A DNA stretch of 64,000 bases from Unio delphinus (Eukaryota; Mollusca; Bivalvia; Unionida; Unionidae), in contig JAQISU010000025.1 of assembly GCA_029339505.1 (NCBI GenBank), positions 4,165,001-4,229,000 on the forward strand. Direction: 5' to 3'. How positions within the stretch are numbered: position 1 is the stretch's first letter; each line of letters begins with the position of its first letter. Below are positions 1-64,000 of this stretch, in pieces. The translations under genes and the position numbers were made by a program. The notes under the pieces were generated by a model, which worked only from the letters and a program-made list of their open reading frames with translations, was not told where the DNA came from and searched no databases.

Positions 1-434
1 TCTTCCATTAAGTCAATGACAAGAATGTTGAAGTCAGATAAAAACATCACCACCGAAGGAGAATCCGAAGACACTAAGAATGAAACATGCCATGTGTATG
101 GGTAGTAACCAGCAAGCTATAGTTGTGATCCGAATCTGCGTAGCTGGTCAAAAAAAGCCATACAGCTATTTAGTTTTTTCGGCGTCACCTTGTTAATTGT
201 GTTCAGAAATTGATCCAATTAAAGAGATTTAGGTATATGTATAGAAACTTGTATCGATCTTTCATTCTGCTTTTTACTATAATGTTATCTTTAAACCCTT
301 ACTGTCACCCTATGAAGCGTTTGTTTAGGTGGAAGCGCTTTATAAGGCAAGAACACAAAAGAATCATCACCTTCGGCAGCAACATCAATCCCGTAACTCA
401 AAAGGTCGTTAGAGTACCACATAAGACTCCATAA
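1..434. other. Left edge, no supported gene
   Basis: Short open frames exist here, but none has recognisable motifs or splice context. The hexosaminidase exons downstream need further 5' exons, and none could be identified in this stretch. Confidence 0.3.
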
Positions 435-689
435 TCACTTATATCTTATCTCTACTGCTCTTTGGTAATCTGCAAAACACGTGCCTGACCACTCATCCAC
501 CGTTGCTGAAAGTACCCCGTGGTCTTCCAATGTATCCTCCATGATCCAATCCAAAACTAGTTTGAAGCATGTAGGTGACAGTTTACATCCTTGACTGACT
601 CTAACTGTTATTCGGAACCTATCTTTACTGATGAAATTAATGAGAACAGCACTGTTGTCTTTGTCATAGATATGCTCAACAACACGCAC
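435..689 (-). pseudogene. LINE reverse transcriptase fragment
   Basis: An 84-residue piece resembling the palm region of a non-LTR reverse transcriptase. The visible motif VSQGCKLSPTCFKLVLDWIM corresponds to the segment just before the catalytic YxDD box in RTE-like LINEs. The following 'CFADYQ' is where a phenylalanine-alanine-aspartate-aspartate box would be expected, with the second Asp replaced by Tyr. No endonuclease or remaining RT domain is present on either side, so this is a truncated dead copy. The assignment rests on motif resemblance. The exact LINE clade cannot be fixed from so short a piece. Confidence 0.7.
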
Positions 690-1312
690 GAAGCCTGTTA
701 TTGTACTTAATCATCGTTACCCATTACTCCGCATGCCATACTCTGTCAAAGGGCTAATTTAAATATATAAAAACATGGTAAAGACGTACATGTATTGCAT
801 TCGGTCCTTTCAGAGTTATGCCATTTTAAATTTTAAAAAAACAACACCACGAATATCGTCCTAAGCATCGGACATCTTTTCATTACTCTAACAGAGTTGT
901 AAACATTAGTGTGAATGGTGTTGAATTGCAAACATTTAAAGCGATATGACACTATTAACCAGGTTTATAAGAAACGTATACAAATTTATTTTGTTAATAA
1001 TTCTATACTAATTTATTTTAGGGAATATAACATAAAAGACAAGCATATATCAGAAGTTTCTCACTTATTTTAACTTATGTTTATGATTCCTTTATGATGA
1101 AAATTATTCATTTTTTTTTTTTACTTTAAGAGACTTGTATGTTTACCCCAAAAAGAAAAAGAGTTACACATCGTACGAGTATGCCAATTCTGGTTACAAG
1201 GTACAATTTTGGTTATTTAATTAATTTATGTATAATGCATCCCATAATTAAGGGACATTATTCTTATTAAAGCTTTTGGACACAATTGTGTTGTTGTTGC
1301 TGCTGTTGTTGT
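690..1312. other. AT-rich intergenic, nothing seen
   Basis: AT-rich sequence with homopolymer runs. No coding, RNA or clear repeat signal was recognised. Confidence 0.3.
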
Positions 1313-1556
1313 AACGGTTTAACGCCAGTTTTCAGCACAAAAATAAGATAGGCTATATATGGCGGCCAGTATAAATGGTGGATGAAGAACCCGGGAAAAC
1401 CTCCCAAAAGAACAACCAACCCACGAGACTATACTGGCAAATTTTCTCAATTGCCAACATTGACTCGAAATACGCAGATAGAGGTGAGATGGCAATGTTC
1501 TGTAATGGTGAAGGTTTTAGACCAATCAATCACTCGAGACCCATCCCCCAATTGTT
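1313..1556 (-). mobile_element. tRNA-derived SINE, family 1 (minus copy)
   Basis: Read on the minus strand this has a degenerate tRNA-like head (gatgggtctcgagtgattga) followed by a body containing 'tttcccgggttcttc', 'tactggccgcc' and the 3' end 'ctggcgttaaacc'. The same blocks in the same order occur on the plus strand at 1753-1990. The two copies are therefore inverted neighbours of one family. Overlapping short ORFs here are accidental. Confidence 0.8.
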
Positions 1557-1752
1557 TTGCTTTTTGTCTATATAATTGACTGTGTTTAGTGTATAGTTTT
1601 ACTGTTAAATTTTTAATATTTAATATCTTATAAAATAAGTATTTTTTGTGTTTATAGTTATCGGTTTAAAGTATCCAAACTGTAGTATACCTGTTGAATT
1701 GTTCAGACATAACTCGTGTGTTACTATTGCGAACCTTTACTAACCACAAAAG

Positions 1753-1990
1753 GGCCCCGAGTGGCCGAGTGGTCTAAAGCGCTTTCCGTTACGGATCACT
1801 GCCGTCTCACCTATGTCTACGTTGATTCGAGTCTAAGATTCGGCTAATGTAGTTATGTGAGAAAGCTTGCCAGTAGCTTCTCGTGGGTCGGTGGTTCTTT
1901 CAGGGCTTTTCCCGGGTTCTTCCTCCACCAATAATACTGGCCGCCCTGTATAGCCTATCGTGTGCTGAAAAATGGCGTTAAACCCTTAAA
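1753..1990 (+). mobile_element. tRNA-derived SINE, family 1 (plus copy)
   Basis: The head 'gagtggccgagtggtctaaa' looks like the A-box half of a serine/leucine-type tRNA, and 'gattcgagtctaa' like a B box. The body shares 'ttttcccgggttcttcctcc' and 'tactggccgccctgtatagc' with the minus copy at 1313-1556. It ends in 'ggcgttaaaccctt' plus an A-run. It is not a functional tRNA because no acceptor stem closes around the head. Confidence 0.85.
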
Positions 1991-2300
1991 AAAAAAAATA
2001 ACCACACGTGTGGTTTGGGCTCTCCAATTGATTTTATCCATTTCTCATAATTAACTTTTCAGCATCTTTTCTCTATATTATGTTCACATGACCGGTTGCA
2101 GTTATGTCGTGTATGAACTTTTTATTTACTCGTACGAATAATCTAGGCATTGGAATATTGATATTCTAATATTTTCAACACCAGTAAATCATTCGGCTCC
2201 ATTTGTAAATATTCGGGTTAGTTTCTAAGAAGATTTACACGTGAATAAAAGAGCTACCATTTTGGTTTCGAACATTTGTCATGCACTCTCGTCTTTCCAG

Positions 2301-2535
2301 GTCATACTTTCCCTTTCAACACATTTATCCTTCGATACATGTTACGATCCGGATCCAGAGGAAAGAGGTTTATATTGGTCTACCCGTCGCATTGACACTC
2401 GGAAGGTGTTCGGCTTTGTTCCTGATAATATATATGCTAATGCTGACGTAAAGGTCCCTGGAGAGGAACTCAAACAAGAGGAGATGTGCAATGGAACAGA
2501 GTGTCCGTCATTAACCAAGCCAGATAACATTATTG
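2301..2535 (+). CDS. GH20 beta-N-acetylhexosaminidase, internal exon
   Basis: Exon of a chitobiase-like glycoside hydrolase family 20 enzyme, which removes terminal N-acetylhexosamine from chitin or glycans, usually in the lysosome or outside the cell. The exon follows a pyrimidine-rich acceptor (gtctttccag) and ends at a donor (tattg|gtaat). It encodes the conserved block 'DPDPEERGLYWSTRRIDTRK' and then 'FGFVPDNIYANADV', typical of the region between the catalytic Asp-Glu pair and the last barrel strands. The exon with the Asp-Glu pair is not visible to the left. Splicing to 3153 keeps frame and rebuilds a Gly codon. The exon is open throughout, so the gene may be active. Confidence 0.85.
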
Positions 2536-3152
2536 GTAATGCTATTTCTAGATATATCAACTGCTAGCAATCACCATCTTCAAAATGCAAAGCACAGGCG
2601 GTCGGGTCCCTGGCCCTCATCAAGATTATATATCATATGCAAAAATCACCACATAAATTGATCCAGTACATGGTAATCTAACTTGCTGGTCCTAGCTTCA
2701 GTCACAGAATGAAACTGAAATCCTATTCATGTTTCATGTGTTAGATAAATAGTTTGAGCGATACCGTACAATGGAAGCTTGTCGTGGAAGTAAAACAAAA
2801 CAAACTGATCGTTTAATTCCCATTTTAAACTAATTTAGGTCCAGGATGGCTATATAAAATTTACGATGAAAACGTTTGATGGATATTTAAATTTCTGATT
2901 TCTTTCTTAGACCACTAAATCATTAAAAATATCCCTATCGCAAAATTTATTCAACGGGATTTTTTTATGACGTTGTGGACATTTATTGAGGACTGTATTC
3001 ATAGAAAATGAGTCATGCATAACCGTTACAGTCAACTTATTCTTCAGCTTTTCGTGCTTTAGAAAAGGACAGCTTTACGCGATTTTAAATTGAAATTCTA
3101 AAAGTTACAGTTATGAAGATTTGTTTGATCTACATAATAATTTCCATTTTAG

Positions 3153-3405
3153 GGATGCAAGGATACTTATGGACGGAAATTATACGATCTGAAAATATTT
3201 TGGAACACATGGCCTTCCCAAGAATCATTGCTCTAGCGGAAAGAGCCTGGCACAAGGCATCTTGGGAAAACCTTGATATCGCTGAGAATAGGGCGTCAGC
3301 GATGAAAAGCGATTTGGAAGCCTTCTTGAATACACTCGGTTATAAGGAACTGAAACGATTAGATGAACTGAATATAGCCTACAGAATACCACCACCAGGA
3401 GCTAT
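3153..3405 (+). CDS. GH20 beta-N-acetylhexosaminidase, internal exon
   Basis: Next exon of the same GH20 gene. It starts after 'tccattttag' and ends at 'gctat|gtgagt'. It encodes 'GMQGYLWTEIIRS' followed by 'MAFPRIIALAERAWHKASWE'. In GH20 enzymes the Trp and Glu of the LW-x-E segment contact the sugar in the active site, and the 'FPR..ALAERAWH' helix closes the barrel. Both are intact. The rest is the linker toward the C-terminal domain ('IAYRIPPPGA'). The preceding intron is about 617 bp. The following intron is about 2.5 kb and holds tandem repeats and a foldback element. Confidence 0.9.
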
Positions 3406-3799
3406 GTGAGTAGGTTTGAAATATATATATAAGCAAACCGGTATCACGCTGTGGGCGATGGGCAATTATTACTTGTGCCCTTCGCTTATCATGTTAGAAT
3501 AAATTTTAAACTACTTTGCTGTCGTTACAGCCAATGGATTTTATGTGATTTGTGACAGCTGTTAAGTCTAATTTTCAATGGATAAACTATTTACGAACTT
3601 GATTTTTCTAAATGTGACTTAAACGAGTATATTTGTTTCTATTTCTGCTACAAAATAAATGAGATATCAATGACTTCCAATGCATTAAGACTTCACATAG
3701 TTTACCAAACCACTCTTATTGAATAAGTATTTCTCGTCATTGGACTGTATTATTCTGAGTTTTCCGAAAGTTACATCAAGCTGTTTTATGAGTTGGGAC

Positions 3800-3990
3800 G
3801 GGGTTGCCACGCTGAGCTTCCCGAGACCATATAACACTATCTTACCCAGGGGGTAGACAAGCTGAGTTGCCTGAGACCATATAACATCACCTTACCCAGG
3901 AAGTAGACAAGTTCAGTTTTCACTGATCATATGAAGCTTAATTAACCATGTAGTAGATACCGTGAATACTCCCTAGGTTAAAAATATTAT
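3800..3990. repeat. Short tandem repeat, ~52-65 bp unit, about 2.5 copies
   Basis: The blocks 'gagaccatataac' and 'cttaccca' recur with 'gtagacaagctgag' / 'gtagacaagttcag' between them, showing a degenerate tandem array inside the GH20 intron. Later units fade ('ctgatcatatgaa'). Confidence 0.6.
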
Positions 3991-4238
3991 CTTACCCCAC
4001 GGGTACATAAACTTCATCCGCAACCATTGTGAACTCTTTATCGTGTGTGACCAATGTACGATAAAACTATTTCTCACCCAAGCGACAGAGAAATCTAGCT
4101 GTTTTGCTAACATTATTATTCTTATCTCAGTCTAGTCATCTCAGACCAATCGTCTCAGTCATGGTGTCCACGCGCTGAAAACTACTTTTAACAAAACGTT
4201 GTTGTCTTCTGCTGTGCCATAGTTGTTCTCAAATAAAA

Positions 4239-4270
4239 CAACAACAACAGCAACAACAACAACAACAACA
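4239..4270. repeat. (CAA)n microsatellite
   Basis: Run of caa/cag trinucleotides inside foldback copy L. The matching (GTT)n tract lies at about 16887-16912 in the inverted copy. Confidence 0.9.
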
Positions 4271-5295
4271 AATAATATATAACCAAAACAAAATTATTTA
4301 AGGTCAATCTATCTTAGAAAACATACCAAAACAAAAACATTTTGATAGAGACAAATACACACACACATACTACATCGAGGTTTTGATATTATGTTAGTTC
4401 GTTCTAACTAGCATGGTTAAGTTTATCCTATATGCAGGACTAGCTCAGTTCATTTTCAGATCATTAAATGCAGCTAAAGCAACTGAATTAGTTGTAAACA
4501 CATCGCGTGAAACATTGTATATACTGTTAGCTACATTTAATGAGGCTGACCTGAAAATTTACTGTGCTACAGATAGGATAAAATTCTCATTGGTGTTTAA
4601 AATGAACTATGTCAGAAAACACTGATCCATACACATAAGACTATATACCTATACACTTCATAGCATCCCAACTCTCTAAACAACAACGAAAAACTTAGCA
4701 ACAGCCAGAAATGTGCCATGTCAAACATGCTCTATTATAATTTTGTCAAGCATCTCCATTGTGCTCCAGCTGAATATACCTGCAATGTTTATTGACAGAT
4801 AATACACTTACCAGCCAGAAGGAATCCTATATCCCTCAACACACTAAACCATAAGCAAATTGCACTGCATCACTTGCCATATTTCCAAGACAGAAATATA
4901 AATTTGCAAAGAATCCGTGAACTTGAAAGTTTAGCGCATTGTTATCCTCTGGGGTCCGTATATTTGGAGGGTGACGAGGGTCTTTTATACGTGAGAGTAG
5001 GGTACTAAAAAGTGGAAATGATGAAAGGAAACAGTTTCTTTCTAATAAATTATAACTATTTATTGTTAATTTCATAGAACATTCATATATTAAATATGAT
5101 AATACCTCTTTACTATGCGACGTTTTATGTTTTTTTTTTTTTTGTTTTGCTCACGCGTATGAACTGTGTACTTCGGCCTCAACTGTCACACCACAGCCCT
5201 CATTAGCTTTTTGTATTCATGCGCCAAATGTAAACATTGCGACTTGCACACTTTTAAAGAGTTCTTTTTACTTTAAAGGATAATATTGGGTGAGA

Positions 5296-5456
5296 AAAAT
5301 ACTCTACGTTGGGGGTTTGGACCTAGACAATGAAATCCCAGCCGTGGGGTTACATTATATATCTCTCCACTTGGACAAGCCTCGTGGGGAGACAAATAAT
5401 ATAACCCCTAGGCTGGAATTTCATTGTCTCGATCCAAACCTCAACATAGATTCTGT
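5296..5456. repeat. ~160-bp palindrome at foldback end (L)
   Basis: The left arm starts 'ctctacgttgggggtttgga' and passes 'gacaatgaaatcccagcc'. The right arm contains 'ggctggaatttcattgtctc' and ends 'ccaaacctcaacatag'. The arms are about 70 bp with a short loop. The same structure is at 15668-15822. Confidence 0.85.
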
Positions 5457-5888
5457 ATGTATAGACCTTTCCTGCTCTGAAGTAAATGTGCTGAAAAATA
5501 TATATGTTGTGCTAGGACATTAAACAATATAGAGAAGTTAATTCTGGGGGATAGGAATTAGAACAGGGATTAAGTAAGCCCCGTTTTCGACACAACAGAT
5601 TACATCTTTGTTTTAACCTCAGGTAATTATTGGTATATACAACCGAACATGCATCAGCACGTACTATACATATAAGCCTGGAATTATTCCATAAATTTAA
5701 TGTAATATATACACACGTAACATATACTCACATGTCTAGACACGCTAGGAAGATTGTTTTAAAAGTAGATGGCTTTATAATTAATGTAGGATAACAGAAT
5801 TGGAATCGAAGAATATATAGTCTTTAGTTTGCCCCACAATGCCAATTGTACTTACCGTACTAACATAATAAATTGATTCTTCTTTCAG

Positions 5889-6078
5889 TATTGAAAAAGG
5901 ACTGATAAAGGTGAACAGTCCGATTCCAGGACTTAAAATAGAGGTGACACCAAAAGGACAAAACAATTGGAGGGAGGTCACTTGGACGAATCCCGTTAAA
6001 ATAGGCAATATCGAGGAATTTCAAATTAGAACAAGGTGCGCATATGCAGAAAGGATAATAGTTACGATTACAACATAA
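5889..6078 (+). CDS. GH20 beta-N-acetylhexosaminidase, terminal exon
   Basis: Last exon of the GH20 gene, after the acceptor 'cttctttcag'. It completes the split Ile codon left by the exon ending at 3405 and runs in frame to TAA at 6076-6078. The product segment 'VNSPIPGLKIEVTPKGQNNW' and 'FQIRTRCAYAERIIVTITT' fits the small C-terminal beta-sandwich found at the end of chitobiases. A GT occurs at 6035-6036, so splicing there is possible, but reading through gives a family-typical C terminus. The gene's 3' end is thus inside the window. Confidence 0.8.
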
Positions 6079-6908
6079 AAGATACTTTAGGCGAATTTAG
6101 AAAGTCTGTATCAGACTATATTAGGAAAGCTTCATCAGAAGCCTATAAAGTATGACTTTGCATAAGTTATTCACTATTATTTCAAAAATACATAATCCTA
6201 TTATAAAGATTATACTAATGGGGGAAAATGACCAATCAATTTTAATTGAATCTGACACTGTGCCAAAAATAAAATCTGATGTCACTTTAATTGTCAGGAA
6301 ATTTAACGCCGATATTTATTGTTGCATCAATTCAAAATGGTTGCTCCATGAGCGTGTCAAAATTTTACAATGTTTATGTCTGAGTAGTTCAATATAACAT
6401 TTCCTATAATGGCTACAATGTTAAATATTGAATTATATGCCAGGTGTATAGTTGCCATTAAACGTTTACGAAAACCGTGCCTGTAAAAGACGTTTATAAG
6501 TGCTGCAAAATCAGAAGAAAAGAAAAAACAATCAAAGTTGAATTGTAAACTTGTACATTATAAGGGGATTTGGCGGTTTGATGTTAACTACATGGGATAG
6601 ATTCTAAGATGGTGAACATAAATTGGTATGCATCAACTAAACTTACACTCTGTCATCCCAAGATCTCATCTTTTTGCAAGTAAAAAAAAAATTGTTCGAA
6701 ACAGTAAGACGATGGTATATATCCTCCAATTATCTCATAATGTTTGAAGTCCTTATTTCCGTGTCTAAAAAATCACATGATAAATACGCAAACACGCATC
6801 GACGGACTGGATAACGTGGTCCCTCTGTACACTTAAAAATATGGCAAATATAAGAAGTTAACATCTGTTGTATAGGGAATCTCTTCCATAAAACTGTTCT
6901 TTTCAGAC

Positions 6909-6910
<2 letters not shown>

Positions 6911-6958
<48 letters not shown>
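6911..6958. repeat. (TAT)n microsatellite
   Basis: Sixteen perfect trinucleotide units. Confidence 0.98.
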
Positions 6959-7385
6959 CGTCTCAAGTAGAGTTTGAACATAACCATTTTATTATCTCAA
7001 CATTAATCAAAAGTTAGATGTGTTACAATTTATCAGACTCTTTTATTCTTTGGCAATAGTCTTCTTTTTTTTTTGCACGTTTCAGGTCGGCAGATTTCCG
7101 AAGATATAGTCGAATTTTGGAGGGAACGATGGAATCCACCAGTACCATTTCCAATGCTGCGTGCTTCTCTACGTCTCTTCGGGTGATAGGTTCGTGGTCG
7201 TGGATAGTATTTTATATATTTCACAGGGTTGTTGTCCAACAGATTTGAACATCAATGTAGCAAACTCTGTGCCTATGTATGTGTACTTGTATGTCTACGC
7301 TGAAGCAGTGGATATAAATAGTGACTGATTAATATAAACCTTTATAACGATCAATTCAAAGCTTGAAAATTCTGAAGCACAAGTC

Positions 7386-7389
<4 letters not shown>

Positions 7390-7451
<62 letters not shown>
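7390..7451. repeat. (AG)n microsatellite
   Basis: About 31 perfect dinucleotide units. Confidence 0.98.
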
Positions 7452-7454
<3 letters not shown>

Positions 7455-8565
7455 TGTATCTTCACTGCAAATGTGACTGGAAGTAACAGTGATCATTACT
7501 AGTTGCTTCTGTCATGAAACAATTATGAAGATTTAATTATACGACTTGAAAAAACTCTTTATTGTTATTATTATTTGTATTGTTTGTATTATTATAAACT
7601 TGGAAGTGTAAGAAAATATGCAGTCGTTACGCTTGGCTCTTTTGCAATGCAACACATTCGTTTGAAAATGCTATATGTTTCATGCAAAGATAATAAAAGC
7701 TGAAATAAAAGCTGAAATATTATTATCCATATATAAAATATTAATATATGTATCGACTGCATATCTAAGTCAATTTAGAGTTATGTCTGCTGCAGTTACC
7801 GTGATATGCTATAAAAATGTTATTTTATTCCTGTTGCTCTGTTGCGTAATGCCGATTCGATGTGCATAACTCTAGTCAACGTGGAGATAAAATAGACCTT
7901 TTCTGCCATATAATAAAATGCCTGCATATCAGGGTTATTGTTGTTTTGTTTTGTTGTTGATTACAACTAATGAACTGTTCAGACCCAGAACTATCGGCTC
8001 ATTTTTTTTTGCGACGGCAGATCAAGATCTGTGCAGTTTTCAGTTGGACTCGACTAATAATTAATACCGTAATACTTTATTTCGACACTTTGCTGCATAT
8101 TTCACCACATTCGGATACTGCAACTTCCCTTTCACCTTTGGTTCAAAGTAACATTCCTATTCAATTCAACCAGAGACATTATTCAAGCCTTTGTGGTTAT
8201 TTTTTAATATTGACTATTTTTGTAAACTAAATGTAACCTCACTTTACAGTATTCATATGATATACAATAACAGTATATACCTTTTATCTTTTTGCAACAA
8301 CTGACATAACATATTTATTGTATGATTTTCATATGTTGTTTCCTTAACGAACCATATCTTTACGCAATAACGTAAAGTGTACATGAGTCATCGAATGTAA
8401 TGGGTCATGTTACCCTCTATAGATTCTCACACATGAATCAATCGCTGTTTGCTTTGTTGTATATAATGAACAATTTGCCGTGACTCTCTTGTTGAAAAGA
8501 ATAGTAACTATATTCTGTATATTACAAATCATAATTATTGTTTGAATAAGTCAAAAGAAACGCAG

Positions 8566-9618
8566 CAGTACGTGACATTTTGGCGCCGCCGGTTTGGCGC
8601 CGGCCGGTTTGGCGTGACCATTTTGGCGCTTGGATGTTTTGGCGTGGGTCGTTTTGGCGCCGGACGTATTGGTACAAACAAGAGGAGCAACATCAAAAAG
8701 ATTACACATTATCCTTAAAATAATTAGAGACCATGTCGGCATTTACAAAAGAATTAAGAAATAACAATATAAGCAGGACGCTTAAGATAATTGACTTTAT
8801 GGTATATTGTCCTGTGAGTCATGACCATGTAAGGATTAACAACTTAAATTTTTGATGTCTAACGTGTTATTCATATTTGAAAATGAAAGCTATGATAAGG
8901 TAAAAGAATTCAACTCAAAGGATTAACGATTTAGCCATTCAGGCTAAAATCCACTTCTATAAAGTTGTTTGTTTATATATGTGTGCTGTCGAATTTATCA
9001 ACGTAACAGATTTTTTCGGAAATTAGCGTTATAAAATTGAAGCGTTGACAAGTACGCGCACGATGGATAAAACTATGTTTTTGATAAATACAGTGCCGAC
9101 AAGATTAAAACGTCGCGAGTTGAAAAACGAATGTAAAGCCCGTCTTCCCACAGCTGGAGATTACGACCAATTCATTCTACTGATGAATGAACATAATCAT
9201 GGGAGTGATGTTGCAAAAGAAGAAGTGGACAAGATTCTGAATGATATGAGGAAAAAGGCATCAGCTTTCAGACCTTTTAGCTATGTTGCTGTTTCATTAA
9301 AATTTACAAATCAAATACTTTTCACTTATATGTTTCACTTATAGTTTTATTTAATAGTTATGTGAATAACACACAGGCTGATCATTGGAATAATTTTACT
9401 TTCATTTTTCACTTTATATTTCACTTACACACTTCAACTCTATGATCGCTGAGCCAATCAATGTCGTCCTTACCTGCTCCACTAATGTAAGGTTACCTCT
9501 CAACAGGAATAACTATTGCTCGGCGCCAAAGTGGGCGGAGCCAGACCAGCCCGTGCCAAAAAGGCCGGCGCCAAACCGGTCGTGCCAAAACGGTCGGCGC
9601 CAAAACGTCCTGCTTCGT
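8566..9618. mobile_element. MULE-like DNA transposon, internally deleted
   Basis: A 1,053-bp element flanked by an 8-bp direct duplication 'aaacgcag' at 8558-8565 and 9619-9626. The termini are inverted and made of degenerate repeats of 'tttggcgcc' spaced by 'ggccgg'-type linkers (about 8575-8690 left, 9520-9612 right). The outermost bases are 'cagtacgtgaca' on the left and, reversed, 'gcaggacg' on the right. An 8-9 bp duplication is typical of Mutator-like elements, and the internal FLYWCH-like remnant agrees. The catalytic transposase domain is missing, so this copy cannot move itself. Confidence 0.8.
9045..9344 (+). pseudogene. FLYWCH-like zinc finger remnant of MULE transposase
   Basis: A 99-codon frame. 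The segment 'LKNECKARLPTAGDYDQFIL' followed by 'NEHNHGSDVAKEEVDKILND' matches the second half of FLYWCH zinc fingers: a Cys, then a His-x-His pair, then an acidic helix, as found at the N terminus of many Mutator-like transposases. The first Phe-Leu-Tyr-Trp part and one Cys are replaced. After about residue 75 the frame passes into unrelated sequence. It sits between the inverted termini at 8566 and 9618. It is a remnant, not a host FLYWCH gene. Confidence 0.65.
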
Positions 9619-9626
9619 AAACGCAG

Positions 9627-9960
9627 TATGATATATATTCATTTGACTTACATGTTTAAGAGTCCAAGTAATTTACATTAGAAAAATTTGTTTGCTAGTC
9701 CAGATACATTTCATTAGAAGTATATGTTCAGGAGTCCATATTATATTCATTAGAAATACATGTTGTAGAAGCCAGATAATATTATCAACAGAGAGGGTGA
9801 ACAAAGGCTTTACCAAAAACCGCATTAAAAACCAGGAGAGAAAATCGCGTTCAAAACAGAGAAATTGCTAAACCTGAACAAAAACAACCACAACCCCACC
9901 TCCACCTGACCCGGTCAGGAAAGAGAGTTCAACCTGCTGCTGTTAATTAGATCATTATTA
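9627..9960. other. Spacer before viral copy V1
   Basis: No gene seen. A duplicated motif ('acatttcattagaagtatat' / 'attcattagaaatacatgtt') suggests a small degenerate tandem repeat at 9650-9770. Confidence 0.35.
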
Positions 9961-9973
9961 TTTATCAAAAATA

Positions 9974-10690
9974 TGGCACCAACTATGGAATCTTACACTG
10001 CTAGACTAGCTCGAGAGCGACTTGAAGTAATTAAGGAATGTATACCACTCCGTGCGTCTGTCAGGTGAAAATTAAACGAATATCAGGAATCTCATATGGA
10101 TTTTGCGGAGAGTTTTAAAACATTAGTCAGATCTGTTACTGAAACAACTATGCATCTTCTTCATCAACTTGAAAATAGAACTAAAACAAACTAAAGCAGC
10201 ATCAAGACTTTTTACAAGATCTTCCTGGTCAAATGCGTCAACTATCAAAACCTGTTACTAAAGAGAAACAACCGATGAATAAAAAAAATAGTCAAGAATT
10301 AAATAATAAATTTAATGAAAGTGCCTTAAACGTAATCGAAAAACCTGATCCAGATGAATTTCCAGCTGTTGTAGTTGCACGCTGTTATGAAGAGAGAAAA
10401 CAATGTTGAAAAAAGAGAAGAAAAAAAAATTACTAGTATACAACGCTGGGCTGATTTTTAAAACAAATTAAAACTCGAATATGCACAAAACGTGTATCGT
10501 TCCATATGAAGAACAAAAGCAGCACAAAAAAAAAAACACAAGAGAAGGAAATTATTCAATCTGTTCCCAAAAATTTGATTAGCTTAGACCTAGAACGTAT
10601 GAAAATATTAAAGATACGGATAATGATCAATTAGCGGAATATACTGCCAATGACTTTAATTTTGATGTATTACCAGCACATCAAAATTTG
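9974..10690 (+). pseudogene. V1: decayed copy of variable/acidic viral protein
   Basis: Starts near 'MAPTMESYTARLARERLEVI', which aligns with the N termini of the genes at 31676 (V2) and 60210 (V3). A later piece ('NDQLAEYTANDFN', about 10630-10670) matches the conserved C-terminal motif 'DELAENTTDFYGY' of V3. The centre holds lysine/glutamate-rich sequence with stops and A-run frame breaks. The function is unknown. As the first or second late gene beside the capsid genes it is probably virion-associated. It cannot be translated as one protein. Confidence 0.6.
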
Positions 10691-10719
10691 ATCAACGTGG
10701 ATCAGTACTAGTCAGAGTG

Positions 10720-11110
10720 ATCAATTCACTATTGCCGACCTAGAAAGAACCTTACGGAGATGGACTCAATGAAGGTACTGAGGGTTTATTTGAAACGATA
10801 GCCTCAAAGGCAATATCTTAGTGCCAAGAAACTAGGAGTGCAAGCTATTTACGTTGTCCATTATAAGATTATGGTGCTATTGGTAATATCGACAGTAAAA
10901 CGTTTTGTCAATCAAAGACTAGAACGATTAATACGACAACCTGAACCAGTGAAACTTGCCAGCACTGAAGTGATGCCTGTAAATGTCGGGAAAAAATAAA
11001 TCAAAGTGAAAATCAGAACCTAGCAGAGCTGTCTGATGAATACAAAAAAATATTGCTACAAATTTATTAGGAGGAAGTGGTCTTTTTCTTAGACGATATT
11101 AACTTTAATA
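10720..11110 (+). pseudogene. V1: decayed copy of Gly-rich basic viral protein
   Basis: Two conserved patches remain: 'YGDGLNEGTEGLFETIASKA' (about 10754-10813), equivalent to the GDGLG patch of the V2 gene at 30505, and 'IATNLLGGSGLFLRR' (about 11050-11095), equivalent to its C-terminal 'ITANMIAGSGL'. Between them are stops and frame changes. Position directly before the capsid gene is conserved in all three copies. Confidence 0.6.
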
Positions 11111-11117
11111 AGAATGT

Positions 11118-11967
11118 TTAAACGTATGTCCGATCCAGCATTCGACATGGACGCTCCAGTTCTCAACTATTAATCGATACGCGATTATCAGTAGCATTCT
11201 TATGATGCAGGGCAACCAAATCAGCGTGGACGTATCGAACTACAAGTTTCGGATACAAGTATATATTTCTTACTCGCAGAGGTGTTTATATAAGTAGAAG
11301 GTTCACTTGTATCATATTTCAGCTGTACGCCGTATGCAAATAATTTGCGTGATGGGTTTGTGAACAACGGAATTATGGCACTGTTTCGTAGCGCTACATA
11401 GATGATTGAGGTAAGAATTATTGAATCAATTCAAAAGACGTCCACGCTGCTACAACAGTAGTAGGATTTACTAGATGGTCTGATGATTACATATGATCAT
11501 CTGATCCATCAATGATATATGCTAAATATATTACCAATAATAATGATCATGGTAAGTATATTACATTTCGGAGAGCTGCAGGCAATGGGATTGTACAACA
11601 AGATGATTTTCAACATGCAACGTGACCAGCTGCTAATTTTGATGTTATATGAAGCGATAATGTAAATTAGAATTAGGATTTGAAACACGCGTAGCAATGT
11701 TCTTATGACTTTTTTAAATTGTAATTCCAATGTCTCATATTTTGGGAGTTTGTAGAAATGTTAGAAAAAAATATTTTTTTCTGGACTAATTATACAGTTG
11801 TACTTGTGCTAAGGACGTACCACGTACTAATGTGTAAACAGCATACCAGTTGATGGCTACAGATCAATCTCTGTTATACTCACGTGATAAATCGATGGTG
11901 CTTGAAGGTGCTTGAATGTGTTGGTGGACGAATGTGAGTCATTGATGCTCCAATAGAAAGCATGTAA
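11118..11967 (+). pseudogene. V1: decayed major capsid protein, internally deleted
   Basis: Starts 'MFKRMSDPAFDMDAPVLNY', matching the V2 and V3 capsid starts. It keeps 'GRIELQVSDTSIYFLLAEVF', 'GFVNNGIMALFRS' and 'HILGVCRNVRK', and near the 3' end a shifted frame with 'VIDAPIESM' before TAA at 11965-11967. It is about 590 bp shorter than the 1.44 kb V2 gene. The missing part is between the central Cys-Arg-Asn-Val segment and the last ~60 residues. Many stops are present. The oldest-looking of the three capsid copies. Confidence 0.7.
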
Positions 11968-11998
11968 CTGTAATTAGATCGCTAATTATATTGAAAAA

Positions 11999-12390
11999 TG
12001 TCATGCAGTCACGTTAATGTAACTCTGACTCCGTGTCAGATTAAAAGCTTACAACCCGCGTCAATGAAAACAAAACGCTAAAATATAACAAGATCGTTGC
12101 GGTCAAAGAAATTGTCACTGACAAAAGTCAGAGTCAAAATTCAACGTTACTACGAAAGTCAAGACCGGAATACGAATTTCGTTTGATACAGGTGCCAAAT
12201 CAGGTGGAATATTCCACTTCTTGCAGCGATAAAATGGTTAATAGCTGCTTCTGCACGGGCTACGGCAAAAGCCGCTGCGGTGCATGATGTCGGACCCTCT
12301 CACGGAATGGCAGTAAAAGAGCAACAGGAAAGGGACGTTACCATAAGGAAAGTTTTAAATAAAGATCTAGCCAACAACAACCACAAAGAC
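11999..12390 (+). pseudogene. V1: decayed short basic/Ala-rich viral protein
   Basis: Begins 'MSCSHVNVTLTPCQIKSLQP', clearly related to the V2 gene at 28508 ('VTLTPGQIKKLQ') and the V3 gene at 57208. The reading frame breaks after about 30 codons. Downstream low-complexity sequence encodes Ala/Lys-rich patches in shifted frames ('ARATAKAAA'). Confidence 0.6.
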
Positions 12391-12504
12391 ATAAAACGAC
12401 CAATATGTCTTAACCCGGTCGTCTAAGATTGATGGCCGCACATTATGAGTGTGGATTAATACTTAATGGCACATTAAGTAGTTAGACACTAAACTATTCT
12501 TCCA

Positions 12505-12840
12505 CTGTCAAATTTTCATTTAATTAATGTTGCTGGAAAATTCAAAATAATTTGTTTAGATTTGCTTTCATGCGAGATCGATTGCATATCAAGCACAATG
12601 AAAGTTAAACAAGTATCATTAATCTTGATAATAGTTATGGCCGAGGTACTTGTTGGGTTCCATACGAAACTGATCCACGGGTATTTGTTTTTTTTTATTT
12701 AAATTCGTACGAACTTCCTCCGCCGAAGGAATTGATATTAAATACGAAACCCTTTCCGTCCTGGTGTTCAACATTACAAACACAGACAATAACTGATCCG
12801 CCAAATATGTGGCCGTGAATCAAATGCTTTACTAAACGCT
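12505..12840 (+). pseudogene. V1: decayed adenain-like cysteine protease
   Basis: The piece 'IINLDNSYGRGTCW' at about 12612-12660 aligns with 'IINLDNSTGSGSHW' of the V2 protease at 28193. The catalytic His of V2 is Cys here. 'SYELPPPKE' follows, after an insertion, where V2 has the Asp-bearing 'FDSYGLAPPKE'. A glutamine-containing 'LQTQTITDPP' matches the expected Gln region. Stops and frame shifts are numerous, so it is inactive. Confidence 0.6.
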
Positions 12841-12949
12841 GTAGCAAAATCAATAAAGCCACCTCAAAATGTTGTACGTGAATACACATGTAACCGTTAT
12901 CAGTTTTAAAGAAATCTTGAAAGTAAAATTGTCGATATTTACAACCGGT

Positions 12950-13240
12950 CTTCCTCTAAATAAAAACACGTAACAGACGGAATATCGCTAGAAAAAGTAA
13001 ATAAAATCATAAGTGATGAAACTTCCGAATTACGATATCTTCCAAATGTGGATCCAAAAGAAGTGGTTGTATTTAGCGATAAACAAGGAAATTTATAAAC
13101 GAGTAATCTTTCATTACAGGATATTATCATCAACATTAATGGAGTAATCGAAAACAGCAGAGCTACTGGATAGTAACGGAAAACCATTAAGCCCCGTGTT
13201 GTAATATCAACGATATCATATGATATGAGCAATCGAGGAC
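12950..13240 (+). pseudogene. V1: remnant of small N-terminal-motif viral protein
   Basis: 'VDPKEVVVFSDKQGN' followed by 'TSNLSLQDIIININGVIE' aligns with 'VDPNELVVFQDRQGKLKTSN' of the V2 gene at 27180-27637. One stop interrupts the conserved part and the helical C-terminal half is lost. Confidence 0.6.
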
Positions 13241-13914
13241 ACAAATCCGGTGAATCGATGACTGGACCTCTCAGTTTGACTTGTAATAAAATTGCTGGTC
13301 TTGGAAAACAGAATCAAATGATGACACTGCATTGAAGTAATACGTCGATCATATAAACTTTCCAATGATGAACTCATTAGCATAAGTCAATAATAAAGTT
13401 ATTAATCTTAGATCTTATTATACTGCTCTCATATATACACGTTCGTGAGTTTCGTAGAAACGTGAATTGAAACTATAACGATTTTTCTCTATGTCCAGCA
13501 GTTGTTGATAACGTTGACATAAAAAAGATCGCCGACAGCTTAATATATACGGTAGTTTCTGGATCAATTTTGTAGCTACAGTCTAACTATATTATTAAAC
13601 ATCACGTTGATATATTTAGGATATCCATAACAATATCACTAACACAATCTTCTGGATCTTAGGAAGTGATACAATATCAAAACGATGAAGTTTATGTGGA
13701 ACCTGAAGAAACAAAGATACGTATTTGATTTACTATAGGTGACCTAAATTAACAGCTAAACTACACCCTACATGAATAATGAGCTTCCCAATCAATGTGC
13801 AACATTTCTAAACAAGCAGTTGCGTGAATGGCAAACAAATAAATCAACAATAGCGTTGATGAGTATACAGTGAAAGTATAAAATAACGGATACGTGTATT
13901 CGTTGGCATAATTG

Positions 13915-14050
13915 TTTATTCGGTGTCAGCAGGTAGCACTGCAACTGGTGCATCGCTATCAACATTAACGGTACCCGTAGTTGTAACAATTTGTTCTTCA
14001 ATAGCAACAATATATGCTGGTGTTCTAAATATCATTGAGAAAATATCTAG
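13915..14050 (+). pseudogene. V1: remnant of two-TM viral protein
   Basis: A hydrophobic segment 'LTVPVVVTICSSIATIYAGV' then 'LNIIEK' aligns with the membrane region of the V2 gene at 26244-26531 ('VPICISAATTIAGI'). Only about 45 codons are recognisable. Confidence 0.5.
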
Positions 14051-14217
14051 ATGTAGCGAAATTAAATAACACTGAACGATTTAAAATTACCAACAGTGAC
14101 TCTCTCATACTCACAATTGTTTTTGCTGATATCGGGTATTAACGACAGAATGCCATCATATAGAGAGTTCACATAAATGATTCAGATTTACGACGAGGCA
14201 TTGACAACGTCTGATTT

Positions 14218-14221
14218 TGAA

Positions 14222-14272
<51 letters not shown>
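14218..14272. repeat. (AAT)n microsatellite
   Basis: About 18 trinucleotide units inside the degraded V1 copy. Confidence 0.98.
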
Positions 14273-14273
<1 letters not shown>

Positions 14274-14539
14274 TCTGATTGCAAGAGCTACTGCAACAGA
14301 TCACAATAATACAACTCCATAAAAAACAACGAAGAAATCAGTGAGCCCCAATAACCATGAATTTAACGACAACTTTAAAAATTAAAATTTCTGTATAGCA
14401 AATTGTGCGAACACTATTACGAAATTCAATATATGGCCAAATATTAGATCAAAATCAATAGTTGGATTACAAGAAAGAACTTACCTGGTGTTTGCAAATA
14501 TAAACAAACCAGATAAAAAAAAAAACCGATTGGCTGGTT

Positions 14540-15568
14540 GTAGGAATACCGACAGGCAGGCAGTTATCAAAAAAAGGAAATCTAGATTGAATTTCGGTGT
14601 AGAAGAAAGTCAATAACGGGCAGAGAGTCAATATATATATATATATATAAGTGTCTGCGACCGACATTATCGGCCGCGTAGACATACATTCCCCAGATTA
14701 CGCTCTAGGAATACATACATCATCAATTAGATCAATGTTAGTATGGCCTGATAAAGCTCCTCTGGCACCCGCACCAATATTTAAACCTAACTTAACTGGT
14801 TTTACGTCAAATAACCGTTCGCATCATGATATGAAGGTGATATATTGTTGCAAATATAAAAAGACTGGTCCATACAACCATTTTTCTCAAGGCATCAAAT
14901 ACTCATATTTGGCTTAAACAAATAATAGATCGCTCGTCCAAAAATACATGCTTTCTTCATACAATAAATCATAAATATGATCAACCACAAACAAAATTAC
15001 GCAACCGTTTTGATGAGAATCTTATTTATATTGATGGGTCTGGCAGTGGAATTATCGAACAAATATACATTTTTAATTAAATTGCAGTTGACACTGAATT
15101 CACTCATCAGTATATTATACAAGGAACAATTAAGGATTTATGAATTAGTTTTAAGTATATTTTACACAATCAGTATCCAATTACAAAAGCAAATATTGCA
15201 AATTGTAACGTTCCTGGATATAACGCAGCTGTGAATTATACTGATGATCTCATCTGTGAATATTTTTCTAACATTGCTGAGTCATGTAAAAAAAAAAATC
15301 CCACCGGCGATATAACAATGGACATCAAAACGAAGGTCTTTATATTTCACCAGGAATTGTAAATAAAAAATCAACTATTTCATTGAATATTGTATGTGAT
15401 GTAACTGATGGCAGCGTATTAAATAAATCTCGAGAAAGCAAAGCAAGTATACCACGGATGTATTCTAAATACATTTATTCGTCATGTACCTCCTGGATAT
15501 CAGATTGTACATTATCCAATTCGTCCGGACTATCTACTAATGTCATAATCCGTTATTATCAAGAATAA
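14540..15568 (+). pseudogene. V1: decayed minor capsid (penton-like) protein
   Basis: Recognisable blocks are 'IHSPDYALGIHTSSIRSMLV' with 'WPDKAP' (about 14688-14763), matching 'INSPGYAVDIYQSSRRTILG' of V2, and 'SLNIVCDVTDGS' (about 15380-15415), matching the start of the V2 C-terminal block at 24904. The sequence between is AT-rich with stops. A (TA)n tract at 14631-14649 interrupts it. The gene ends close to the palindrome of foldback copy R, so the element boundary may have been cut by it. Confidence 0.6.
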
Positions 15569-15659
15569 ATTTCAAATTTACTGCTTGTTTAGGATTTTTA
15601 TATCATATCGCTGCGATGTCTGCAGTAATGCAGTTTATAGTGACGTCTATCATGCCGGA

Positions 15660-17104
15660 GACATATAGAATCTATGTTGGGGTTTTGGACCGAGACAATG
15701 AAATCCCAGCCTAGGGGTTATATTATTTGTCTCCCCACGAGGCATATCCGAGTGGGGAGACATATAATGTAACCCCGCGGCTGGGATTTCATTGTCTCGG
15801 TCCAAACCCCAACGTAGATTATTTTTCTCACCCAATATTATCCTTTAAAGTAAAAAAAACCCCACCCTCTTTACTAGTGTTCACGTTGCAATGTTTACAT
15901 GTGGCGCATGAATACAAATATGCTATTGAGGGCTGTGGTGTGACCGTTGCGTCCGAAGTACACAGTTCATACGCGTGAGCAAAGAAAAATAACAACATAA
16001 AACGTCGCATAGTAATGAGGTATTATCACATTTAATATATGGATGTTATATGAAATTAACAATAAATAGTGATAATGTATTAGAAAGAAACTGTTTCTTT
16101 TCATCATTTCCAATTTTGAGTACCCCACTCTCCCGTATCAAAGACCTTTCGTCACACTCCAAATATGACCCTTCGTGGCCGGTTTACTTAAATTTTAATC
16201 CAAATCTGCGGACCCTAGAGGATAACCTTGTGCATAACTTTCAAGTTCACTGAAAATTTATATTTCTCTCTTGGAAATATGGCAAGTGATACAGTGAAAT
16301 TTGTGTATGGATTAATGTGTTGAGGGATAAAGGATTCCTTCTGGCTGGTAAGTGTATTATTTGTCAATAAATATTGCAGGTTTATTTAGCTGTTGCACAA
16401 CGGAGATGGTTAACAAAATTATAATAGCGCTTGTTTGACATAACACATTTCTGGCTGTTGTTAAGTTTTCCGGTGTTGTTTAGAGACTTGGGATGCTATG
16501 AAGTATATAGGTATATAGTCTTATGTGCATGGATCAGTGTTTTCTGACATAGTTCATTTCAAACACCATTGAAAATTTTATCCTATCTGTAGCACAGTAA
16601 ATTTTCAGGTCAGCTTCATTAAATGTAGCTAACAGTATATACAATGTTTCACGCGAAGTGTTTACAACTAATTCAGTTACTTTAGCTACATTTAATGATC
16701 TGAAAATGTACTGAGCTAGTCCTGCATATAGGATAAACTTGACCATGCTAGTTTGAACGATCTAACATAATATCAAAACCTCGAAATAGTATGCGTGTGT
16801 GTATTTGTCTCTATCAAAATGTTTTTGTTTTAGTGTGTTTTTAAGACAGATTGACCTTAAGTAACTATCTTTTGGTTATATATTATTTGTTGTTGTTGTT
16901 GTTGCTGCTGTTCTTTTATTTGAGAACAACTATGGCACAGCAGAAGACAAGGTTTGTTTATTATGGTTAAAAGTAGTTCTGAGCGCGTGGACACCATGGC
17001 TGAGACGACTAGTCTGAGATGACTAGACTGAGATAAGAAAAGTAAGGTTAGCAAATCGCCTAGATTTCTCTGTCGCTTGGGTGAGAATTGGGTGAGAAAT
17101 ATAG
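15660..17104 (-). mobile_element. Foldback repeat element, copy R (inverted)
   Basis: Inverted partner of 4066-5462 with the same order of landmarks on the minus strand, including the 70-codon frame at 16534-16746. That frame differs from copy L at only a handful of residues. The outer limit toward 17.1 kb is 'ctcacccaagcgacagagaa' on the minus strand, where a family 2 SINE begins. At the other end the palindrome abuts a tail ('cactataaactgcattactg') that also occurs next to family 2 SINEs near 41345-41390 and 46560. Confidence 0.75.
15668..15822. repeat. ~150-bp near-perfect palindrome (R)
   Basis: The left arm contains 'gaccgagacaatgaaatccc' and 'tgtctccccacga'. The right arm contains 'gtggggagacatataatgta' and 'gggatttcattgtctcggtc'. 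Arms are about 70 bp with a loop of about 10 bp, more perfect than the L copy. Confidence 0.9.
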
Positions 17105-17109
17105 CATTA

Positions 17110-17300
17110 TGTCCCACACAGTCGTATTATCCTGACACCAGGCCGACCAGTCCTAACACTAACCTCGTAATGCTGAGCGCCAGGAAAGGTAGCTGTTAGT
17201 ACATTCTTTGTAAGTATTTGGGATGAATCAGCCGGGATTCGAACCCACGACCTCCCGCTTCCGCGGCGGACGCTCAAAAGACTAGGCCACCGAAGCGGTT
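17110..17300 (-). mobile_element. tRNA-derived SINE, family 2
   Basis: On the minus strand the head is 'cgcttcggtggcctagtctt' followed by the B-box-like 'ggtcgtgggttcgaatcccg'. The distal part includes 'aggactggtcggcctggtgt' and the tail 'gggacataat'. The same family is at 34537, 41118 and 46548. Confidence 0.85.
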
Positions 17301-18820
17301 TCAAATGTACTGACCAAAACACCAACTTTCTTGACCTACACGTGTGACTAAATATGAATCTCTACGTAAAATCTTCATTTGTAATCAAGTTTGCCCATTT
17401 ACACTTAATCATAAAAATATATTATATAATTTAACAACACGCGACGGTTCACAACTCACACGTATTTACGTATGTCATGGTGACAATATTTACATTGCCC
17501 TTAGACGGGACAGAACATATGAACGTTGTCATAATTATTGATGAATACATCAATGAAGGCTCCTTGTTAACACAGCGACAGTTAACATAATTACGGAGAG
17601 ATCATATTATTATGATTATGTGTGATAAAGATCAGATCTACATTATGCGTAATCCTGTATTGATTTTGATCGGATTAAGAAAAATGTTACCAGCTTCATG
17701 GGAATGCTGTCTCAAAACGTATTTGTAGTAACTTTTCTACTGGCACATTTTTGACAGAACAAATCTTCTTTCACTTTTTGGAAAGCTACTAGTTTCATCA
17801 TCACTAGACAATTTTAGTTTTCTTAAACGTCTATTGATAGTTTGGTTTGCTTTATATTCATCAGATAATTTTGATCTATTTGTTTGAGATCGCGTGATAG
17901 AGATAATAATTTGTCCACGTCTGTTTCTGCGGCCGAAGATAACATTCATTGCTGACTTTGCTATGATTTTCTATTCCTCAAAAGGCGTGGCTTTGGGGTT
18001 TTATTTCTTAATTTTTACAGCTGACAAAATCTAGATGAAGCCAGAAACTTGACATTCAGAAACAAACAAGGATAATGTTTTGTTAAGACAACCGTGAAAT
18101 ATTTTTCATCAATAAATAAAATATATTTTACAAAATTTTAGACTCTACCACATCTGGTAGTTATTTTCATGGCAAGATAAAACTGACTACATACGTGTCC
18201 TTAGAGCCGATTTATCACCCCTACACAATCATGAAAATTTATTTTGTGTTTAAAATTCTGAAAATAAATACCGATTTAGCAATAATATTTTCGACACATT
18301 CTACGGACCGCGGGGTGATCTGGAAATATTTATCGATGGAAATATTATTTCATTATCAGTCTGACCTTAGGATATTTCTTATATTTCCCAATTAAACCAC
18401 ATACATAATTCTAAATATGTATGATAGCTCACAGGTTATGAAAACAGGATGTTGTTCTTATTTGAGTCAATGAGATATCACACGACGATTTTCAAAAGCC
18501 CCGTTGAAACATTCAAACATAAACTGTGACAAAGATTCATATAATTCCCCCAGTATGAAATTAGAGAATAACAATTATTATTGACATTACCGATTTTAGT
18601 TGACAGTGTCTGATTTCTTCATCAACATATGCTTCATAATTGTCGATAATAGTAAGTCTCACACATTCTTTTCTACATTTATAAATTATATATAATAGTA
18701 ATTGTCAACATTATAATTTTAAAGCACTTGCCATATATTCGTCAGCATTTTCTTATAACTTTGTAAATATTGTAATGTTTACATTTGTAATGATACTATC
18801 GCTTCATCTTTGTGTATTGT
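17301..18820. other. Unassigned, possibly degraded viral DNA
   Basis: No gene could be assigned. Because a decayed replication-gene block follows at 18.83 kb, this may be further viral sequence too decayed to name. A hydrophobic stretch 'NVVIIIDEYINEG' (about 17521-17560, +) resembles a Walker B strand, but no Walker A was found. A 70-codon basic frame at 17737-17949 (-) is unrecognised. Confidence 0.3.
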
Positions 18821-18829
18821 GTACCAACA

Positions 18830-18980
18830 CATTGTACGCACAACTGATTCTCACCACATTCTAGCACCACAACGTAAATACGGTTTTGGTCCTTGGCTTT
18901 CACGAAGTATGCCTTATACATGATATCCATATAATTCATTTACAATGAGCTACAAAAAACAGCAGGGAGTATTTCATATC
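18830..18980 (-). pseudogene. Decayed copy of Cys/His-rich viral protein
   Basis: On the minus strand 'NELYGYHV' and 'GPKPYLRCGARMW' match 'NEFCGYHLQ' and 'GPLSYIRCGVGVRGKS' of the intact gene at 62762-63085. Stops separate the patches and the zinc-binding Cys residues at the N terminus are not recovered. The neighbour on the + strand is also the same as at 63 kb. Confidence 0.6.
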
Positions 18981-19029
18981 TCGACGATCAAGGATAGATT
19001 TTTAAAATAAAATGTAGTGTGCTAGCCAT

Positions 19030-19740
19030 ACCAAATAATATTTCTTGGATTATCGGTGACATACTTGACCCTGTCCTTGCTAATGAAAAATTTGCTGTAT
19101 TGAGTAAAAATTACAAACCAGTAATATCGACTGGCATTGACAAACTGTATCTTATAACCGCGGTTATTTAAATGATATATCCGCGGAATGATAAACCCAG
19201 CGTTGGTGATTTAGATACGATGAAATATTCGTCCTTGACTTTGTCAAGGTTAAATTGTGTAGCCGAACGAATAAGCAAACATTTTACAAATGTGACAATG
19301 TTGAAATAAACTAACAGATCAATGACTTGAGAAAGTTAACAAATGGGCCGAAGTAGTCAAGGATATTGGAGCTACTATTAATGATGTCAATATGATAGAA
19401 TAAAACCACTAAACTTTCCAATAACAGTATACACTATAACACAATAGATTTGAAACGAATCGAACCATTATAAAAAATAAGGGGATTCTAATTGAAATTA
19501 TTGATTATAATGCATTCGCGTGGACTAGAGCAGTACATACCTTTCCTCGAAATCGAAATGTTAGATTTTACCGTGGAGATATGTTGAATTTTATCGTGAA
19601 ATATAATAAAAAGAAACCACTATCCGTATAGTTTTTTCGACGTTCCCTTTCGTCCAATTATAACTTGTATCAGTTTGTAAGAACTGACGCTGAAATACAT
19701 CGTTTAGAATCACCAGATGAATAAATCAAAACACTTTTCC
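19030..19740 (+). pseudogene. Decayed copy of PolB-like replication protein, N-terminal region
   Basis: Patches in order match the gene at 63129-64000: 'SWIIGDILDPVL', 'STGIDKLYL', 'YPRNDKPSVGDLD', 'NCVAERISKHFTN', then 'IEIIDYNAFAWTRAVHTFPR' and 'RFYRGDMLNFIVKYNKKKP'. It extends a little beyond what the 63 kb copy shows ('YQFVRTDAEIHRLESPDE'). Frameshifts and stops break it into at least four pieces. The order and divergent neighbour prove a second copy of this viral block. The polymerase identity itself is the less certain part. Confidence 0.6.
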
Positions 19741-19999
19741 TGAGATATATCCCTCGACGGACAAACATCAACAAATAACAGTATTGTCATTAGCTAAAGG
19801 GAGATAACTCTTATCCATACAGCTAAAATTTGATTGTACACATAATTGCACCCAAAATGAGCCAGATGACTGCAAAGCAAGCAACTGCCTTATTACAGAC
19901 TTGTTGGATACTATGATGAAAGAGGTTAAAAAAAACAATTCAAACAGAACATCAAGATTGTTCCAATATTTCTGTTCAATTTGGCAATTTAAAATGTAC

Positions 20000-20550
20000 T
20001 GTCTAGATTTAATTTTGTACAGTTTCGGTATTAACCTATTCACAACAGTTCATTGATGCGTTAGACACGCTTAATCTAAACCTACCCTTCATTACACACA
20101 CAAGTCCGCTTATTTCATGCCTCGACAAGCAAATGTTTCACTGTTGGACTGTACCACATTGCCAAACACGAAACAAGTAAGATCAGTTGTGTCAAAATGT
20201 GTAGCAAACTTGGTCACTAGAGGTTAAGCTAAGAATACTTAAAATAAAGTTGTGAAAATATCGTGAGGACAATCGGACAAAAGATGCAGTTATTCTGTAT
20301 TAAGTCGACAATGGTGTAATGAGAACCATCACATAGCTTTCCAACTGGTTTGCAGAAACATTTAGAGTGCGACAAGTATGTGTGAGTATTTTATCCCCTG
20401 TTTATTTATCATCTCTGTGGTCTAATCACAAAATAAACAAGCCCACAACTAAACGAACCACTGTTAGCGACAAACAAATAGTGCTTTACTACATAAAAAG
20501 ACATTCAACTCCTTTTTCTCGCTTTAATACCAGGATGACATGAAGATCAG
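20000..20550. other. Intergenic, nothing seen
   Basis: No recognisable gene, RNA or repeat. Confidence 0.3.
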
Positions 20551-20559
20551 CTTAAACGA

Positions 20560-21107
20560 AAGAGAGAAGATGGTCATACGCAGAACACATACACAAAAAA
20601 AAATTCATATCAAAAGCACAAGGTTTAAGCAAGTTAAGGAAATACAATATCTAGGGATTCCATTCACATATGATAAGGACTAAGAAAGGCAGTTATGTAG
20701 TGTTATTTAATTCACACTTATCTCATTACATTCTAATACCACCATGAAACAGAAAGATAATTACTAAATTCGTTCCAGTTGGGTGATATCAATGTCAGAC
20801 GAGGGTGCTAAACAGCAAAAACACGTGCTAAAAAGTCACATCGTGTAAAAAAAAATTGCTTGAGATAAACGTAAACAAAACAATAAATTAACACAAAGAA
20901 AACAGAACGATAAGGAGCATGGCCAGAAAAAAACACCTGTCATACAATACATTGAGAGAAAGAATCGGACGGGTTGGACACCTCATGAGAATGACCCTTC
21001 TCCCCCAAACAACCTGCATATCCAGCATAAATCATACAAATCAGGCTTTCATGGGGATACGGATAAGATGGACTGATGGAGCACGTACAAGTTTACAACA
21101 GGTATGA
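20560..21107 (+). pseudogene. LINE reverse transcriptase C-terminal fragment
   Basis: Frame pieces 'KEIQYLGIPFTYDKD' (about 20638-20682) and 'RIGRVGHLMRMTLLP' with 'GIRIRWTDGARTSLQQ' (20919-21107) match the thumb and C-terminal tail of RTE/jockey-like reverse transcriptases, where a 'K-x-x-YLG' strand and a 'GHxxRM' helix are common. Several stops lie between them. The repeat that follows directly at 21108 recurs at 23423 and is probably this LINE's 3' untranslated region. Confidence 0.6.
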
Positions 21108-21490
21108 CGATAGCAATTGTACAACCCCAGGTGGGCGGAGCTTAATGCGTCGGGAACATTTCATGCAGAAATAAATAACAACACTAGCTGTGGATGATAC
21201 ATTATGTAAGAGTTGTATTTTATTCAAGGCTAAAAGAAAGTTAAGCATCTTGGCAACATGCGAGATTATGATTATAGAGATCTTGTATTTTGTAATGATT
21301 TTTAAAATGTGGCACACATTTGTGAAATGGTCTGTTATGACAAGATAACTCTTACCAGTGTTTAGTTCCAGCAGATTTATCTCTCTTATATGCCTTGGAG
21401 TACACGATTTTGTCATTGTCAAATTGACAATCTAAGATTGTTAGCTGTGACACTGTTTTGACTGTGTGGAATGCATGCTGAAAGTTATAT
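21108..21490 (+). repeat. Dispersed repeat, probable LINE 3' UTR (copy 1)
   Basis: Contains 'ccaggtgggcggagctta', 'cattatgtaagagttgta', 'cttggcaacatg' and 'gcatgctgaaagt', all found in the same order at 23423-23785. Confidence 0.75.
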
Positions 21491-21593
21491 AAAAGGTATT
21501 TTTGTATGGAAAATATGTAAAATCATGTCTAAAGAAATATGTCCTTAACTCTTGTCATATACCAGGATAGATGACACTCTTGGTCCATATTTA

Positions 21594-21594
<1 letters not shown>

Positions 21595-21659
<65 letters not shown>

Positions 21660-21681
21660 CATCATCATCATCATCATCATT

Positions 21682-21718
<37 letters not shown>
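21595..21718. repeat. (CTAT)n and (CAT)n compound microsatellite
   Basis: About 16 tetranucleotide units run directly into about 20 trinucleotide units with one 'tat' interruption. Confidence 0.98.
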
Positions 21719-21799
21719 CCTGTATCATATAGATTATTCTGGTATGAGTAATTTTAGGTAATGTATTAAAGATATGGTATTCCTTTCCATTTTGATATG

Positions 21800-22263
21800 A
21801 ACTGTCCTGCTCTAATAGTTACATTTTGTACACTTTCCTGCATTGAAATTTGTATGCAGTTTATTTTTGTTGATTACATCACGTTTGATGTTTTCTCTAC
21901 ATAGTGAAGCCTGAATCTTAGGTTCTCACTTTATTAGTAACGTATTTTGGATAATTTAATTGCATTGAAGTTAATACATGTGTACAGAAACTCATCTATA
22001 TTACAAGGATAATTAATTGGAGCAAATAAAAATACCACACTTCACGTATATCATTGAGTTATCTCCCTTACACCAGACAAAACATTTTAAGAAATAAAAC
22101 GCCACATTTTCAGTGATGGTTATGAAGATAACGAGAAGATGTGTGAATATTAACCCCATTATTGATGCAAATGCACTTAACATTAATTTAAGAAAGTCTC
22201 ACAGTAAATTCACAAGTTTAAAAACTGATAATGAATATTTTGTTTGGTTTAGATATTTTTATT

Positions 22264-22265
<2 letters not shown>
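21800..22265. other. Intergenic, nothing seen
   Basis: AT-rich, with no gene supported. Confidence 0.3.

Positions 22266-22328
<63 letters not shown>
22266..22328. repeat. (TA)n microsatellite
   Basis: About 30 TA units. Confidence 0.98.
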
Positions 22329-22334
<6 letters not shown>

Positions 22335-22339
22335 TTTTT

Positions 22340-23345
22340 ATAACAAACTGAAGCCCATTAATGTTAATGTATTTGTTAAAATAAATATAAAGTATATACA
22401 TATGTATTATCTGCAGAATTCACCCTTTAATATTATATGGGAATAAACACCACTTCACCAGAAATGTTGGTACATGTAAAGGATGTTATAGCAAACGGTG
22501 CTTTGGAACTGTCTCTGGGCCTATGGGGCATTTGTCTAAGTTACGGTCATCACGCTTTCACTTCTCTTTTTTCTCATTGCTGCTTTTCTCTCCTTTAATT
22601 TATCTATAATATGCTAATCTCCAATTTAGATATACACTCCTCCCCCCTTCTAACCCTACCGGATTCACTATACTTGTTTATCTTTGGTGTTTGCCTTATT
22701 GTATTCACCAATTTGCAACCAAAATCCATCCTTATCAGATAGAAACTGTGCTCTGCTATATTTGATGTCAGACTGGATTATTGAATCAATTGTATTCACT
22801 ACACAAAGGAGGGAAGCTTTTTGTATGCTTGTAAAAGAGGATTGGTAGGGTGACCTTTGTGTCAGGCCTGGGAGCTAGTGACCTCGTGTATCTGCAGACG
22901 GTGTTCAAAGCTGATACTTATAAAAAAGATTGGGTCATGCCCATGTGACTCTGATGTTAAGTTCTGCATCTACCAAACACATATAAAGTTTTTAGATGAA
23001 TGGTACATTTTGAATGAGAGGTACATACTAGTCGGTACATTGATCTTTATCCTAGTTATTACGTAATATGATATAATGCGAGGTATTCCAATATTACCTG
23101 TGTGAAGTTCAGTAAGTGCTGATATGGATAAAACTCAATCCATTGATGAAACAATTCATTTTCGTCCATACATGTTCTTTGGTAGTAAACCACAAATATA
23201 ACAATATCAGCAAATCTATGTTGAAGACCATTATATGCACATTCAAATAAGACAGTTTGGTACCTCCTGAAAAGCTCGACTTGTTATGCTTGTTACTTAT
23301 ACAGTTCCTAGTTATATCATAGATTTATGAAACAATTAAGGTTGG
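22340..23345. other. Intergenic, nothing seen
   Basis: No gene supported. A 69-codon frame at 22857 has no recognised motif. Confidence 0.3.

Positions 23346-23418
<73 letters not shown>
23346..23418. repeat. (TA)n microsatellite
   Basis: About 36 TA units directly before the second LINE-tail repeat. Confidence 0.98.
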
Positions 23419-23419
<1 letters not shown>

Positions 23420-23422
23420 CGG

Positions 23423-23785
23423 TAAACATTGTACATTCCAGGTGGGCGGAGCTTATAGTGTCAGGAACATCGCTTCAGAAATTAACAACGCTAGCTATGA
23501 CTGGTGCATTATGTAAGAGTTGTACTTTTAGTTAGACTTAAAACAAGTCAAGCTTCTTGGCAACATGTGAGATTATGTTAAATCATGTCTAGATCACATT
23601 TTTGTATCTTTTAGGATTTTTTTTAATGTGGTACACATGGGTGAAACTGGGTATGTTGTAACTAGATAACTTTTACAGGTGTCGAATTCCACCAGAGTTA
23701 TCTTCTTAATTGCAATGAAGTATCCTCGTCAAATTGCAATATATGATTGTTCTCTGTGACATTGTGTGACATGCATGCTGAAGTA
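23423..23785 (+). repeat. Dispersed repeat, probable LINE 3' UTR (copy 2)
   Basis: Same direction and block order as 21108-21490 ('ccaggtgggcggagctta', 'cattatgtaagagttgta', 'cttggcaacatgtgagatta', 'gacatgcatgctgaa'). There is no coding sequence upstream, as expected of a 5'-truncated LINE copy. Confidence 0.75.
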
Positions 23786-24477
23786 GGATATACAGTATAA
23801 TTATGTCTCAAAACATTAGCATTGAGGTCTATGGAAAACAGTTGTTACCGTGATAACAACAAGCCTCACACTAGCTGTGGACCGGAAAAACTCCCTGCGA
23901 CATTTTACTGTGCAAGCAGAATGACACGAACTACACGCCATACTAGGTCATCTTTGTGTACATAACTGTGGATAATGCATTTCATTATCCCCTGGAATGT
24001 TAGCTTTTTAAGAGAACAAAGTAAGCAACTAATACCGAAGAATTTCTATACGAGACCAAATGTATGAAGGGGGAAAACCGCCGTAATTATGTGCATATAC
24101 TTTATAATCTTCCGTGATGATCTTCCGTATCTTCCGTTTGCAAGTGCTACTTTCCTTCTGCATTATTGCTAATGACTGCTCGCAAGTCTAACATTGATAG
24201 TCATAAAGTTTATATTCTTCCTTATTGCAAGCTGTAAATGGCTGCGTGCAAGTGCTTATACCTGCTTTATTTCTCCATGTTTGTATCTTGCAGTTTGCCA
24301 ACTACTGAATTGATTCTGTAGTTTGTCGTATTGCAAACGCTATGTCAGTTATTACACGTTGTGTATATATTGTTTATTAAAATGCCATATTACACTTACA
24401 TCATTCTAACTACTATTTCAATCAGATCTGGCATTGCAACAGTGTAAATGCTACGTAGCAGCAAAGAGGGATTACAG

Positions 24478-24570
24478 ACCGAAACTATTTCAAGCAAACC
24501 GAAACTAGTTCAAGCAAACCGAAACCAATTCAGGCAGACAAAAAAAAAAAGAGAAATGGTTTCGGTTTGT
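24478..24570. repeat. Tandem ~20-bp repeats with inverted partner near V2 end
   Basis: Three units of 'accgaaact-ttcaagcaa' type (24480-24540), then an A-run and the inverted sequence 'ggtttcggtttg' at 24558-24569. The array lies 60 bp outside the last V2 gene and could fold into a hairpin. V3 has no equivalent outside 54.98 kb. Confidence 0.6.
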
Positions 24571-24628
24571 CACGCTACAGACCGGGCACCGATGTCGCTG
24601 AGGAGACGAATTGTTATTGTAAAACTCT

Positions 24629-26044
24629 TTACGATTTCACAAACAGACTAATTTGTAAAACCTCACCTCTTAAATCAATCAGATTATTGGAATGGTCAGT
24701 GAGTTTAAAATTAATTCTCGTTAACGAATCATTCTGACATCGCATATAGATTGAATTAGTTGGATCTTCAATGACTAAAAACCCTGGAGGAGCTTTTGGT
24801 GCAAATGAATATAAAATATATCCCTGCTGGGCTTGATTTGATATTTCGAGATTTATTTGGTAACTTCCCTCGATAACATCATATACTAAATTCAATGCAA
24901 TCACCGAGGATATAATAACGTTTTGAGGAGCGATATGTCACCCGTAACCATCTGGGTTATTATTATGTTTGAGGACATTTGTTTGTGACATTTTTTTCCA
25001 TGCGGCGAGTATTTGTAGGAAATACTCATCGAGGAGATCATTACAGATTTGTTTAGTTCATATGCGTTATACCCAGGAAATTTGAAATCGGGTAAATCAG
25101 CTTCTGTGATATTGTAACCGGTTAGGAATTTTTGTTTATCTCCGTTTCTGTCATTAATTATTATTTGAATTATTCGCGTGTTGATACATTCCATGTCGGA
25201 TACAAGCTGATTTAATATCTCAATATATTTTATGACCTCGCTGCGTGAACTCGTTATATCAAAAAGATGTTTTTGGAAACTGTCGTAGTCGTTCTAGTTG
25301 TGTTCTTTGTAATTGATTAATCTCTTTCAAATAATCAATGACGTTTTTTAGAGTGAATACAATGGCAGTGGATGAATCAGGAGTTTTCTCAAAACCAAAT
25401 TCCCATTGTATGGTTTTGTTATCAAGAAATGTGAATCTATCAGCTAATTTTGCATTTTTTATATTTGGTAAATAATTTCGATATGATGGAGCAATTTCGT
25501 GGTATGATTGTACATCTTTGACATAATCGGGCTTTTTAGGTTCGGGTATTTGATAAGATGTCCGAGGTGGGTTTTCAGGCCAACCCAGTATTGTCCTTCT
25601 CGAACTCTGATAGATATCTACGGCATACCCGGGCGAGTTTATCTCAATGGCGGATAATAGTGTTGGTTCATGAACTGTTATAGCGAGTTTTGATTCTTTT
25701 CCAGTAATGGATTTTATTCTGCGTTGTAATTCGTTATTGATTTGTTCAATTTGGTATGACCCTGATGGTAACGAAACAACGTTCCAGTCTTGAGTAGCAT
25801 CGGGTTTATTCTTACTCTCAAACACCAGGGAATTATTCGGTTGTTGACCGCCAAATGCCTGTGATCTAATATTTGGCCAATTATGGTATACTCGTAATTT
25901 TGCTAGTGCTATCTCCTTCACGGGAATCGCATTAGGGAAATTCACACTGAATTCAGGATTGGTTGATGTTATTGAGATCATGCTGGTTTTCACCGGTGTG
26001 GTATTTTCAGCTATTCGTTGAAGTAGTTCTTGCGATGTCGCCAT
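24629..26044 (-). pseudogene. V2: minor capsid (penton-like) protein
   Basis: The start ATG at 26044 opens an intact 261-codon frame to 25259, followed in shifted frames by pieces at 25194-24901 and 24904-24629. The first part has 'SLPSGSYQIEQINNELQRRI', then 'INSPGYAVDIYQSSRRTILG' with 'WPENPP'. The last has 'GYILYSFAPKAPPGF' and a C-terminal 'LIDLRGEVLQISLFV'. This order, with a Gly-Ser-Tyr-x-Ile block, a leucine-Gly-Trp/Phe block, a Pro-rich turn and a closing R-G-E strand, matches a capsid-associated family that travels with Polinton-type capsid genes in animals. I infer a minor capsid or penton role. At least two frame breaks make it a pseudogene. Confidence 0.65.
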
Positions 26045-26189
26045 TGCTATTATATTCGTGTTGTTTTTCTAATTTTGACATCTCGGAATCATAAACACGT
26101 ACCATCGCTGAGAACTCACTATCGGATATTAATGTGTCATCGAGTGACGACGATATTATCGAGGATAATTGCGAGTACGCTGCTGACAC
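26007..26189 (-). CDS. V2: small ORF before minor capsid gene
   Basis: A 60-codon frame, Ser-rich at the N terminus ('SQLSSIISSSLDDTLISDSE') and then 'MVRVYDSEMSKLEKQHE'. The second part is kept in V3 just before its minor capsid start (about 56435-56495) in spite of the deletion next to it. The 3' end overlaps the minor capsid start by 38 bp in another frame, as in compact viral genomes. No family is recognised. Confidence 0.4.
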   Translation of the reverse strand: MSAAYSQLSSIISSSLDDTLISDSEFSAMVRVYDSEMSKLEKQHEYNSNGDIARTTSTNS

Positions 26190-26243
26190 AACATGGAATT
26201 TAACTACGTAATCTTGCAGTTTACGCTGGCTGCATGATGATAT

Positions 26244-26531
26244 TTATTTTTTTATAATCGAAATAATTCCCGCGATTGTTGTCGCCGCTGATATACAAAT
26301 TGGAACAGCTATCGGATCAACCATTGTCACCGAGGAGAGTATAAAACCAACTCCGGTGATTACACCTGATAACGAGTACACGGTAACGTCAACAGCGGTG
26401 ATTCTTCGTCGGTATTTTTTTATTTTTACTTGATACTCCTCAGTGAGAGTTTTGAGTTTAGTTTGAAATTCTCTGACCTGATCATAGCGATATTCCTGTG
26501 ATGACATTTTATTTATTACAACAGAATTCAA
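26244..26531 (-). CDS. V2: small two-TM membrane protein
   Basis: Intact 95-residue frame. Residues 1-45 are charged with coiled-coil character ('FQTKLKTLTEEYQVKIKKYR'). Residues about 50-90 form two hydrophobic segments separated by 'MVDPIAVP', ending in 'SIIKK'. This fits a virion or host-membrane protein with both ends on the same side. It lies 9 bp from the end of the spike-like gene. A matching remnant is in V1 (13915-14050). V3 has lost it. No named family is recognised. Confidence 0.55.
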   Translation of the reverse strand: MNSVVINKMSSQEYRYDQVREFQTKLKTLTEEYQVKIKKYRRRITAVDVTVYSLSGVITGVGFILSSVTMVDPIAVPICISAATTIAGIISIIKK

Positions 26532-26540
26532 TTAAGTTGT

Positions 26541-27117
26541 TTACTCAAATCGGCTACAAATTCTGCATACCATGTTAATAAAACTCTAGCCAAATTATTA
26601 TCAGTTGTTGTTATCGTGAATCGTTCAGTTGTTCCCTTGTCGATGATCGTTGATATCATATTGTTGACCCCAAATGAACTCATTGATGAAATATTAAATT
26701 GCGTCGTTGATATTAGTGTTAATCGATAAATACCCTTGACGGTTGCGGTGATATCTAATTTGTTGTTTGTAGGTGTCCACGCAAAAGATCCGTGTTGGAT
26801 CGTATATACCGTGTTTATATTTTTCTCATGAGGAATTTTTACTTTTTCAGTACTTATATCATCCTCGGCAGATCATCTCTGATGACATCGCTGGTCGTTT
26901 TAATATCATCGTTGATAGCTTCTATTCGCCGATTAATCGCGGGTATTTCATTGCTGGTTGCTTTAAGATCATCGATGGATTTTTTAAGTTCTCGTAGTTT
27001 TATTTCAACTTTATCATATGTGATAATAAACAATTTCTCAATGAGATTTTTACGAAAAGTTGTAAATTGATCGACATGACCTGCACAACTAGATTGTAAT
27101 GATGCTAGTTCTAACAT
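26541..27117 (-). pseudogene. V2: coiled-coil spike/fibre-like protein
   Basis: The frame from ATG 27117 to 26854 encodes 87 residues that are almost entirely heptad-like helix ('LRELKKSIDDLKATSN', 'INRRIEAINDDIKTTSDVI'). After a frame break, 26850-26541 encodes a Thr/Ser/Asn-rich, beta-predicted C-terminal domain ('LDITATVKGIYRLTLISTT', then 'ERFTITTTDNNLARVLLTWY'). A helical stalk followed by a compact beta head is the usual design of trimeric virion fibres. I infer such a role from architecture and position only. The frame break makes this copy inactive. V3 has deleted the gene. Confidence 0.5.
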
Positions 27118-27179
27118 AGCTGTTTTTATCTCTGTTACGTGTTAGCTTCGGTGTGGTCACGGTGGATTTAAAAAAAAAA

Positions 27180-27637
27180 TTAACATGGGTTTGTCAATAT
27201 TGTAATGATACTTTTTTGTAAATCAGTAAATTTATTAAATGTATTTATATGATCGTCATACTTATCATTGAGTGATTTCAATGAATTCGCCGTGTTATCG
27301 AGTGTTAATATTTTATCTGTGATTGTTGAAATGAGAACACCCGGTTTGAGTTTACCCTGATCGGAAAACAACGCGATAGTATCTTCTACTGCGTTGCGTT
27401 GTTTTGTCAAAATATCATCAAGAGAAAGATTACTCGTTTTCAGCTTTCCCTGACGATCTTGAAATACAACTAATTCATTGGGATCTACACTTTCTAAGTT
27501 CAACATCTCGGATATTTCATCTTCGATTATTTTTTGTTACATCACCGGTTGCAGATATTTCCGCGGTGGGTTTTTTCAGGCTTGATAAAGATCTCCCCCA
27601 AATATCAATCATGTTAGTTTATATAATTTCTCTCTAA
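27180..27637 (-). pseudogene. V2: small virion-associated protein, frame-broken
   Basis: ATG at 27637 begins 'MIDIWGRSLSSLKK', which runs about 40 codons before a frame break. The 108-codon frame 27506-27180 continues with 'VDPNELVVFQDRQGKLKTSN' and a long helical part ('TANSLKSLNDKYDDHINTFN'). The N-terminal W-G-R-S and the 'VVFxDxxGxxxTS' block recur in V1 at 12.95-13.24 kb. The function is unknown. It may be the base of, or a partner for, the following coiled-coil protein. Confidence 0.5.
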
Positions 27638-27644
27638 AAAGCGA

Positions 27645-28193
27645 TTACTCGTATATTCGTGTTCGGTTTTTATGGTTGTTTTCCCGATGATGAAATAGAA
27701 TGAGGAAATTCAATACTTCTATGCTGCATATTGGTGGGTCATTCATTTTCTGTGTTGGTAGCGTAGAATACCAGATATGAGTTTTTAAGCGGTTTATATA
27801 ACGCATAAATTCTTTAGGTGGCGCTAATCCATATGAATCGAAATAAACAATCACACGCGGATCAATCGCGTATGCAACCCAGTGAGATCCAGATCCGGTG
27901 CTATTATCGAGATTAATGATACCGGTTTCAACGCTGTTTGGTTGTTGTGGTAATTGATCTTTCATAAAGACACCTCTCAGGTTTTTTATCACTAGTTTTT
28001 TATCAGCATCAAGTAAATCAAAATTTGACATGGGAACTATTGTTGTTAATAAACTGTTCCTAGTCTCTGGTCGTTTCCGCTGTACCATGAATACGGAGTT
28101 CCTGGTAGTCTTAGACCCTTTCCCTTTTTTCGTATCCCCGCCCCTTTTTCGGTTCATATGATTGAGCAATAGTATGTACTCCTTTTGCACCAA
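27645..28193 (-). CDS. V2: adenain-like cysteine protease
   Basis: A 182-residue open frame. The basic N terminus ('NRKRGGDTKKGKGSK') probably belongs to the preceding gene's tail. The protease proper starts near residue 50. Catalytic positions can be read in order: His in 'GSHWVAYAID', Asp in 'VYFDSYGLAPPKE', Gln in 'STLPTQKMNDPP' and Cys in 'ICSIEVLNFLILF'. This His-Asp/Glu-Gln-Cys order defines C5-type (adenain) proteases used to mature capsids in adenoviruses and Polintons. The residue after Cys is Ser where Gly is usual. The C terminus may be frame-altered ('HHRENNHKN'). It is the only copy of three with all four residues. Confidence 0.75.
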   Translation of the reverse strand: MVQKEYILLLNHMNRKRGGDTKKGKGSKTTRNSVFMVQRKRPETRNSLLTTIVPMSNFDLLDADKKLVIKNLRGVFMKDQLPQQPNSVETGIINLDNSTGSGSHWVAYAIDPRVIVYFDSYGLAPPKEFMRYINRLKTHIWYSTLPTQKMNDPPICSIEVLNFLILFHHRENNHKNRTRIYE

Positions 28194-28508
28194 GAGCTGC
28201 AGCAGCTCCTAACGCGGCGGCTTTACCAGCTGCAATTAATGCTGGAATCGCAGCGTGAAGTGGGAATACACCACCTGATTTTATCACGTTTTTTATCGCG
28301 GCCGCACAGACAGTGATCTGAACACCCTTTTTTCTTTTATGGCATCATTGAAGTGTTTTATCTGACGAACTGTCAATGACACTTTATTCTTACCGCCAGA
28401 CTTCTGATTGTGCTTCAGCGATATTGTTCCACATTTTTTTGCTGATTCCGATTGCAATTTTTTAATTTGACCAGGAGTTAACGTAACACTAACATGACAA
28501 TATGACAT
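28140..28508 (-). pseudogene. V2: short basic/Ala-rich viral protein
   Basis: ATG 28508 opens 71 codons: 'VTLTPGQIKKLQSESAKK', then 'SLKHNQKSGGKNKVSLT' and 'QIKHFNDAI'. It has two strand-helix units with an alternating 'LT..QIK' pattern. After a frame break near 28320 the sequence encodes 'AAIKNVIKSGGVF', an Ala-rich hydrophobic segment ('LIAAGKAAALGAAAALG') and a Lys/Gly-rich tail. The architecture (repeat domain, hydrophobic helix, basic tail) suggests a minor virion or membrane-active component. It overlaps the protease frame. The same gene is at 11999 (V1) and 57208 (V3). Confidence 0.5.
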
Positions 28509-28559
28509 TATATTAATAACAGATTGATCTAATTGCTACATTACAAGTTTTTGAAAATA

Positions 28560-29999
28560 TTACATATTTTCCACTGGTGCATCAACTGATTTCATTCGTC
28601 CACCAACACCTTCGAATAGCAATAATTTGTCACTGAGAATAACAGCAACTGCTCTGTAAGTCGGGATTGTGATAACACCACCTACAACCGGACGAGTTAC
28701 ACGAGCTCTGAAGTATATGCCAACTACGGATTGTCTTCTTAAGTCAAGATGTTCCAGCGAGAAGTAATAGATGGGATATCGTTTTTTAAAATCCAACTGT
28801 GATATTTGCAGACCAGTATCCACATTATTATCGCGTCCCATAAATGATAACAAACGATGATACGCGCGTGCTATTTGGTTGGTTCCGTAATCAAGTTGTA
28901 TATCCTCGGATGGTTCTTGTTAACCGTTTATCTTCAACAAAACTTCATTAACACCCAATTTGATCAAATATCATATGACTGCGTGTTTGTGAACCCAATC
29001 GCGCCCTATCCTGTAACGCAATACATATATGACGCGGAGAAGAAACACCTTGTTTTTTTGCCAGATGCCATGTAAGTGTACCATCAATATTAGAATCCAT
29101 GGTATCTGTGGTCACTGTTAGCCAACGTAGCAATGATTTGCCGCCTGTATTCATAAATGATAGTAATTTTTCTTCCACGGTGATTGATGGAGCCATTACT
29201 GGTATCCACAATGATAGTTTTAATATATTGACTTTACCCTCAGGAGCACCAGCACTACGTCAGATTGCATCATTGTCACTACCCTTTCTCAAGAGTGTTA
29301 CTGTATGCTTCGCTCCATAGATAACTTTTCTAACATTTCTGCAAAATCCGAAAAGATAATGTAGTGGAATCGCACATGAAAATTGTCGACGCTGTGCCTG
29401 CAACATTGATACACGTGTGCAAACCCAAAGTTGTGATTAAGATTAATACTTTTTATAATATCAAAGGCAGCAGCTGGTCTTGCTTCGTGTTCAAGAGAAT
29501 CGGGTTGTGGATCAACTGCAATAGCTTGTGGTATTCGTTATTTAGTATACGGGATGTGTTCAGGGTGATCAGTGAGATCCTTAGAGAACATCGTAGATGG
29601 ACCTGCCGATCTTGTATAATCATCAGAGTATCTTGCTAACCCCACTATTGTTGTGGCAATATCAACCTCACGCTCTATAGACTCGATTTCTCTTCCATCA
29701 ATCATGTATCTAGCACTCTCAAATAGCGCCATGATACCATTATTGACAAAACCAACTCGCATATTTTCATCATCTGCACATGGTGCATCACCAACATTTG
29801 TTACGAGTTCTCTTTCTATTTCAATAAACGATTAAGCGGGTAGAAAGTATTTGCTGGTATGATGAACTTGAAGTTCGATTCTTGATCGAAGATCCGGTTG
29901 TGCTGAATGAAAGGAAAAATACTGATAATCGCGTCCAGAATCATTCTTGGGTATTGAGGCGTCCATATCAAACGCTGTATCAGGAGCCAATTTGAACAT
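28560..29999 (-). pseudogene. V2: major capsid protein (double jelly-roll-like)
   Basis: ATG at 29999 ('FDMDASIPKNDS'), TAA at 28560-28562, about 480 codons. Landmarks in order: 'RSRIELQVHHTSKYFLPA', 'RVGFVNNGIMALFESARYMI', 'LFGFCRNVRKVIYGAKHT', 'VMAPSITVEEKLLSFMNTGG', and the C-terminal 'FMGRDNNVDTGLQISQLDFK' and 'YPIYYFSLEHLDLRRQS'. The N-terminal strand order, a central 'ALF.SA.Y.IDG' segment and the 'NVDTG' C-terminal block fit the major capsid of Polinton/adintovirus-type elements. There is an in-frame stop at about 29834 and further breaks at 29538 and about 29240. The fold assignment is an inference. Confidence 0.65.
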
Positions 30000-30505
30000 A
30001 TTATTATTTTATTTCTTGATCTAAATCGCGATTTCGCTCGCGATTTCAAACCACTTCCCGCTATCATATTTGCAGTAATATTACCCTGAGTGTCAAATCC
30101 ATCATTTATCCGTGATGCTTTATTCTGCTCCACTGCATAGTTTATTATTTTGCTAATACTTGCAGGCATAATTTCCGTGGATGGTAGTGGTCCTTGTGAC
30201 TTCGTCACTGATGACGAAGTCATCGGTTTCCTTCGCCGCCGAACTAACGCTACTAGTTTTTCTTTAGCCGTGGAAAATGCCCTCCCGGCAACATCACCAA
30301 CAGCGCTAATACCCTTATCACGAATAACATCAATAGCTTTCATTGATAACTGTTTTGCGATTGGTGCTATTTTGGGAGCCATTCTTGTAAATAACCCTGC
30401 AATGTTATTGCCGAGACCATCTCCATAGTACGCTCTATAAACAGGCAATCTTGAATTTACTACATAGACCATAGTGGGTTTGTTGTGGTTGTACTGTATG
30501 ATCAT
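29816..30505 (-). CDS. V2: Gly-rich basic viral protein
   Basis: The frame is open for 229 codons, but only the first ~168 are conserved. In V3 the frame stops just before the capsid ATG, whereas here it runs on into capsid sequence in another frame. The N terminus has 'PVYRAYYGDGLGNNIAGLF', an amphipathic Ala/Lys helix ('APKIAPIAKQLSMKAIDVI'), then 'LVALVRRRRKP'. The C-terminal conserved part is 'ITANMIAGSGL' with Arg-rich repeats. A Gly start, amphipathic helix and basic tract recall adenovirus-type internal cementing or core proteins. This is analogy, not demonstrated homology. Confidence 0.5.
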   Translation of the reverse strand: MIIQYNHNKPTMVYVVNSRLPVYRAYYGDGLGNNIAGLFTRMAPKIAPIAKQLSMKAIDVIRDKGISAVGDVAGRAFSTAKEKLVALVRRRRKPMTSSSVTKSQGPLPSTEIMPASISKIINYAVEQNKASRINDGFDTQGNITANMIAGSGLKSRAKSRFRSRNKIIICSNWLLIQRLIWTPQYPRMILDAIISIFPFIQHNRIFDQESNFKFIIPANTFYPLNRLLK

Positions 30506-30605
30506 CTTATTTAAATGTTATTTATCTAATCGTAAGAATCCTACGGATTTTCATCGTAAACGATTTCCAATCCTACGGATTTTCATTGCTAGCAATTTCA
30601 GTGAT

Positions 30606-31676
30606 TTAATCACTATGGTAACCATAAAAATCTCTTGGATTTTCGGCTAGCTCATCAATAAACTCTTTGCATACATCAATATCTATGATACCACCCTCAA
30701 ATAGTCGTCTGCAGATATCAGCTGCCTCATTAATTACTTCCGGTGAGTTATTTCAGGCTCGCTTCCCTCCTACGAGAACTTCTAATCGTGATATATCCCC
30801 GAGAATCTTACTAGGACAACTAACTAGACCACTACCTGATAACCCACTTGAACATCCACTAGCGATTTTTTCAGTTGTACCAGTTGCAACTTGTGTGGAG
30901 TCAACTCCTGCCATTATTTTTATTTCGGAGGTGGGGGTATATGGTGGTGGTAAACCACTTTTTACTCTAGTCATATAATAATCAAAATTAGGATGCATAT
31001 TTTTTGTGTTTCTAGTTCCACCGTGTCTTACCAAATATATTTTTGATGCCCAAGTGTCAGCGGTTTTTATAAAATCTTTATCTCCATCATTTATATATTT
31101 TCCCCTCGTCCCTTTTGGAAATGAATCAACAGCAAATTTAGCTAATTCATCATCTGTGGAGATTTGTTTAATTTCATTCCATGCCTCGCTTGTAAATATC
31201 TTTCCAGGTGGATAGTCTCTTCTCTCTTTAAAAGATTTTTCTTGAGGTTCATCTTCCTCTTCTTTTGCAATAGCATCTAGTGGTTCAAGTGGTTCTTGTT
31301 CTCGTTGTTCTAGTCGTTCTTGTTCTCGTTGTTCACGTTGTTCTCGTTCTTCTTGTTCCTGAAGTTGTACAGCGGTTACTATATCACCAGGAAGTGTTTT
31401 TAAGATTTCTTTGCTTGCTTGGATCTCTTTGCTATTTTTTCAAGTACAGTAAGAAGGGCTGGTCTTTCTTTCTCTCGTTGTTCCTCACGAATATCTCCCC
31501 ATATGGCTTTTTCAGTGGTTGATACGACTTTTCCCGTAGCAGTGGTTATTGGTTTGAATAAATGTTGAGTGTGCGCCGCATAATCACTTCGAAACGGAAT
31601 CACGAACTGGAATAAACTTCTTAATCGAAGCTAATCGTTGTCGTGCTCATTTGGTTGTCAGTGCTTCACCCACCAT
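30606..31676 (-). pseudogene. V2: variable/acidic viral protein
   Basis: ATG at 31676 ('MVGEALTTK' then a stop), TAA at 30606-30608 after 'DELAENPRDFYGYHSD'. The middle includes a Glu/Gln/Arg low-complexity run (31270-31370) and 'RVKSGLPPPYTPTSEIKIM'. Near the C terminus 'GDISRLEVLVGGKRA' and 'INEAADICRLLFEGG' are shared with V3. The N and C ends are conserved among V1, V2 and V3, but the centre differs. Early stop and frame breaks disable it. The function is unknown. Confidence 0.5.
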
Positions 31677-31934
31677 TATAAATATAATATAAGATCTAAA
31701 TTGTAAGTGAAAAATCCGTAGATTGCTTCACCCACCCCAATTCACTACATTACTTCCGCATAGTGACAAACCATTGATAAAGTCATCATTGATTAAATTA
31801 CCGTGCAAAAAAAATCGTCTATACAAATTTGTTCTATGTGATTAAGCGCATACCTGTCTATAGTATATTTACAAACCGGTATGGGTATTATACACGTCAA
31901 TCCAAGGACGAAATCAAAGGAGAATTCTCGGTTT

Positions 31935-32240
31935 GTCGGATAATCGTTTTTATTGTTTTGATCTTCGAATTAATTGTGCGTTTGATTTCATATTGATGCC
32001 CCAATTCTTTTCTTATTTTTTCCACAACAGTGAATAACGGGACGAATTTGTTTATGTCATTTTCATATGCGAATGAGTCATAAATCGCATGTTGAATTCG
32101 CTTGAGAAAAGAGTACGATTTGGCAGCACGTATTTATTACTTCAAGCATTATCTTCAATATCTTGAAAATCAGAAAAAAATCTGATCACATTTTAATTTA
32201 TCTGACAATTGAATTCTTTGATTTTTCAAATTTAAAATTT
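31935..32240 (-). pseudogene. V2: degraded copy of first viral gene
   Basis: Nucleotide blocks match the open gene at 60455-60778 ('tgtgcgtttgatt', 'ccccaattc', 'atctgacaattgaattc'), but the start ATG is lost and the reading frame changes. It is followed at 32340 by the shared noncoding block. Confidence 0.55.
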
Positions 32241-32350
32241 AAATCTCATTGAGATTTTCAGAATTAATTTATATAATATATTATATTTCTAATATACTTT
32301 ATTTTCAAAAACAAAAAATATTGAAGGTCAATTTTGACCCGTTTTTTGGT

Positions 32351-32470
32351 ATGAACTCCGTTCGCATTAAGGTGTATTCACATCTTATTGCGCCTAGAGA
32401 TATATATGAAAAACCACATTTGGAACCCCTCAGGTGTTATTCACATCTGACCGGGCCCAGATGTACCACG
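32351..32470 (-). repeat. Single unit of the viral ~73-bp repeat
   Basis: 'atgaactccgttcgcattaa' followed by 'ggtgtattcacatcttattg' and 'cgcctagagatatatat', then the related core 'aggtgttattcacatctgac'. V3 has four units of the same repeat. Confidence 0.7.
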
Positions 32471-32754
32471 AAACATAGTCTCCGAGAGGAGATCTAACTC
32501 GCCAAATAGCGGATTAGAACTCCAAAAAGGTATATTTCGTGAATGGACGTCACATTTACATATATACATATATACATATTTGATATATAGGAGAGCACAG
32601 CCATTTTCAACCCCCAATTCGAGTGTTATGGCGAGTTTATAAGGCACACATATATACAATGACATGGTTATGGTATTTACAATGAATGATACATGAAATA
32701 TAACAATGTATTATAGGATCACAATGGTATGATGGTATGACGAGGCGATTCTAC

Positions 32755-32863
32755 ACTCAAACTGAAACCAATCATAAACCCCACAAAATCAACCCGGTTT
32801 GAATGCAAAAGACATTCACACCACGTGTGACGGTGTGTGATATATGGTTGTTTCAGTTTGAGT
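32755..32863. promoter_or_regulatory. Conserved nested hairpin in V2 noncoding block
   Basis: The outer arms 'actcaaactgaaacca' and 'tggttgtttcagtttgagt' pair around an inner pair 'cacacc'/'ggtgtg'. The equivalent V3 structure is at 61591-61699. The role is unknown. It could be an origin, a packaging site or a terminus relic. Confidence 0.5.
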
Positions 32864-33199
32864 TTCGAATGGCTTAAATCCCCAATACTATAGGAGAGAA
32901 CATGGTATATAAGTTAACAAATACATGAAAACCAATGACAGAGGTGTGCGATTTTTATTCTTTCATGTACCTAATTATGATTATTGACAGCATTTAAAGA
33001 AACCCGAATACATAAAAAAAATCAAGAAAAAAAATTCAATTGTCGTAATACCACCTATTTGATTCGTTTTCTCACAAAGCAAATACTTAATTATTTCCAT
33101 TGAGATCCGTGGCAGTAAAACCACAACAAAAAAATGGCATTCAGTAATTGAAAAATCCCATTGAGGTACGTAACTCATATCGCTGTTTCAAAACTACAC

Positions 33200-33440
33200 A
33201 CACAAGCCCCCATGAGTTATTCCCCTTGGTGTTATAACACATAGTACAAAACAGAATTCAGACATATGTAAATTGAATTTTTTGTCCAGTTCGCTTTGAA
33301 ATCGCTGACCGATAAATTTATTCTGCAACAAATGGTACCGAAGTTCTACAAATGTCGAAATATCTACTGGCTTCATTCATTTATTTAAATACTCTTTCTT
33401 CGTTATTTTCTGTATTAAATAATTTTATACATTTTGCAAT
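33200..33440 (-). pseudogene. V2: C-terminal part of HNH endonuclease
   Basis: In one frame on the minus strand: 'LFNTENNEERVFK', stop, 'ASRYFDICRTSVPFVAE', stop, 'AISKRTGQKIQFTYV'. This matches the last ~60 residues of the V3 HNH gene and looks like the small helix-turn-helix repeat (NUMOD1-like) that often follows HNH domains. The catalytic part is absent, since homology to V3 ends at about 33440. This marks the V2 breakpoint. Confidence 0.6.
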
Positions 33441-34536
33441 TTTTTTTATGTTTCCCAGACCATCCTGATGCATTACATTTTTAATGTCGATATCTATAAA
33501 AGGCAACAATGGGATAAGAAATACAGTTTCTATGCAGTCTCTATCCTACTTAATGATTCTAATCTCTCTCATAAATACCTAAGCAATGTCATTGTGGTGC
33601 TATATATTAGTCTGGTGATATGAAATTATGCTGGTCACTTATGGCAGTACACTGCGTATGTCCTTATGAAACTTTGCTATCACCACGAGACTACTAGAGA
33701 CCTTCCAAGCTGATCCAAATCTACCTTTGTTCCAGATAGAAGGCTAGACCCAAAAAGATATAACATGTTTCACGTAAGTCTAGAAAGCCGAAGCTGTAGG
33801 TCAATGGAGATAAAATGTTAGAAATATGTTAGATATAGTGATACTACTGTACTACACATTTCTTACATTTGTGGCGTTATATTACTAAAAGAAAACCTTG
33901 CTAAATCGCAAACAGCTATATAAATATGTGCATTATACTGCGTAAACCAGACCTACATAGCAAACATACAAAAAATAGACATGGTAGTACAATATAATTA
34001 ACCTACATATGTCTCCATCTGACCATGTTGAAGTCCTCGAAGTAGACCGTTGTCAGAAAAGACTATACGTAATAAAAAGCGTTTAACCTATGGTGATGTA
34101 CGTATGCACATACATCGTCTGTGCACTGGACGCATTCGTTACTTCTCATCAAACGCACTCAGCACGTGTACCATATGACGGACCCAACTCACTATTTGAA
34201 AATACAGCACAATATACATTACTCACCATGGGGTATTGTTGTACACGAATACGAAACTCGAGTACATGGATTCATAAAAGAAAAGGGCTTATACAATTCC
34301 AAAGCAGCTGGAATAATTGTTAGAGCTATGGAAGAGGTGACATTTATGTGTGGCTAATTGGCAGGAAACAACAATATTGAAACTAGCCAGAAACAATTTT
34401 GCACCCTTTGGACTGTTTGTACGTGATATGAATTCCTATTGTAGCTTTCACAAGTGTACAGTCATATCCCTACAATTCGACGGTACCGAAGGTTAAAGTG
34501 GTGGTTAGCACTGGGGTATCATGCCACAGACATGTA
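33441..34536. other. Intergenic, nothing assigned
   Basis: No supported gene. A 78-codon frame at 34121 ('VHEYETRVHGFIKEKGLYNS') is unrecognised. Confidence 0.3.
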
Positions 34537-34730
34537 GAATAATGTCCCACCCAGTCACATTATAGTAGGCTGACCAGTCCTAACATTAACATTTTTGGTC
34601 CTACGTGCCTAGCAATACAGCTGTTAGGACCAGTTTTATAAGTATTCTGCATGACTCTGCTGGGATTCGATCCCTCAAACTGCCGCATCCGACATGTACA
34701 CTCTAACCACTAGGCCGCCATAGCAGTCTG
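34537..34730 (-). mobile_element. tRNA-derived SINE, family 2
   Basis: On the minus strand there is a head ending 'ggcctagtggttagagtgta' with B-box-like 'gggatcgaatcccagcagag', and distal 'taggactggtcagcctacta' with tail 'gtgggacatt'. More diverged than the copy at 17110. Confidence 0.8.
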
Positions 34731-35137
34731 GTGCCATTTAGAAATAAGTGTCTACAATTAGCTATTGTCTGAATAGTTATTAATAAAGGCACTTTTGAGA
34801 TAATTATTCTAACTTTGCTGGTGTGTGGTTAATATTTTAACAGCTAGTGTACATCCTGATCAGCTAAGTAAAACTTGTGGGTCTGCTTCCATGAAAACGT
34901 TCAATGTTTTAAGTATTCTTCCCGGAAAGTTTTGAGAGTCTAATGTTTTCTGATAAAGGGGACGTCCCACTCCAAGAACAAAAGTCTATAAATGCTTTCT
35001 GTGGGATGAATGTCTGGAAGTGAGGGAAAGTGATGGAAAGGTAAATGTGTCTTGGGATGTATAAGGGGCTATATATATGTAAACCACATAGTGGGGAACG
35101 AGAACAAACATCCCAGTTTGGGTTGAAGACACAAACA

Positions 35138-35138
<1 letters not shown>

Positions 35139-35188
<50 letters not shown>
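35139..35188. repeat. (AG)n microsatellite
   Basis: About 24 units. Ser/Leu-rich minus-strand frames over it are artefacts. Confidence 0.98.
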
Positions 35189-35191
<3 letters not shown>

Positions 35192-35479
35192 GAAACAGAA
35201 TACGTCTTCTCTGATCTCTCACCATCACCATTCTTGAATTTGGAAAGACGATACTCAAACTGACTATAACGGCATGCTGAATAATGAGCTTTATCGTTCA
35301 CTCAATTCAATATGTGTCACAAGTAGAAACAAACAAGGATAGCTATAGAAAGTGTAGGAATTAAACTAAGCACATGACATATAAAGCAATCGATTACTGC
35401 TATAAACAGGCTATTGATGAAAGTGAGAGTACCAAGACATTGTGGAAGCATCGTAACCAGCTGATCCTACTCGCGAACA

Positions 35480-36850
35480 GTTGTTTTCCCCCCGAGAAAA
35501 AAAAAAACAGTAAGCAACATATGTACTAGACAGTGTGGAACGTTCAAAATATTTTTCATAAGCATCTCCAGTAACAGTATTCAGAACCAGACGAACAAAC
35601 CATTTGAATCTGATGCTCTTCTGTTATTTATAAGAGATAATATTACTGATGATAATTATTTTTCAATAGTTAATGCTATTGAAGCTGATGTTTTATATGT
35701 TAATTTAGGTGAAATTTATTACATACTATGGATTGGATGGTATTGGCCAACAATTTCTTAACCTTGCTGCACCAGTAATAAAGAGGCCATGAATGCATAT
35801 CATTCAAGCAAGTATAATGGATGGTTGCACCGATTTGTAAGAAAAGAGAGAAAGAGAATCCAGGGAATAGTAGACCAACATCAATTCTACCTGTATTGTC
35901 AACATTATTTGGAAAGCATGTCGCCATTAAGATCTATACATTTTCTTTAAACGTACCCTCTATTTCATAAAATGCATTAGGATTTAGAAAGTAGCATTCA
36001 TGCCAAACAGAAGTTACCATATTAACTGATTTTTGGCTGAAGAAATTGATAATTGACATATGATTGGTATTGTTTTCTTTGACTTCAAGGATGCTTTTGA
36101 TCTTGTTGATCATGACATTCTGATACACAAGTTGAAATATTACCGGTTCTACAATAAATTTTTAAAATCGTATAGATCCTACCTGACTAAAGTTTCAGTA
36201 AGTAGGTGATAGCAGTATTAGATCTCAAACTTTGAAAAATGTCAAACATGAAAACCTTGTAGGTTTGTCAATATATAATAATCTATTATGGAATGAACAT
36301 ATTGATAAGCTTAGTAACACACTGTCACCCAACATTGCCATATTCAGCAGCTTCAAGACATATGTATGGAAACTCGCAATCTATACTTCAAGTCATCAAT
36401 TCCTCCAAAAATGGAATGTTGTTCAAATGTATGGGAGAACTGTGCTAAATGTGAGCTTGACAGGATTATAAACTTCAGAAACGAGCTTCATATATATTGA
36501 ACATCCCTCAAACACATTGTTTACACAATTCAAATGGTTCACAATATATGACAGGATATATTTGTACAATGCAGTTCATTAATAAAAATGTCTACATAAA
36601 ACAGCATATTTAGGAACTAATTAAGCCTTTTCCAACACAATAACAGTTGAGATCAATATCACATGACATGGAAACCCTCTAGCACCAAAACCAGGAACAT
36701 CCCAATTTAAAAAGATCTTCTATACTCTGGTACAGTTATGTCGAACACGCCTTCAATACAATATAATACAATATAAATCTGTTGAAAATGTTAAAGGATT
36801 TAGGAAAAGATATATGAGCATGTATTTGTTTCTAATAGATAATGGAAATT
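35480..36850 (+). pseudogene. LINE (CR1/jockey-like) reverse transcriptase remnant
   Basis: In several frames: 'SDALLLFIRDNITDDNYFS', 'IVFFDFKDAFDLVDHDILIH' (the palm motif with its catalytic Asp in 'DFKDAFD', about 36062-36121), 'VGLSIYNNLLWNEHIDKLSN' (a C-terminal 'LG..ID..L.W..HI' segment) and 'LQKRASYILNIP' (36474 onward). The order is that of a CR1/jockey-superfamily RT, but the YxDD box and endonuclease are lost, with many stops. Confidence 0.7.
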
Positions 36851-39800
36851 AGTATTGTAATACTAAATACGTTAAAATACACAATATTTATTGCTATCTT
36901 CATATTATGTGCATTGTTATACACTCCTTCAGAGAATCTCAAGGAAGAATAGCCATTGACTAATGAGTCAACTTCTAAAATAAAAGCATTATTATTATTA
37001 TTTAACATGCTTTATCAGTATAACAAAATGGACGATTACATTTGTAATATAGTTTGTAGTTCCATTCCTGAAAGACGTGTATCAGTCAAATAGCATGTTC
37101 AATTTCCTTGTGTTATGCAATTGATTAAACTGGTATATTTTACATACATGTTTTGTTATAGTATATATCTCTGCTCAGATATATGTTAATCCAGTCATTA
37201 ATTTCATGTATTACATTGTTATTTACTCGGTCTTTGCAATAACATCATGGTCCATCTTCTCCTAGATAATAATAACCAACAAAATCGCCATGTAACAAGT
37301 GAGGCATACACTCTCTAAATCAATTAGTATCTTGCTCATCTTATACGTTAATGATCTGGTCGAGGCAGTGCGTATGCATGTAAATAACCATCTTCAGTCT
37401 TAGTCACTCTGACTTAACATTAATCAGATTCTCCCAAATGGCAAGCTGATGAAAGTAGTTTTGTCTCTTGCTGTGAATATAATATGTAACAATACCACTC
37501 CTGAGTATTGCCCAATTTTCATGCATAAATAGCCTTGTCTCATTCCAGAAAAAAAATAAAAACAACAACATCTCAAGTATAACATTAAATACTACTGTAG
37601 CTACAATACAAATAACACAGTCACAAGAATGGACTGATGTATTACTGTGTGAGTAGATTTTCCATTGAATTAATATACCATTTTTCAGTTAAGGTTGTAG
37701 ACCATTATGTATATCTATACTAATATTTGATATGATTATACATTGGTATGGGTCATTTTGTAAAGAACATATTCAATATTAATTTTGTGCGTTATCGAGA
37801 GCCTGTACTTTAAGAAAATGTAATAATGTTTTTAAAAAAATTTACGTGAATGTGAATTCAGGACATTGATATTCACTCTAAACAAAACCATAGTCTACCT
37901 GCCATATTCCAGACATCTTGCTAAACTGTATGCAAACAGACCTGAACTTTTATTTATAAGAATTTGATAGAAAATCCACGAAGATAAGAGACTATTTTCA
38001 GATAATGGTTATTGCGATATAGGGCAGGGGAAAGATATATACACGAAATGTTGTTTAAATCAGAATCACTATCCCTGTCTTAACATCTTCAGTGTAATCG
38101 GTATTTTAGTATTAAATTATTATTTGAGGAGATTTATGTAATTATGTATTACCAAGATTTATTGGAGTTAAAAAGTGCTCATTGATTTTAAAATAAAATC
38201 GCTCTCTGAGATTTATGTATTTTTATTACCAATATTCATTGGAGTTACAAAGTACTCATTTATTTTAAGGTAAAATCGCTCTCTGGGAATTTTTTTGAAT
38301 TTATTCAAGGACACACTCTATCAATCGGACACAGACATATCGTTTTCAGACCAGTGCACACAGTATTTGAATTTAATTGAAATACTACCAGTTTCATATG
38401 GAACATACTAATTTTGAAATGTGATATATTTTAGGACTATTTGGTATTTAATTCACAAAGCTGTTAAGTTTCATTTTTAAGGAAATACATTGAGTCTTAG
38501 ATTTACAAAACTTGGTGGCTTTTTCTTTTTTTCTTTTATTTAGTTGAATATCATAGAGTTGCATTAAGACGTTGTAACTTTAAAAGTATATTAGTTAAAT
38601 CCCGATGAAAATTAAACCATCTATGCTGGGTGGTGGTGGTGGTGGTAGTGAAATCAACATGTTTAACATCAATAATGGATATACCAATTGCAATATTTAA
38701 TATGTATAGGTATCAAAAGACGTATATTTGTGAAACCCTATGTCGATATAGCCATCCGTTAAGTAAGAGCAAAGATAACTATACTTTCAATATGGACATG
38801 GTGGTGTTCGTACGCAGGGTTAGTTTGTATTTTGTTACATTTGTGATTACTGATTTTAACCAAAATATATGAAATCTGGCATTCACAACTGAAAACTGTC
38901 TCTACTTTAGTATTATCATTATTTAGGTATTTTCCACTATCTGATTTAGAATCAACAACGTTTAACCATCAAGGACAGATCTAACTAGGGCTAACTTGGT
39001 AGTTGTATGCTTCGTCAATAGTTTTCATTGTTTTCATGAATAATTATTCATAATTTGTTTGACTTTAAAATATGTAACATGTTATCACTGAGATATATAT
39101 TCCATGATACCGAGTGGTATTTATCATGACAGTCCAATCATGTGACTATGTCAGTGCATATCCCAAAAAAATTGTCATGCACCAGACGCCTGGCTAGGAC
39201 AGGTACAACAGATACATATATAGTGGCTAGGTGTGCCAGTAATAATCCTAGATTATATTTTTAATCGCACATATAAGAAACGAAACGAACAGGTTTCTTT
39301 CACGTTGTAAGGAAAATAACCAGATTGCGACATTTATATGCTAGACCCTGGAGCTAAGGAGTTCGCGTCATAATGTACAGAAATGCGTCTGATTATGTCA
39401 TTTCGTTCTGTATAATAAAATTGAAAATCTAAATGTACCGTGTACAGTACACAGTATCAGAGAAAATGGGTATTTCGATCGGCACGAATGCGTGAACAAA
39501 GAAGGTAATGATTTATCTGATGATATGTCGCTCAGAGTGAGTTTGGATAGCTAGGGGAATATACCGGTACTGTGTTAATGTCGTTGTGTGTTCGTACAGG
39601 AGGCTTATAGGGACCATATGAACTGCATGAGACAGAGGTAAATACCCTAGTACAGTTAGCACCGAGTCTCTTTGAGACAAAAAAATAAGAAAAATCGGAA
39701 GCAGTGGATAGACGGACTGGAGGAAACTGGAGTGCCAGTCCAGAGACATATACGGATGAGTAGGAACACAGGACAGGATGGAAATTTATCACAGTGAGTC

Positions 39801-40429
39801 AGATGATGAAACAGTATGTCACCTGAAAGGAGAGTGATAGGGGATTTAATTTGAATTGAATTTGAGAAAAGTCTATCTTATATTGAATGATATTAAACTG
39901 TTGTTAATTTGAATTTTACATGGAGTGTAATGGTCGGCATCGCTAACTGGGGGCTCAGAACTTTTCATCTGTCTATCACACAATTCACTTTCTGAGAAAG
40001 AAAACGAGATATTGTTGGTCTTCTGTTATAATCATTATAATATTGGAAGCACCCCACCGCAACCGTGTTAACGAGAAAACATTACATGGGCACTCTAGTC
40101 CAGGATATGAATAAGACAAATATTTTCTTTACGATCTAACATTTATTTGTTAGGAAGTAATTGTGATCAGTATGATATATTTTCCATCATTTGTATTTGA
40201 ATATGCTCAAGTGTTCATCGTGTAGATGTTATATTTTGAGATTTGCATGCTTGGTAGATTTTTGATCACTTGCAGTAATTGTAAAGCAAATATGGAGCAA
40301 ATATCTTAAATGAGCAAAGTTAGGGTTCGACAGGTGGTTAGAAACGTTAATATCTGTCAACTGGTTAGTAAGCGGGGACAATTTATCAGTTATTGTTAGC
40401 ATAATAATAACATCGCTATTGAAATATAG
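36851..40429. other. Long intergenic stretch
   Basis: No supported gene over 3.5 kb. It contains a 75-bp tandem duplication (listed separately). At 39930-39960 'gctaactgggggctcagaac' could be the end of a 5' LTR plus primer-binding site of the retroelement that follows, but no matching 3' LTR was found. Confidence 0.35.
38131..38281. repeat. Tandem duplication, ~75 bp x 2
   Basis: Both units contain 'attggagttA(a/c)aaagt', 'gctcatt/actcatt', and end 'taaaatcgctctctg'. Confidence 0.85.
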
Positions 40430-41090
40430 ATGGTTAAGGAGTACCGTGTCATGGGCGCTGGAGATCTCACCTACGAAGTATACTACAACTTAGCTGCCGA
40501 CGAGGCTGATAAATACGATGCATTTAAGAAGGCTCTTCTTTTCCATTATCGGCTAGCTGCTGAAACGTATCGTACACGTTTTAGAGAAGCAACGGAAAAG
40601 ACAAAAGGACTCCCACTCTCAATTCCACACCCGCGTTGGAGGGTTGACATCTGGATGCAGATGACCGAAGACTAAAGATCGAACGACGTGCTAAGCGAGG
40701 TAATACTCAAGGAGCATGTCCTGAATACGTACCCTTGCGGGTTGACAGTCTTTTACAGCAAATAGAGAGTACTCCTGACGTTCAAAGAAATCTCAAAACG
40801 GAGGAAAGGTATGAGCAGGCACACGCACAGAGTGGAGGCTCCGGGGTCCAGGACCGTATGAGGGACGGATAGCAGGCTATCCTCAACTTTCAGGGCGACG
40901 GGAAGGTCGGAGAAGGATCCTCAGTTAAAGGTAAAAGCCATATATCCGGACAAGCCAACCCACTAAAACCTGACTAAAAGTTCTTCGAGGGCCGCCAGCG
41001 TCTTTCAACTGCAAGCGCCCGATGCATTGTGACAGGGACTGCCCCAAGGGCAGACAGATCCATGTGAATGCCGCTGCTAGAAAGGAGTGC
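40430..41090 (+). pseudogene. Gag-like region of the gypsy element
   Basis: An open 81-codon frame with 'DKYDAFKKALLFHYRLAAET' and 'YRTRFREATEKTKG', a helical pattern seen in gag-like domains of metazoan gypsy elements. It continues after a stop with 'EYVPLRVDSLLQQI'. A possible zinc knuckle near 40995-41045 is frame-broken. Gag packages element RNA. This copy is inactive. Confidence 0.6.
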
Positions 41091-41117
41091 CATATGGAAG
41101 CACAGCTCTGGTAGCCA

Positions 41118-41385
41118 TGTGTTTACAGCGTGCGTGGCGTAATCGGGAGGTCGTGGGTTCGATCCCCGGCCGAGTCATACCAAAGACTTACATAAATATA
41201 ATTAACTAACAACTGACTCGCTTGTTGCTCAGCATTAATAGGTTAGGGTTAGGACTGGTCGGCCTGGTGCCAGGATAATGTGACTGGATGGGACATCATG
41301 ATACATGTCTACCACATGATGTCCCAGTGCTAGAACTCACTATACACTGCCTCACTGCAGACACCGTAGCGATATGACTTAAAAA
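41118..41385 (+). mobile_element. tRNA-derived SINE, family 2, nested in gypsy element
   Basis: 'gtggcgtaatcgggaggtcg' and 'gggttcgatccccggccgag' form the tRNA-like head, 'aggactggtcggcctggtgc' the distal block, and 'gatgggacatcatg' the end. It is followed by 'agaactcactatacactgcc', a tail also next to foldback copy R and the SINE at 46548. The insertion separates the gag and protease regions, so it is younger than the retroelement. Confidence 0.85.
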
Positions 41386-41439
41386 TTGTTAAAGCAGCGT
41401 TAAAAATCCTAATCAAACGAACTAACAAAAGATCAACCT

Positions 41440-41560
41440 GGACGCAAGCTGTAAAAAAACAAACCTTGCGTCCGCGACTATCAACGGAGAAAGTGTCAAC
41501 GTCTTATACGACACTGGGTGTAGCTTTTCGGCCCATTTTGACACGAATTAGGGGAACCCT
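41440..41560 (+). pseudogene. Aspartic protease patch of the gypsy element
   Basis: 'NGESVNVLYDTGCSFSAHFD' contains a D-T-G triad, the active-site motif of retropepsins. Flanking flap residues are not recovered. Confidence 0.6.
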
Positions 41561-41930
41561 AAGGACTACACTGGGAAGGTAATTATAGAACAGTATGCGA
41601 ACAGCACGCGTGACGCGTTGCAGTGGCTGTCCTTGACTTCGATTCACCGTACTTAAAGAGGAAAATTGAACTTGGTTCGTGGTGGAACAGTCACATGATG
41701 TAATACTGGGATGTTAAGTGTTGCCACAACCAATCCCCGATATCTGCACACCAATGCCGGTGGGTACTGTGGAAGCCAGGTCCAAGAGTCGACCGACGAA
41801 ACTCCGATGTAAGTTACGTCGTAACATACTTCCGGACGAGTTGAGTAAGCTTCAACATGAGGAAGCAACCCTAGGGCTGTTGCACAAATACGCTGCAGAA
41901 GGAACAGAGAAGTAAACTCCGAATCTCGCG

Positions 41931-43031
41931 GTGAAGTTGGCGCACAAGAAAGGGATCTTCTATCACCACACTAGGAAAGTAAGCAAACACTATAATCAAG
42001 TCGTCGTGTCAAAAGAGAAAGGAGTCGAACTATTAATACTCGCGCATGAAAGTCTCATGGACACATGGGAACTGCAAAGACACATGACCGTCTTGTCAAA
42101 GAATTTTACTGGCCAGAGGTCCACGGAGTTGACAAGTGATTATATCTCTCATGTGACAAGTATCAGAGAATGGCATTGAAAATGGATCATCCACCCGTCC
42201 GCTAGGTGTGTACCCCACCTATCGATGAACCCTTTCGACTCGTCGCGATGGACTTAGTCGGACGGATAAAAACCTAGTCGTCGTATGGCAATCGATATAT
42301 TAAAACGGTCGCATATTACGCTACACGCCATCGGCACGCCGTCTCGTTGCGTAATATTGATTCGGAAAACGTCGTTGAAGCACTTTGAGGGATTACGTGA
42401 AGAGTAAAAGTGCCGGACATGATCTTCACCGCTCTTGGGACACAATTCATGAGTCGCGTGATAGCAGAAGTGAAACGAATGATATCAATTAAACACCTCA
42501 CGTCTACACCATATCAACCGCAATTTAACGGACTGGTCGAACAATATAATGTGACAATGAAGAACACACTCAGGAAGATATTCGGCTGCCACAAAGGTTG
42601 GGATCGAGACATTCCTGCAATGCTTTGTCATATCGAGAAGTACCTCAAGCGAGTTTAGGGTTTTCTCCTTCAGAACTCGTGTATGGGATGACCGTAGTGA
42701 CCCAAAATGCCGTACTATGACATATGTGGACGGACGACCACGCTGTCGAACAGGTACGTACTACCTATCAGTACGTCGCGGATTTGCGAAACAGACTGGA
42801 GGAAGTTTGTTCACTCGCACAGGAGAACTTAAAATGAGTGAAGCGCATGGCGCACAGTATTACAACCAGATTGAAAATGCACACAAGTCTGACCTAGGCG
42901 ACAAGGCGTTCTTGCTTTTGCCCCAAAAAGACAACAATTTGCAAGTTTCTTGGAGAGATCCGTACGTTGTATCCGGGAAGGTTGGAGGTCAAACTTATCG
43001 GATACAACTACCGACTAAGAAGAAACTATAA
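41931..43031 (+). pseudogene. Integrase region of the gypsy element
   Basis: Pieces in order: 'KGVELLILAHESLMDTWELQ' (start of the zinc-binding domain), 'RLVAMDLVGRIKT' (first catalytic Asp), 'TALGTQFMSRVIAEVKR' where the second Asp should precede Gly but is not Asp, 'STPYQPQFNGLVEQYNVTMK' with the Glu in place, then 'LGDKAFLLLPQKDNNLQVSW' and 'GKVGGQTYRIQLP' of the C-terminal domain. Three or more frame breaks. Catalysis would be lost because of the missing Asp. Confidence 0.75.
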
Positions 43032-43269
43032 CATGCCAATATCCTTAATCGATACCGGAAAAGCGAGACCGTCAGCCATTGTTTCGTCGCCAAAAACATC
43101 AACGACGATGCCGAGGGCGACACGGAATGGGTGATTACTGTATCAAACTGTCCGTTAATGAGGGCTGAGAAACCACACGGACGTGCAGTCAAAGCACGCT
43201 GTCTCACTACACAAATTCAAAGGTGGATCAGCTGAGACACGCCCCATGACACCACGAAAACTGAGGTGT

Positions 43270-43640
43270 GATCATTCATTGGATCGGCCGAGTATTATCA
43301 GAGGTATGTGACTAATTTCAGTGCGATTGCTGGGTCGCTGGCTGACCTGACCAAGAAACGGGACCTGGATAAAGATATTTAGACGGATGAGTGCGAGCAC
43401 GCTTTCTAAACGCTAAATGATAGGCTTACATCCGACGCGGTTGTCCGCCTATCATATCTGTTCAAAGACTTCATGTTTCTCACTGACGCATGTGATACAG
43501 GACTGGGAGCAGTAATCTTAAAAGAGCACGATGGCAACGCTTTTACCTGTGACCTTCTTTAACTTCAGATTGGGTTCCGCCCGCATTCTAAATGACGAAC
43601 GCATCAACGCTAGTCACAAAATGTAATTTACGTGGGAAAG
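43270..43640 (+). pseudogene. RT connection/RNase H start of the gypsy element
   Basis: 'IGSAEYYQRYVTNFSAIAGS' followed by 'LADLTKKRDLDKDI', then 'FLTDACDTGLGAVILKEHDG'. These are the segment just after the RT thumb and the first RNase H strand with its catalytic Asp. Homology fades at about 43650. The RT palm that should precede it is absent. Confidence 0.75.
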
Positions 43641-44578
43641 CTGATTGTGCTAATGGTAAGCGGAAATTTGTTTCATGTTGTTGAAAGACCAATACATTAT
43701 ACATAAATCCCCCACGTACAGCCCTCCACCTTGTGATGAGTGTCGCCCTAGAATACTTATATTGCAAAATGTCTATAAAGTGAAGGATGTGACCAAAAAA
43801 TAGGGGACAATTGCCAAGGTTACCATAACTAGTGCTCATCTGACTTTAATATACCCGTGATACTATTTGGCAGTAAGACATAATACATGTTTTGGTTTTT
43901 ACTGTACATACCATTTTACATTTGAAATCTACCATTATTATGAAACCAAAGGATGAAAAATAAATGGTATTTGCAAATAGTATTCCAATGCATTTCAGAA
44001 ACCAGCCACAACAAGTCTACTGGATGGTGGAATTTGTCAGCAGTTTTTGAAACCAGTGCAATGATTCATGGCAGAGTAATGAGAGTAAAGACAATAACAA
44101 TACAGGTTATCAATAGATTATAGTATTGTTGTAATCTTGAGATCGTAGGTCATATGTAGACTTTGTTTAGATCTTTGTATGATGAGTAATGTAATGGACA
44201 AAACGTGGTCTACTGGGGCCTTATTGTCCATGATTAAAAATCGGCTTTAATTTCGCGCATGTGAGATAGAAACAAAGTTTGGCAAAACATGCTTACTCAC
44301 CATCACTTATGTATTTTCTAATTTATTGGGTCTTTATTTAAATTGCCATTTTGTTGTTCAATGTATTTTGAGCGCATGTTAGATACATTGTACAAAAGCT
44401 GTCCTTTTGCTCACGCTTACACTAGTGTAATGCAACAATGGTTAAGCATATTAATTGGCACATACAAACATCGCAAATGGTAAAAGAAAAAGTTTAAAGC
44501 AAGACAAGATCAAGCAAAGAAGACTAGTTATATGACTTAGGCAATTTATAGGCAGCACCACCTATACTGATCCAGAAG

Positions 44579-44581
<3 letters not shown>

Positions 44582-44659
<78 letters not shown>
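44582..44659. repeat. (TA)n microsatellite
   Basis: About 39 TA units. Confidence 0.98.
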
Positions 44660-44661
<2 letters not shown>

Positions 44662-45460
44662 CGTGCTTAGGCTCGAATAAACTGTAACATAGAAAGAGTG
44701 ACAATAACAAGCTTGTAAAAACGTTTATTGAGCACAAATATTTCCAGAAAAGAAAAATAAACTTACGGTTTTAAGAATCAATTCCAAAATTAATCCAAAA
44801 ATAATTCAAAATATTATCCACTAGAGAAATTGCAAACGTCCTGGTAGTATAATTTCCAAATAATTCCAAGTTCGAATCCCAGCGAAGTATCCAAGATTGA
44901 AGTCAATGTCACGTGATGAAGTCAGTTCTTGGTAATAAAATTATATGAGCACAATTCTTTTCCAGATAATTAACAAAATAAATCCTCTTGATCCAAACGA
45001 ATTGAAATAATTTCCAATACAAGGTAATTTAAAATAACTCAAAAGGACACAACGTAATATTCTAGCAGCCCAGGTTCTGCTAAATAGTTCGCTCCAAAAC
45101 ATAATTTATATACCTGTTTTTACTTAAACAAGAAATGGATCACATAATCTTCTAGAATCTTTTAGAAAAAAACTCACGTACACACCACGCCGTATGACCC
45201 ACCTAAAAATAGAAAGATGTTTATAACGAAGCTCCATAATATCCTTGGAACCATCCAATCATTTTTAAAGCTTGTTTACAACTCTGAAGCCAGGTCAGAA
45301 ATGAGGACAACACCTGGTGTTTATTATTAAGAGTACATGTCATCCCACTTTCTAAAAAAAATATATCCCAATGAATGAATCTTACACTTAAAATGTCAAA
45401 TTTGAATCTGACAAACATTAAAAATGAAAATAAATGACCCAAATCAAATATACGTAACAA

Positions 45461-45462
<2 letters not shown>

Positions 45463-45515
<53 letters not shown>

Positions 45516-45525
45516 ATATATATAT
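45463..45525. repeat. (ATCT)n and (TA)n microsatellite
   Basis: About 13 tetranucleotide units then a short TA run. Confidence 0.98.
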
Positions 45526-46449
45526 GGACACTTCAAAGTTTGATTTTGCTAGATAACTTGTAATTAATTGTTTGGTTTAATAACAATTCCTCACTTTACA
45601 GAAAAACTCGAGAAAACAAATGCAAGGATTTGGAGACGACGAAATGTACTTCTTGTACGTTTTGCACGATAAAATGCTTTGTTCAACACGTCACACAATG
45701 TTATTAATAATAGCTAAAGTATAAATGCGTCAGAAAAGGGCTGCTTATGAAGTAATTGTACGATCCTAATGTGGCTTTGTTGTCCAGAACACTCAGCAGT
45801 ATGCATTCGTCAAGGCAATAATTTATAACGTGTCCTTTTATCTCCGTAAAGTGAAATAGTAAAGATGTTAAGCATATTTGTAGTCTTTGAACGTGTAGAT
45901 GTGACATTTTCTTCAGAAGGACGTCAAAGTTACACCGGCTGATTATGTTATTAAAAGTGAACGTATTTGCCCATTGTACTTCTTTTAATTTATTGATGTT
46001 TATAATGATGTAGAGATTAGACATGCAATCATATATAAATTAATATAGTATTATCAAACATTTACTGAGTTGATCTTTTACAAAATGTTAATAATAACTT
46101 ACCACTATATACCAATGGACGACATAAAGACCTGGAGAAAATCTGCTTTTCTTGAAATATTGTTAGTTTGGAAAAGTACAAAAGTTTCAATGTTGTGTGA
46201 AACAAAATATTTTTCAAAAGTAAGGCAGCTTTGAGCTCAAATAAAATGGAGTCAGAGCTCGTGATTTGTATATAAACGTCACCAGCCATGGGCCAGTGTC
46301 TGAATATTGTTTATTGGGTACTAACACCCCAACTGCAAGGGGCGTTGGCATCTCTAGACATCCATCATATATTCAACCAACTAAAGCATACATAAAAGGA
46401 AATTGCAAACGTATCCACTCACCTGTATCAAAATTATATTCCATCAGGA

Positions 46450-46472
46450 ATGTGTGTGTGTGTGTGTGTGTG

Positions 46473-46506
<34 letters not shown>
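46450..46506. repeat. (GT)n microsatellite
   Basis: Two runs separated by 'ctat'. Confidence 0.97.
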
Positions 46507-46507
<1 letters not shown>

Positions 46508-46547
46508 TTCACATTTAAAATGTAGCTTTAACATTTTTGTCATATAG

Positions 46548-46770
46548 CTATGATGTATGCAGTGTGGCAGTTTGTAGTGATGTCAAGTAATGGGGCAACC
46601 TGCCACATTAAGACGTCATGTCCCACCAAGTCACATTATCATCACACCGGGCTGACCAATCATAACATGAACCTCTTCATGCTGCGCGCCAAGTAAGTCA
46701 ATTGCTATTACCATTGATATCAGTCGTTAGTATAACTCAGCATGGACGCACTCTCTCTAGCATCTGAGGC
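46548..46770 (-). mobile_element. tRNA-derived SINE, family 2
   Basis: The tail 'gatgtatgcagtgtggcagt' and 'catgtcccaccaagtcacat', then 'cgggctgaccaatcataaca' and 'catgctgcgcgccaagtaag', in the same order as the copy at 17110. The tRNA head is badly decayed. Confidence 0.75.
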
Positions 46771-47459
46771 AGATATTCAAACCACATAGTCTGAAAATTG
46801 TTGTATTTGGTACTAGCACCCCAAATGCAATGGGGCTTTGGCATCTCTAGACATCGATTACATATGCAACCAACTAAAGCATACATTAATGGAAATTGCA
46901 GTCTCCAACAGACTTCAGAGTAGACAAAGCAAGTACAATTTTCTCTTTAGAGAAATGGCAATTTGGGAGAGAGTGAGAGATAGTCTTGAAAATTTGGCAT
47001 CTAGTTACCCTATAAATCAACCAGAAACATGCTAGTCAACACTGTTTTTTTTTTGTTGTAAGAATGATATATACAACATCAATATCAGGGTGGACACCTT
47101 GTATTGTATTATTGGGATTCAGTGTATCAAATTCCAACTACTTCCAACTAAAATTATAGTGCCATGTTTCTGACATGTGAGAAACCATAGCATTACTGGC
47201 ACCTGATACATTCGTATTCGTTGATCACAATTTAACGACATTTTATATAGGACAAACTCGCTACAACTAAATAAATAGTTGGAAATAATCCGTTCCGCCA
47301 GAATAAGTCTGTTTAAAAAACCAAACCGTCAGAAATATATCATCATATTTTGAGAATTGATAGGGGGAAAAAGGAATCGGAAATATTAATATTTAACTTA
47401 ATTATGGAATTATATGATATACAATACTGTTTTGGTTAAGAATTTTTGTACTTCACAAA

Positions 47460-47565
47460 CTAACAGTCAAATACAGTATCTATAGTCAAATGCACTGATT
47501 ATAGTCAAACGAAATAAAAATAGTCAAATGCAGCTAATATAGTCAAATGCATTTAAATGGATTCT
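47460..47565. repeat. Minisatellite, ~19-bp unit, about 5 copies
   Basis: 'agtcaaat(g/a)ca' recurs at regular 18-23 bp spacing, with one 'agtcaaacga' variant. Confidence 0.85.
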
Positions 47566-47689
47566 TAGTCCATCTGCAAAGAATGTTCTATTTTCAACGG
47601 ACATGGGATGCCGTAACATTGCTTGTTAAAAACAGCTAAAGGATTGAATACAGTGGATTAAACGTTGTGTCTATTGTTGACTGTTGACA

Positions 47690-48065
47690 TTAGTTAGTCT
47701 CGATAGACGATAGAAGTGCGCCCATGAGGCCAGTCATGATTGGTGGTTGTGCAGCGTCTGTAGTCGCTCTGTTGCCCAACACAGGAGTAACAGTCCATGC
47801 TGCACATGCTGCTCTTGAAATTTGAGTCTGGTAACTTTTGTAGGTGATACTTCTTCCTCGAGATCGTATTTCATCAGTTAACACACGTGGCTTGTCCTCT
47901 TCAGCTTTCAAACCAGTGATCAGAGCATGCCATTAGCTGGGCCAGTTTAGAGCAAGCTCTTCGCAGGTGTTAGCATGGATGTCAGCGGTTTTCGTGTCGC
48001 GCTTGAAGACATCCTTGAAACGGATATGTGGCCGTCCGATCGAGCTTTTGACAGAGGAAAGTCCT
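47690..48065 (-). pseudogene. LINE reverse transcriptase C-terminal tail
   Basis: On the minus strand 'GRPHIRFKDVFKRDTKTADI' and 'CEELALNWPS' precede the 73-codon frame 'KAEEDKPRVLTDEIRSRGRS'. The 'GRP..RFKD..KRD' pattern is the conserved C-terminal tail of RTE/jockey-like LINE polyproteins in aquatic invertebrates. One in-frame stop lies at about 47930. Confidence 0.65.
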
Positions 48066-48373
48066 TTTATCATTAGGTAACTTAATATCATTATATGTTG
48101 CATAGGTAAGAATTAACATCTAACACGCACGCAACATTTAATTTATCAACTCAAAAGAGACCCACACATCCAAGGCTACACGTCACAGATATATACAAGT
48201 GTAAAACAAAAAGACGTTTGAAAGGAGATCAACACATACTGGGTGAAGGCATTATATCCTCTCTTTTATTTTATAGTGCGGAGGTGGGTGTTGTCCTGGG
48301 GTATTTTTTATTTATACTGGATATAATTTATAGGTAAATTTCCTTAAGCAACGGTACCAGACCCACCCTCTCC

Positions 48374-48375
<2 letters not shown>

Positions 48376-48435
<60 letters not shown>
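48376..48435. repeat. (CT)n microsatellite
   Basis: About 29 units. The Arg/Glu minus-strand frames over it are artefacts. Confidence 0.98.
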
Positions 48436-48439
<4 letters not shown>

Positions 48440-48440
<1 letters not shown>

Positions 48441-51400
48441 TTGACAGGATAGAGAAAGTGTGGCCTTGATGTGCAATTATCTGCAATTTGCTCAAACCAT
48501 ATGAGGTCTTTACTGATATTAAAAGCAGAATCTCCACTGCGCACTAAAATCCAAAAACATGCTCTAAATTGATAACATTGTCAACGGTAATATCCAAACA
48601 AATTAGGACCGTAAAATCTTGCTTGTAGACGACTACCTAATTTTTACACAGTGCGGTTACTGTAAATTACACCCAAAAAATGTCAAAATAAAAAAGGGGT
48701 GGGAAGGACGGAAACGTTACAATGCGTAAATACATCTAATTGCATATAATTTGGCACATATCATTTGTTTGGTTTTTTTTTTGTTTTTTTTTTGTTTTCT
48801 GTTTTTGCTTTTAGCAGGCCAGTTTTACTCCAAATGTTAACAATCTAAGAAATCAGCTGACTGTAATGCGGTAATATGATTCGAAGGATACTGCAAAAAA
48901 AATACTGCCAAACGTGGTGTAATGGGGTATAACCTCTTGTTCCTGGGATCAGTGGAGCAGTTGTATTGTAAGAAATTAACGATTCACGGCGCCAAATGTT
49001 GTCATTATGAACCAATACGGTATGCTAACTTGTAATATGTTTGATGCTATATTCTAATCATGTGTTTAGGTTTTGTCTGTGTAACTTGTGATATATCAAG
49101 TTTATAAATAAAATATTAAAACTTGTAGTAACTGACTTTGCATTTGTTATACGTCAAACTAACGAATAATTTCAGTAGTTATCAAATTGCAAAATACAAT
49201 GACGAAGAAGGAAAGCAGATCTTGACAGTAATGCAGAAGGAAAGAAACACTCTGAAACTGCCACGTCCAATTTGCATGAATTAAGAATACAATATACATG
49301 AATAAAGTTTTGAAAGAGTACAATCAAGCAGCCATTTACAATAATGCATCAAGGAAGATAAGAACAATTATGTATATAATTATGGCGATAATCCTCCTTC
49401 ATACAAATATACCTTGGTTTAAGGAAAAAATGTTTTCTGAGAAACTTGGAATTTTAAGAAATCTGTCTAAATTGATTGATATTATTTAATCAAATTTCGT
49501 TAATTTTCAAACCAAAGTTACTCGAGGTGTTTATTACTGTTCTCTTTTTCTGTTCGTTTTTTTATGTTTTGTTTTGGTTTTTCTTTCTAATTATTTCATT
49601 GTTTTTATATTAAGAAATGTACGGACGAGAAACGTACTGCAGTATTTACTATAGACAGGTTATCCGTATTTAGTTCTTTATTAGATGTCTTCCAAAATAT
49701 AACAATGTCTTTCTAATGAAGGATCCACGTGGTCTTATTTCAGTGAAGCAACGACTAATAATGTAACAATAATGTCAATCTGAGTTCTAGTGCATTTTCT
49801 GTGAAAACATATATTCCATGACCGTTGTACATGAGTACAAAATGAGATACTTATATTTTCGTCAAATGTTGTTTATTGAGTTAAATAAAGAAAGTATTTT
49901 GTCTTGTTTTGCTACATGTGGAAAAATGTACTTCATGATAGCGTTTTAAATTTGTTCAATATCCATCAAAATTATATTCCCCCAATGTAATGCAAGAACT
50001 TTTTCTTTTGATACTGATACTAAATTAACACTGAGACCGTTTGATTTTACGAATATTGATTTCAGACTCACTGATACTGGAATTTAGAATCGGTTGGTGC
50101 AAAATTATATTCAGTTTTTCATTTGAGCATCATGCACGTTACATGTGGAATTAACAGCAAACCACATATTGAATATGTGGACTAGACACTAAGCCCACGT
50201 TACATGTGTGGAACAAATGAACGCGTATGCTACAAGAAGGAAATTAATACAAAGCTCAACTTAAATGTATGAAATTAACACCAAGGCAACGGTATGTGTA
50301 TGTAATGAACATCTTGCCTATATTCCATTTATGAAATGTATGCCAAGCCCATCCTTTCTAGGATATTTGATAAAATATGTATTGTTGTTGCTTTAGTTGT
50401 CTGTGTAAACGTTAATAACATATGTAAGCATCCGCTTGTGTCGTTGGTTATGACATGAAATTTCACTTGTTATGGTTATCTAATTATATTTTAAAGACAT
50501 TTCAAAACGCGTCAGTTCATGTATAAATCATCATTGTATTTCGTTACATGTTTTAGGCTCTTACAAAACGTGACAAGAAAAAGCGAAGACAACAAGCTTC
50601 GTAAATTTAACCAATAATTCATAACCACTAGATAAACAAGGCAACAAAGATAAAAAGAACTTAGGGTTTAATAAATCAAATCCAGAAAAAAAAATCAAAG
50701 AATGAACAAAATAGAAGTCCTAGTATTTAAAGGTTCTAAGTGATTCTGAGTTCGAGTCCCGATGAAATCCAAAATCAAAGGCGATGACTTATGATGAGGT
50801 CAGCGTCGTATTGATGTTCCAACAGTTATTTGCTGATTCACAGAAAATAATATTCCATTATTTTAATTACGTGCAAATCTAAATAAAGATCTTTGTCCAA
50901 GAAATAATTTAGAGTACTAGTATTTCTAGGGAAAACAAGCTAGAAATCCAAATAAATTAAAGACAACAAACTAATTTGCCCCATTTAGGTCACTACATAA
51001 AACACTTAAACCAGTCAAGTGTTAAGGCAGAATAATTAGTATTTCTCCAAACCTCAGTAATACATATAAATACAACGCAAAAGAGATGCCCGGATGTGGG
51101 TTAGTCTTCAGCACAAACCAGTGTTTGTAACAACTGATACATGTTCTTTGTCACTTGCTCCATGTACAGCCTCGATTGCACCTGCTGAATCTTACTCTGA
51201 AAACAAATAATAAAATAAAACGTTGTTTACTACAATTCTTACTGGTTCTAAATCAAGGTCAAGAACTAGGTTAGAATTCATTCAATGATCCTATTCAGTT
51301 GTTTACGCAAAAAAAAAAACAATCAGTAAGAACTGAACTATATTCCAATAAATACAGTTATATTACAATATTAAGTAATGGAATAAAAAAATGTTTTGAA

Positions 51401-51470
51401 CTGACAAACAAACAATTAAATTAAATTAAATATAAATTATATAAAATATACATAACACTTTTTTTACTGG
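48440..51470. other. Intergenic, nothing assigned
   Basis: No supported gene. Weak degenerate repeats 'cacgttacatgtg' occur at 50136 and 50198, and a possible dispersed repeat at 50580-50960. Confidence 0.3.
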
Positions 51471-51472
51471 AC

Positions 51473-51580
51473 CCCAGGTGTCCGAGTGATCTAAAGCGCT
51501 CGACTCGGGTGGCCGATCACTGCCATATAATCTCTGTCCGCGTTAGTTCGAGTCTCGGGCTGGTCATTGAGGTTATGTAT
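51473..51580 (+). mobile_element. tRNA-derived SINE head, family 1-like
   Basis: 'ccaggtgtccgagtgatcta' and 'aagcgctcgactcgggtggc' with B-box-like 'agttcgagtctcgggctgg' resemble the head at 1753. The body and 3' end are not found. Confidence 0.65.
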
Positions 51581-51599
51581 AAAATCCTTCAAGTAGATG

Positions 51600-52889
51600 T
51601 CAAGGTGATTGTTGCTTGATATGCGTGTAGAAAAAGTACAATTTCGAACCCATTCAATAATTGTCTCGTGTAAGAACCTATTGAGGACCTTCATTTGCCT
51701 CTGCTTATTAAATTATAATCGTAATGTAATACTTGGCAGATAAAGAATATAGCAATGCACCGATATGCGTATATATTATTCTATTATATATTATACATAT
51801 GAAGTCATACGCTGATTTACTATGCCAATGCAATTCCGAAATGAACATAAGACTATCGAATTTGCATCCTTTGCCTGTTTTTATTGTGGGGGGTTGTTGT
51901 TATTTTTTTTTAATTATTTTTTTATGTTGTGGGGGGGGGGGAGTTGTTTCGGTGTTTGTATTGGTTACTTCAACATTTACGTTATCAAAACATGTCCATC
52001 CCAAATGTTGTTTCGCTTTGAGTAATATCAGAAAGGAATACAAATTCTCTTGGAACTTGGGGTTTATTTTAAATACGACTTCTCTCTATTACAATTATTA
52101 AAATCAGAAAGAACAAATTTATATCATAAAATGTATGCTATCAATAGTTCACTTGTAGAATGGTATACGGTAGTAGGATTGCGATCGTGTACTGTATCTT
52201 ATAATGGATGTTTCGATTGAGACCCGCCAGCTGGTTAGGTATAACTGATTATTGAACGCAACAGGACAGAGCCTATACCCTGAACACCATATTTCAAATA
52301 TTATTCTCCCAGGATCGATATATCCTGTAAATGTTCATGGCAAGGGTATTTAAGTATGGGCATAATTACAGGCTATATGTTAGGCTATTGTTGAAAGTAT
52401 CATCTACTCGAGGACATAACGTATGTTGTTTCGTCATGTATACTTGATGGAAAGTCTCTAAAGGGTAGCTGTATTATGTATCCTTTTCATATTTTCATCG
52501 TACACGCGTTTTTACTCGAGGTGATAATGCAGTCCCTTTGATCCAATGACTATTTAGAAAGTACACGTTGTAATGGTGAGCTGGATACACGATCGGCGCC
52601 GGTAGGGAAACTGTACCAGCCAGACTGCAGATTTATGGGTGGTGTATAGGATGGATTTCCCTCTTGAAATAGGAGACTGACTTAAGGACTGAAATGACAA
52701 CATGGTAATATGAACAGTATGCGAATGGATATTTTGATGAAGGATTAAGGTAAAATTACAGAATTTTCGGATATACTTCATTTACGCCAGAATATTTATA
52801 CTTGTGTAATGACAAGATTTCTAATTATACAAGGAATGTATTGCCTAATGGAGTAACTAATAGTGAAAAGGAAGCAATACAGTCTTTCA
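51600..52889. other. Intergenic/5' flank of glycosyltransferase exon
   Basis: No gene supported. The promoter of the following exon is expected here, but no clear signal was seen. Confidence 0.3.
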
Positions 52890-53194
52890 ACATGAGGATA
52901 CGTATCATTGTTAAGTTTTTCATCCTCGTTATTGTCATAGGAATTTCAGTTATTCTGATGTCAAATAAAGTAATTCCGACTGGATATGCAGTGTGTATGA
53001 CATATGCAAAAATGGTCTTTGCAAATGTAATGTGACTGGTGAACATTTTGAATCTTTGAATAATACATCATTGAACGATTCCGTTTTGGAGGACCTGGCA
53101 TCGAAGTCTTTACAGAAAAAGATAGCGGAATCCAAAACAGATGATAAAACTTATCAGAAGCTTGCGTTGTGCCCAGAAACACCGCCAAACCTAG
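52890..53194 (+). CDS. First exon of a beta-1,4-glycosyltransferase-like gene
   Basis: ATG at 52890 begins a short basic cytoplasmic tip and a signal anchor ('IIVKFFILVIVIGISVILM'), the start expected of type II Golgi enzymes. In the +1 frame downstream the stem 'CKCNVTGEHFESLNNTSLND' with N-glycosylation sites leads to 'LALCPETPPNLG', ending at a strong donor (ctag|gtaagt). 'CPE.PPNL' just before the catalytic domain is typical of beta-1,4-galactosyl/N-acetylgalactosaminyl-transferases. The frame change near 52980 may be a real lesion, a sequencing error, or a sign that the coding exon starts elsewhere. Downstream exons were not found before the viral copy at 54.98 kb. Confidence 0.5.
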
Positions 53195-53300
53195 GTAAGT
53201 TATTAACTTGTTGTGTCTTTCATGCAAAAACACTCAACCTTTGTACACAGCTAGTTTATAATTAGATACATTATAAGACGTAAACAAAATCTGCAAAACA

Positions 53301-53303
<3 letters not shown>

Positions 53304-53370
<67 letters not shown>
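53304..53370. repeat. (GA)n microsatellite
   Basis: About 33 units, 110 bp past the exon donor. Confidence 0.98.
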
Positions 53371-53371
<1 letters not shown>

Positions 53372-53374
<3 letters not shown>

Positions 53375-54117
53375 GAAACGGGGCACGTGGGGAGGATTTT
53401 CTCTTTAAAAGCCTTTCTCTATAAGAGTATTATCTATAACACTAATTTTAAAATGACAGCAGTGATGTTCAGATGGGACGGCAGAGAGGTATAATTTGAA
53501 ATTTAGACAAGCAGGGCGTAATACAAAGACTTTAAACTAAACTCACTGTTGATAGAAGCGTTTATTCAGGAGGAGTAGCACATACGTCATTTTTACTTAG
53601 AACCAACTAGATATTGCGATAAATATTTATTGAGTTTTCATGACAATCTTTAAAGTAGTTAGGAACGTAAGTGAAAAACAATTTGTGCCACCGGACTGCT
53701 TCGTGAAGTGCATCACACCATTCCCAAATATATTTGGTCTCGAACCGTTAGAGCCAATAAGCAGTGATGTCCACCATTTTAGAATAAACACATGCTGTAT
53801 GACTTTCCTGTAGTCAATTGACGCTTACAAATAAATCGTCAAGAGAAAACCATCGCGATAAATCTTAAATATGTCATCATTATGACCGTATATGACAGGA
53901 TTACCGCTGCAACGACAATCTTCAATCTTCTTAGGTCACACTTTATTTTTGATGAGATAATCTTCTAGATTGTACCATGGGATTTCATGATTCCACAAAT
54001 ATAATGACTATACTATTCCGTACATCTGATTGAATATTACATCCGATTTAATATATATATATATATATATGTGTGTATATATATATATGTATGTATATAT
54101 ATATATATGTATGTATG

Positions 54118-54211
<94 letters not shown>

Positions 54212-54970
54212 ATTGTGTGTCAATATTATATTGTTTTTGGTTTCATTACATACTATTGTAATATAAATTTATTCACTAGAGATGATAATGATTCAGAAAA
54301 TCGGTTGGCCTGAATTATTATTTTGTAAACAAGTAATGTTGACCTAGATCCTGACCTTGACTTAAGGTTGGTGGTAACCAAATAAAGAGGTTTCATGATT
54401 AGATTTTATCAAGGTCAAGATGGCACTAACGAATCAAGTAGTTAACAACTTGAACTATTTGTATTTGTAAATGATTAGTTCTCGTCAGAATCATGTTAGG
54501 AGTACGTAATATCACATGAATCCTCACCCACGTTGTGATTTTGCAATTCTGGGGTGGTTTTCAAAACTGGGTATTAGATTACGAGCTACTTTTTATTGAA
54601 ATATTCTTAGTTTTCGGGCATTTACAAGGACGTTAAGCCATTTTCTTTGGTTCTTGCCAGTTTTGAATCCATGTTAACTTTTAATCAGTTCACAAATATT
54701 TAACGTATCTATGGAAATATTGATTTGCTCATATATAAATCACTGTTAAAGACAATTTCTACAGTTGTATTCGGATTTCCAACACCGGACTGTTAAATAT
54801 TGTGTTTCTACAAGGAATTGTAGATAATCACAAAACAGAAGCAGCAGGGAGGGCGAATATGACAACTTTTTAGAAGCGTCAATTTGGCAAACAAAGGCTT
54901 CCACCAAAATCGTAAAAAAAAAAATTCCTTTGGGGACGCAAAGTCGTTGTCGCACCCCCTGCTGCTATGG
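53372..54970. other. Intronic or intergenic, nothing assigned
   Basis: Contains the long TA tract listed next. No further glycosyltransferase exon was recognised. Confidence 0.3.
54051..54208. repeat. (TA)n microsatellite with TG/TATG interruptions
   Basis: The longest simple repeat in the window. The first third is mixed with 'gtatgtatg' units. Confidence 0.98.
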
Positions 54971-54984
54971 GGTTAAAAATCCTT

Positions 54985-56432
54985 TTAGGATTTTACAAAC
55001 AGACTAATTTGTAAAACCTCACCTCGTAAATCAGATTATTTGACTGGTAAGTGAGTATAAAATTAATTCTCGTTAACGAATCATTATGACATCGCATATA
55101 GACTGGATTATTTGGATGCTCAATTATTAGAAACGCTGGAGGAGCTGTTGGTGCAAATGAATATAAAATATATACTTGTTGAGCTTGATTTGATATTTCG
55201 AGATTTATTTGATAACTTCCTTCGATAACATCACATACTAAATTCAATGCAATCACCGATGATATTTTGACGTTTTGAGGAGCGATATGCCGCCCGTATC
55301 CGTCTGGGTCATTATTATGCGTGAGAATTGTTGTTGTTTGTGGTTGTTCTATTTTCTTCCTTGCGTTGTGAATCAATCATCGATGGTGTCACTGAGAGAT
55401 TTTTTAGTTCTGGTACAACATATCCTGGAAACTTAAAATCGGGGATATCTTCTACACGTACATTAAGTTTCTTTGCAAATTCTGTTCTCGTTTTAGGGTT
55501 ATTATCACCTAATATAAATTGAATAACTCCCAAATTAAGTAATTCCATGTCAGCGATAATTTTATTACATACCTCCATGTATTTGATGACTTCATCTCGG
55601 TTTGGCTTGATTTTACTAATTTCTATTATGAGTAGATTTTTAATTCTTTCAAAATCGTTTTACATCGCGGTAAATACTTTAGTAATTTCTGATTTATTTA
55701 TTGTCTTATGTGGGTTATCGCCAGTGATTGTATCTAAACAAGCACCACTCAAACGGTTATCTGTTGGCATCAAATATCTTAGATCATTAGGTCCACTAAT
55801 GTCGAAGGGCAGGAGAGAGAGTATTGGATTACGGATTGGGAATAATGGATAAACGAATTGGTGTTTTTTTACCATAACCATGATAATTCTCCTTCACGGA
55901 AACATAATCAGATTTTTGTGGTTCTGGTAGTATTTGATAAGATGCCTGATGTGTTTTCTCAGGCCATCCTAACACGGTTCTTATTGAGATTTGACAGATA
56001 TCTAAGACATATCCGGGTGAGGTTATCTCAATCGCGGATGATAGTGTTGGTTCATGAACTGTTATAGCGATTTCCGATTCTTTTCCAGTAATGGATTTTA
56101 TTCTGCGTTGTAATTCATTATTGATCTGTTCAATTTGGTATGATCCAGATGGTAACGAAACGACGTTCGAATCTGGAGTACCATCGGGTTTAATCTTACT
56201 CGCAAACACCAAGGAATTATTCGGATGTTGACCGCCAAATGATTTTGATTTAATATTACGCCAACTATGGCATACATACACGTAATTGTGCCAGTGCTAT
56301 CTCCTTCACGGGAACCGCAGTAGGGAAATTGATACTGAATTCAGAATTCGTTGAGGTTATTGAGATCATGCTGGTTTTCACCGATGTGGTATTTTCTGCT
56401 ATTCGTTGAAGTAGTTTTTGAGATGTCGCCAT
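54985..56432 (-). pseudogene. V3: minor capsid (penton-like) protein
   Basis: ATG 56432 starts like V2 ('AENTTSVKTSMISITSTN'). It keeps 'SLPSGSYQIEQINNELQRRI', 'ITSPGYVLDICQISIRTVLG', 'VEDIPDFKFPGYVVPELKN' and the C-terminal 'YILYSFAPTAPPAFL', with TAA at 54985-54987. Frame breaks occur near 56270, 55870, 55620, 55320 and 55010. The part 55620-55900 ('FDISGPNDLRYLMPTDNRLS') does not align with the V2 equivalent, while both flanks do. Upstream it is fused to the truncated protease by a deletion. Confidence 0.65.
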
Positions 56433-56504
56433 TGTTATTATATCGTGTTGTTTTTCTAATTTTGACATCGCGGAATTATAAACACGTACCATCGCTAAAT
56501 TCTT

Positions 56505-56778
56505 TAGGCGGCGATAACCCATATGAATCGAAATGAACAATTGCACGCGGATCAATCGCGTATGCAACCCAGTGAGTTCCAGGCCCACTGCTGTTATCAA
56601 AATTAATGATACCGGTTTCAACGCTGTTTTGTTGTTGTGGTAACTGATCTTTCATAAAGACACCACTAAAGTTTCTTATCGCTAGTTTTTTTTTAGCAGC
56701 ATAGAGTAAATGAAAATTTGACATGGGAACTATTGTTTGTAAACTGTTCCTAGTCTCATGCCGTTTCCGCTGTACCAT
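56505..56778 (-). pseudogene. V3: truncated adenain-like protease
   Basis: Shares 'FSGVFMKDQLPQQQNSVETG' and 'IINFDNSSGPGTHWVAYAID' (catalytic His) and 'HFDSYGLSPPKEF' (Asp) with V2. Directly after this block the sequence jumps to the segment before the minor capsid gene, so the Gln and Cys half is gone. Inactive. Confidence 0.75.
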
Positions 56779-56959
56779 GAATACGGAGTTCCTGGTAGTA
56801 TTAGACCTTTTTCTGATCGTTTCTTTTTTTTTTGGTATCCCTGTCCGGTAGCTTTCTTCAGTGCCATCCCTGTCGCTGTACCAACGGCTCCTAGCGCGGC
56901 GACTTTTGCTACCGCTGGAGCTGCTGCTGCAATTAATGCTAGTAACGCAGCGAAAAGTG

Positions 56960-57208
56960 TGATTATACCACCTTATTTTATCATGTTCTTAATCGCAGCC
57001 GCAGAGAGAGTTATCTGAACAACCTTTTATCTTTTATGGCATCGTTGAAGTGTTTATCTGACGAGCTGTCAATGACAGTTTATTCTGACTACCAGACATC
57101 TGATTGTGCTTCAGCGATATTTTGGTTCCACATTGTTTTATCTGATTCCGGTCGCAATTTTTTAATTTGACCAGGAGTTAACGTAACACTAACATGACTA
57201 TTTGACAT
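56960..57208 (-). pseudogene. V3: short basic/Ala-rich viral protein
   Basis: ATG at 57208 ('NSHVSVTLTPGQIKKL'), then frame-broken repeats ('VWLTARQINT'-like). An Ala-rich segment and a Lys-rich tail continue to about 56820 in another frame. Same gene as 28508 in V2. Confidence 0.5.
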
Positions 57209-57270
57209 TATATTAATAACAGACTGATCTAATTGCTACATTACATATTTTTGAAAATATTATATATTTT

Positions 57271-58675
57271 TTAAAAATATTGCATATTTTCCACTGGTGC
57301 ACAACTACTTTCATTCGTCCACCAACACCTTCGAGTAGCATTGATTTGTCACTGAGAATTACATGAACTGCTCTGTAACCAGGATGAGAAAGATCAGCGG
57401 TTACACGAGCTCCAAAATATATGTCAACGATCTATTGTCTGATTAAGTCAAGATGTTCCAGTGGAAAGTAGTATAGGTTTTTGAAATCCCATTGTGATAT
57501 TTGCAAACCGGTATCTACATTATTATCGCGTCCCATAAATGATAGCAAACGATGATACAAGCATGCTATTTGGTTTTGTTCGTAATTAAGTAAAATATCC
57601 TCTGTTGGTTCTTGTTGGCCGTTTACACTCAACTAGACTTCATTAACACCAAATTTATCAAATATCATATGGCTGCGTAATTGTGAACCCAAACGCGCTT
57701 TATCCTGTAACGCAACAAATATATGCCGCTTCGTAGAAACACCTTGTTTTGATGCCAGTTGCCAAGTAAATGTGCCATTATCAATACTATATATGATATC
57801 CGAGGTAGTGGTTAGCCAACGTAGTAATGATATGCCGCCTGTACTCATAAATGATAGCAATTTTTGCTCTACGGTAATCGATGGATTCATTACTGGCATC
57901 CACAGTGTTAGTTTTGTTATATTCACCTTGCCACGGTCATTATCCGGAAATGCAGGATCTGCTGGAATTCTTCAGATTGCGTCATTATCATCACCTTTTC
58001 ACACTAAGGCTACTGTGTGCTTCGCTCCATAGATAACGTTTCTAACATTTCTGCAGAATCCAAATATATGATGTAGTGGAATCGCGCATGAGAATAATCT
58101 ACGATTTCCTTCCAACATTGATATACGTGTTGCAGCTCCTAGGTTGTAATTAGGATCATTATTTATAATCATATTCTCGGTATCGACATTAGCAGCACCA
58201 GCCTGAGTTTTTGGTTGCCTTATAATATATGGAGTCGGTCCAGCGCGATCATTAATATCTTTAGCAAACATCATAGCTGGACCTATCGATCTTGCATAAT
58301 CGTCAGAGTATCTTGCCAACCCCACTATTGTTGTGGAAACATCAACATCATGTTCTATTGATTCAATCTGTTTTCCGTCAATCATGTATCTAGCGCTGTT
58401 AAATAGCGCCATGATACCATTATTGACAAAACCGACTTTGGCACCAGGTGCATATGGTGTATCAGATGCAACATTTCTTAAATTTCTCCTTCTACTTCGA
58501 TAAACGCTTCAGAGGGTAGAAAGAATTTGCTGGTATCATGGACTTGAAGTTCGATTCTTGATCGAAGATTCGGTTGCACTGCATGATAGGAAAAATACTG
58601 ATAATTAAGTAGAGAATCATTCTTGGGCATTGGGACGTCCATATCAAACGTTGGATCAGGAGCCGATTTGAACAT
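57271..58675 (-). pseudogene. V3: major capsid protein (double jelly-roll-like)
   Basis: ATG 58675 ('FDMDVPMPKNDSLLNYQYFS'), TAA 57271-57273 after 'VENMQYF', three codons longer than V2. It keeps 'RSRIELQVHDTSKFFLPSEA', 'NNGIMALFNSARYMIDGKQI', 'FGFCRNVRNVIYGAKHTV', 'VMNPSITVEQKLLSFMSTGG' and 'FMGRDNNVDTGLQISQWDFK'. The longest open piece is 137 codons (58412-57999). There are breaks near 58480, 58000, 57630 and 57430. A deletion shortens the 'YPIYYF' strand region present in V2. The reading lesions differ from those in V2, so the two copies decayed separately. Confidence 0.65.
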
Positions 58676-58679
58676 ATTA

Positions 58680-59124
58680 TTATATATTTCTTGATCTAAG
58701 TCGTGATCTCGCTCGCGATATCAGGCCACTTCCCGCTTTCATGTTTGCAGCAATATTATCCTGGACGCTGCTCAGTGATGCTATTTTGAAATCCACCGCG
58801 TTATTTATGATTTTACTAATACTCTTGGACGTAATTTCCGTAGATGGTAGTGGCCCTTGTTTTTTTATTACCGGTTTTCTTCGCCGCCGAACTAACGCTA
58901 CTAGTGTTTCTTTAGCCGCAGAAAATGCCCTCCCGGCAACATCACTACCATCAAGAGCTTTCATTGACAATTGTTTTGCGATTGGTGCTATTTTGGAACC
59001 ATTCTTGCAAATAACCCTGCACTGGTATTGCCGAGAAAATCTCCATAGTACGCTCTATAAACTGGCAATCGTGAGTTTACTACATAGACCATAGTTGGTG
59101 TGCTGTGGTTGTAGTGTATAATCA
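58680..59124 (-). pseudogene. V3: Gly-rich basic viral protein
   Basis: ATG at 59124 and 'TMVYVVNSRLPVYRAYYGD', matching V2 at 30505. After a break near 59010, 'LVALVRRRRKPVIKKQGPLP' and 'IAANMKAGSGLISRARSRLR' follow, ending in two stops just before the capsid ATG. This shows where the gene normally ends and that the V2 extension is secondary. Confidence 0.55.
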
Positions 59125-59187
59125 TCTTATTTAAATGCTATTTAGCTAATCGTAAAAATCCGTAGGATTTTCAACGAAGTCATCAAA

Positions 59188-60210
59188 TTAATCACTATAG
59201 TAACCGTAAAAATCCGTAGTATTTTCGGCTAGCTCATCAATAAACTCTCGATATACACCAATATCCACGATACCACTCTCAAATATTAGTCTGCAGATAT
59301 CAGCTGCCTCATTAATTACTTCTGGTGAGTAATTTCCGGCTCGTTTCCCTCCTACGAGAACTTCTAATCGTGATATGTCCCCGAGAATACTATTAGGACA
59401 ACGAACTAGACCACTATTTGAAACTCTGTTATTGGTTACACTCTGAGAAAAACCCTTCCCACTACTACTACTATAACCAGTTGCACCCTGTGTATCATCA
59501 TCTTGTAAATTTTTAAAAAATTCATCATTAGATTCATCTTGATCAGATGGCATATACAATCATTGCTTATCATCATCGTCAGGTGGTAGTTGTCGTTGAG
59601 GTGAGAAAGATATTTTCTTTGAAGTATATTGTCTTTTTCTTTGCAATCTTTGCGGTTTTTGTGGTTTTAGTTTTTCATATTGATCATACACTATACCCAC
59701 CATTTCTAGATATTTAATGTATGATGTATTTGTTGTATCAATTCGACTTGTGTTACTTTTGATTTTGTAAATCACATTTGCCCAATGATCCATACTTTTA
59801 ATATACGTGTATTGTTCTGTTTTCAACATTTTTTTCCTGTTTTCGTAAGTCGCAAAAGCATGCGCAGGAATTCCTGCTTGATCAGTCTTATCAATTGTTG
59901 CTAACCCCTCCTCATTTAGCTCGCACGTAATTTCTCTACTGTTTCTTCATTGGTTTTTTATCAGGAGGGGGTTTTGTTAACAGCGCTGATGTTTTTTCAG
60001 TTTTCTTTGCTATTTTTTCAAGTATTGGTACAGTATCCTTAGTAGCAGTGGTTTTTGGTTTGAATAACTGTTGAGTGTCTGCCGCAAATCAGTCTGAAAT
60101 TGTTGTCTCGTTTGGAGCATATTTCGAACGGAATCACAAAGTGGAATAAATTTCTTAATCGAAGCTTATCGTTCACGTGCTAATTTAGTTGTTAGGGCTT
60201 CACCTACCAT
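59188..60210 (-). pseudogene. V3: variable/acidic viral protein
   Basis: ATG 60210 ('MVGEALTTKLARER') keeps the N-terminal motif that V2 has lost to a stop. Frames 59829-59560 ('WANVIYKIKSNTSRIDTTNT', then 'LPPDDDDKQ') and 59559-59188 ('DQDESNDEFFKNLQDDDTQG', 'GDISRLEVLVGGKRAGNYSP', 'DELAENTTDFYGYYSD') follow. It lacks the Glu/Gln/Arg run of V2 but has Asp-rich patches instead. TAA at 59188-59190. Confidence 0.5.
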
Positions 60211-60454
60211 TATAAATATAATATACGATCTAAATTGTAAGTAAAAAAAACACACCCGAAATTCTTTTGTGTGTTATATACTTCAGCGTAGTGATAAATC
60301 ACCAGTGACACCTGTCTATAGAATTTTATTGTAGTTGAGTCAGCGCATACTTGTCTATAGTACTTCTGTTCCATACCCTGTATTACTCATGTATGTCGTG
60401 TTTACTATGTTGAGGCAATCAAAATAGAATTTTCATTTTGGCGGATAATCTCTT

Positions 60455-60778
60455 TTATTGTTTGATTTTCGAGTTCATTGTGCGTTTGATTGCATATTGT
60501 TTCCCCAATTCGTTTCTGACCTTTTCGACAGCAGTAAATAACGGAACGAACTTATTGATGTCGTTACAAAATGCAAGGAAGTCATAAATAGTGTGTTGAA
60601 TTCTCTTTATAAAGGAATAGGATTTTAATAACACATATCTGTTATTCCTAGCGCTATCATAAATATCTTGAAATTCAGAAAGAATTTGATTACAATTTAA
60701 TTTATCTGACAATTGAATTCCTTGATTTTTCAAACTTGAAATCTCGTTAATAATGATATTCATATTTTCGAAATTCAT
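60455..60778 (-). CDS. V3: small helical viral protein
   Basis: Intact 107-codon frame. It is mostly helical, with 'IIINEISSLKNQGIQLSDKL' at the N terminus and 'LFTAVEKVRNELGKQYAIKR' at the C terminus. Only two Cys and no known motif. It is the first gene of the leftward cassette, next to the repeat block at 60857. The V2 counterpart (31935-32240) has lost its start. The function is unknown. An early or regulatory role is possible from its position. Confidence 0.55.
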   Translation of the reverse strand: MNFENMNIIINEISSLKNQGIQLSDKLNCNQILSEFQDIYDSARNNRYVLLKSYSFIKRIQHTIYDFLAFCNDINKFVPLFTAVEKVRNELGKQYAIKRTMNSKIKQ

Positions 60779-60856
60779 ATATGAAATATTATGTATTTAA
60801 TATGAAATTAAAAAAAATTGGGGGTCAAATTTTGACCCGTTTTTTCGTATGGTATG

Positions 60857-61150
60857 ATGAACTCCATTCGCAATAAGGTATATTCACATCTTTTTACGCC
60901 TAGAGATATTATGCAAGTTATATATGATGATGAACTCCATTCGCAATAAGGTGTATTCACATCTTATTATGCCTAGAGATATTATGCAAGTTATATATGA
61001 TTATATATGACGATGATGAACTCCATTCGCAATAAGGTGTATTCACATCTTATTACGCCTAGAGATATTACGTAAGTTATATATGATGATGAACTCCGTT
61101 CGCATTAAGGTGTATTCACATCTTATTGCGCCTAGAGATATATATTAAAA
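60857..61150. repeat. Viral ~73-bp tandem repeat, four units
   Basis: Each unit contains 'gatgaactcc(a/g)ttcgca', 'taaggtgtattcacatctta' and 'gcctagagatatta', with small differences. Two further half-related cores ('gggtgttattcacatcgg', 'aggtgttattcatatctgac') follow to 61260. V2 has one unit. Confidence 0.9.
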
Positions 61151-61590
61151 ACCCCGTTTGGAGCACCTCGGGTGTTATTCACATCGGAAAGACGAAGAGG
61201 TTCCATATATAAGACAACACATCCCCATTTGGAACCCCTCAGGTGTTATTCATATCTGACCGGGACCAGAGGTACCACGAAACATAGTCTCCAAGAAGAG
61301 ATCTAACTCGTCAAATAACGGGTAAGAACTCCAAGAAGGTATAATGGACGTCACATTTACATATATACATATTTGACATATAGAACAGCACAGCGTTTTT
61401 CAACCCCCAATTCGAGTGTTATGGATAGTTTGTAAGGCATACATATATACAATGACATTGTTATGGTATTTACAATGAATGATACATGAAATATAACAAT
61501 GGATTATAGAGGACAGCACAAGACAATACAACATATAACAATGGATTATAGGATGACAATGGTTTGATGGTATGACCGGAGCACTTCTAC

Positions 61591-61699
61591 ATTCAAACAG
61601 AAACCACCATACCCCAAACAAAATCACCCCGGGTTGATTGAAAAAACACATTCACACCGTGTCACAGTGTGTGTGGTAAGGTGGTTTCACGGTTTGAAT
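61591..61699. promoter_or_regulatory. Conserved nested hairpin in V3 noncoding block
   Basis: The outer arms 'attcaaacagaaaccacc' and 'ggtggtttcacggtttgaat' enclose an inner 'cacac...gtgtg' pair. The same layout and flanks ('ttcgaatggctt' on the right) occur in V2 at 32755-32863. Confidence 0.5.
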
Positions 61700-62189
61700 T
61701 TCGAATGGCTTAAAGCCCCCAATTATATATAGAAAAACCTTCAGATCGGTACCGTCGAAAATAATGACTGCTACGAGATTCGATGGTCCCCAGGACGAGA
61801 TTCCATATGTGTATACAATACACTAGTGTCCGTAATCTATAAATCCATAATTTTGAATACGATATATGTGTATCATGTGAAGGGTTTTATCACAGTTATT
61901 CTGTATGCCGTGGCATATTTTCCAATTTTTGTATCCACTTGTTGTTGTTGTGGTTTTTCTTTCCATGTTAGGGAGGAATTTGGGTAGTGCCGTTTTGTTA
62001 CATCTTATCAGTTTTGGTCAAAGATGCCATATAGTTGAGGTCAAATTGATATAATGATGACAACAAGAGATTGCCTTATGCAGAACTTTTCTACCTGCTG
62101 AAACATTAAACCAACACAAAAAAGCCATTATCCCATTGAGATACGTGACTGCAAAAGTAGAGTTATAGTTGTTTCAAACTGCACACACA

Positions 62190-62712
62190 AGCGCACACGA
62201 GTTATTCCCATTGGTGTTCCAAAACAGAATTCAGACGTATGTAAATTGAATTTTACGTCCGGTTCTTTTGGAAATCCCTGACCTAGTTATATTCTGTACT
62301 ACTCATCGTACTGAGGGTCTACAAATATCAAAATACTTTCCAACTTCAGTTATTGGTTTAAATACTCTTTCCTCGTTATTTTCTGTAATAAATGATTTTA
62401 TGGGATTCGCATTTTTCGAGTGTTTACTTCCCCATTTAGTATTCTGACTTTGTGTGATAGGTCGTAAATTATCTAAAGAAGAATCATATTTATACCTTTT
62501 ATGTGATCAAGAACAAAACCATCCTTGATCATTCCATTAAATGCCTCGTAGACGAATCTGTGATTAAGATATTTTTCTTTCCAGCGCCAAATATAAGATA
62601 TCCATTATTATTCACAACACCAACTGGATTCTTCAGTCTGTGGTTTCTGACAATACCGTCACGAGATGCTTCATAACTGGTAATCACGGGATGTGGTTGA
62701 AATTCTTGTTTC
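62190..62712 (-). pseudogene. V3: HNH endonuclease with C-terminal DNA-binding repeat
   Basis: On the minus strand, in order: 'TSYEASRDGIVRNHRLKNPV' and 'NNNGYLIFGAGKKN', then in a shifted frame 'NHRFVYEAFNGMIKDGFVLD' with a His next, then 'SLDNLRPITQSQNTKWGSK' and 'ITENNEERVFKPITEVG', then 'ISKRTGRKIQFTYV'. The YE-S--G-VR start, the 'hhD-H' strand and the 'NLR-----QN' helix are the layout of phage and viral HNH homing-type nucleases (NUMOD4-HNH-NUMOD1). Two or more frame breaks inactivate it. It may have been a free-standing homing gene or a genome-processing nuclease. Confidence 0.65.
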
Positions 62713-62761
62713 TTTTATATACTATTATTTGTCTAATTCATGAATTGGTTTAATTATTACT

Positions 62762-63085
62762 TCAGAATCTTTCAATATAGTCTTGAGGTTTTCTTATGAT
62801 TTTGTCTTTGACACAGTCAGGGACAGAATCAGGGTCATTGACGGAATCTTTGATGGAGTTTTTAACTCTATTATCATAATAGCGCTTTAGCTCTCTGTAT
62901 CGCTTACCACCATAATTGAGAAACAACTGCGACTTACCACGCACACCTACCCCACATCGTATGTAAGATAAGGGCCCTAAGCTCCCACGACGTACACTTT
63001 GTAAATGATATCCACAGAATTCATTTCTGCATGATTTATTACAAGCGGTTAATGATCCTATCGTATGCCATTTGCAATGATTCAT
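62762..63085 (-). CDS. Cys/His-rich (zinc-binding-like) viral protein
   Basis: Intact 107-codon frame. The N terminus has 'MNHCKWHTIGSLTACNKSCR' then 'EFCGYHL', giving a C-x2-H ... C-x3-C ... C-x2-H spacing that could bind one or two zinc ions. The middle is 'RRGSLGPLSYIRCGVGVRGK', and the tail is charged ('RELKRYYDNRVKNSIKDSVN'). It starts 43 bp from the divergent gene at 63129, so a shared promoter is likely. A decayed copy lies at 18830-18980. No named family is recognised. A nucleic-acid-binding role is an inference. Confidence 0.55.
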   Translation of the reverse strand: MNHCKWHTIGSLTACNKSCRNEFCGYHLQSVRRGSLGPLSYIRCGVGVRGKSQLFLNYGGKRYRELKRYYDNRVKNSIKDSVNDPDSVPDCVKDKIIRKPQDYIERF

Positions 63086-63128
63086 TATATAATAAATTCT
63101 TTATTTAAACACTTGTTTTAATTATAAT

Positions 63129-64000
63129 ATGGAGGAGTTCGAGAGATTATCGAAAATTACGCCTTGGAAAAATGTTGAATTCAATCTCGATAGAGTCTCC
63201 ACTGATGTACCAAAGAGTCTAATAAGTGATAGAAACATATTGGGTAGAATCCGTGATGGTTTTAATGAATTCAAGCGCGATGGAGCATCTCACTGTTGGT
63301 CACCATTTCAAATTGATGCTATTGTTGATGCTACCATGAACGACGAAAGAGCAGCAGTGATAACCTCACATCTTGACCAGATAAAGTATTTTTTAGAGTG
63401 AAATTCATTATCAGCTCAGAAACGGGGAATTGGATTATACGCGACAAATTTGAACCCATCCTGAAACATAACAGAACTGTCAATGTGAGTTAAGATTCCA
63501 ATCCAGGAATTCTGACTGGAATTGACAAACCGTATTACGAGAGATCCTGTCCTGTAACAGAAGTTGTTTATGGAATCTATCCGATAAATGATAAACCGAG
63601 TATTAAAAATTACATCCAACGAAACTGTCAGGGAGAATACATTATGTAGCAGCACGAATAATAGAGCATTTTACAAATGCGTTGCATGGAAACAAATTGA
63701 CGGATCTAAGACACAAACAAATAAACGAATGGGGATTAACAGTGAAGGAGAGCGGAGCAACAATTCAAGATATAAACAAATTAGAAACATCATTAAGATT
63801 ACCAATAACCGTAATGACGATAACAGGAGAGGTATTACACGAATCAAAATATAAATCAGAAGGAGCTCCAATCAAAATTATTAAACATAACGAACATGTA
63901 TGAACACCTGCGGTAACAATATTTCCGCGGGATAAAACCATAAAATATTACACGGGAAATTTATTTGATTTTATTTACGAGTTAAATAAAAACGATCCTG
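63129..64000 (+). pseudogene. PolB-like replication protein, N-terminal region (runs off window)
   Basis: ATG at 63129 gives 90 open codons ('EFERLSKITPWKNVEFNLDR') with stop 63399-63401. Related pieces continue in other frames: 'ETGNWIIRDKFEPILKHNRT', 'LTGIDKPYYERSCPVTEVVY', then 63682-63903 with 'GATIQDINKLETSLRLPITV' and 'GAPIKIIKHNEHV', and 'FPRDKTIKYYTGNLFDFIYE' up to the window edge. The order (long N-terminal domain, then a strand-rich 'I.I..HN.H' segment before a Pro-Arg block) resembles the region ahead of the exonuclease domain in protein-primed viral/organellar family-B polymerases. No exonuclease or polymerase motif falls inside the window, so this is tentative. Confidence 0.45.

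Follow-up and report, generated by a model that had tools for sequence, protein, structure and literature searches.

In animal hosts, the usual elements with a double jelly-roll (DJR) capsid are Polintons/Mavericks (Polintoviricetes) and adintoviruses. Mavericks are reported from 39 of 39 mollusc genomes surveyed (PMC10294476), and a Mercenaria paper lists 1.69 and 1.93, apparently percent, for these elements (PMC8905726). The modules of vertebrate Mavericks generally face the centre, with the cane toad Mavericks as an exception (PMC8097293). Adintoviruses, as described in PMC11071296, are defined by a PolB with an OTU-like domain and a BLASTp-recognisable hexon, and also carry an RVE integrase with a chromodomain; the same source reports genomes that have adenovirus-class virion proteins but in which neither PolB nor integrase is recognisable. 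Since the capsid module is also common to virophages (PMC11071308), the genes of the major capsid protein (MCP), minor capsid protein and protease do not together define Polinton/adintovirus-type viruses, contrary to what a sequence-only reading of the present locus had claimed.

The locus analysed here, a 64-kb stretch of DNA referred to as the window, contains three decayed, colinear capsid cassettes, at 9.91-15.64 kb (copy 1, + strand), 24.62-33.55 kb (copy 2, - strand) and 54.97-63.1 kb (copy 3, - strand). These broken copies are likely to be fossils of Polinton/adintovirus-type DNA viruses, left by two or more integrations into a chromosome that probably belongs to a freshwater mussel. 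When the window was compared with itself by blastn, six main colinear pieces (71-86%) linked 24620-33428 to 54974-62401, and copy 1 matched copy 2 at 11132-11768 and copy 3 at 11132-11533 (65-68%). In tblastn searches with stop-free pieces taken from copies 2 and 3, copy 1 showed seven genes in an order common to all copies: the start of gene 1, a pX-like small basic protein, the MCP, small gene 4, the protease, a coiled-coil gene and a penton-like gene. The best E per gene ranged from 8e-4 to 1e-18, the weakest being gene 1, which was matched over 22 aa only with opposite-strand translations. The background of this search consisted of three isolated matches outside the copies (E 0.002-0.006) and, inside copy 1, one match from a non-coding piece (E 0.006), while eight clustered matches were found outside the three copies at 18.78-19.62 kb. 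Nine MCP and penton relatives and the copy-2 protease piece gave no further window matches at E ≤ 0.001. These results bear out the earlier proposal of three same-order copies with at least six genes each; its positions also stood, except that copy 1 starts nearer 9.91 kb and copy 3 extends beyond 62.71 kb.

In copy 2, all parts are on the - strand. The penton-like minor capsid gene (24629..26068) comprises three ORFs (24629-24937, 24901-25293 and 25259-26068), all spanned by the relatives P0008 and P0011 (451 and 439 aa, respectively), and 22 proteins are related to it at E ≤ 10, the best with E 2e-83. The neighbouring parts are a small ORF with a hydrophobic stretch (26244..26531; SLATT 17.5 bits against a cutoff of 41), a coiled-coil, perhaps fibre-like, gene in three pieces (26528..27536), whose ORFs gave weak Pfam matches of the coiled-coil type only, an Ulp1/adenain-type cysteine protease (27645..28208) and small gene 4 (28293..28535), an ORF kept in copies 1 and 3. 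The MCP (28563..29999) is represented by six stop-free pieces covering 452 of 474 guide residues. Next to it are the pX-like small basic protein (29999..30505; ORF about 29816-30517), also kept in copies 1 and 3, the ORFs of gene 1 (30606..31630), with 88% DNA identity to copy 3 at 30606-30840, and an upstream small gene (31900..32133) conserved with 60458-60796 of copy 3. The main DNA match with copy 3 stops at 33443, within the truncated end of an HNH gene (33384..33545), which by reading has a short stretch in common with 62306-62506. Some long ORFs (182-261 aa) are kept in this copy.

Copy 3, likewise on the - strand, contains the broken penton-like gene (54985..56369; P0008 tblastn, best E 5e-54), the protease (56476..56988; tblastn, 81% DNA identity to copy 2), the MCP (57303..58675; five stop-free pieces, 431 of 474 guide residues), the pX-like gene (58680..59137; 85.5% DNA identity to copy 2), the ORFs of gene 1 (59188..60273; 88% identical to copy 2 across 235 bp) and the upstream small ORF (60458..60796) kept in copy 2. 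Its upstream region also holds a 73/86-bp tandem repeat (60854..61141), one unit of which is present in copy 2 at 32351-32450. An HNH endonuclease remnant in three frames follows (62306..62714), with HNH_3 matched on 62476-62604 (23.6 bits, E 4e-5, below the cutoff of 24.8) and the other two pieces assigned by reading only. Family searches gave no believable match for the adjacent Cys-rich ORF of 112 aa (62765..63100), nor did Pfam and NCBIfam for a divergent gene on the + strand (63096..64000), which is cut by the window end. We suspect that the latter is the N-terminal part of a Polinton PolB, which it presumably resembles. The upstream part of copy 3 recurs as scraps at 18.78-19.63 kb, a fourth fragment formed by a remnant of the Cys-rich ORF (18775..18940, -; tblastn with the 62765-63100 piece, E 3e-4) and the start of the divergent gene (19046..19619, +; tblastn with 63.4-64.0 kb pieces, E 4e-5 to 5e-7). 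Beside copy 3 and in this fragment, the replication half is suspected to survive only as a polymerase start.

In copy 1, remnants on the + strand were found for gene 1 (9910..10406; a weak, opposite-strand-only match of 22 aa at 9996-10061, E 8e-4 and 2e-3), the pX-like gene (10684..10999; tblastn with the copy-2 ORF, whose joint E of 7e-10 also takes in the MCP start, and with a copy-3 piece, E 8e-5), the MCP (11114..11964; tblastn with the relative P0047, best piece E 2e-31), small gene 4 (11974..12072; tblastn matches of 24-33 aa at 61-67%, with E 1e-7 and 6e-5), the protease (12493..12803; tblastn 49-53%, E 2e-18), the coiled-coil gene, again perhaps fibre-like (13003..13218; tblastn match of 72 aa at 50%, E 1e-15) and the penton-like gene (14338..15638; four P0008 tblastn matches, E 2e-11 to 2e-6). 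The MCP and the penton-like protein are represented here by six stop-free pieces apiece, which together cover 138 of 474 and 182 of 451 guide residues, respectively.

The MCP is assigned by homology to the double jelly-roll family: the Pfam profile DJR-like_dom was matched by 27 of 27 longer relatives scanned (352-480 aa; best E 2e-66) and weakly by the window's own piece at 57999-58508 (E 7e-4, 19.2 bits, below the cutoff of 27), so that the capsid-profile check favoured the earlier identification. The copy-2 protease matched Peptidase_C48 with 21.6 bits, above the cutoff of 20.7, and the adenovirus-protease family Peptidase_C5 with 16.6 bits, below the cutoff of 21.3; Peptidase_C5 was matched at E ≤ 0.01 by 2 of 137 stop-free pieces. 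The MCP and an Ulp1/adenain-type protease stood, and for the minor capsid label Pfam, PHROGs and PDB sequences gave no convincing match; we presume this protein to be penton-like, partly from its position in the cassette, and the name pX-like is likewise presumptive. The cassettes resemble Polintons in the DJR MCP, the Ulp1-type protease, the probable minor capsid protein and the linked capsid module, but differ in that pPolB, RVE integrase and ATPase are unconfirmed and terminal inverted repeats (TIRs) and 6-bp target-site duplications were not found. With adintoviruses they share an animal host, an adenain-type protease, a hexon-type MCP and, under presumptive labels, penton-like and pX-like genes; this likeness is by gene description, with the defining features, such as PolB with an OTU-like domain, unconfirmed.

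Pfam scans of stop-free pieces gave no domain of pPolB, of a packaging ATPase (FtsK/HerA), or of PolA-S3H, a Tlr1-like helicase and similar PLV/virophage replication proteins; they covered 63 of 63 pieces of at least 40 aa at 5.4-10.8 kb, 74 of 78 at 17.1-24.65 kb, 105 of 120 at 30.7-38.2 and 59.4-64.0 kb, and 137 pieces of at least 60 aa at 10.8-17.1, 24.65-30.7 and 38.2-59.4 kb. An ATPase gene may be located past 64.0 kb. Integrase-like matches were confined to 42.4-43.0 kb (rve_3 and Integrase_p58_C, both below cutoff), outside the copies, and were read as belonging to an LTR retrotransposon.

The homology of copies 2 and 3 ends at the penton-like stop codon, and copy 1 ends within about 80 bp of this point. 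In the 3-kb flanks past the penton end, copies 2 and 3 have only a 72-bp TA-repeat match in common. Their first 30 bp after the stop codon did not outscore shuffles (113 of 500), and the next 100 bp scored higher (9 of 500 shuffles), but not once an 11-T run was removed (116 of 500). Neither TIRs nor 6-bp target-site duplications were found when looked for in copies 2 and 3; 2,166 degraded vertebrate elements are also without discernible TIRs (PMC8097293). A 1.4-kb inverted repeat flanks copy 1, but a host hexosaminidase gene has its last exon between the arms, so the repeat was rejected as the terminal repeat of this copy. The module suspected to hold the polymerase faces away from the capsid genes, unlike the generally centre-facing vertebrate modules. 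The locus is a common kind of fossil in bivalves, ordinary apart from two oddities, the stop of homology at the penton-like stop codon in copies 2 and 3 and the divergence of the two gene modules.

When stop-free pieces were placed along a relative, the MCP showed 3, 3 and 3 same-frame breaks and 2, 2 and 1 frame changes in copies 1, 2 and 3, respectively, and the penton-like gene 1, 1 and 0 breaks and 4, 2 and 4 frame changes. Copies 2 and 3 were 77.0-88.1% identical across ten DNA segments, with 86.8% in a segment without a recognised gene and 80.4% in the MCP. The capsid pieces of copy 1 had about 44-59% protein identity to copies 2 and 3, which shows its viral source to be more distant. 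In MCP blocks A, C and D, copies 2 and 3 were sisters (FastTree 0.94, 0.89 and 0.86; IQ-TREE 95, 79 and 76, respectively), while in block B they were apart, with copy 3 grouping with P0050 (IQ-TREE 88). The earlier view of one lineage is doubtful, as copy 1 was closest in block A to P0023/P0024, not to copies 2 and 3, a placement that is weakly supported. Differences by codon position between copies 2 and 3 were 90:66:90 in the MCP (413 codons) and 65:58:98 in the penton-like gene (342), and between copies 1 and 2 were 46:26:65 (135) and 64:53:95 (179); a third-position excess was present in three comparisons and absent in the MCP of copies 2 and 3.

From what is known of these protein families, a living cassette would have encoded a virion with the MCP forming the faces, the penton-like protein the vertices and the protease acting in maturation, while the small basic and coiled-coil proteins may have been accessory virion parts. 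Copies 2 and 3 would represent viral DNA of a similar kind; as their flanks are unshared, it probably entered the chromosome twice, at positions some 30 kb from each other. Stops, frame changes and truncation later degraded all copies, and particle production from own genes is not likely in any of them now. The sequence-only reading had left repeated integration and duplication side by side; for copies 2 and 3, the flanks favour two insertions. That both descend from one dead integration duplicated in the host genome, giving two insertions in all instead of three, is unlikely but carries real weight: they are sisters in three of four MCP blocks, have the same orientation, are about equally diverged in gene and non-gene segments, lack the third-position excess in the MCP, and have in common a TGA stop in the MCP (guide residue 250) and, in the variable central part of the penton-like gene (guide residues 157-257), an identical frame change. 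Against this are the penton-side flanks, with a TA microsatellite alone in common, the third-position excess of the penton-like gene, as expected of living viruses, and the different places of their MCP frame changes. An assembly artefact by haplotype or duplicate contig joins, for which no supporting point was found, has practically no probability, since the identities are far too low, both between copies 2 and 3 and to copy 1, and the sequence between copies is unrelated; the duplicates raised as a possible refutation are excluded for copies 2 and 3. It is very improbable that the host kept the capsid genes for its own function: the clustering of three copies in a single locus and the long ORFs of copy 2 would fit, but the MCP is broken in every copy and gene and non-gene segments diverged about equally.

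The animal host, where Polintons and adintoviruses are usual, and the gene at 63.1-64.0 kb, with its presumed likeness to the N-terminal part of Polinton PolB, make it improbable that the cassettes came from some other meldvirus, such as a polinton-like virus, whose replication module is of another type, although no PolB domain was found in the scanned pieces and no integrase within the copies, and both the capsid module of virophages and the reported genomes without recognisable PolB or integrase agree with such a source. We would give little credence to a mussel-specific Polinton/adintovirus branch, in which the capsid and polymerase modules would face outward from a control region between them, while the penton gene would directly mark the genome end; the copies would then share their end because it is the viral genome end, and the lack of long terminal repeats there would imply a way of integrating that differs from the classic one, in which the Polinton integrase acts at long TIRs. 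If the copy ends are a true viral terminus, they offer a handle on the integration of these viruses; otherwise, this is one more Maverick-rich bivalve locus.

The IMG/VR scans confirmed no relatives. Among the relatives found, 7 of 22 for the penton-like protein carry an organism name, all from the freshwater mussels Sinanodonta or Potamilus, as do 8 of 117 for the MCP, all from Sinanodonta. Over 60-70% of the penton query, protein identity was 69-71% for P0009/P0010 of Sinanodonta woodiana and 64-66% for P0013/P0016 of Potamilus streckersoni. Relatives from these genera are mostly annotated as hypothetical host proteins, and Sinanodonta P0057 has a UniRef name of double jelly roll-like. The locus provides a further fossil record, in several copies, of double jelly-roll viruses, probably from a freshwater bivalve, and close relatives exist as one unbroken ORF on short public contigs (1.6-5.8 kb): P0047-P0051 are MCPs of 470-480 aa, with 56-72% identity to P0025, which heads the query profile, and, unlike the window copies, are intact and may represent free virus or mussel DNA.

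Comparison of the window with itself by blastn revealed two long parallel blocks, at 24.62-33.43 kb and 54.97-62.40 kb, together with a weaker inverted match to both of them at 11.1-11.8 kb. In tblastn searches with stop-free pieces, copy 1 (9.91-15.64 kb, +) was found to keep seven genes, the first of them supported weakly, in the same order as in copies 2 (24.62-33.55 kb, -) and 3 (54.97-63.1 kb, -). These blocks and the seven colinear genes thus bear out the sequence-only reading, which had described three copies of one capsid cassette with a single gene order, and the edges are slightly wider than it had placed them. The clustering of the copies is notable, but the window was chosen for that feature. 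The window is AT-rich (GC 31-45% in 2-kb steps) and contains numerous microsatellites; Rfam and tRNA searches of it returned no matches.

The search with a 169-aa piece of copy 3 identified 24 relatives of the double jelly-roll major capsid protein (MCP), and a search with 12 of them aligned to six single-frame pieces of the window yielded 117, including proteins of 470-480 aa encoded in one ORF. DJR-like_dom was matched by all 27 of the longer relatives scanned (27 of the 117, picked for length), and by the window's own MCP piece at E 7e-4, under the model cutoff. The protease ORF of copy 2 showed a Pfam match just over cutoff to Peptidase_C48 and a weak one to adenovirus Peptidase_C5, the latter being detected at E <= 0.01 in 2 of 137 stop-free pieces in a later Pfam scan. 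For the penton-like gene, 22 relatives were found at E <= 10 (19 were used), two of them near full length (439 and 451 aa), with no convincing match in Pfam, PHROGs or PDB sequences; the label is presumed from resemblance and position, and the names of the pX-like and fibre-like genes are likewise putative. All relatives carrying an organism name were from freshwater mussels, namely five Sinanodonta woodiana and two Potamilus streckersoni among the 22 penton relatives, and eight Sinanodonta among the 117 MCP relatives. PDB sequence searches gave no match, or matches at E 0.07 and above only, and IMG/VR confirmed no relative for the penton, the MCP piece, the MCP alignment, the protease, a suspected PolB piece or a Cys-rich ORF.

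Upstream of the capsid genes, copy 3 carries an HNH endonuclease remnant at 62476-62604 (HNH_3 at 23.6 bits, cutoff 24.8), followed by the Cys-rich ORF (62765-63100) and, on the opposite strand, by a gene that extends past the window end; copy 2 breaks off within the HNH gene, near 33.44-33.55 kb. A 73/86-bp unit, tandem in copy 3 (60854-61141) and single in copy 2 (32351-32450), sits between the HNH remnant and the capsid genes. Pieces of the Cys-rich ORF and of the rightward gene recur at 18.78-19.63 kb with their divergent arrangement kept, as detected by tblastn. The rightward gene at the window end may correspond to the N-terminal part of Polinton PolB; Pfam, NCBIfam and IMG/VR searches did not confirm this suspected PolB start. 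Most of the window was scanned with Pfam as stop-free pieces; neither a PolB nor an ATPase domain was detected, and the integrase-like matches were confined to 42.4-43.0 kb. These scans covered 63 of 63 pieces in 5.4-10.8 kb, 74 of 78 in 17.1-24.65 kb, 105 of 120 in 30.7-38.2 and 59.4-64.0 kb, and all 137 pieces of 60 aa or more in 10.8-17.1, 24.65-30.7 and 38.2-59.4 kb, where 192 of 50 aa or more were counted; low-complexity pieces were filtered out ahead of the lists, and the pieces of each set were scanned separately rather than as an alignment of relatives. Weak matches were not believed, namely EutB on an MCP N-terminal piece (E 9e-4), HTH_30 in the 17.1-24.65 kb pieces (E 1e-4), RVT_1, cobW, L7Ae and DUF5398 in those of 30.7-38.2 and 59.4-64.0 kb, DUF3915, bZIP_Maf, RTX and MatC_N in the 137-piece scan, PHROGs matches to coiled-coil and penton pieces, and NCBIfam matches far under cutoff.

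The Polinton set, as given in PMC11071308, comprises pPolB, RVE integrase, Ulp1 protease, packaging ATPase, MCP and minor capsid; two of these six features were found here, and the other four may have been present, the copies being broken or cut. One survey reports Mavericks in each of its 39 mollusc genomes (PMC10294476), and a table on the Mercenaria genome lists values of 1.69 and 1.93, apparently percent, for them (PMC8905726); since Mavericks are this widespread in molluscs, Mercenaria included, such fossils are expected here. Unlike these copies, vertebrate Mavericks generally lack divergent modules according to PMC8097293, those of the cane toad having them. Variant features could be the divergent modules and the point at which copies 2 and 3 both end, the penton-like stop codon. 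A literature search returned nothing joining double jelly-roll with freshwater mussel, and its titles on Unionida and Maverick included none on such a locus.

Ten segments compared between copies 2 and 3 show 77.0-88.1% identity; one in which no gene was recognised (86.8%) is no less similar than the capsid-cassette genes (80-88%). Codon-position differences, counted from stop-free pieces matched to relatives, were compared with equal shares by chi-square (2 df). Copies 2 and 3 differ by 90:66:90 over 413 MCP codons (chi-square 4.7) and by 65:58:98 over 342 codons of the penton-like gene (chi-square 12.4), or by 68:61:108 (chi-square 16.3) when the relative P0011 served as guide; copies 1 and 2 differ by 46:26:65 over 135 MCP codons (chi-square 16.7) and by 64:53:95 over 179 penton-like codons (chi-square 13.4). 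A penton-like count of 93:90:118 for copies 2 and 3, from tblastn matches read across breaks with the middle of the copy-2 gene in the wrong frame (7 stops), was discarded, and the penton-like third-position excess in the recount speaks against the view that nearly all of their divergence followed death. On our reading of these sequences, copy 1 would have split from copies 2 and 3 during the life of the viruses; the latter two would have diverged from each other nearer their death, partly before it. MCP trees were built on tblastn matches read across breaks, from as many as 26 relatives and the copies themselves. Copies 2 and 3 grouped together in alignment blocks A, C and D, not in block B; in block A, copy 1 joined the relatives P0023/P0024, weakly supported (0.74; 66). 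Copy 1 is missing from blocks C and D because rows covering less than 60% of a block were dropped.

Copies 2 and 3 might descend from two insertions or from a duplication. They have in common a TGA stop in the MCP, and both change frame in the same way in the penton-like middle (25259-25293 in copy 2, 55660-55892 in copy 3, both -), somewhere from residue 157 to 257 of the guide relative, the most variable part of the gene. This change may represent either a single lesion common to both copies or a property of the gene itself; for some adintoviruses, PMC11071296 mentions that the penton ORF may undergo frameshifting close to its 3' end. The MCP frame changes differ between the two copies. Past the penton-like stop codon the two copies have no recognisable sequence in common: the first 30 bp compare at shuffle level (113 of 500 shuffles), the 100 bp after them do better (9 of 500; 116 of 500 without an 11-T run), and the 3-kb flanks have only a TA microsatellite in common. 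Since a duplication would need to have broken almost exactly at the old junction, at most a few bases away, two insertions are favoured, being perhaps twice as probable judging from the sequence; the penton-like third-position excess and the possibly shared frame change pull opposite ways and leave this balance unchanged.

In copy 1, the remnant of the penton-like gene extends to 15.58-15.64 kb; a repeat unrelated to it begins at 15.66 kb. Self-comparison by blastn revealed a 1.4-kb inverted repeat, 4071-5460 and 15661-17087, 86.7% identical, an inner stretch of which is present in both orientations. The arms would fit in size the 46-1,447 bp terminal inverted repeats of vertebrate Mavericks, and their outer end is without the (AGT)2, (AG)3 or (AC)3A motif of those elements (both from PMC8097293). 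That they are the termini of a 13-kb element around copy 1 was ruled out by a host GH20 beta-hexosaminidase exon between them. An exon at 3089-3406 (+; Glyco_hydro_20 E 6e-11; CHB_HEX_C profile 1-19, under cutoff) and the last exon at 5872-6079 (+; CHB_HEX_C profile 21-68 over cutoff, 5872-6075), read by eye, join in frame over a clean GT-AG intron, with a stop at the end, and the left arm sits in this intron. An inversion between the arms, which would explain the opposite orientations of copy 1 and the 18.78-19.63 kb fragment, was rejected, as it would start from a broken GH20 gene. The inverted repeat probably arose when a separate mobile element inserted twice.

Other repeats were also observed. 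A dispersed repeat of ~200-300 bp (67-77% pairwise) occurs at 17095-17299, 34444-34727, 41102-41418 and 46502-46741, one copy beginning just beyond the right-hand arm of the inverted repeat. The GC-richer stretch (44-45%) at 40430-43028 (+), which lies between copies 2 and 3 and has integrase-core and integrase p58 C-terminal matches under cutoff at 42.4-43.0 kb, is probably a Gypsy-type LTR retrotransposon. A reverse transcriptase fragment at 438-710 (-; RVT_1 E 3e-4, under cutoff) is probably a LINE, and an ORF upstream of copy 1 (9027-9341, +) showed a weak FLYWCH zinc-finger match (E 0.003, under cutoff).
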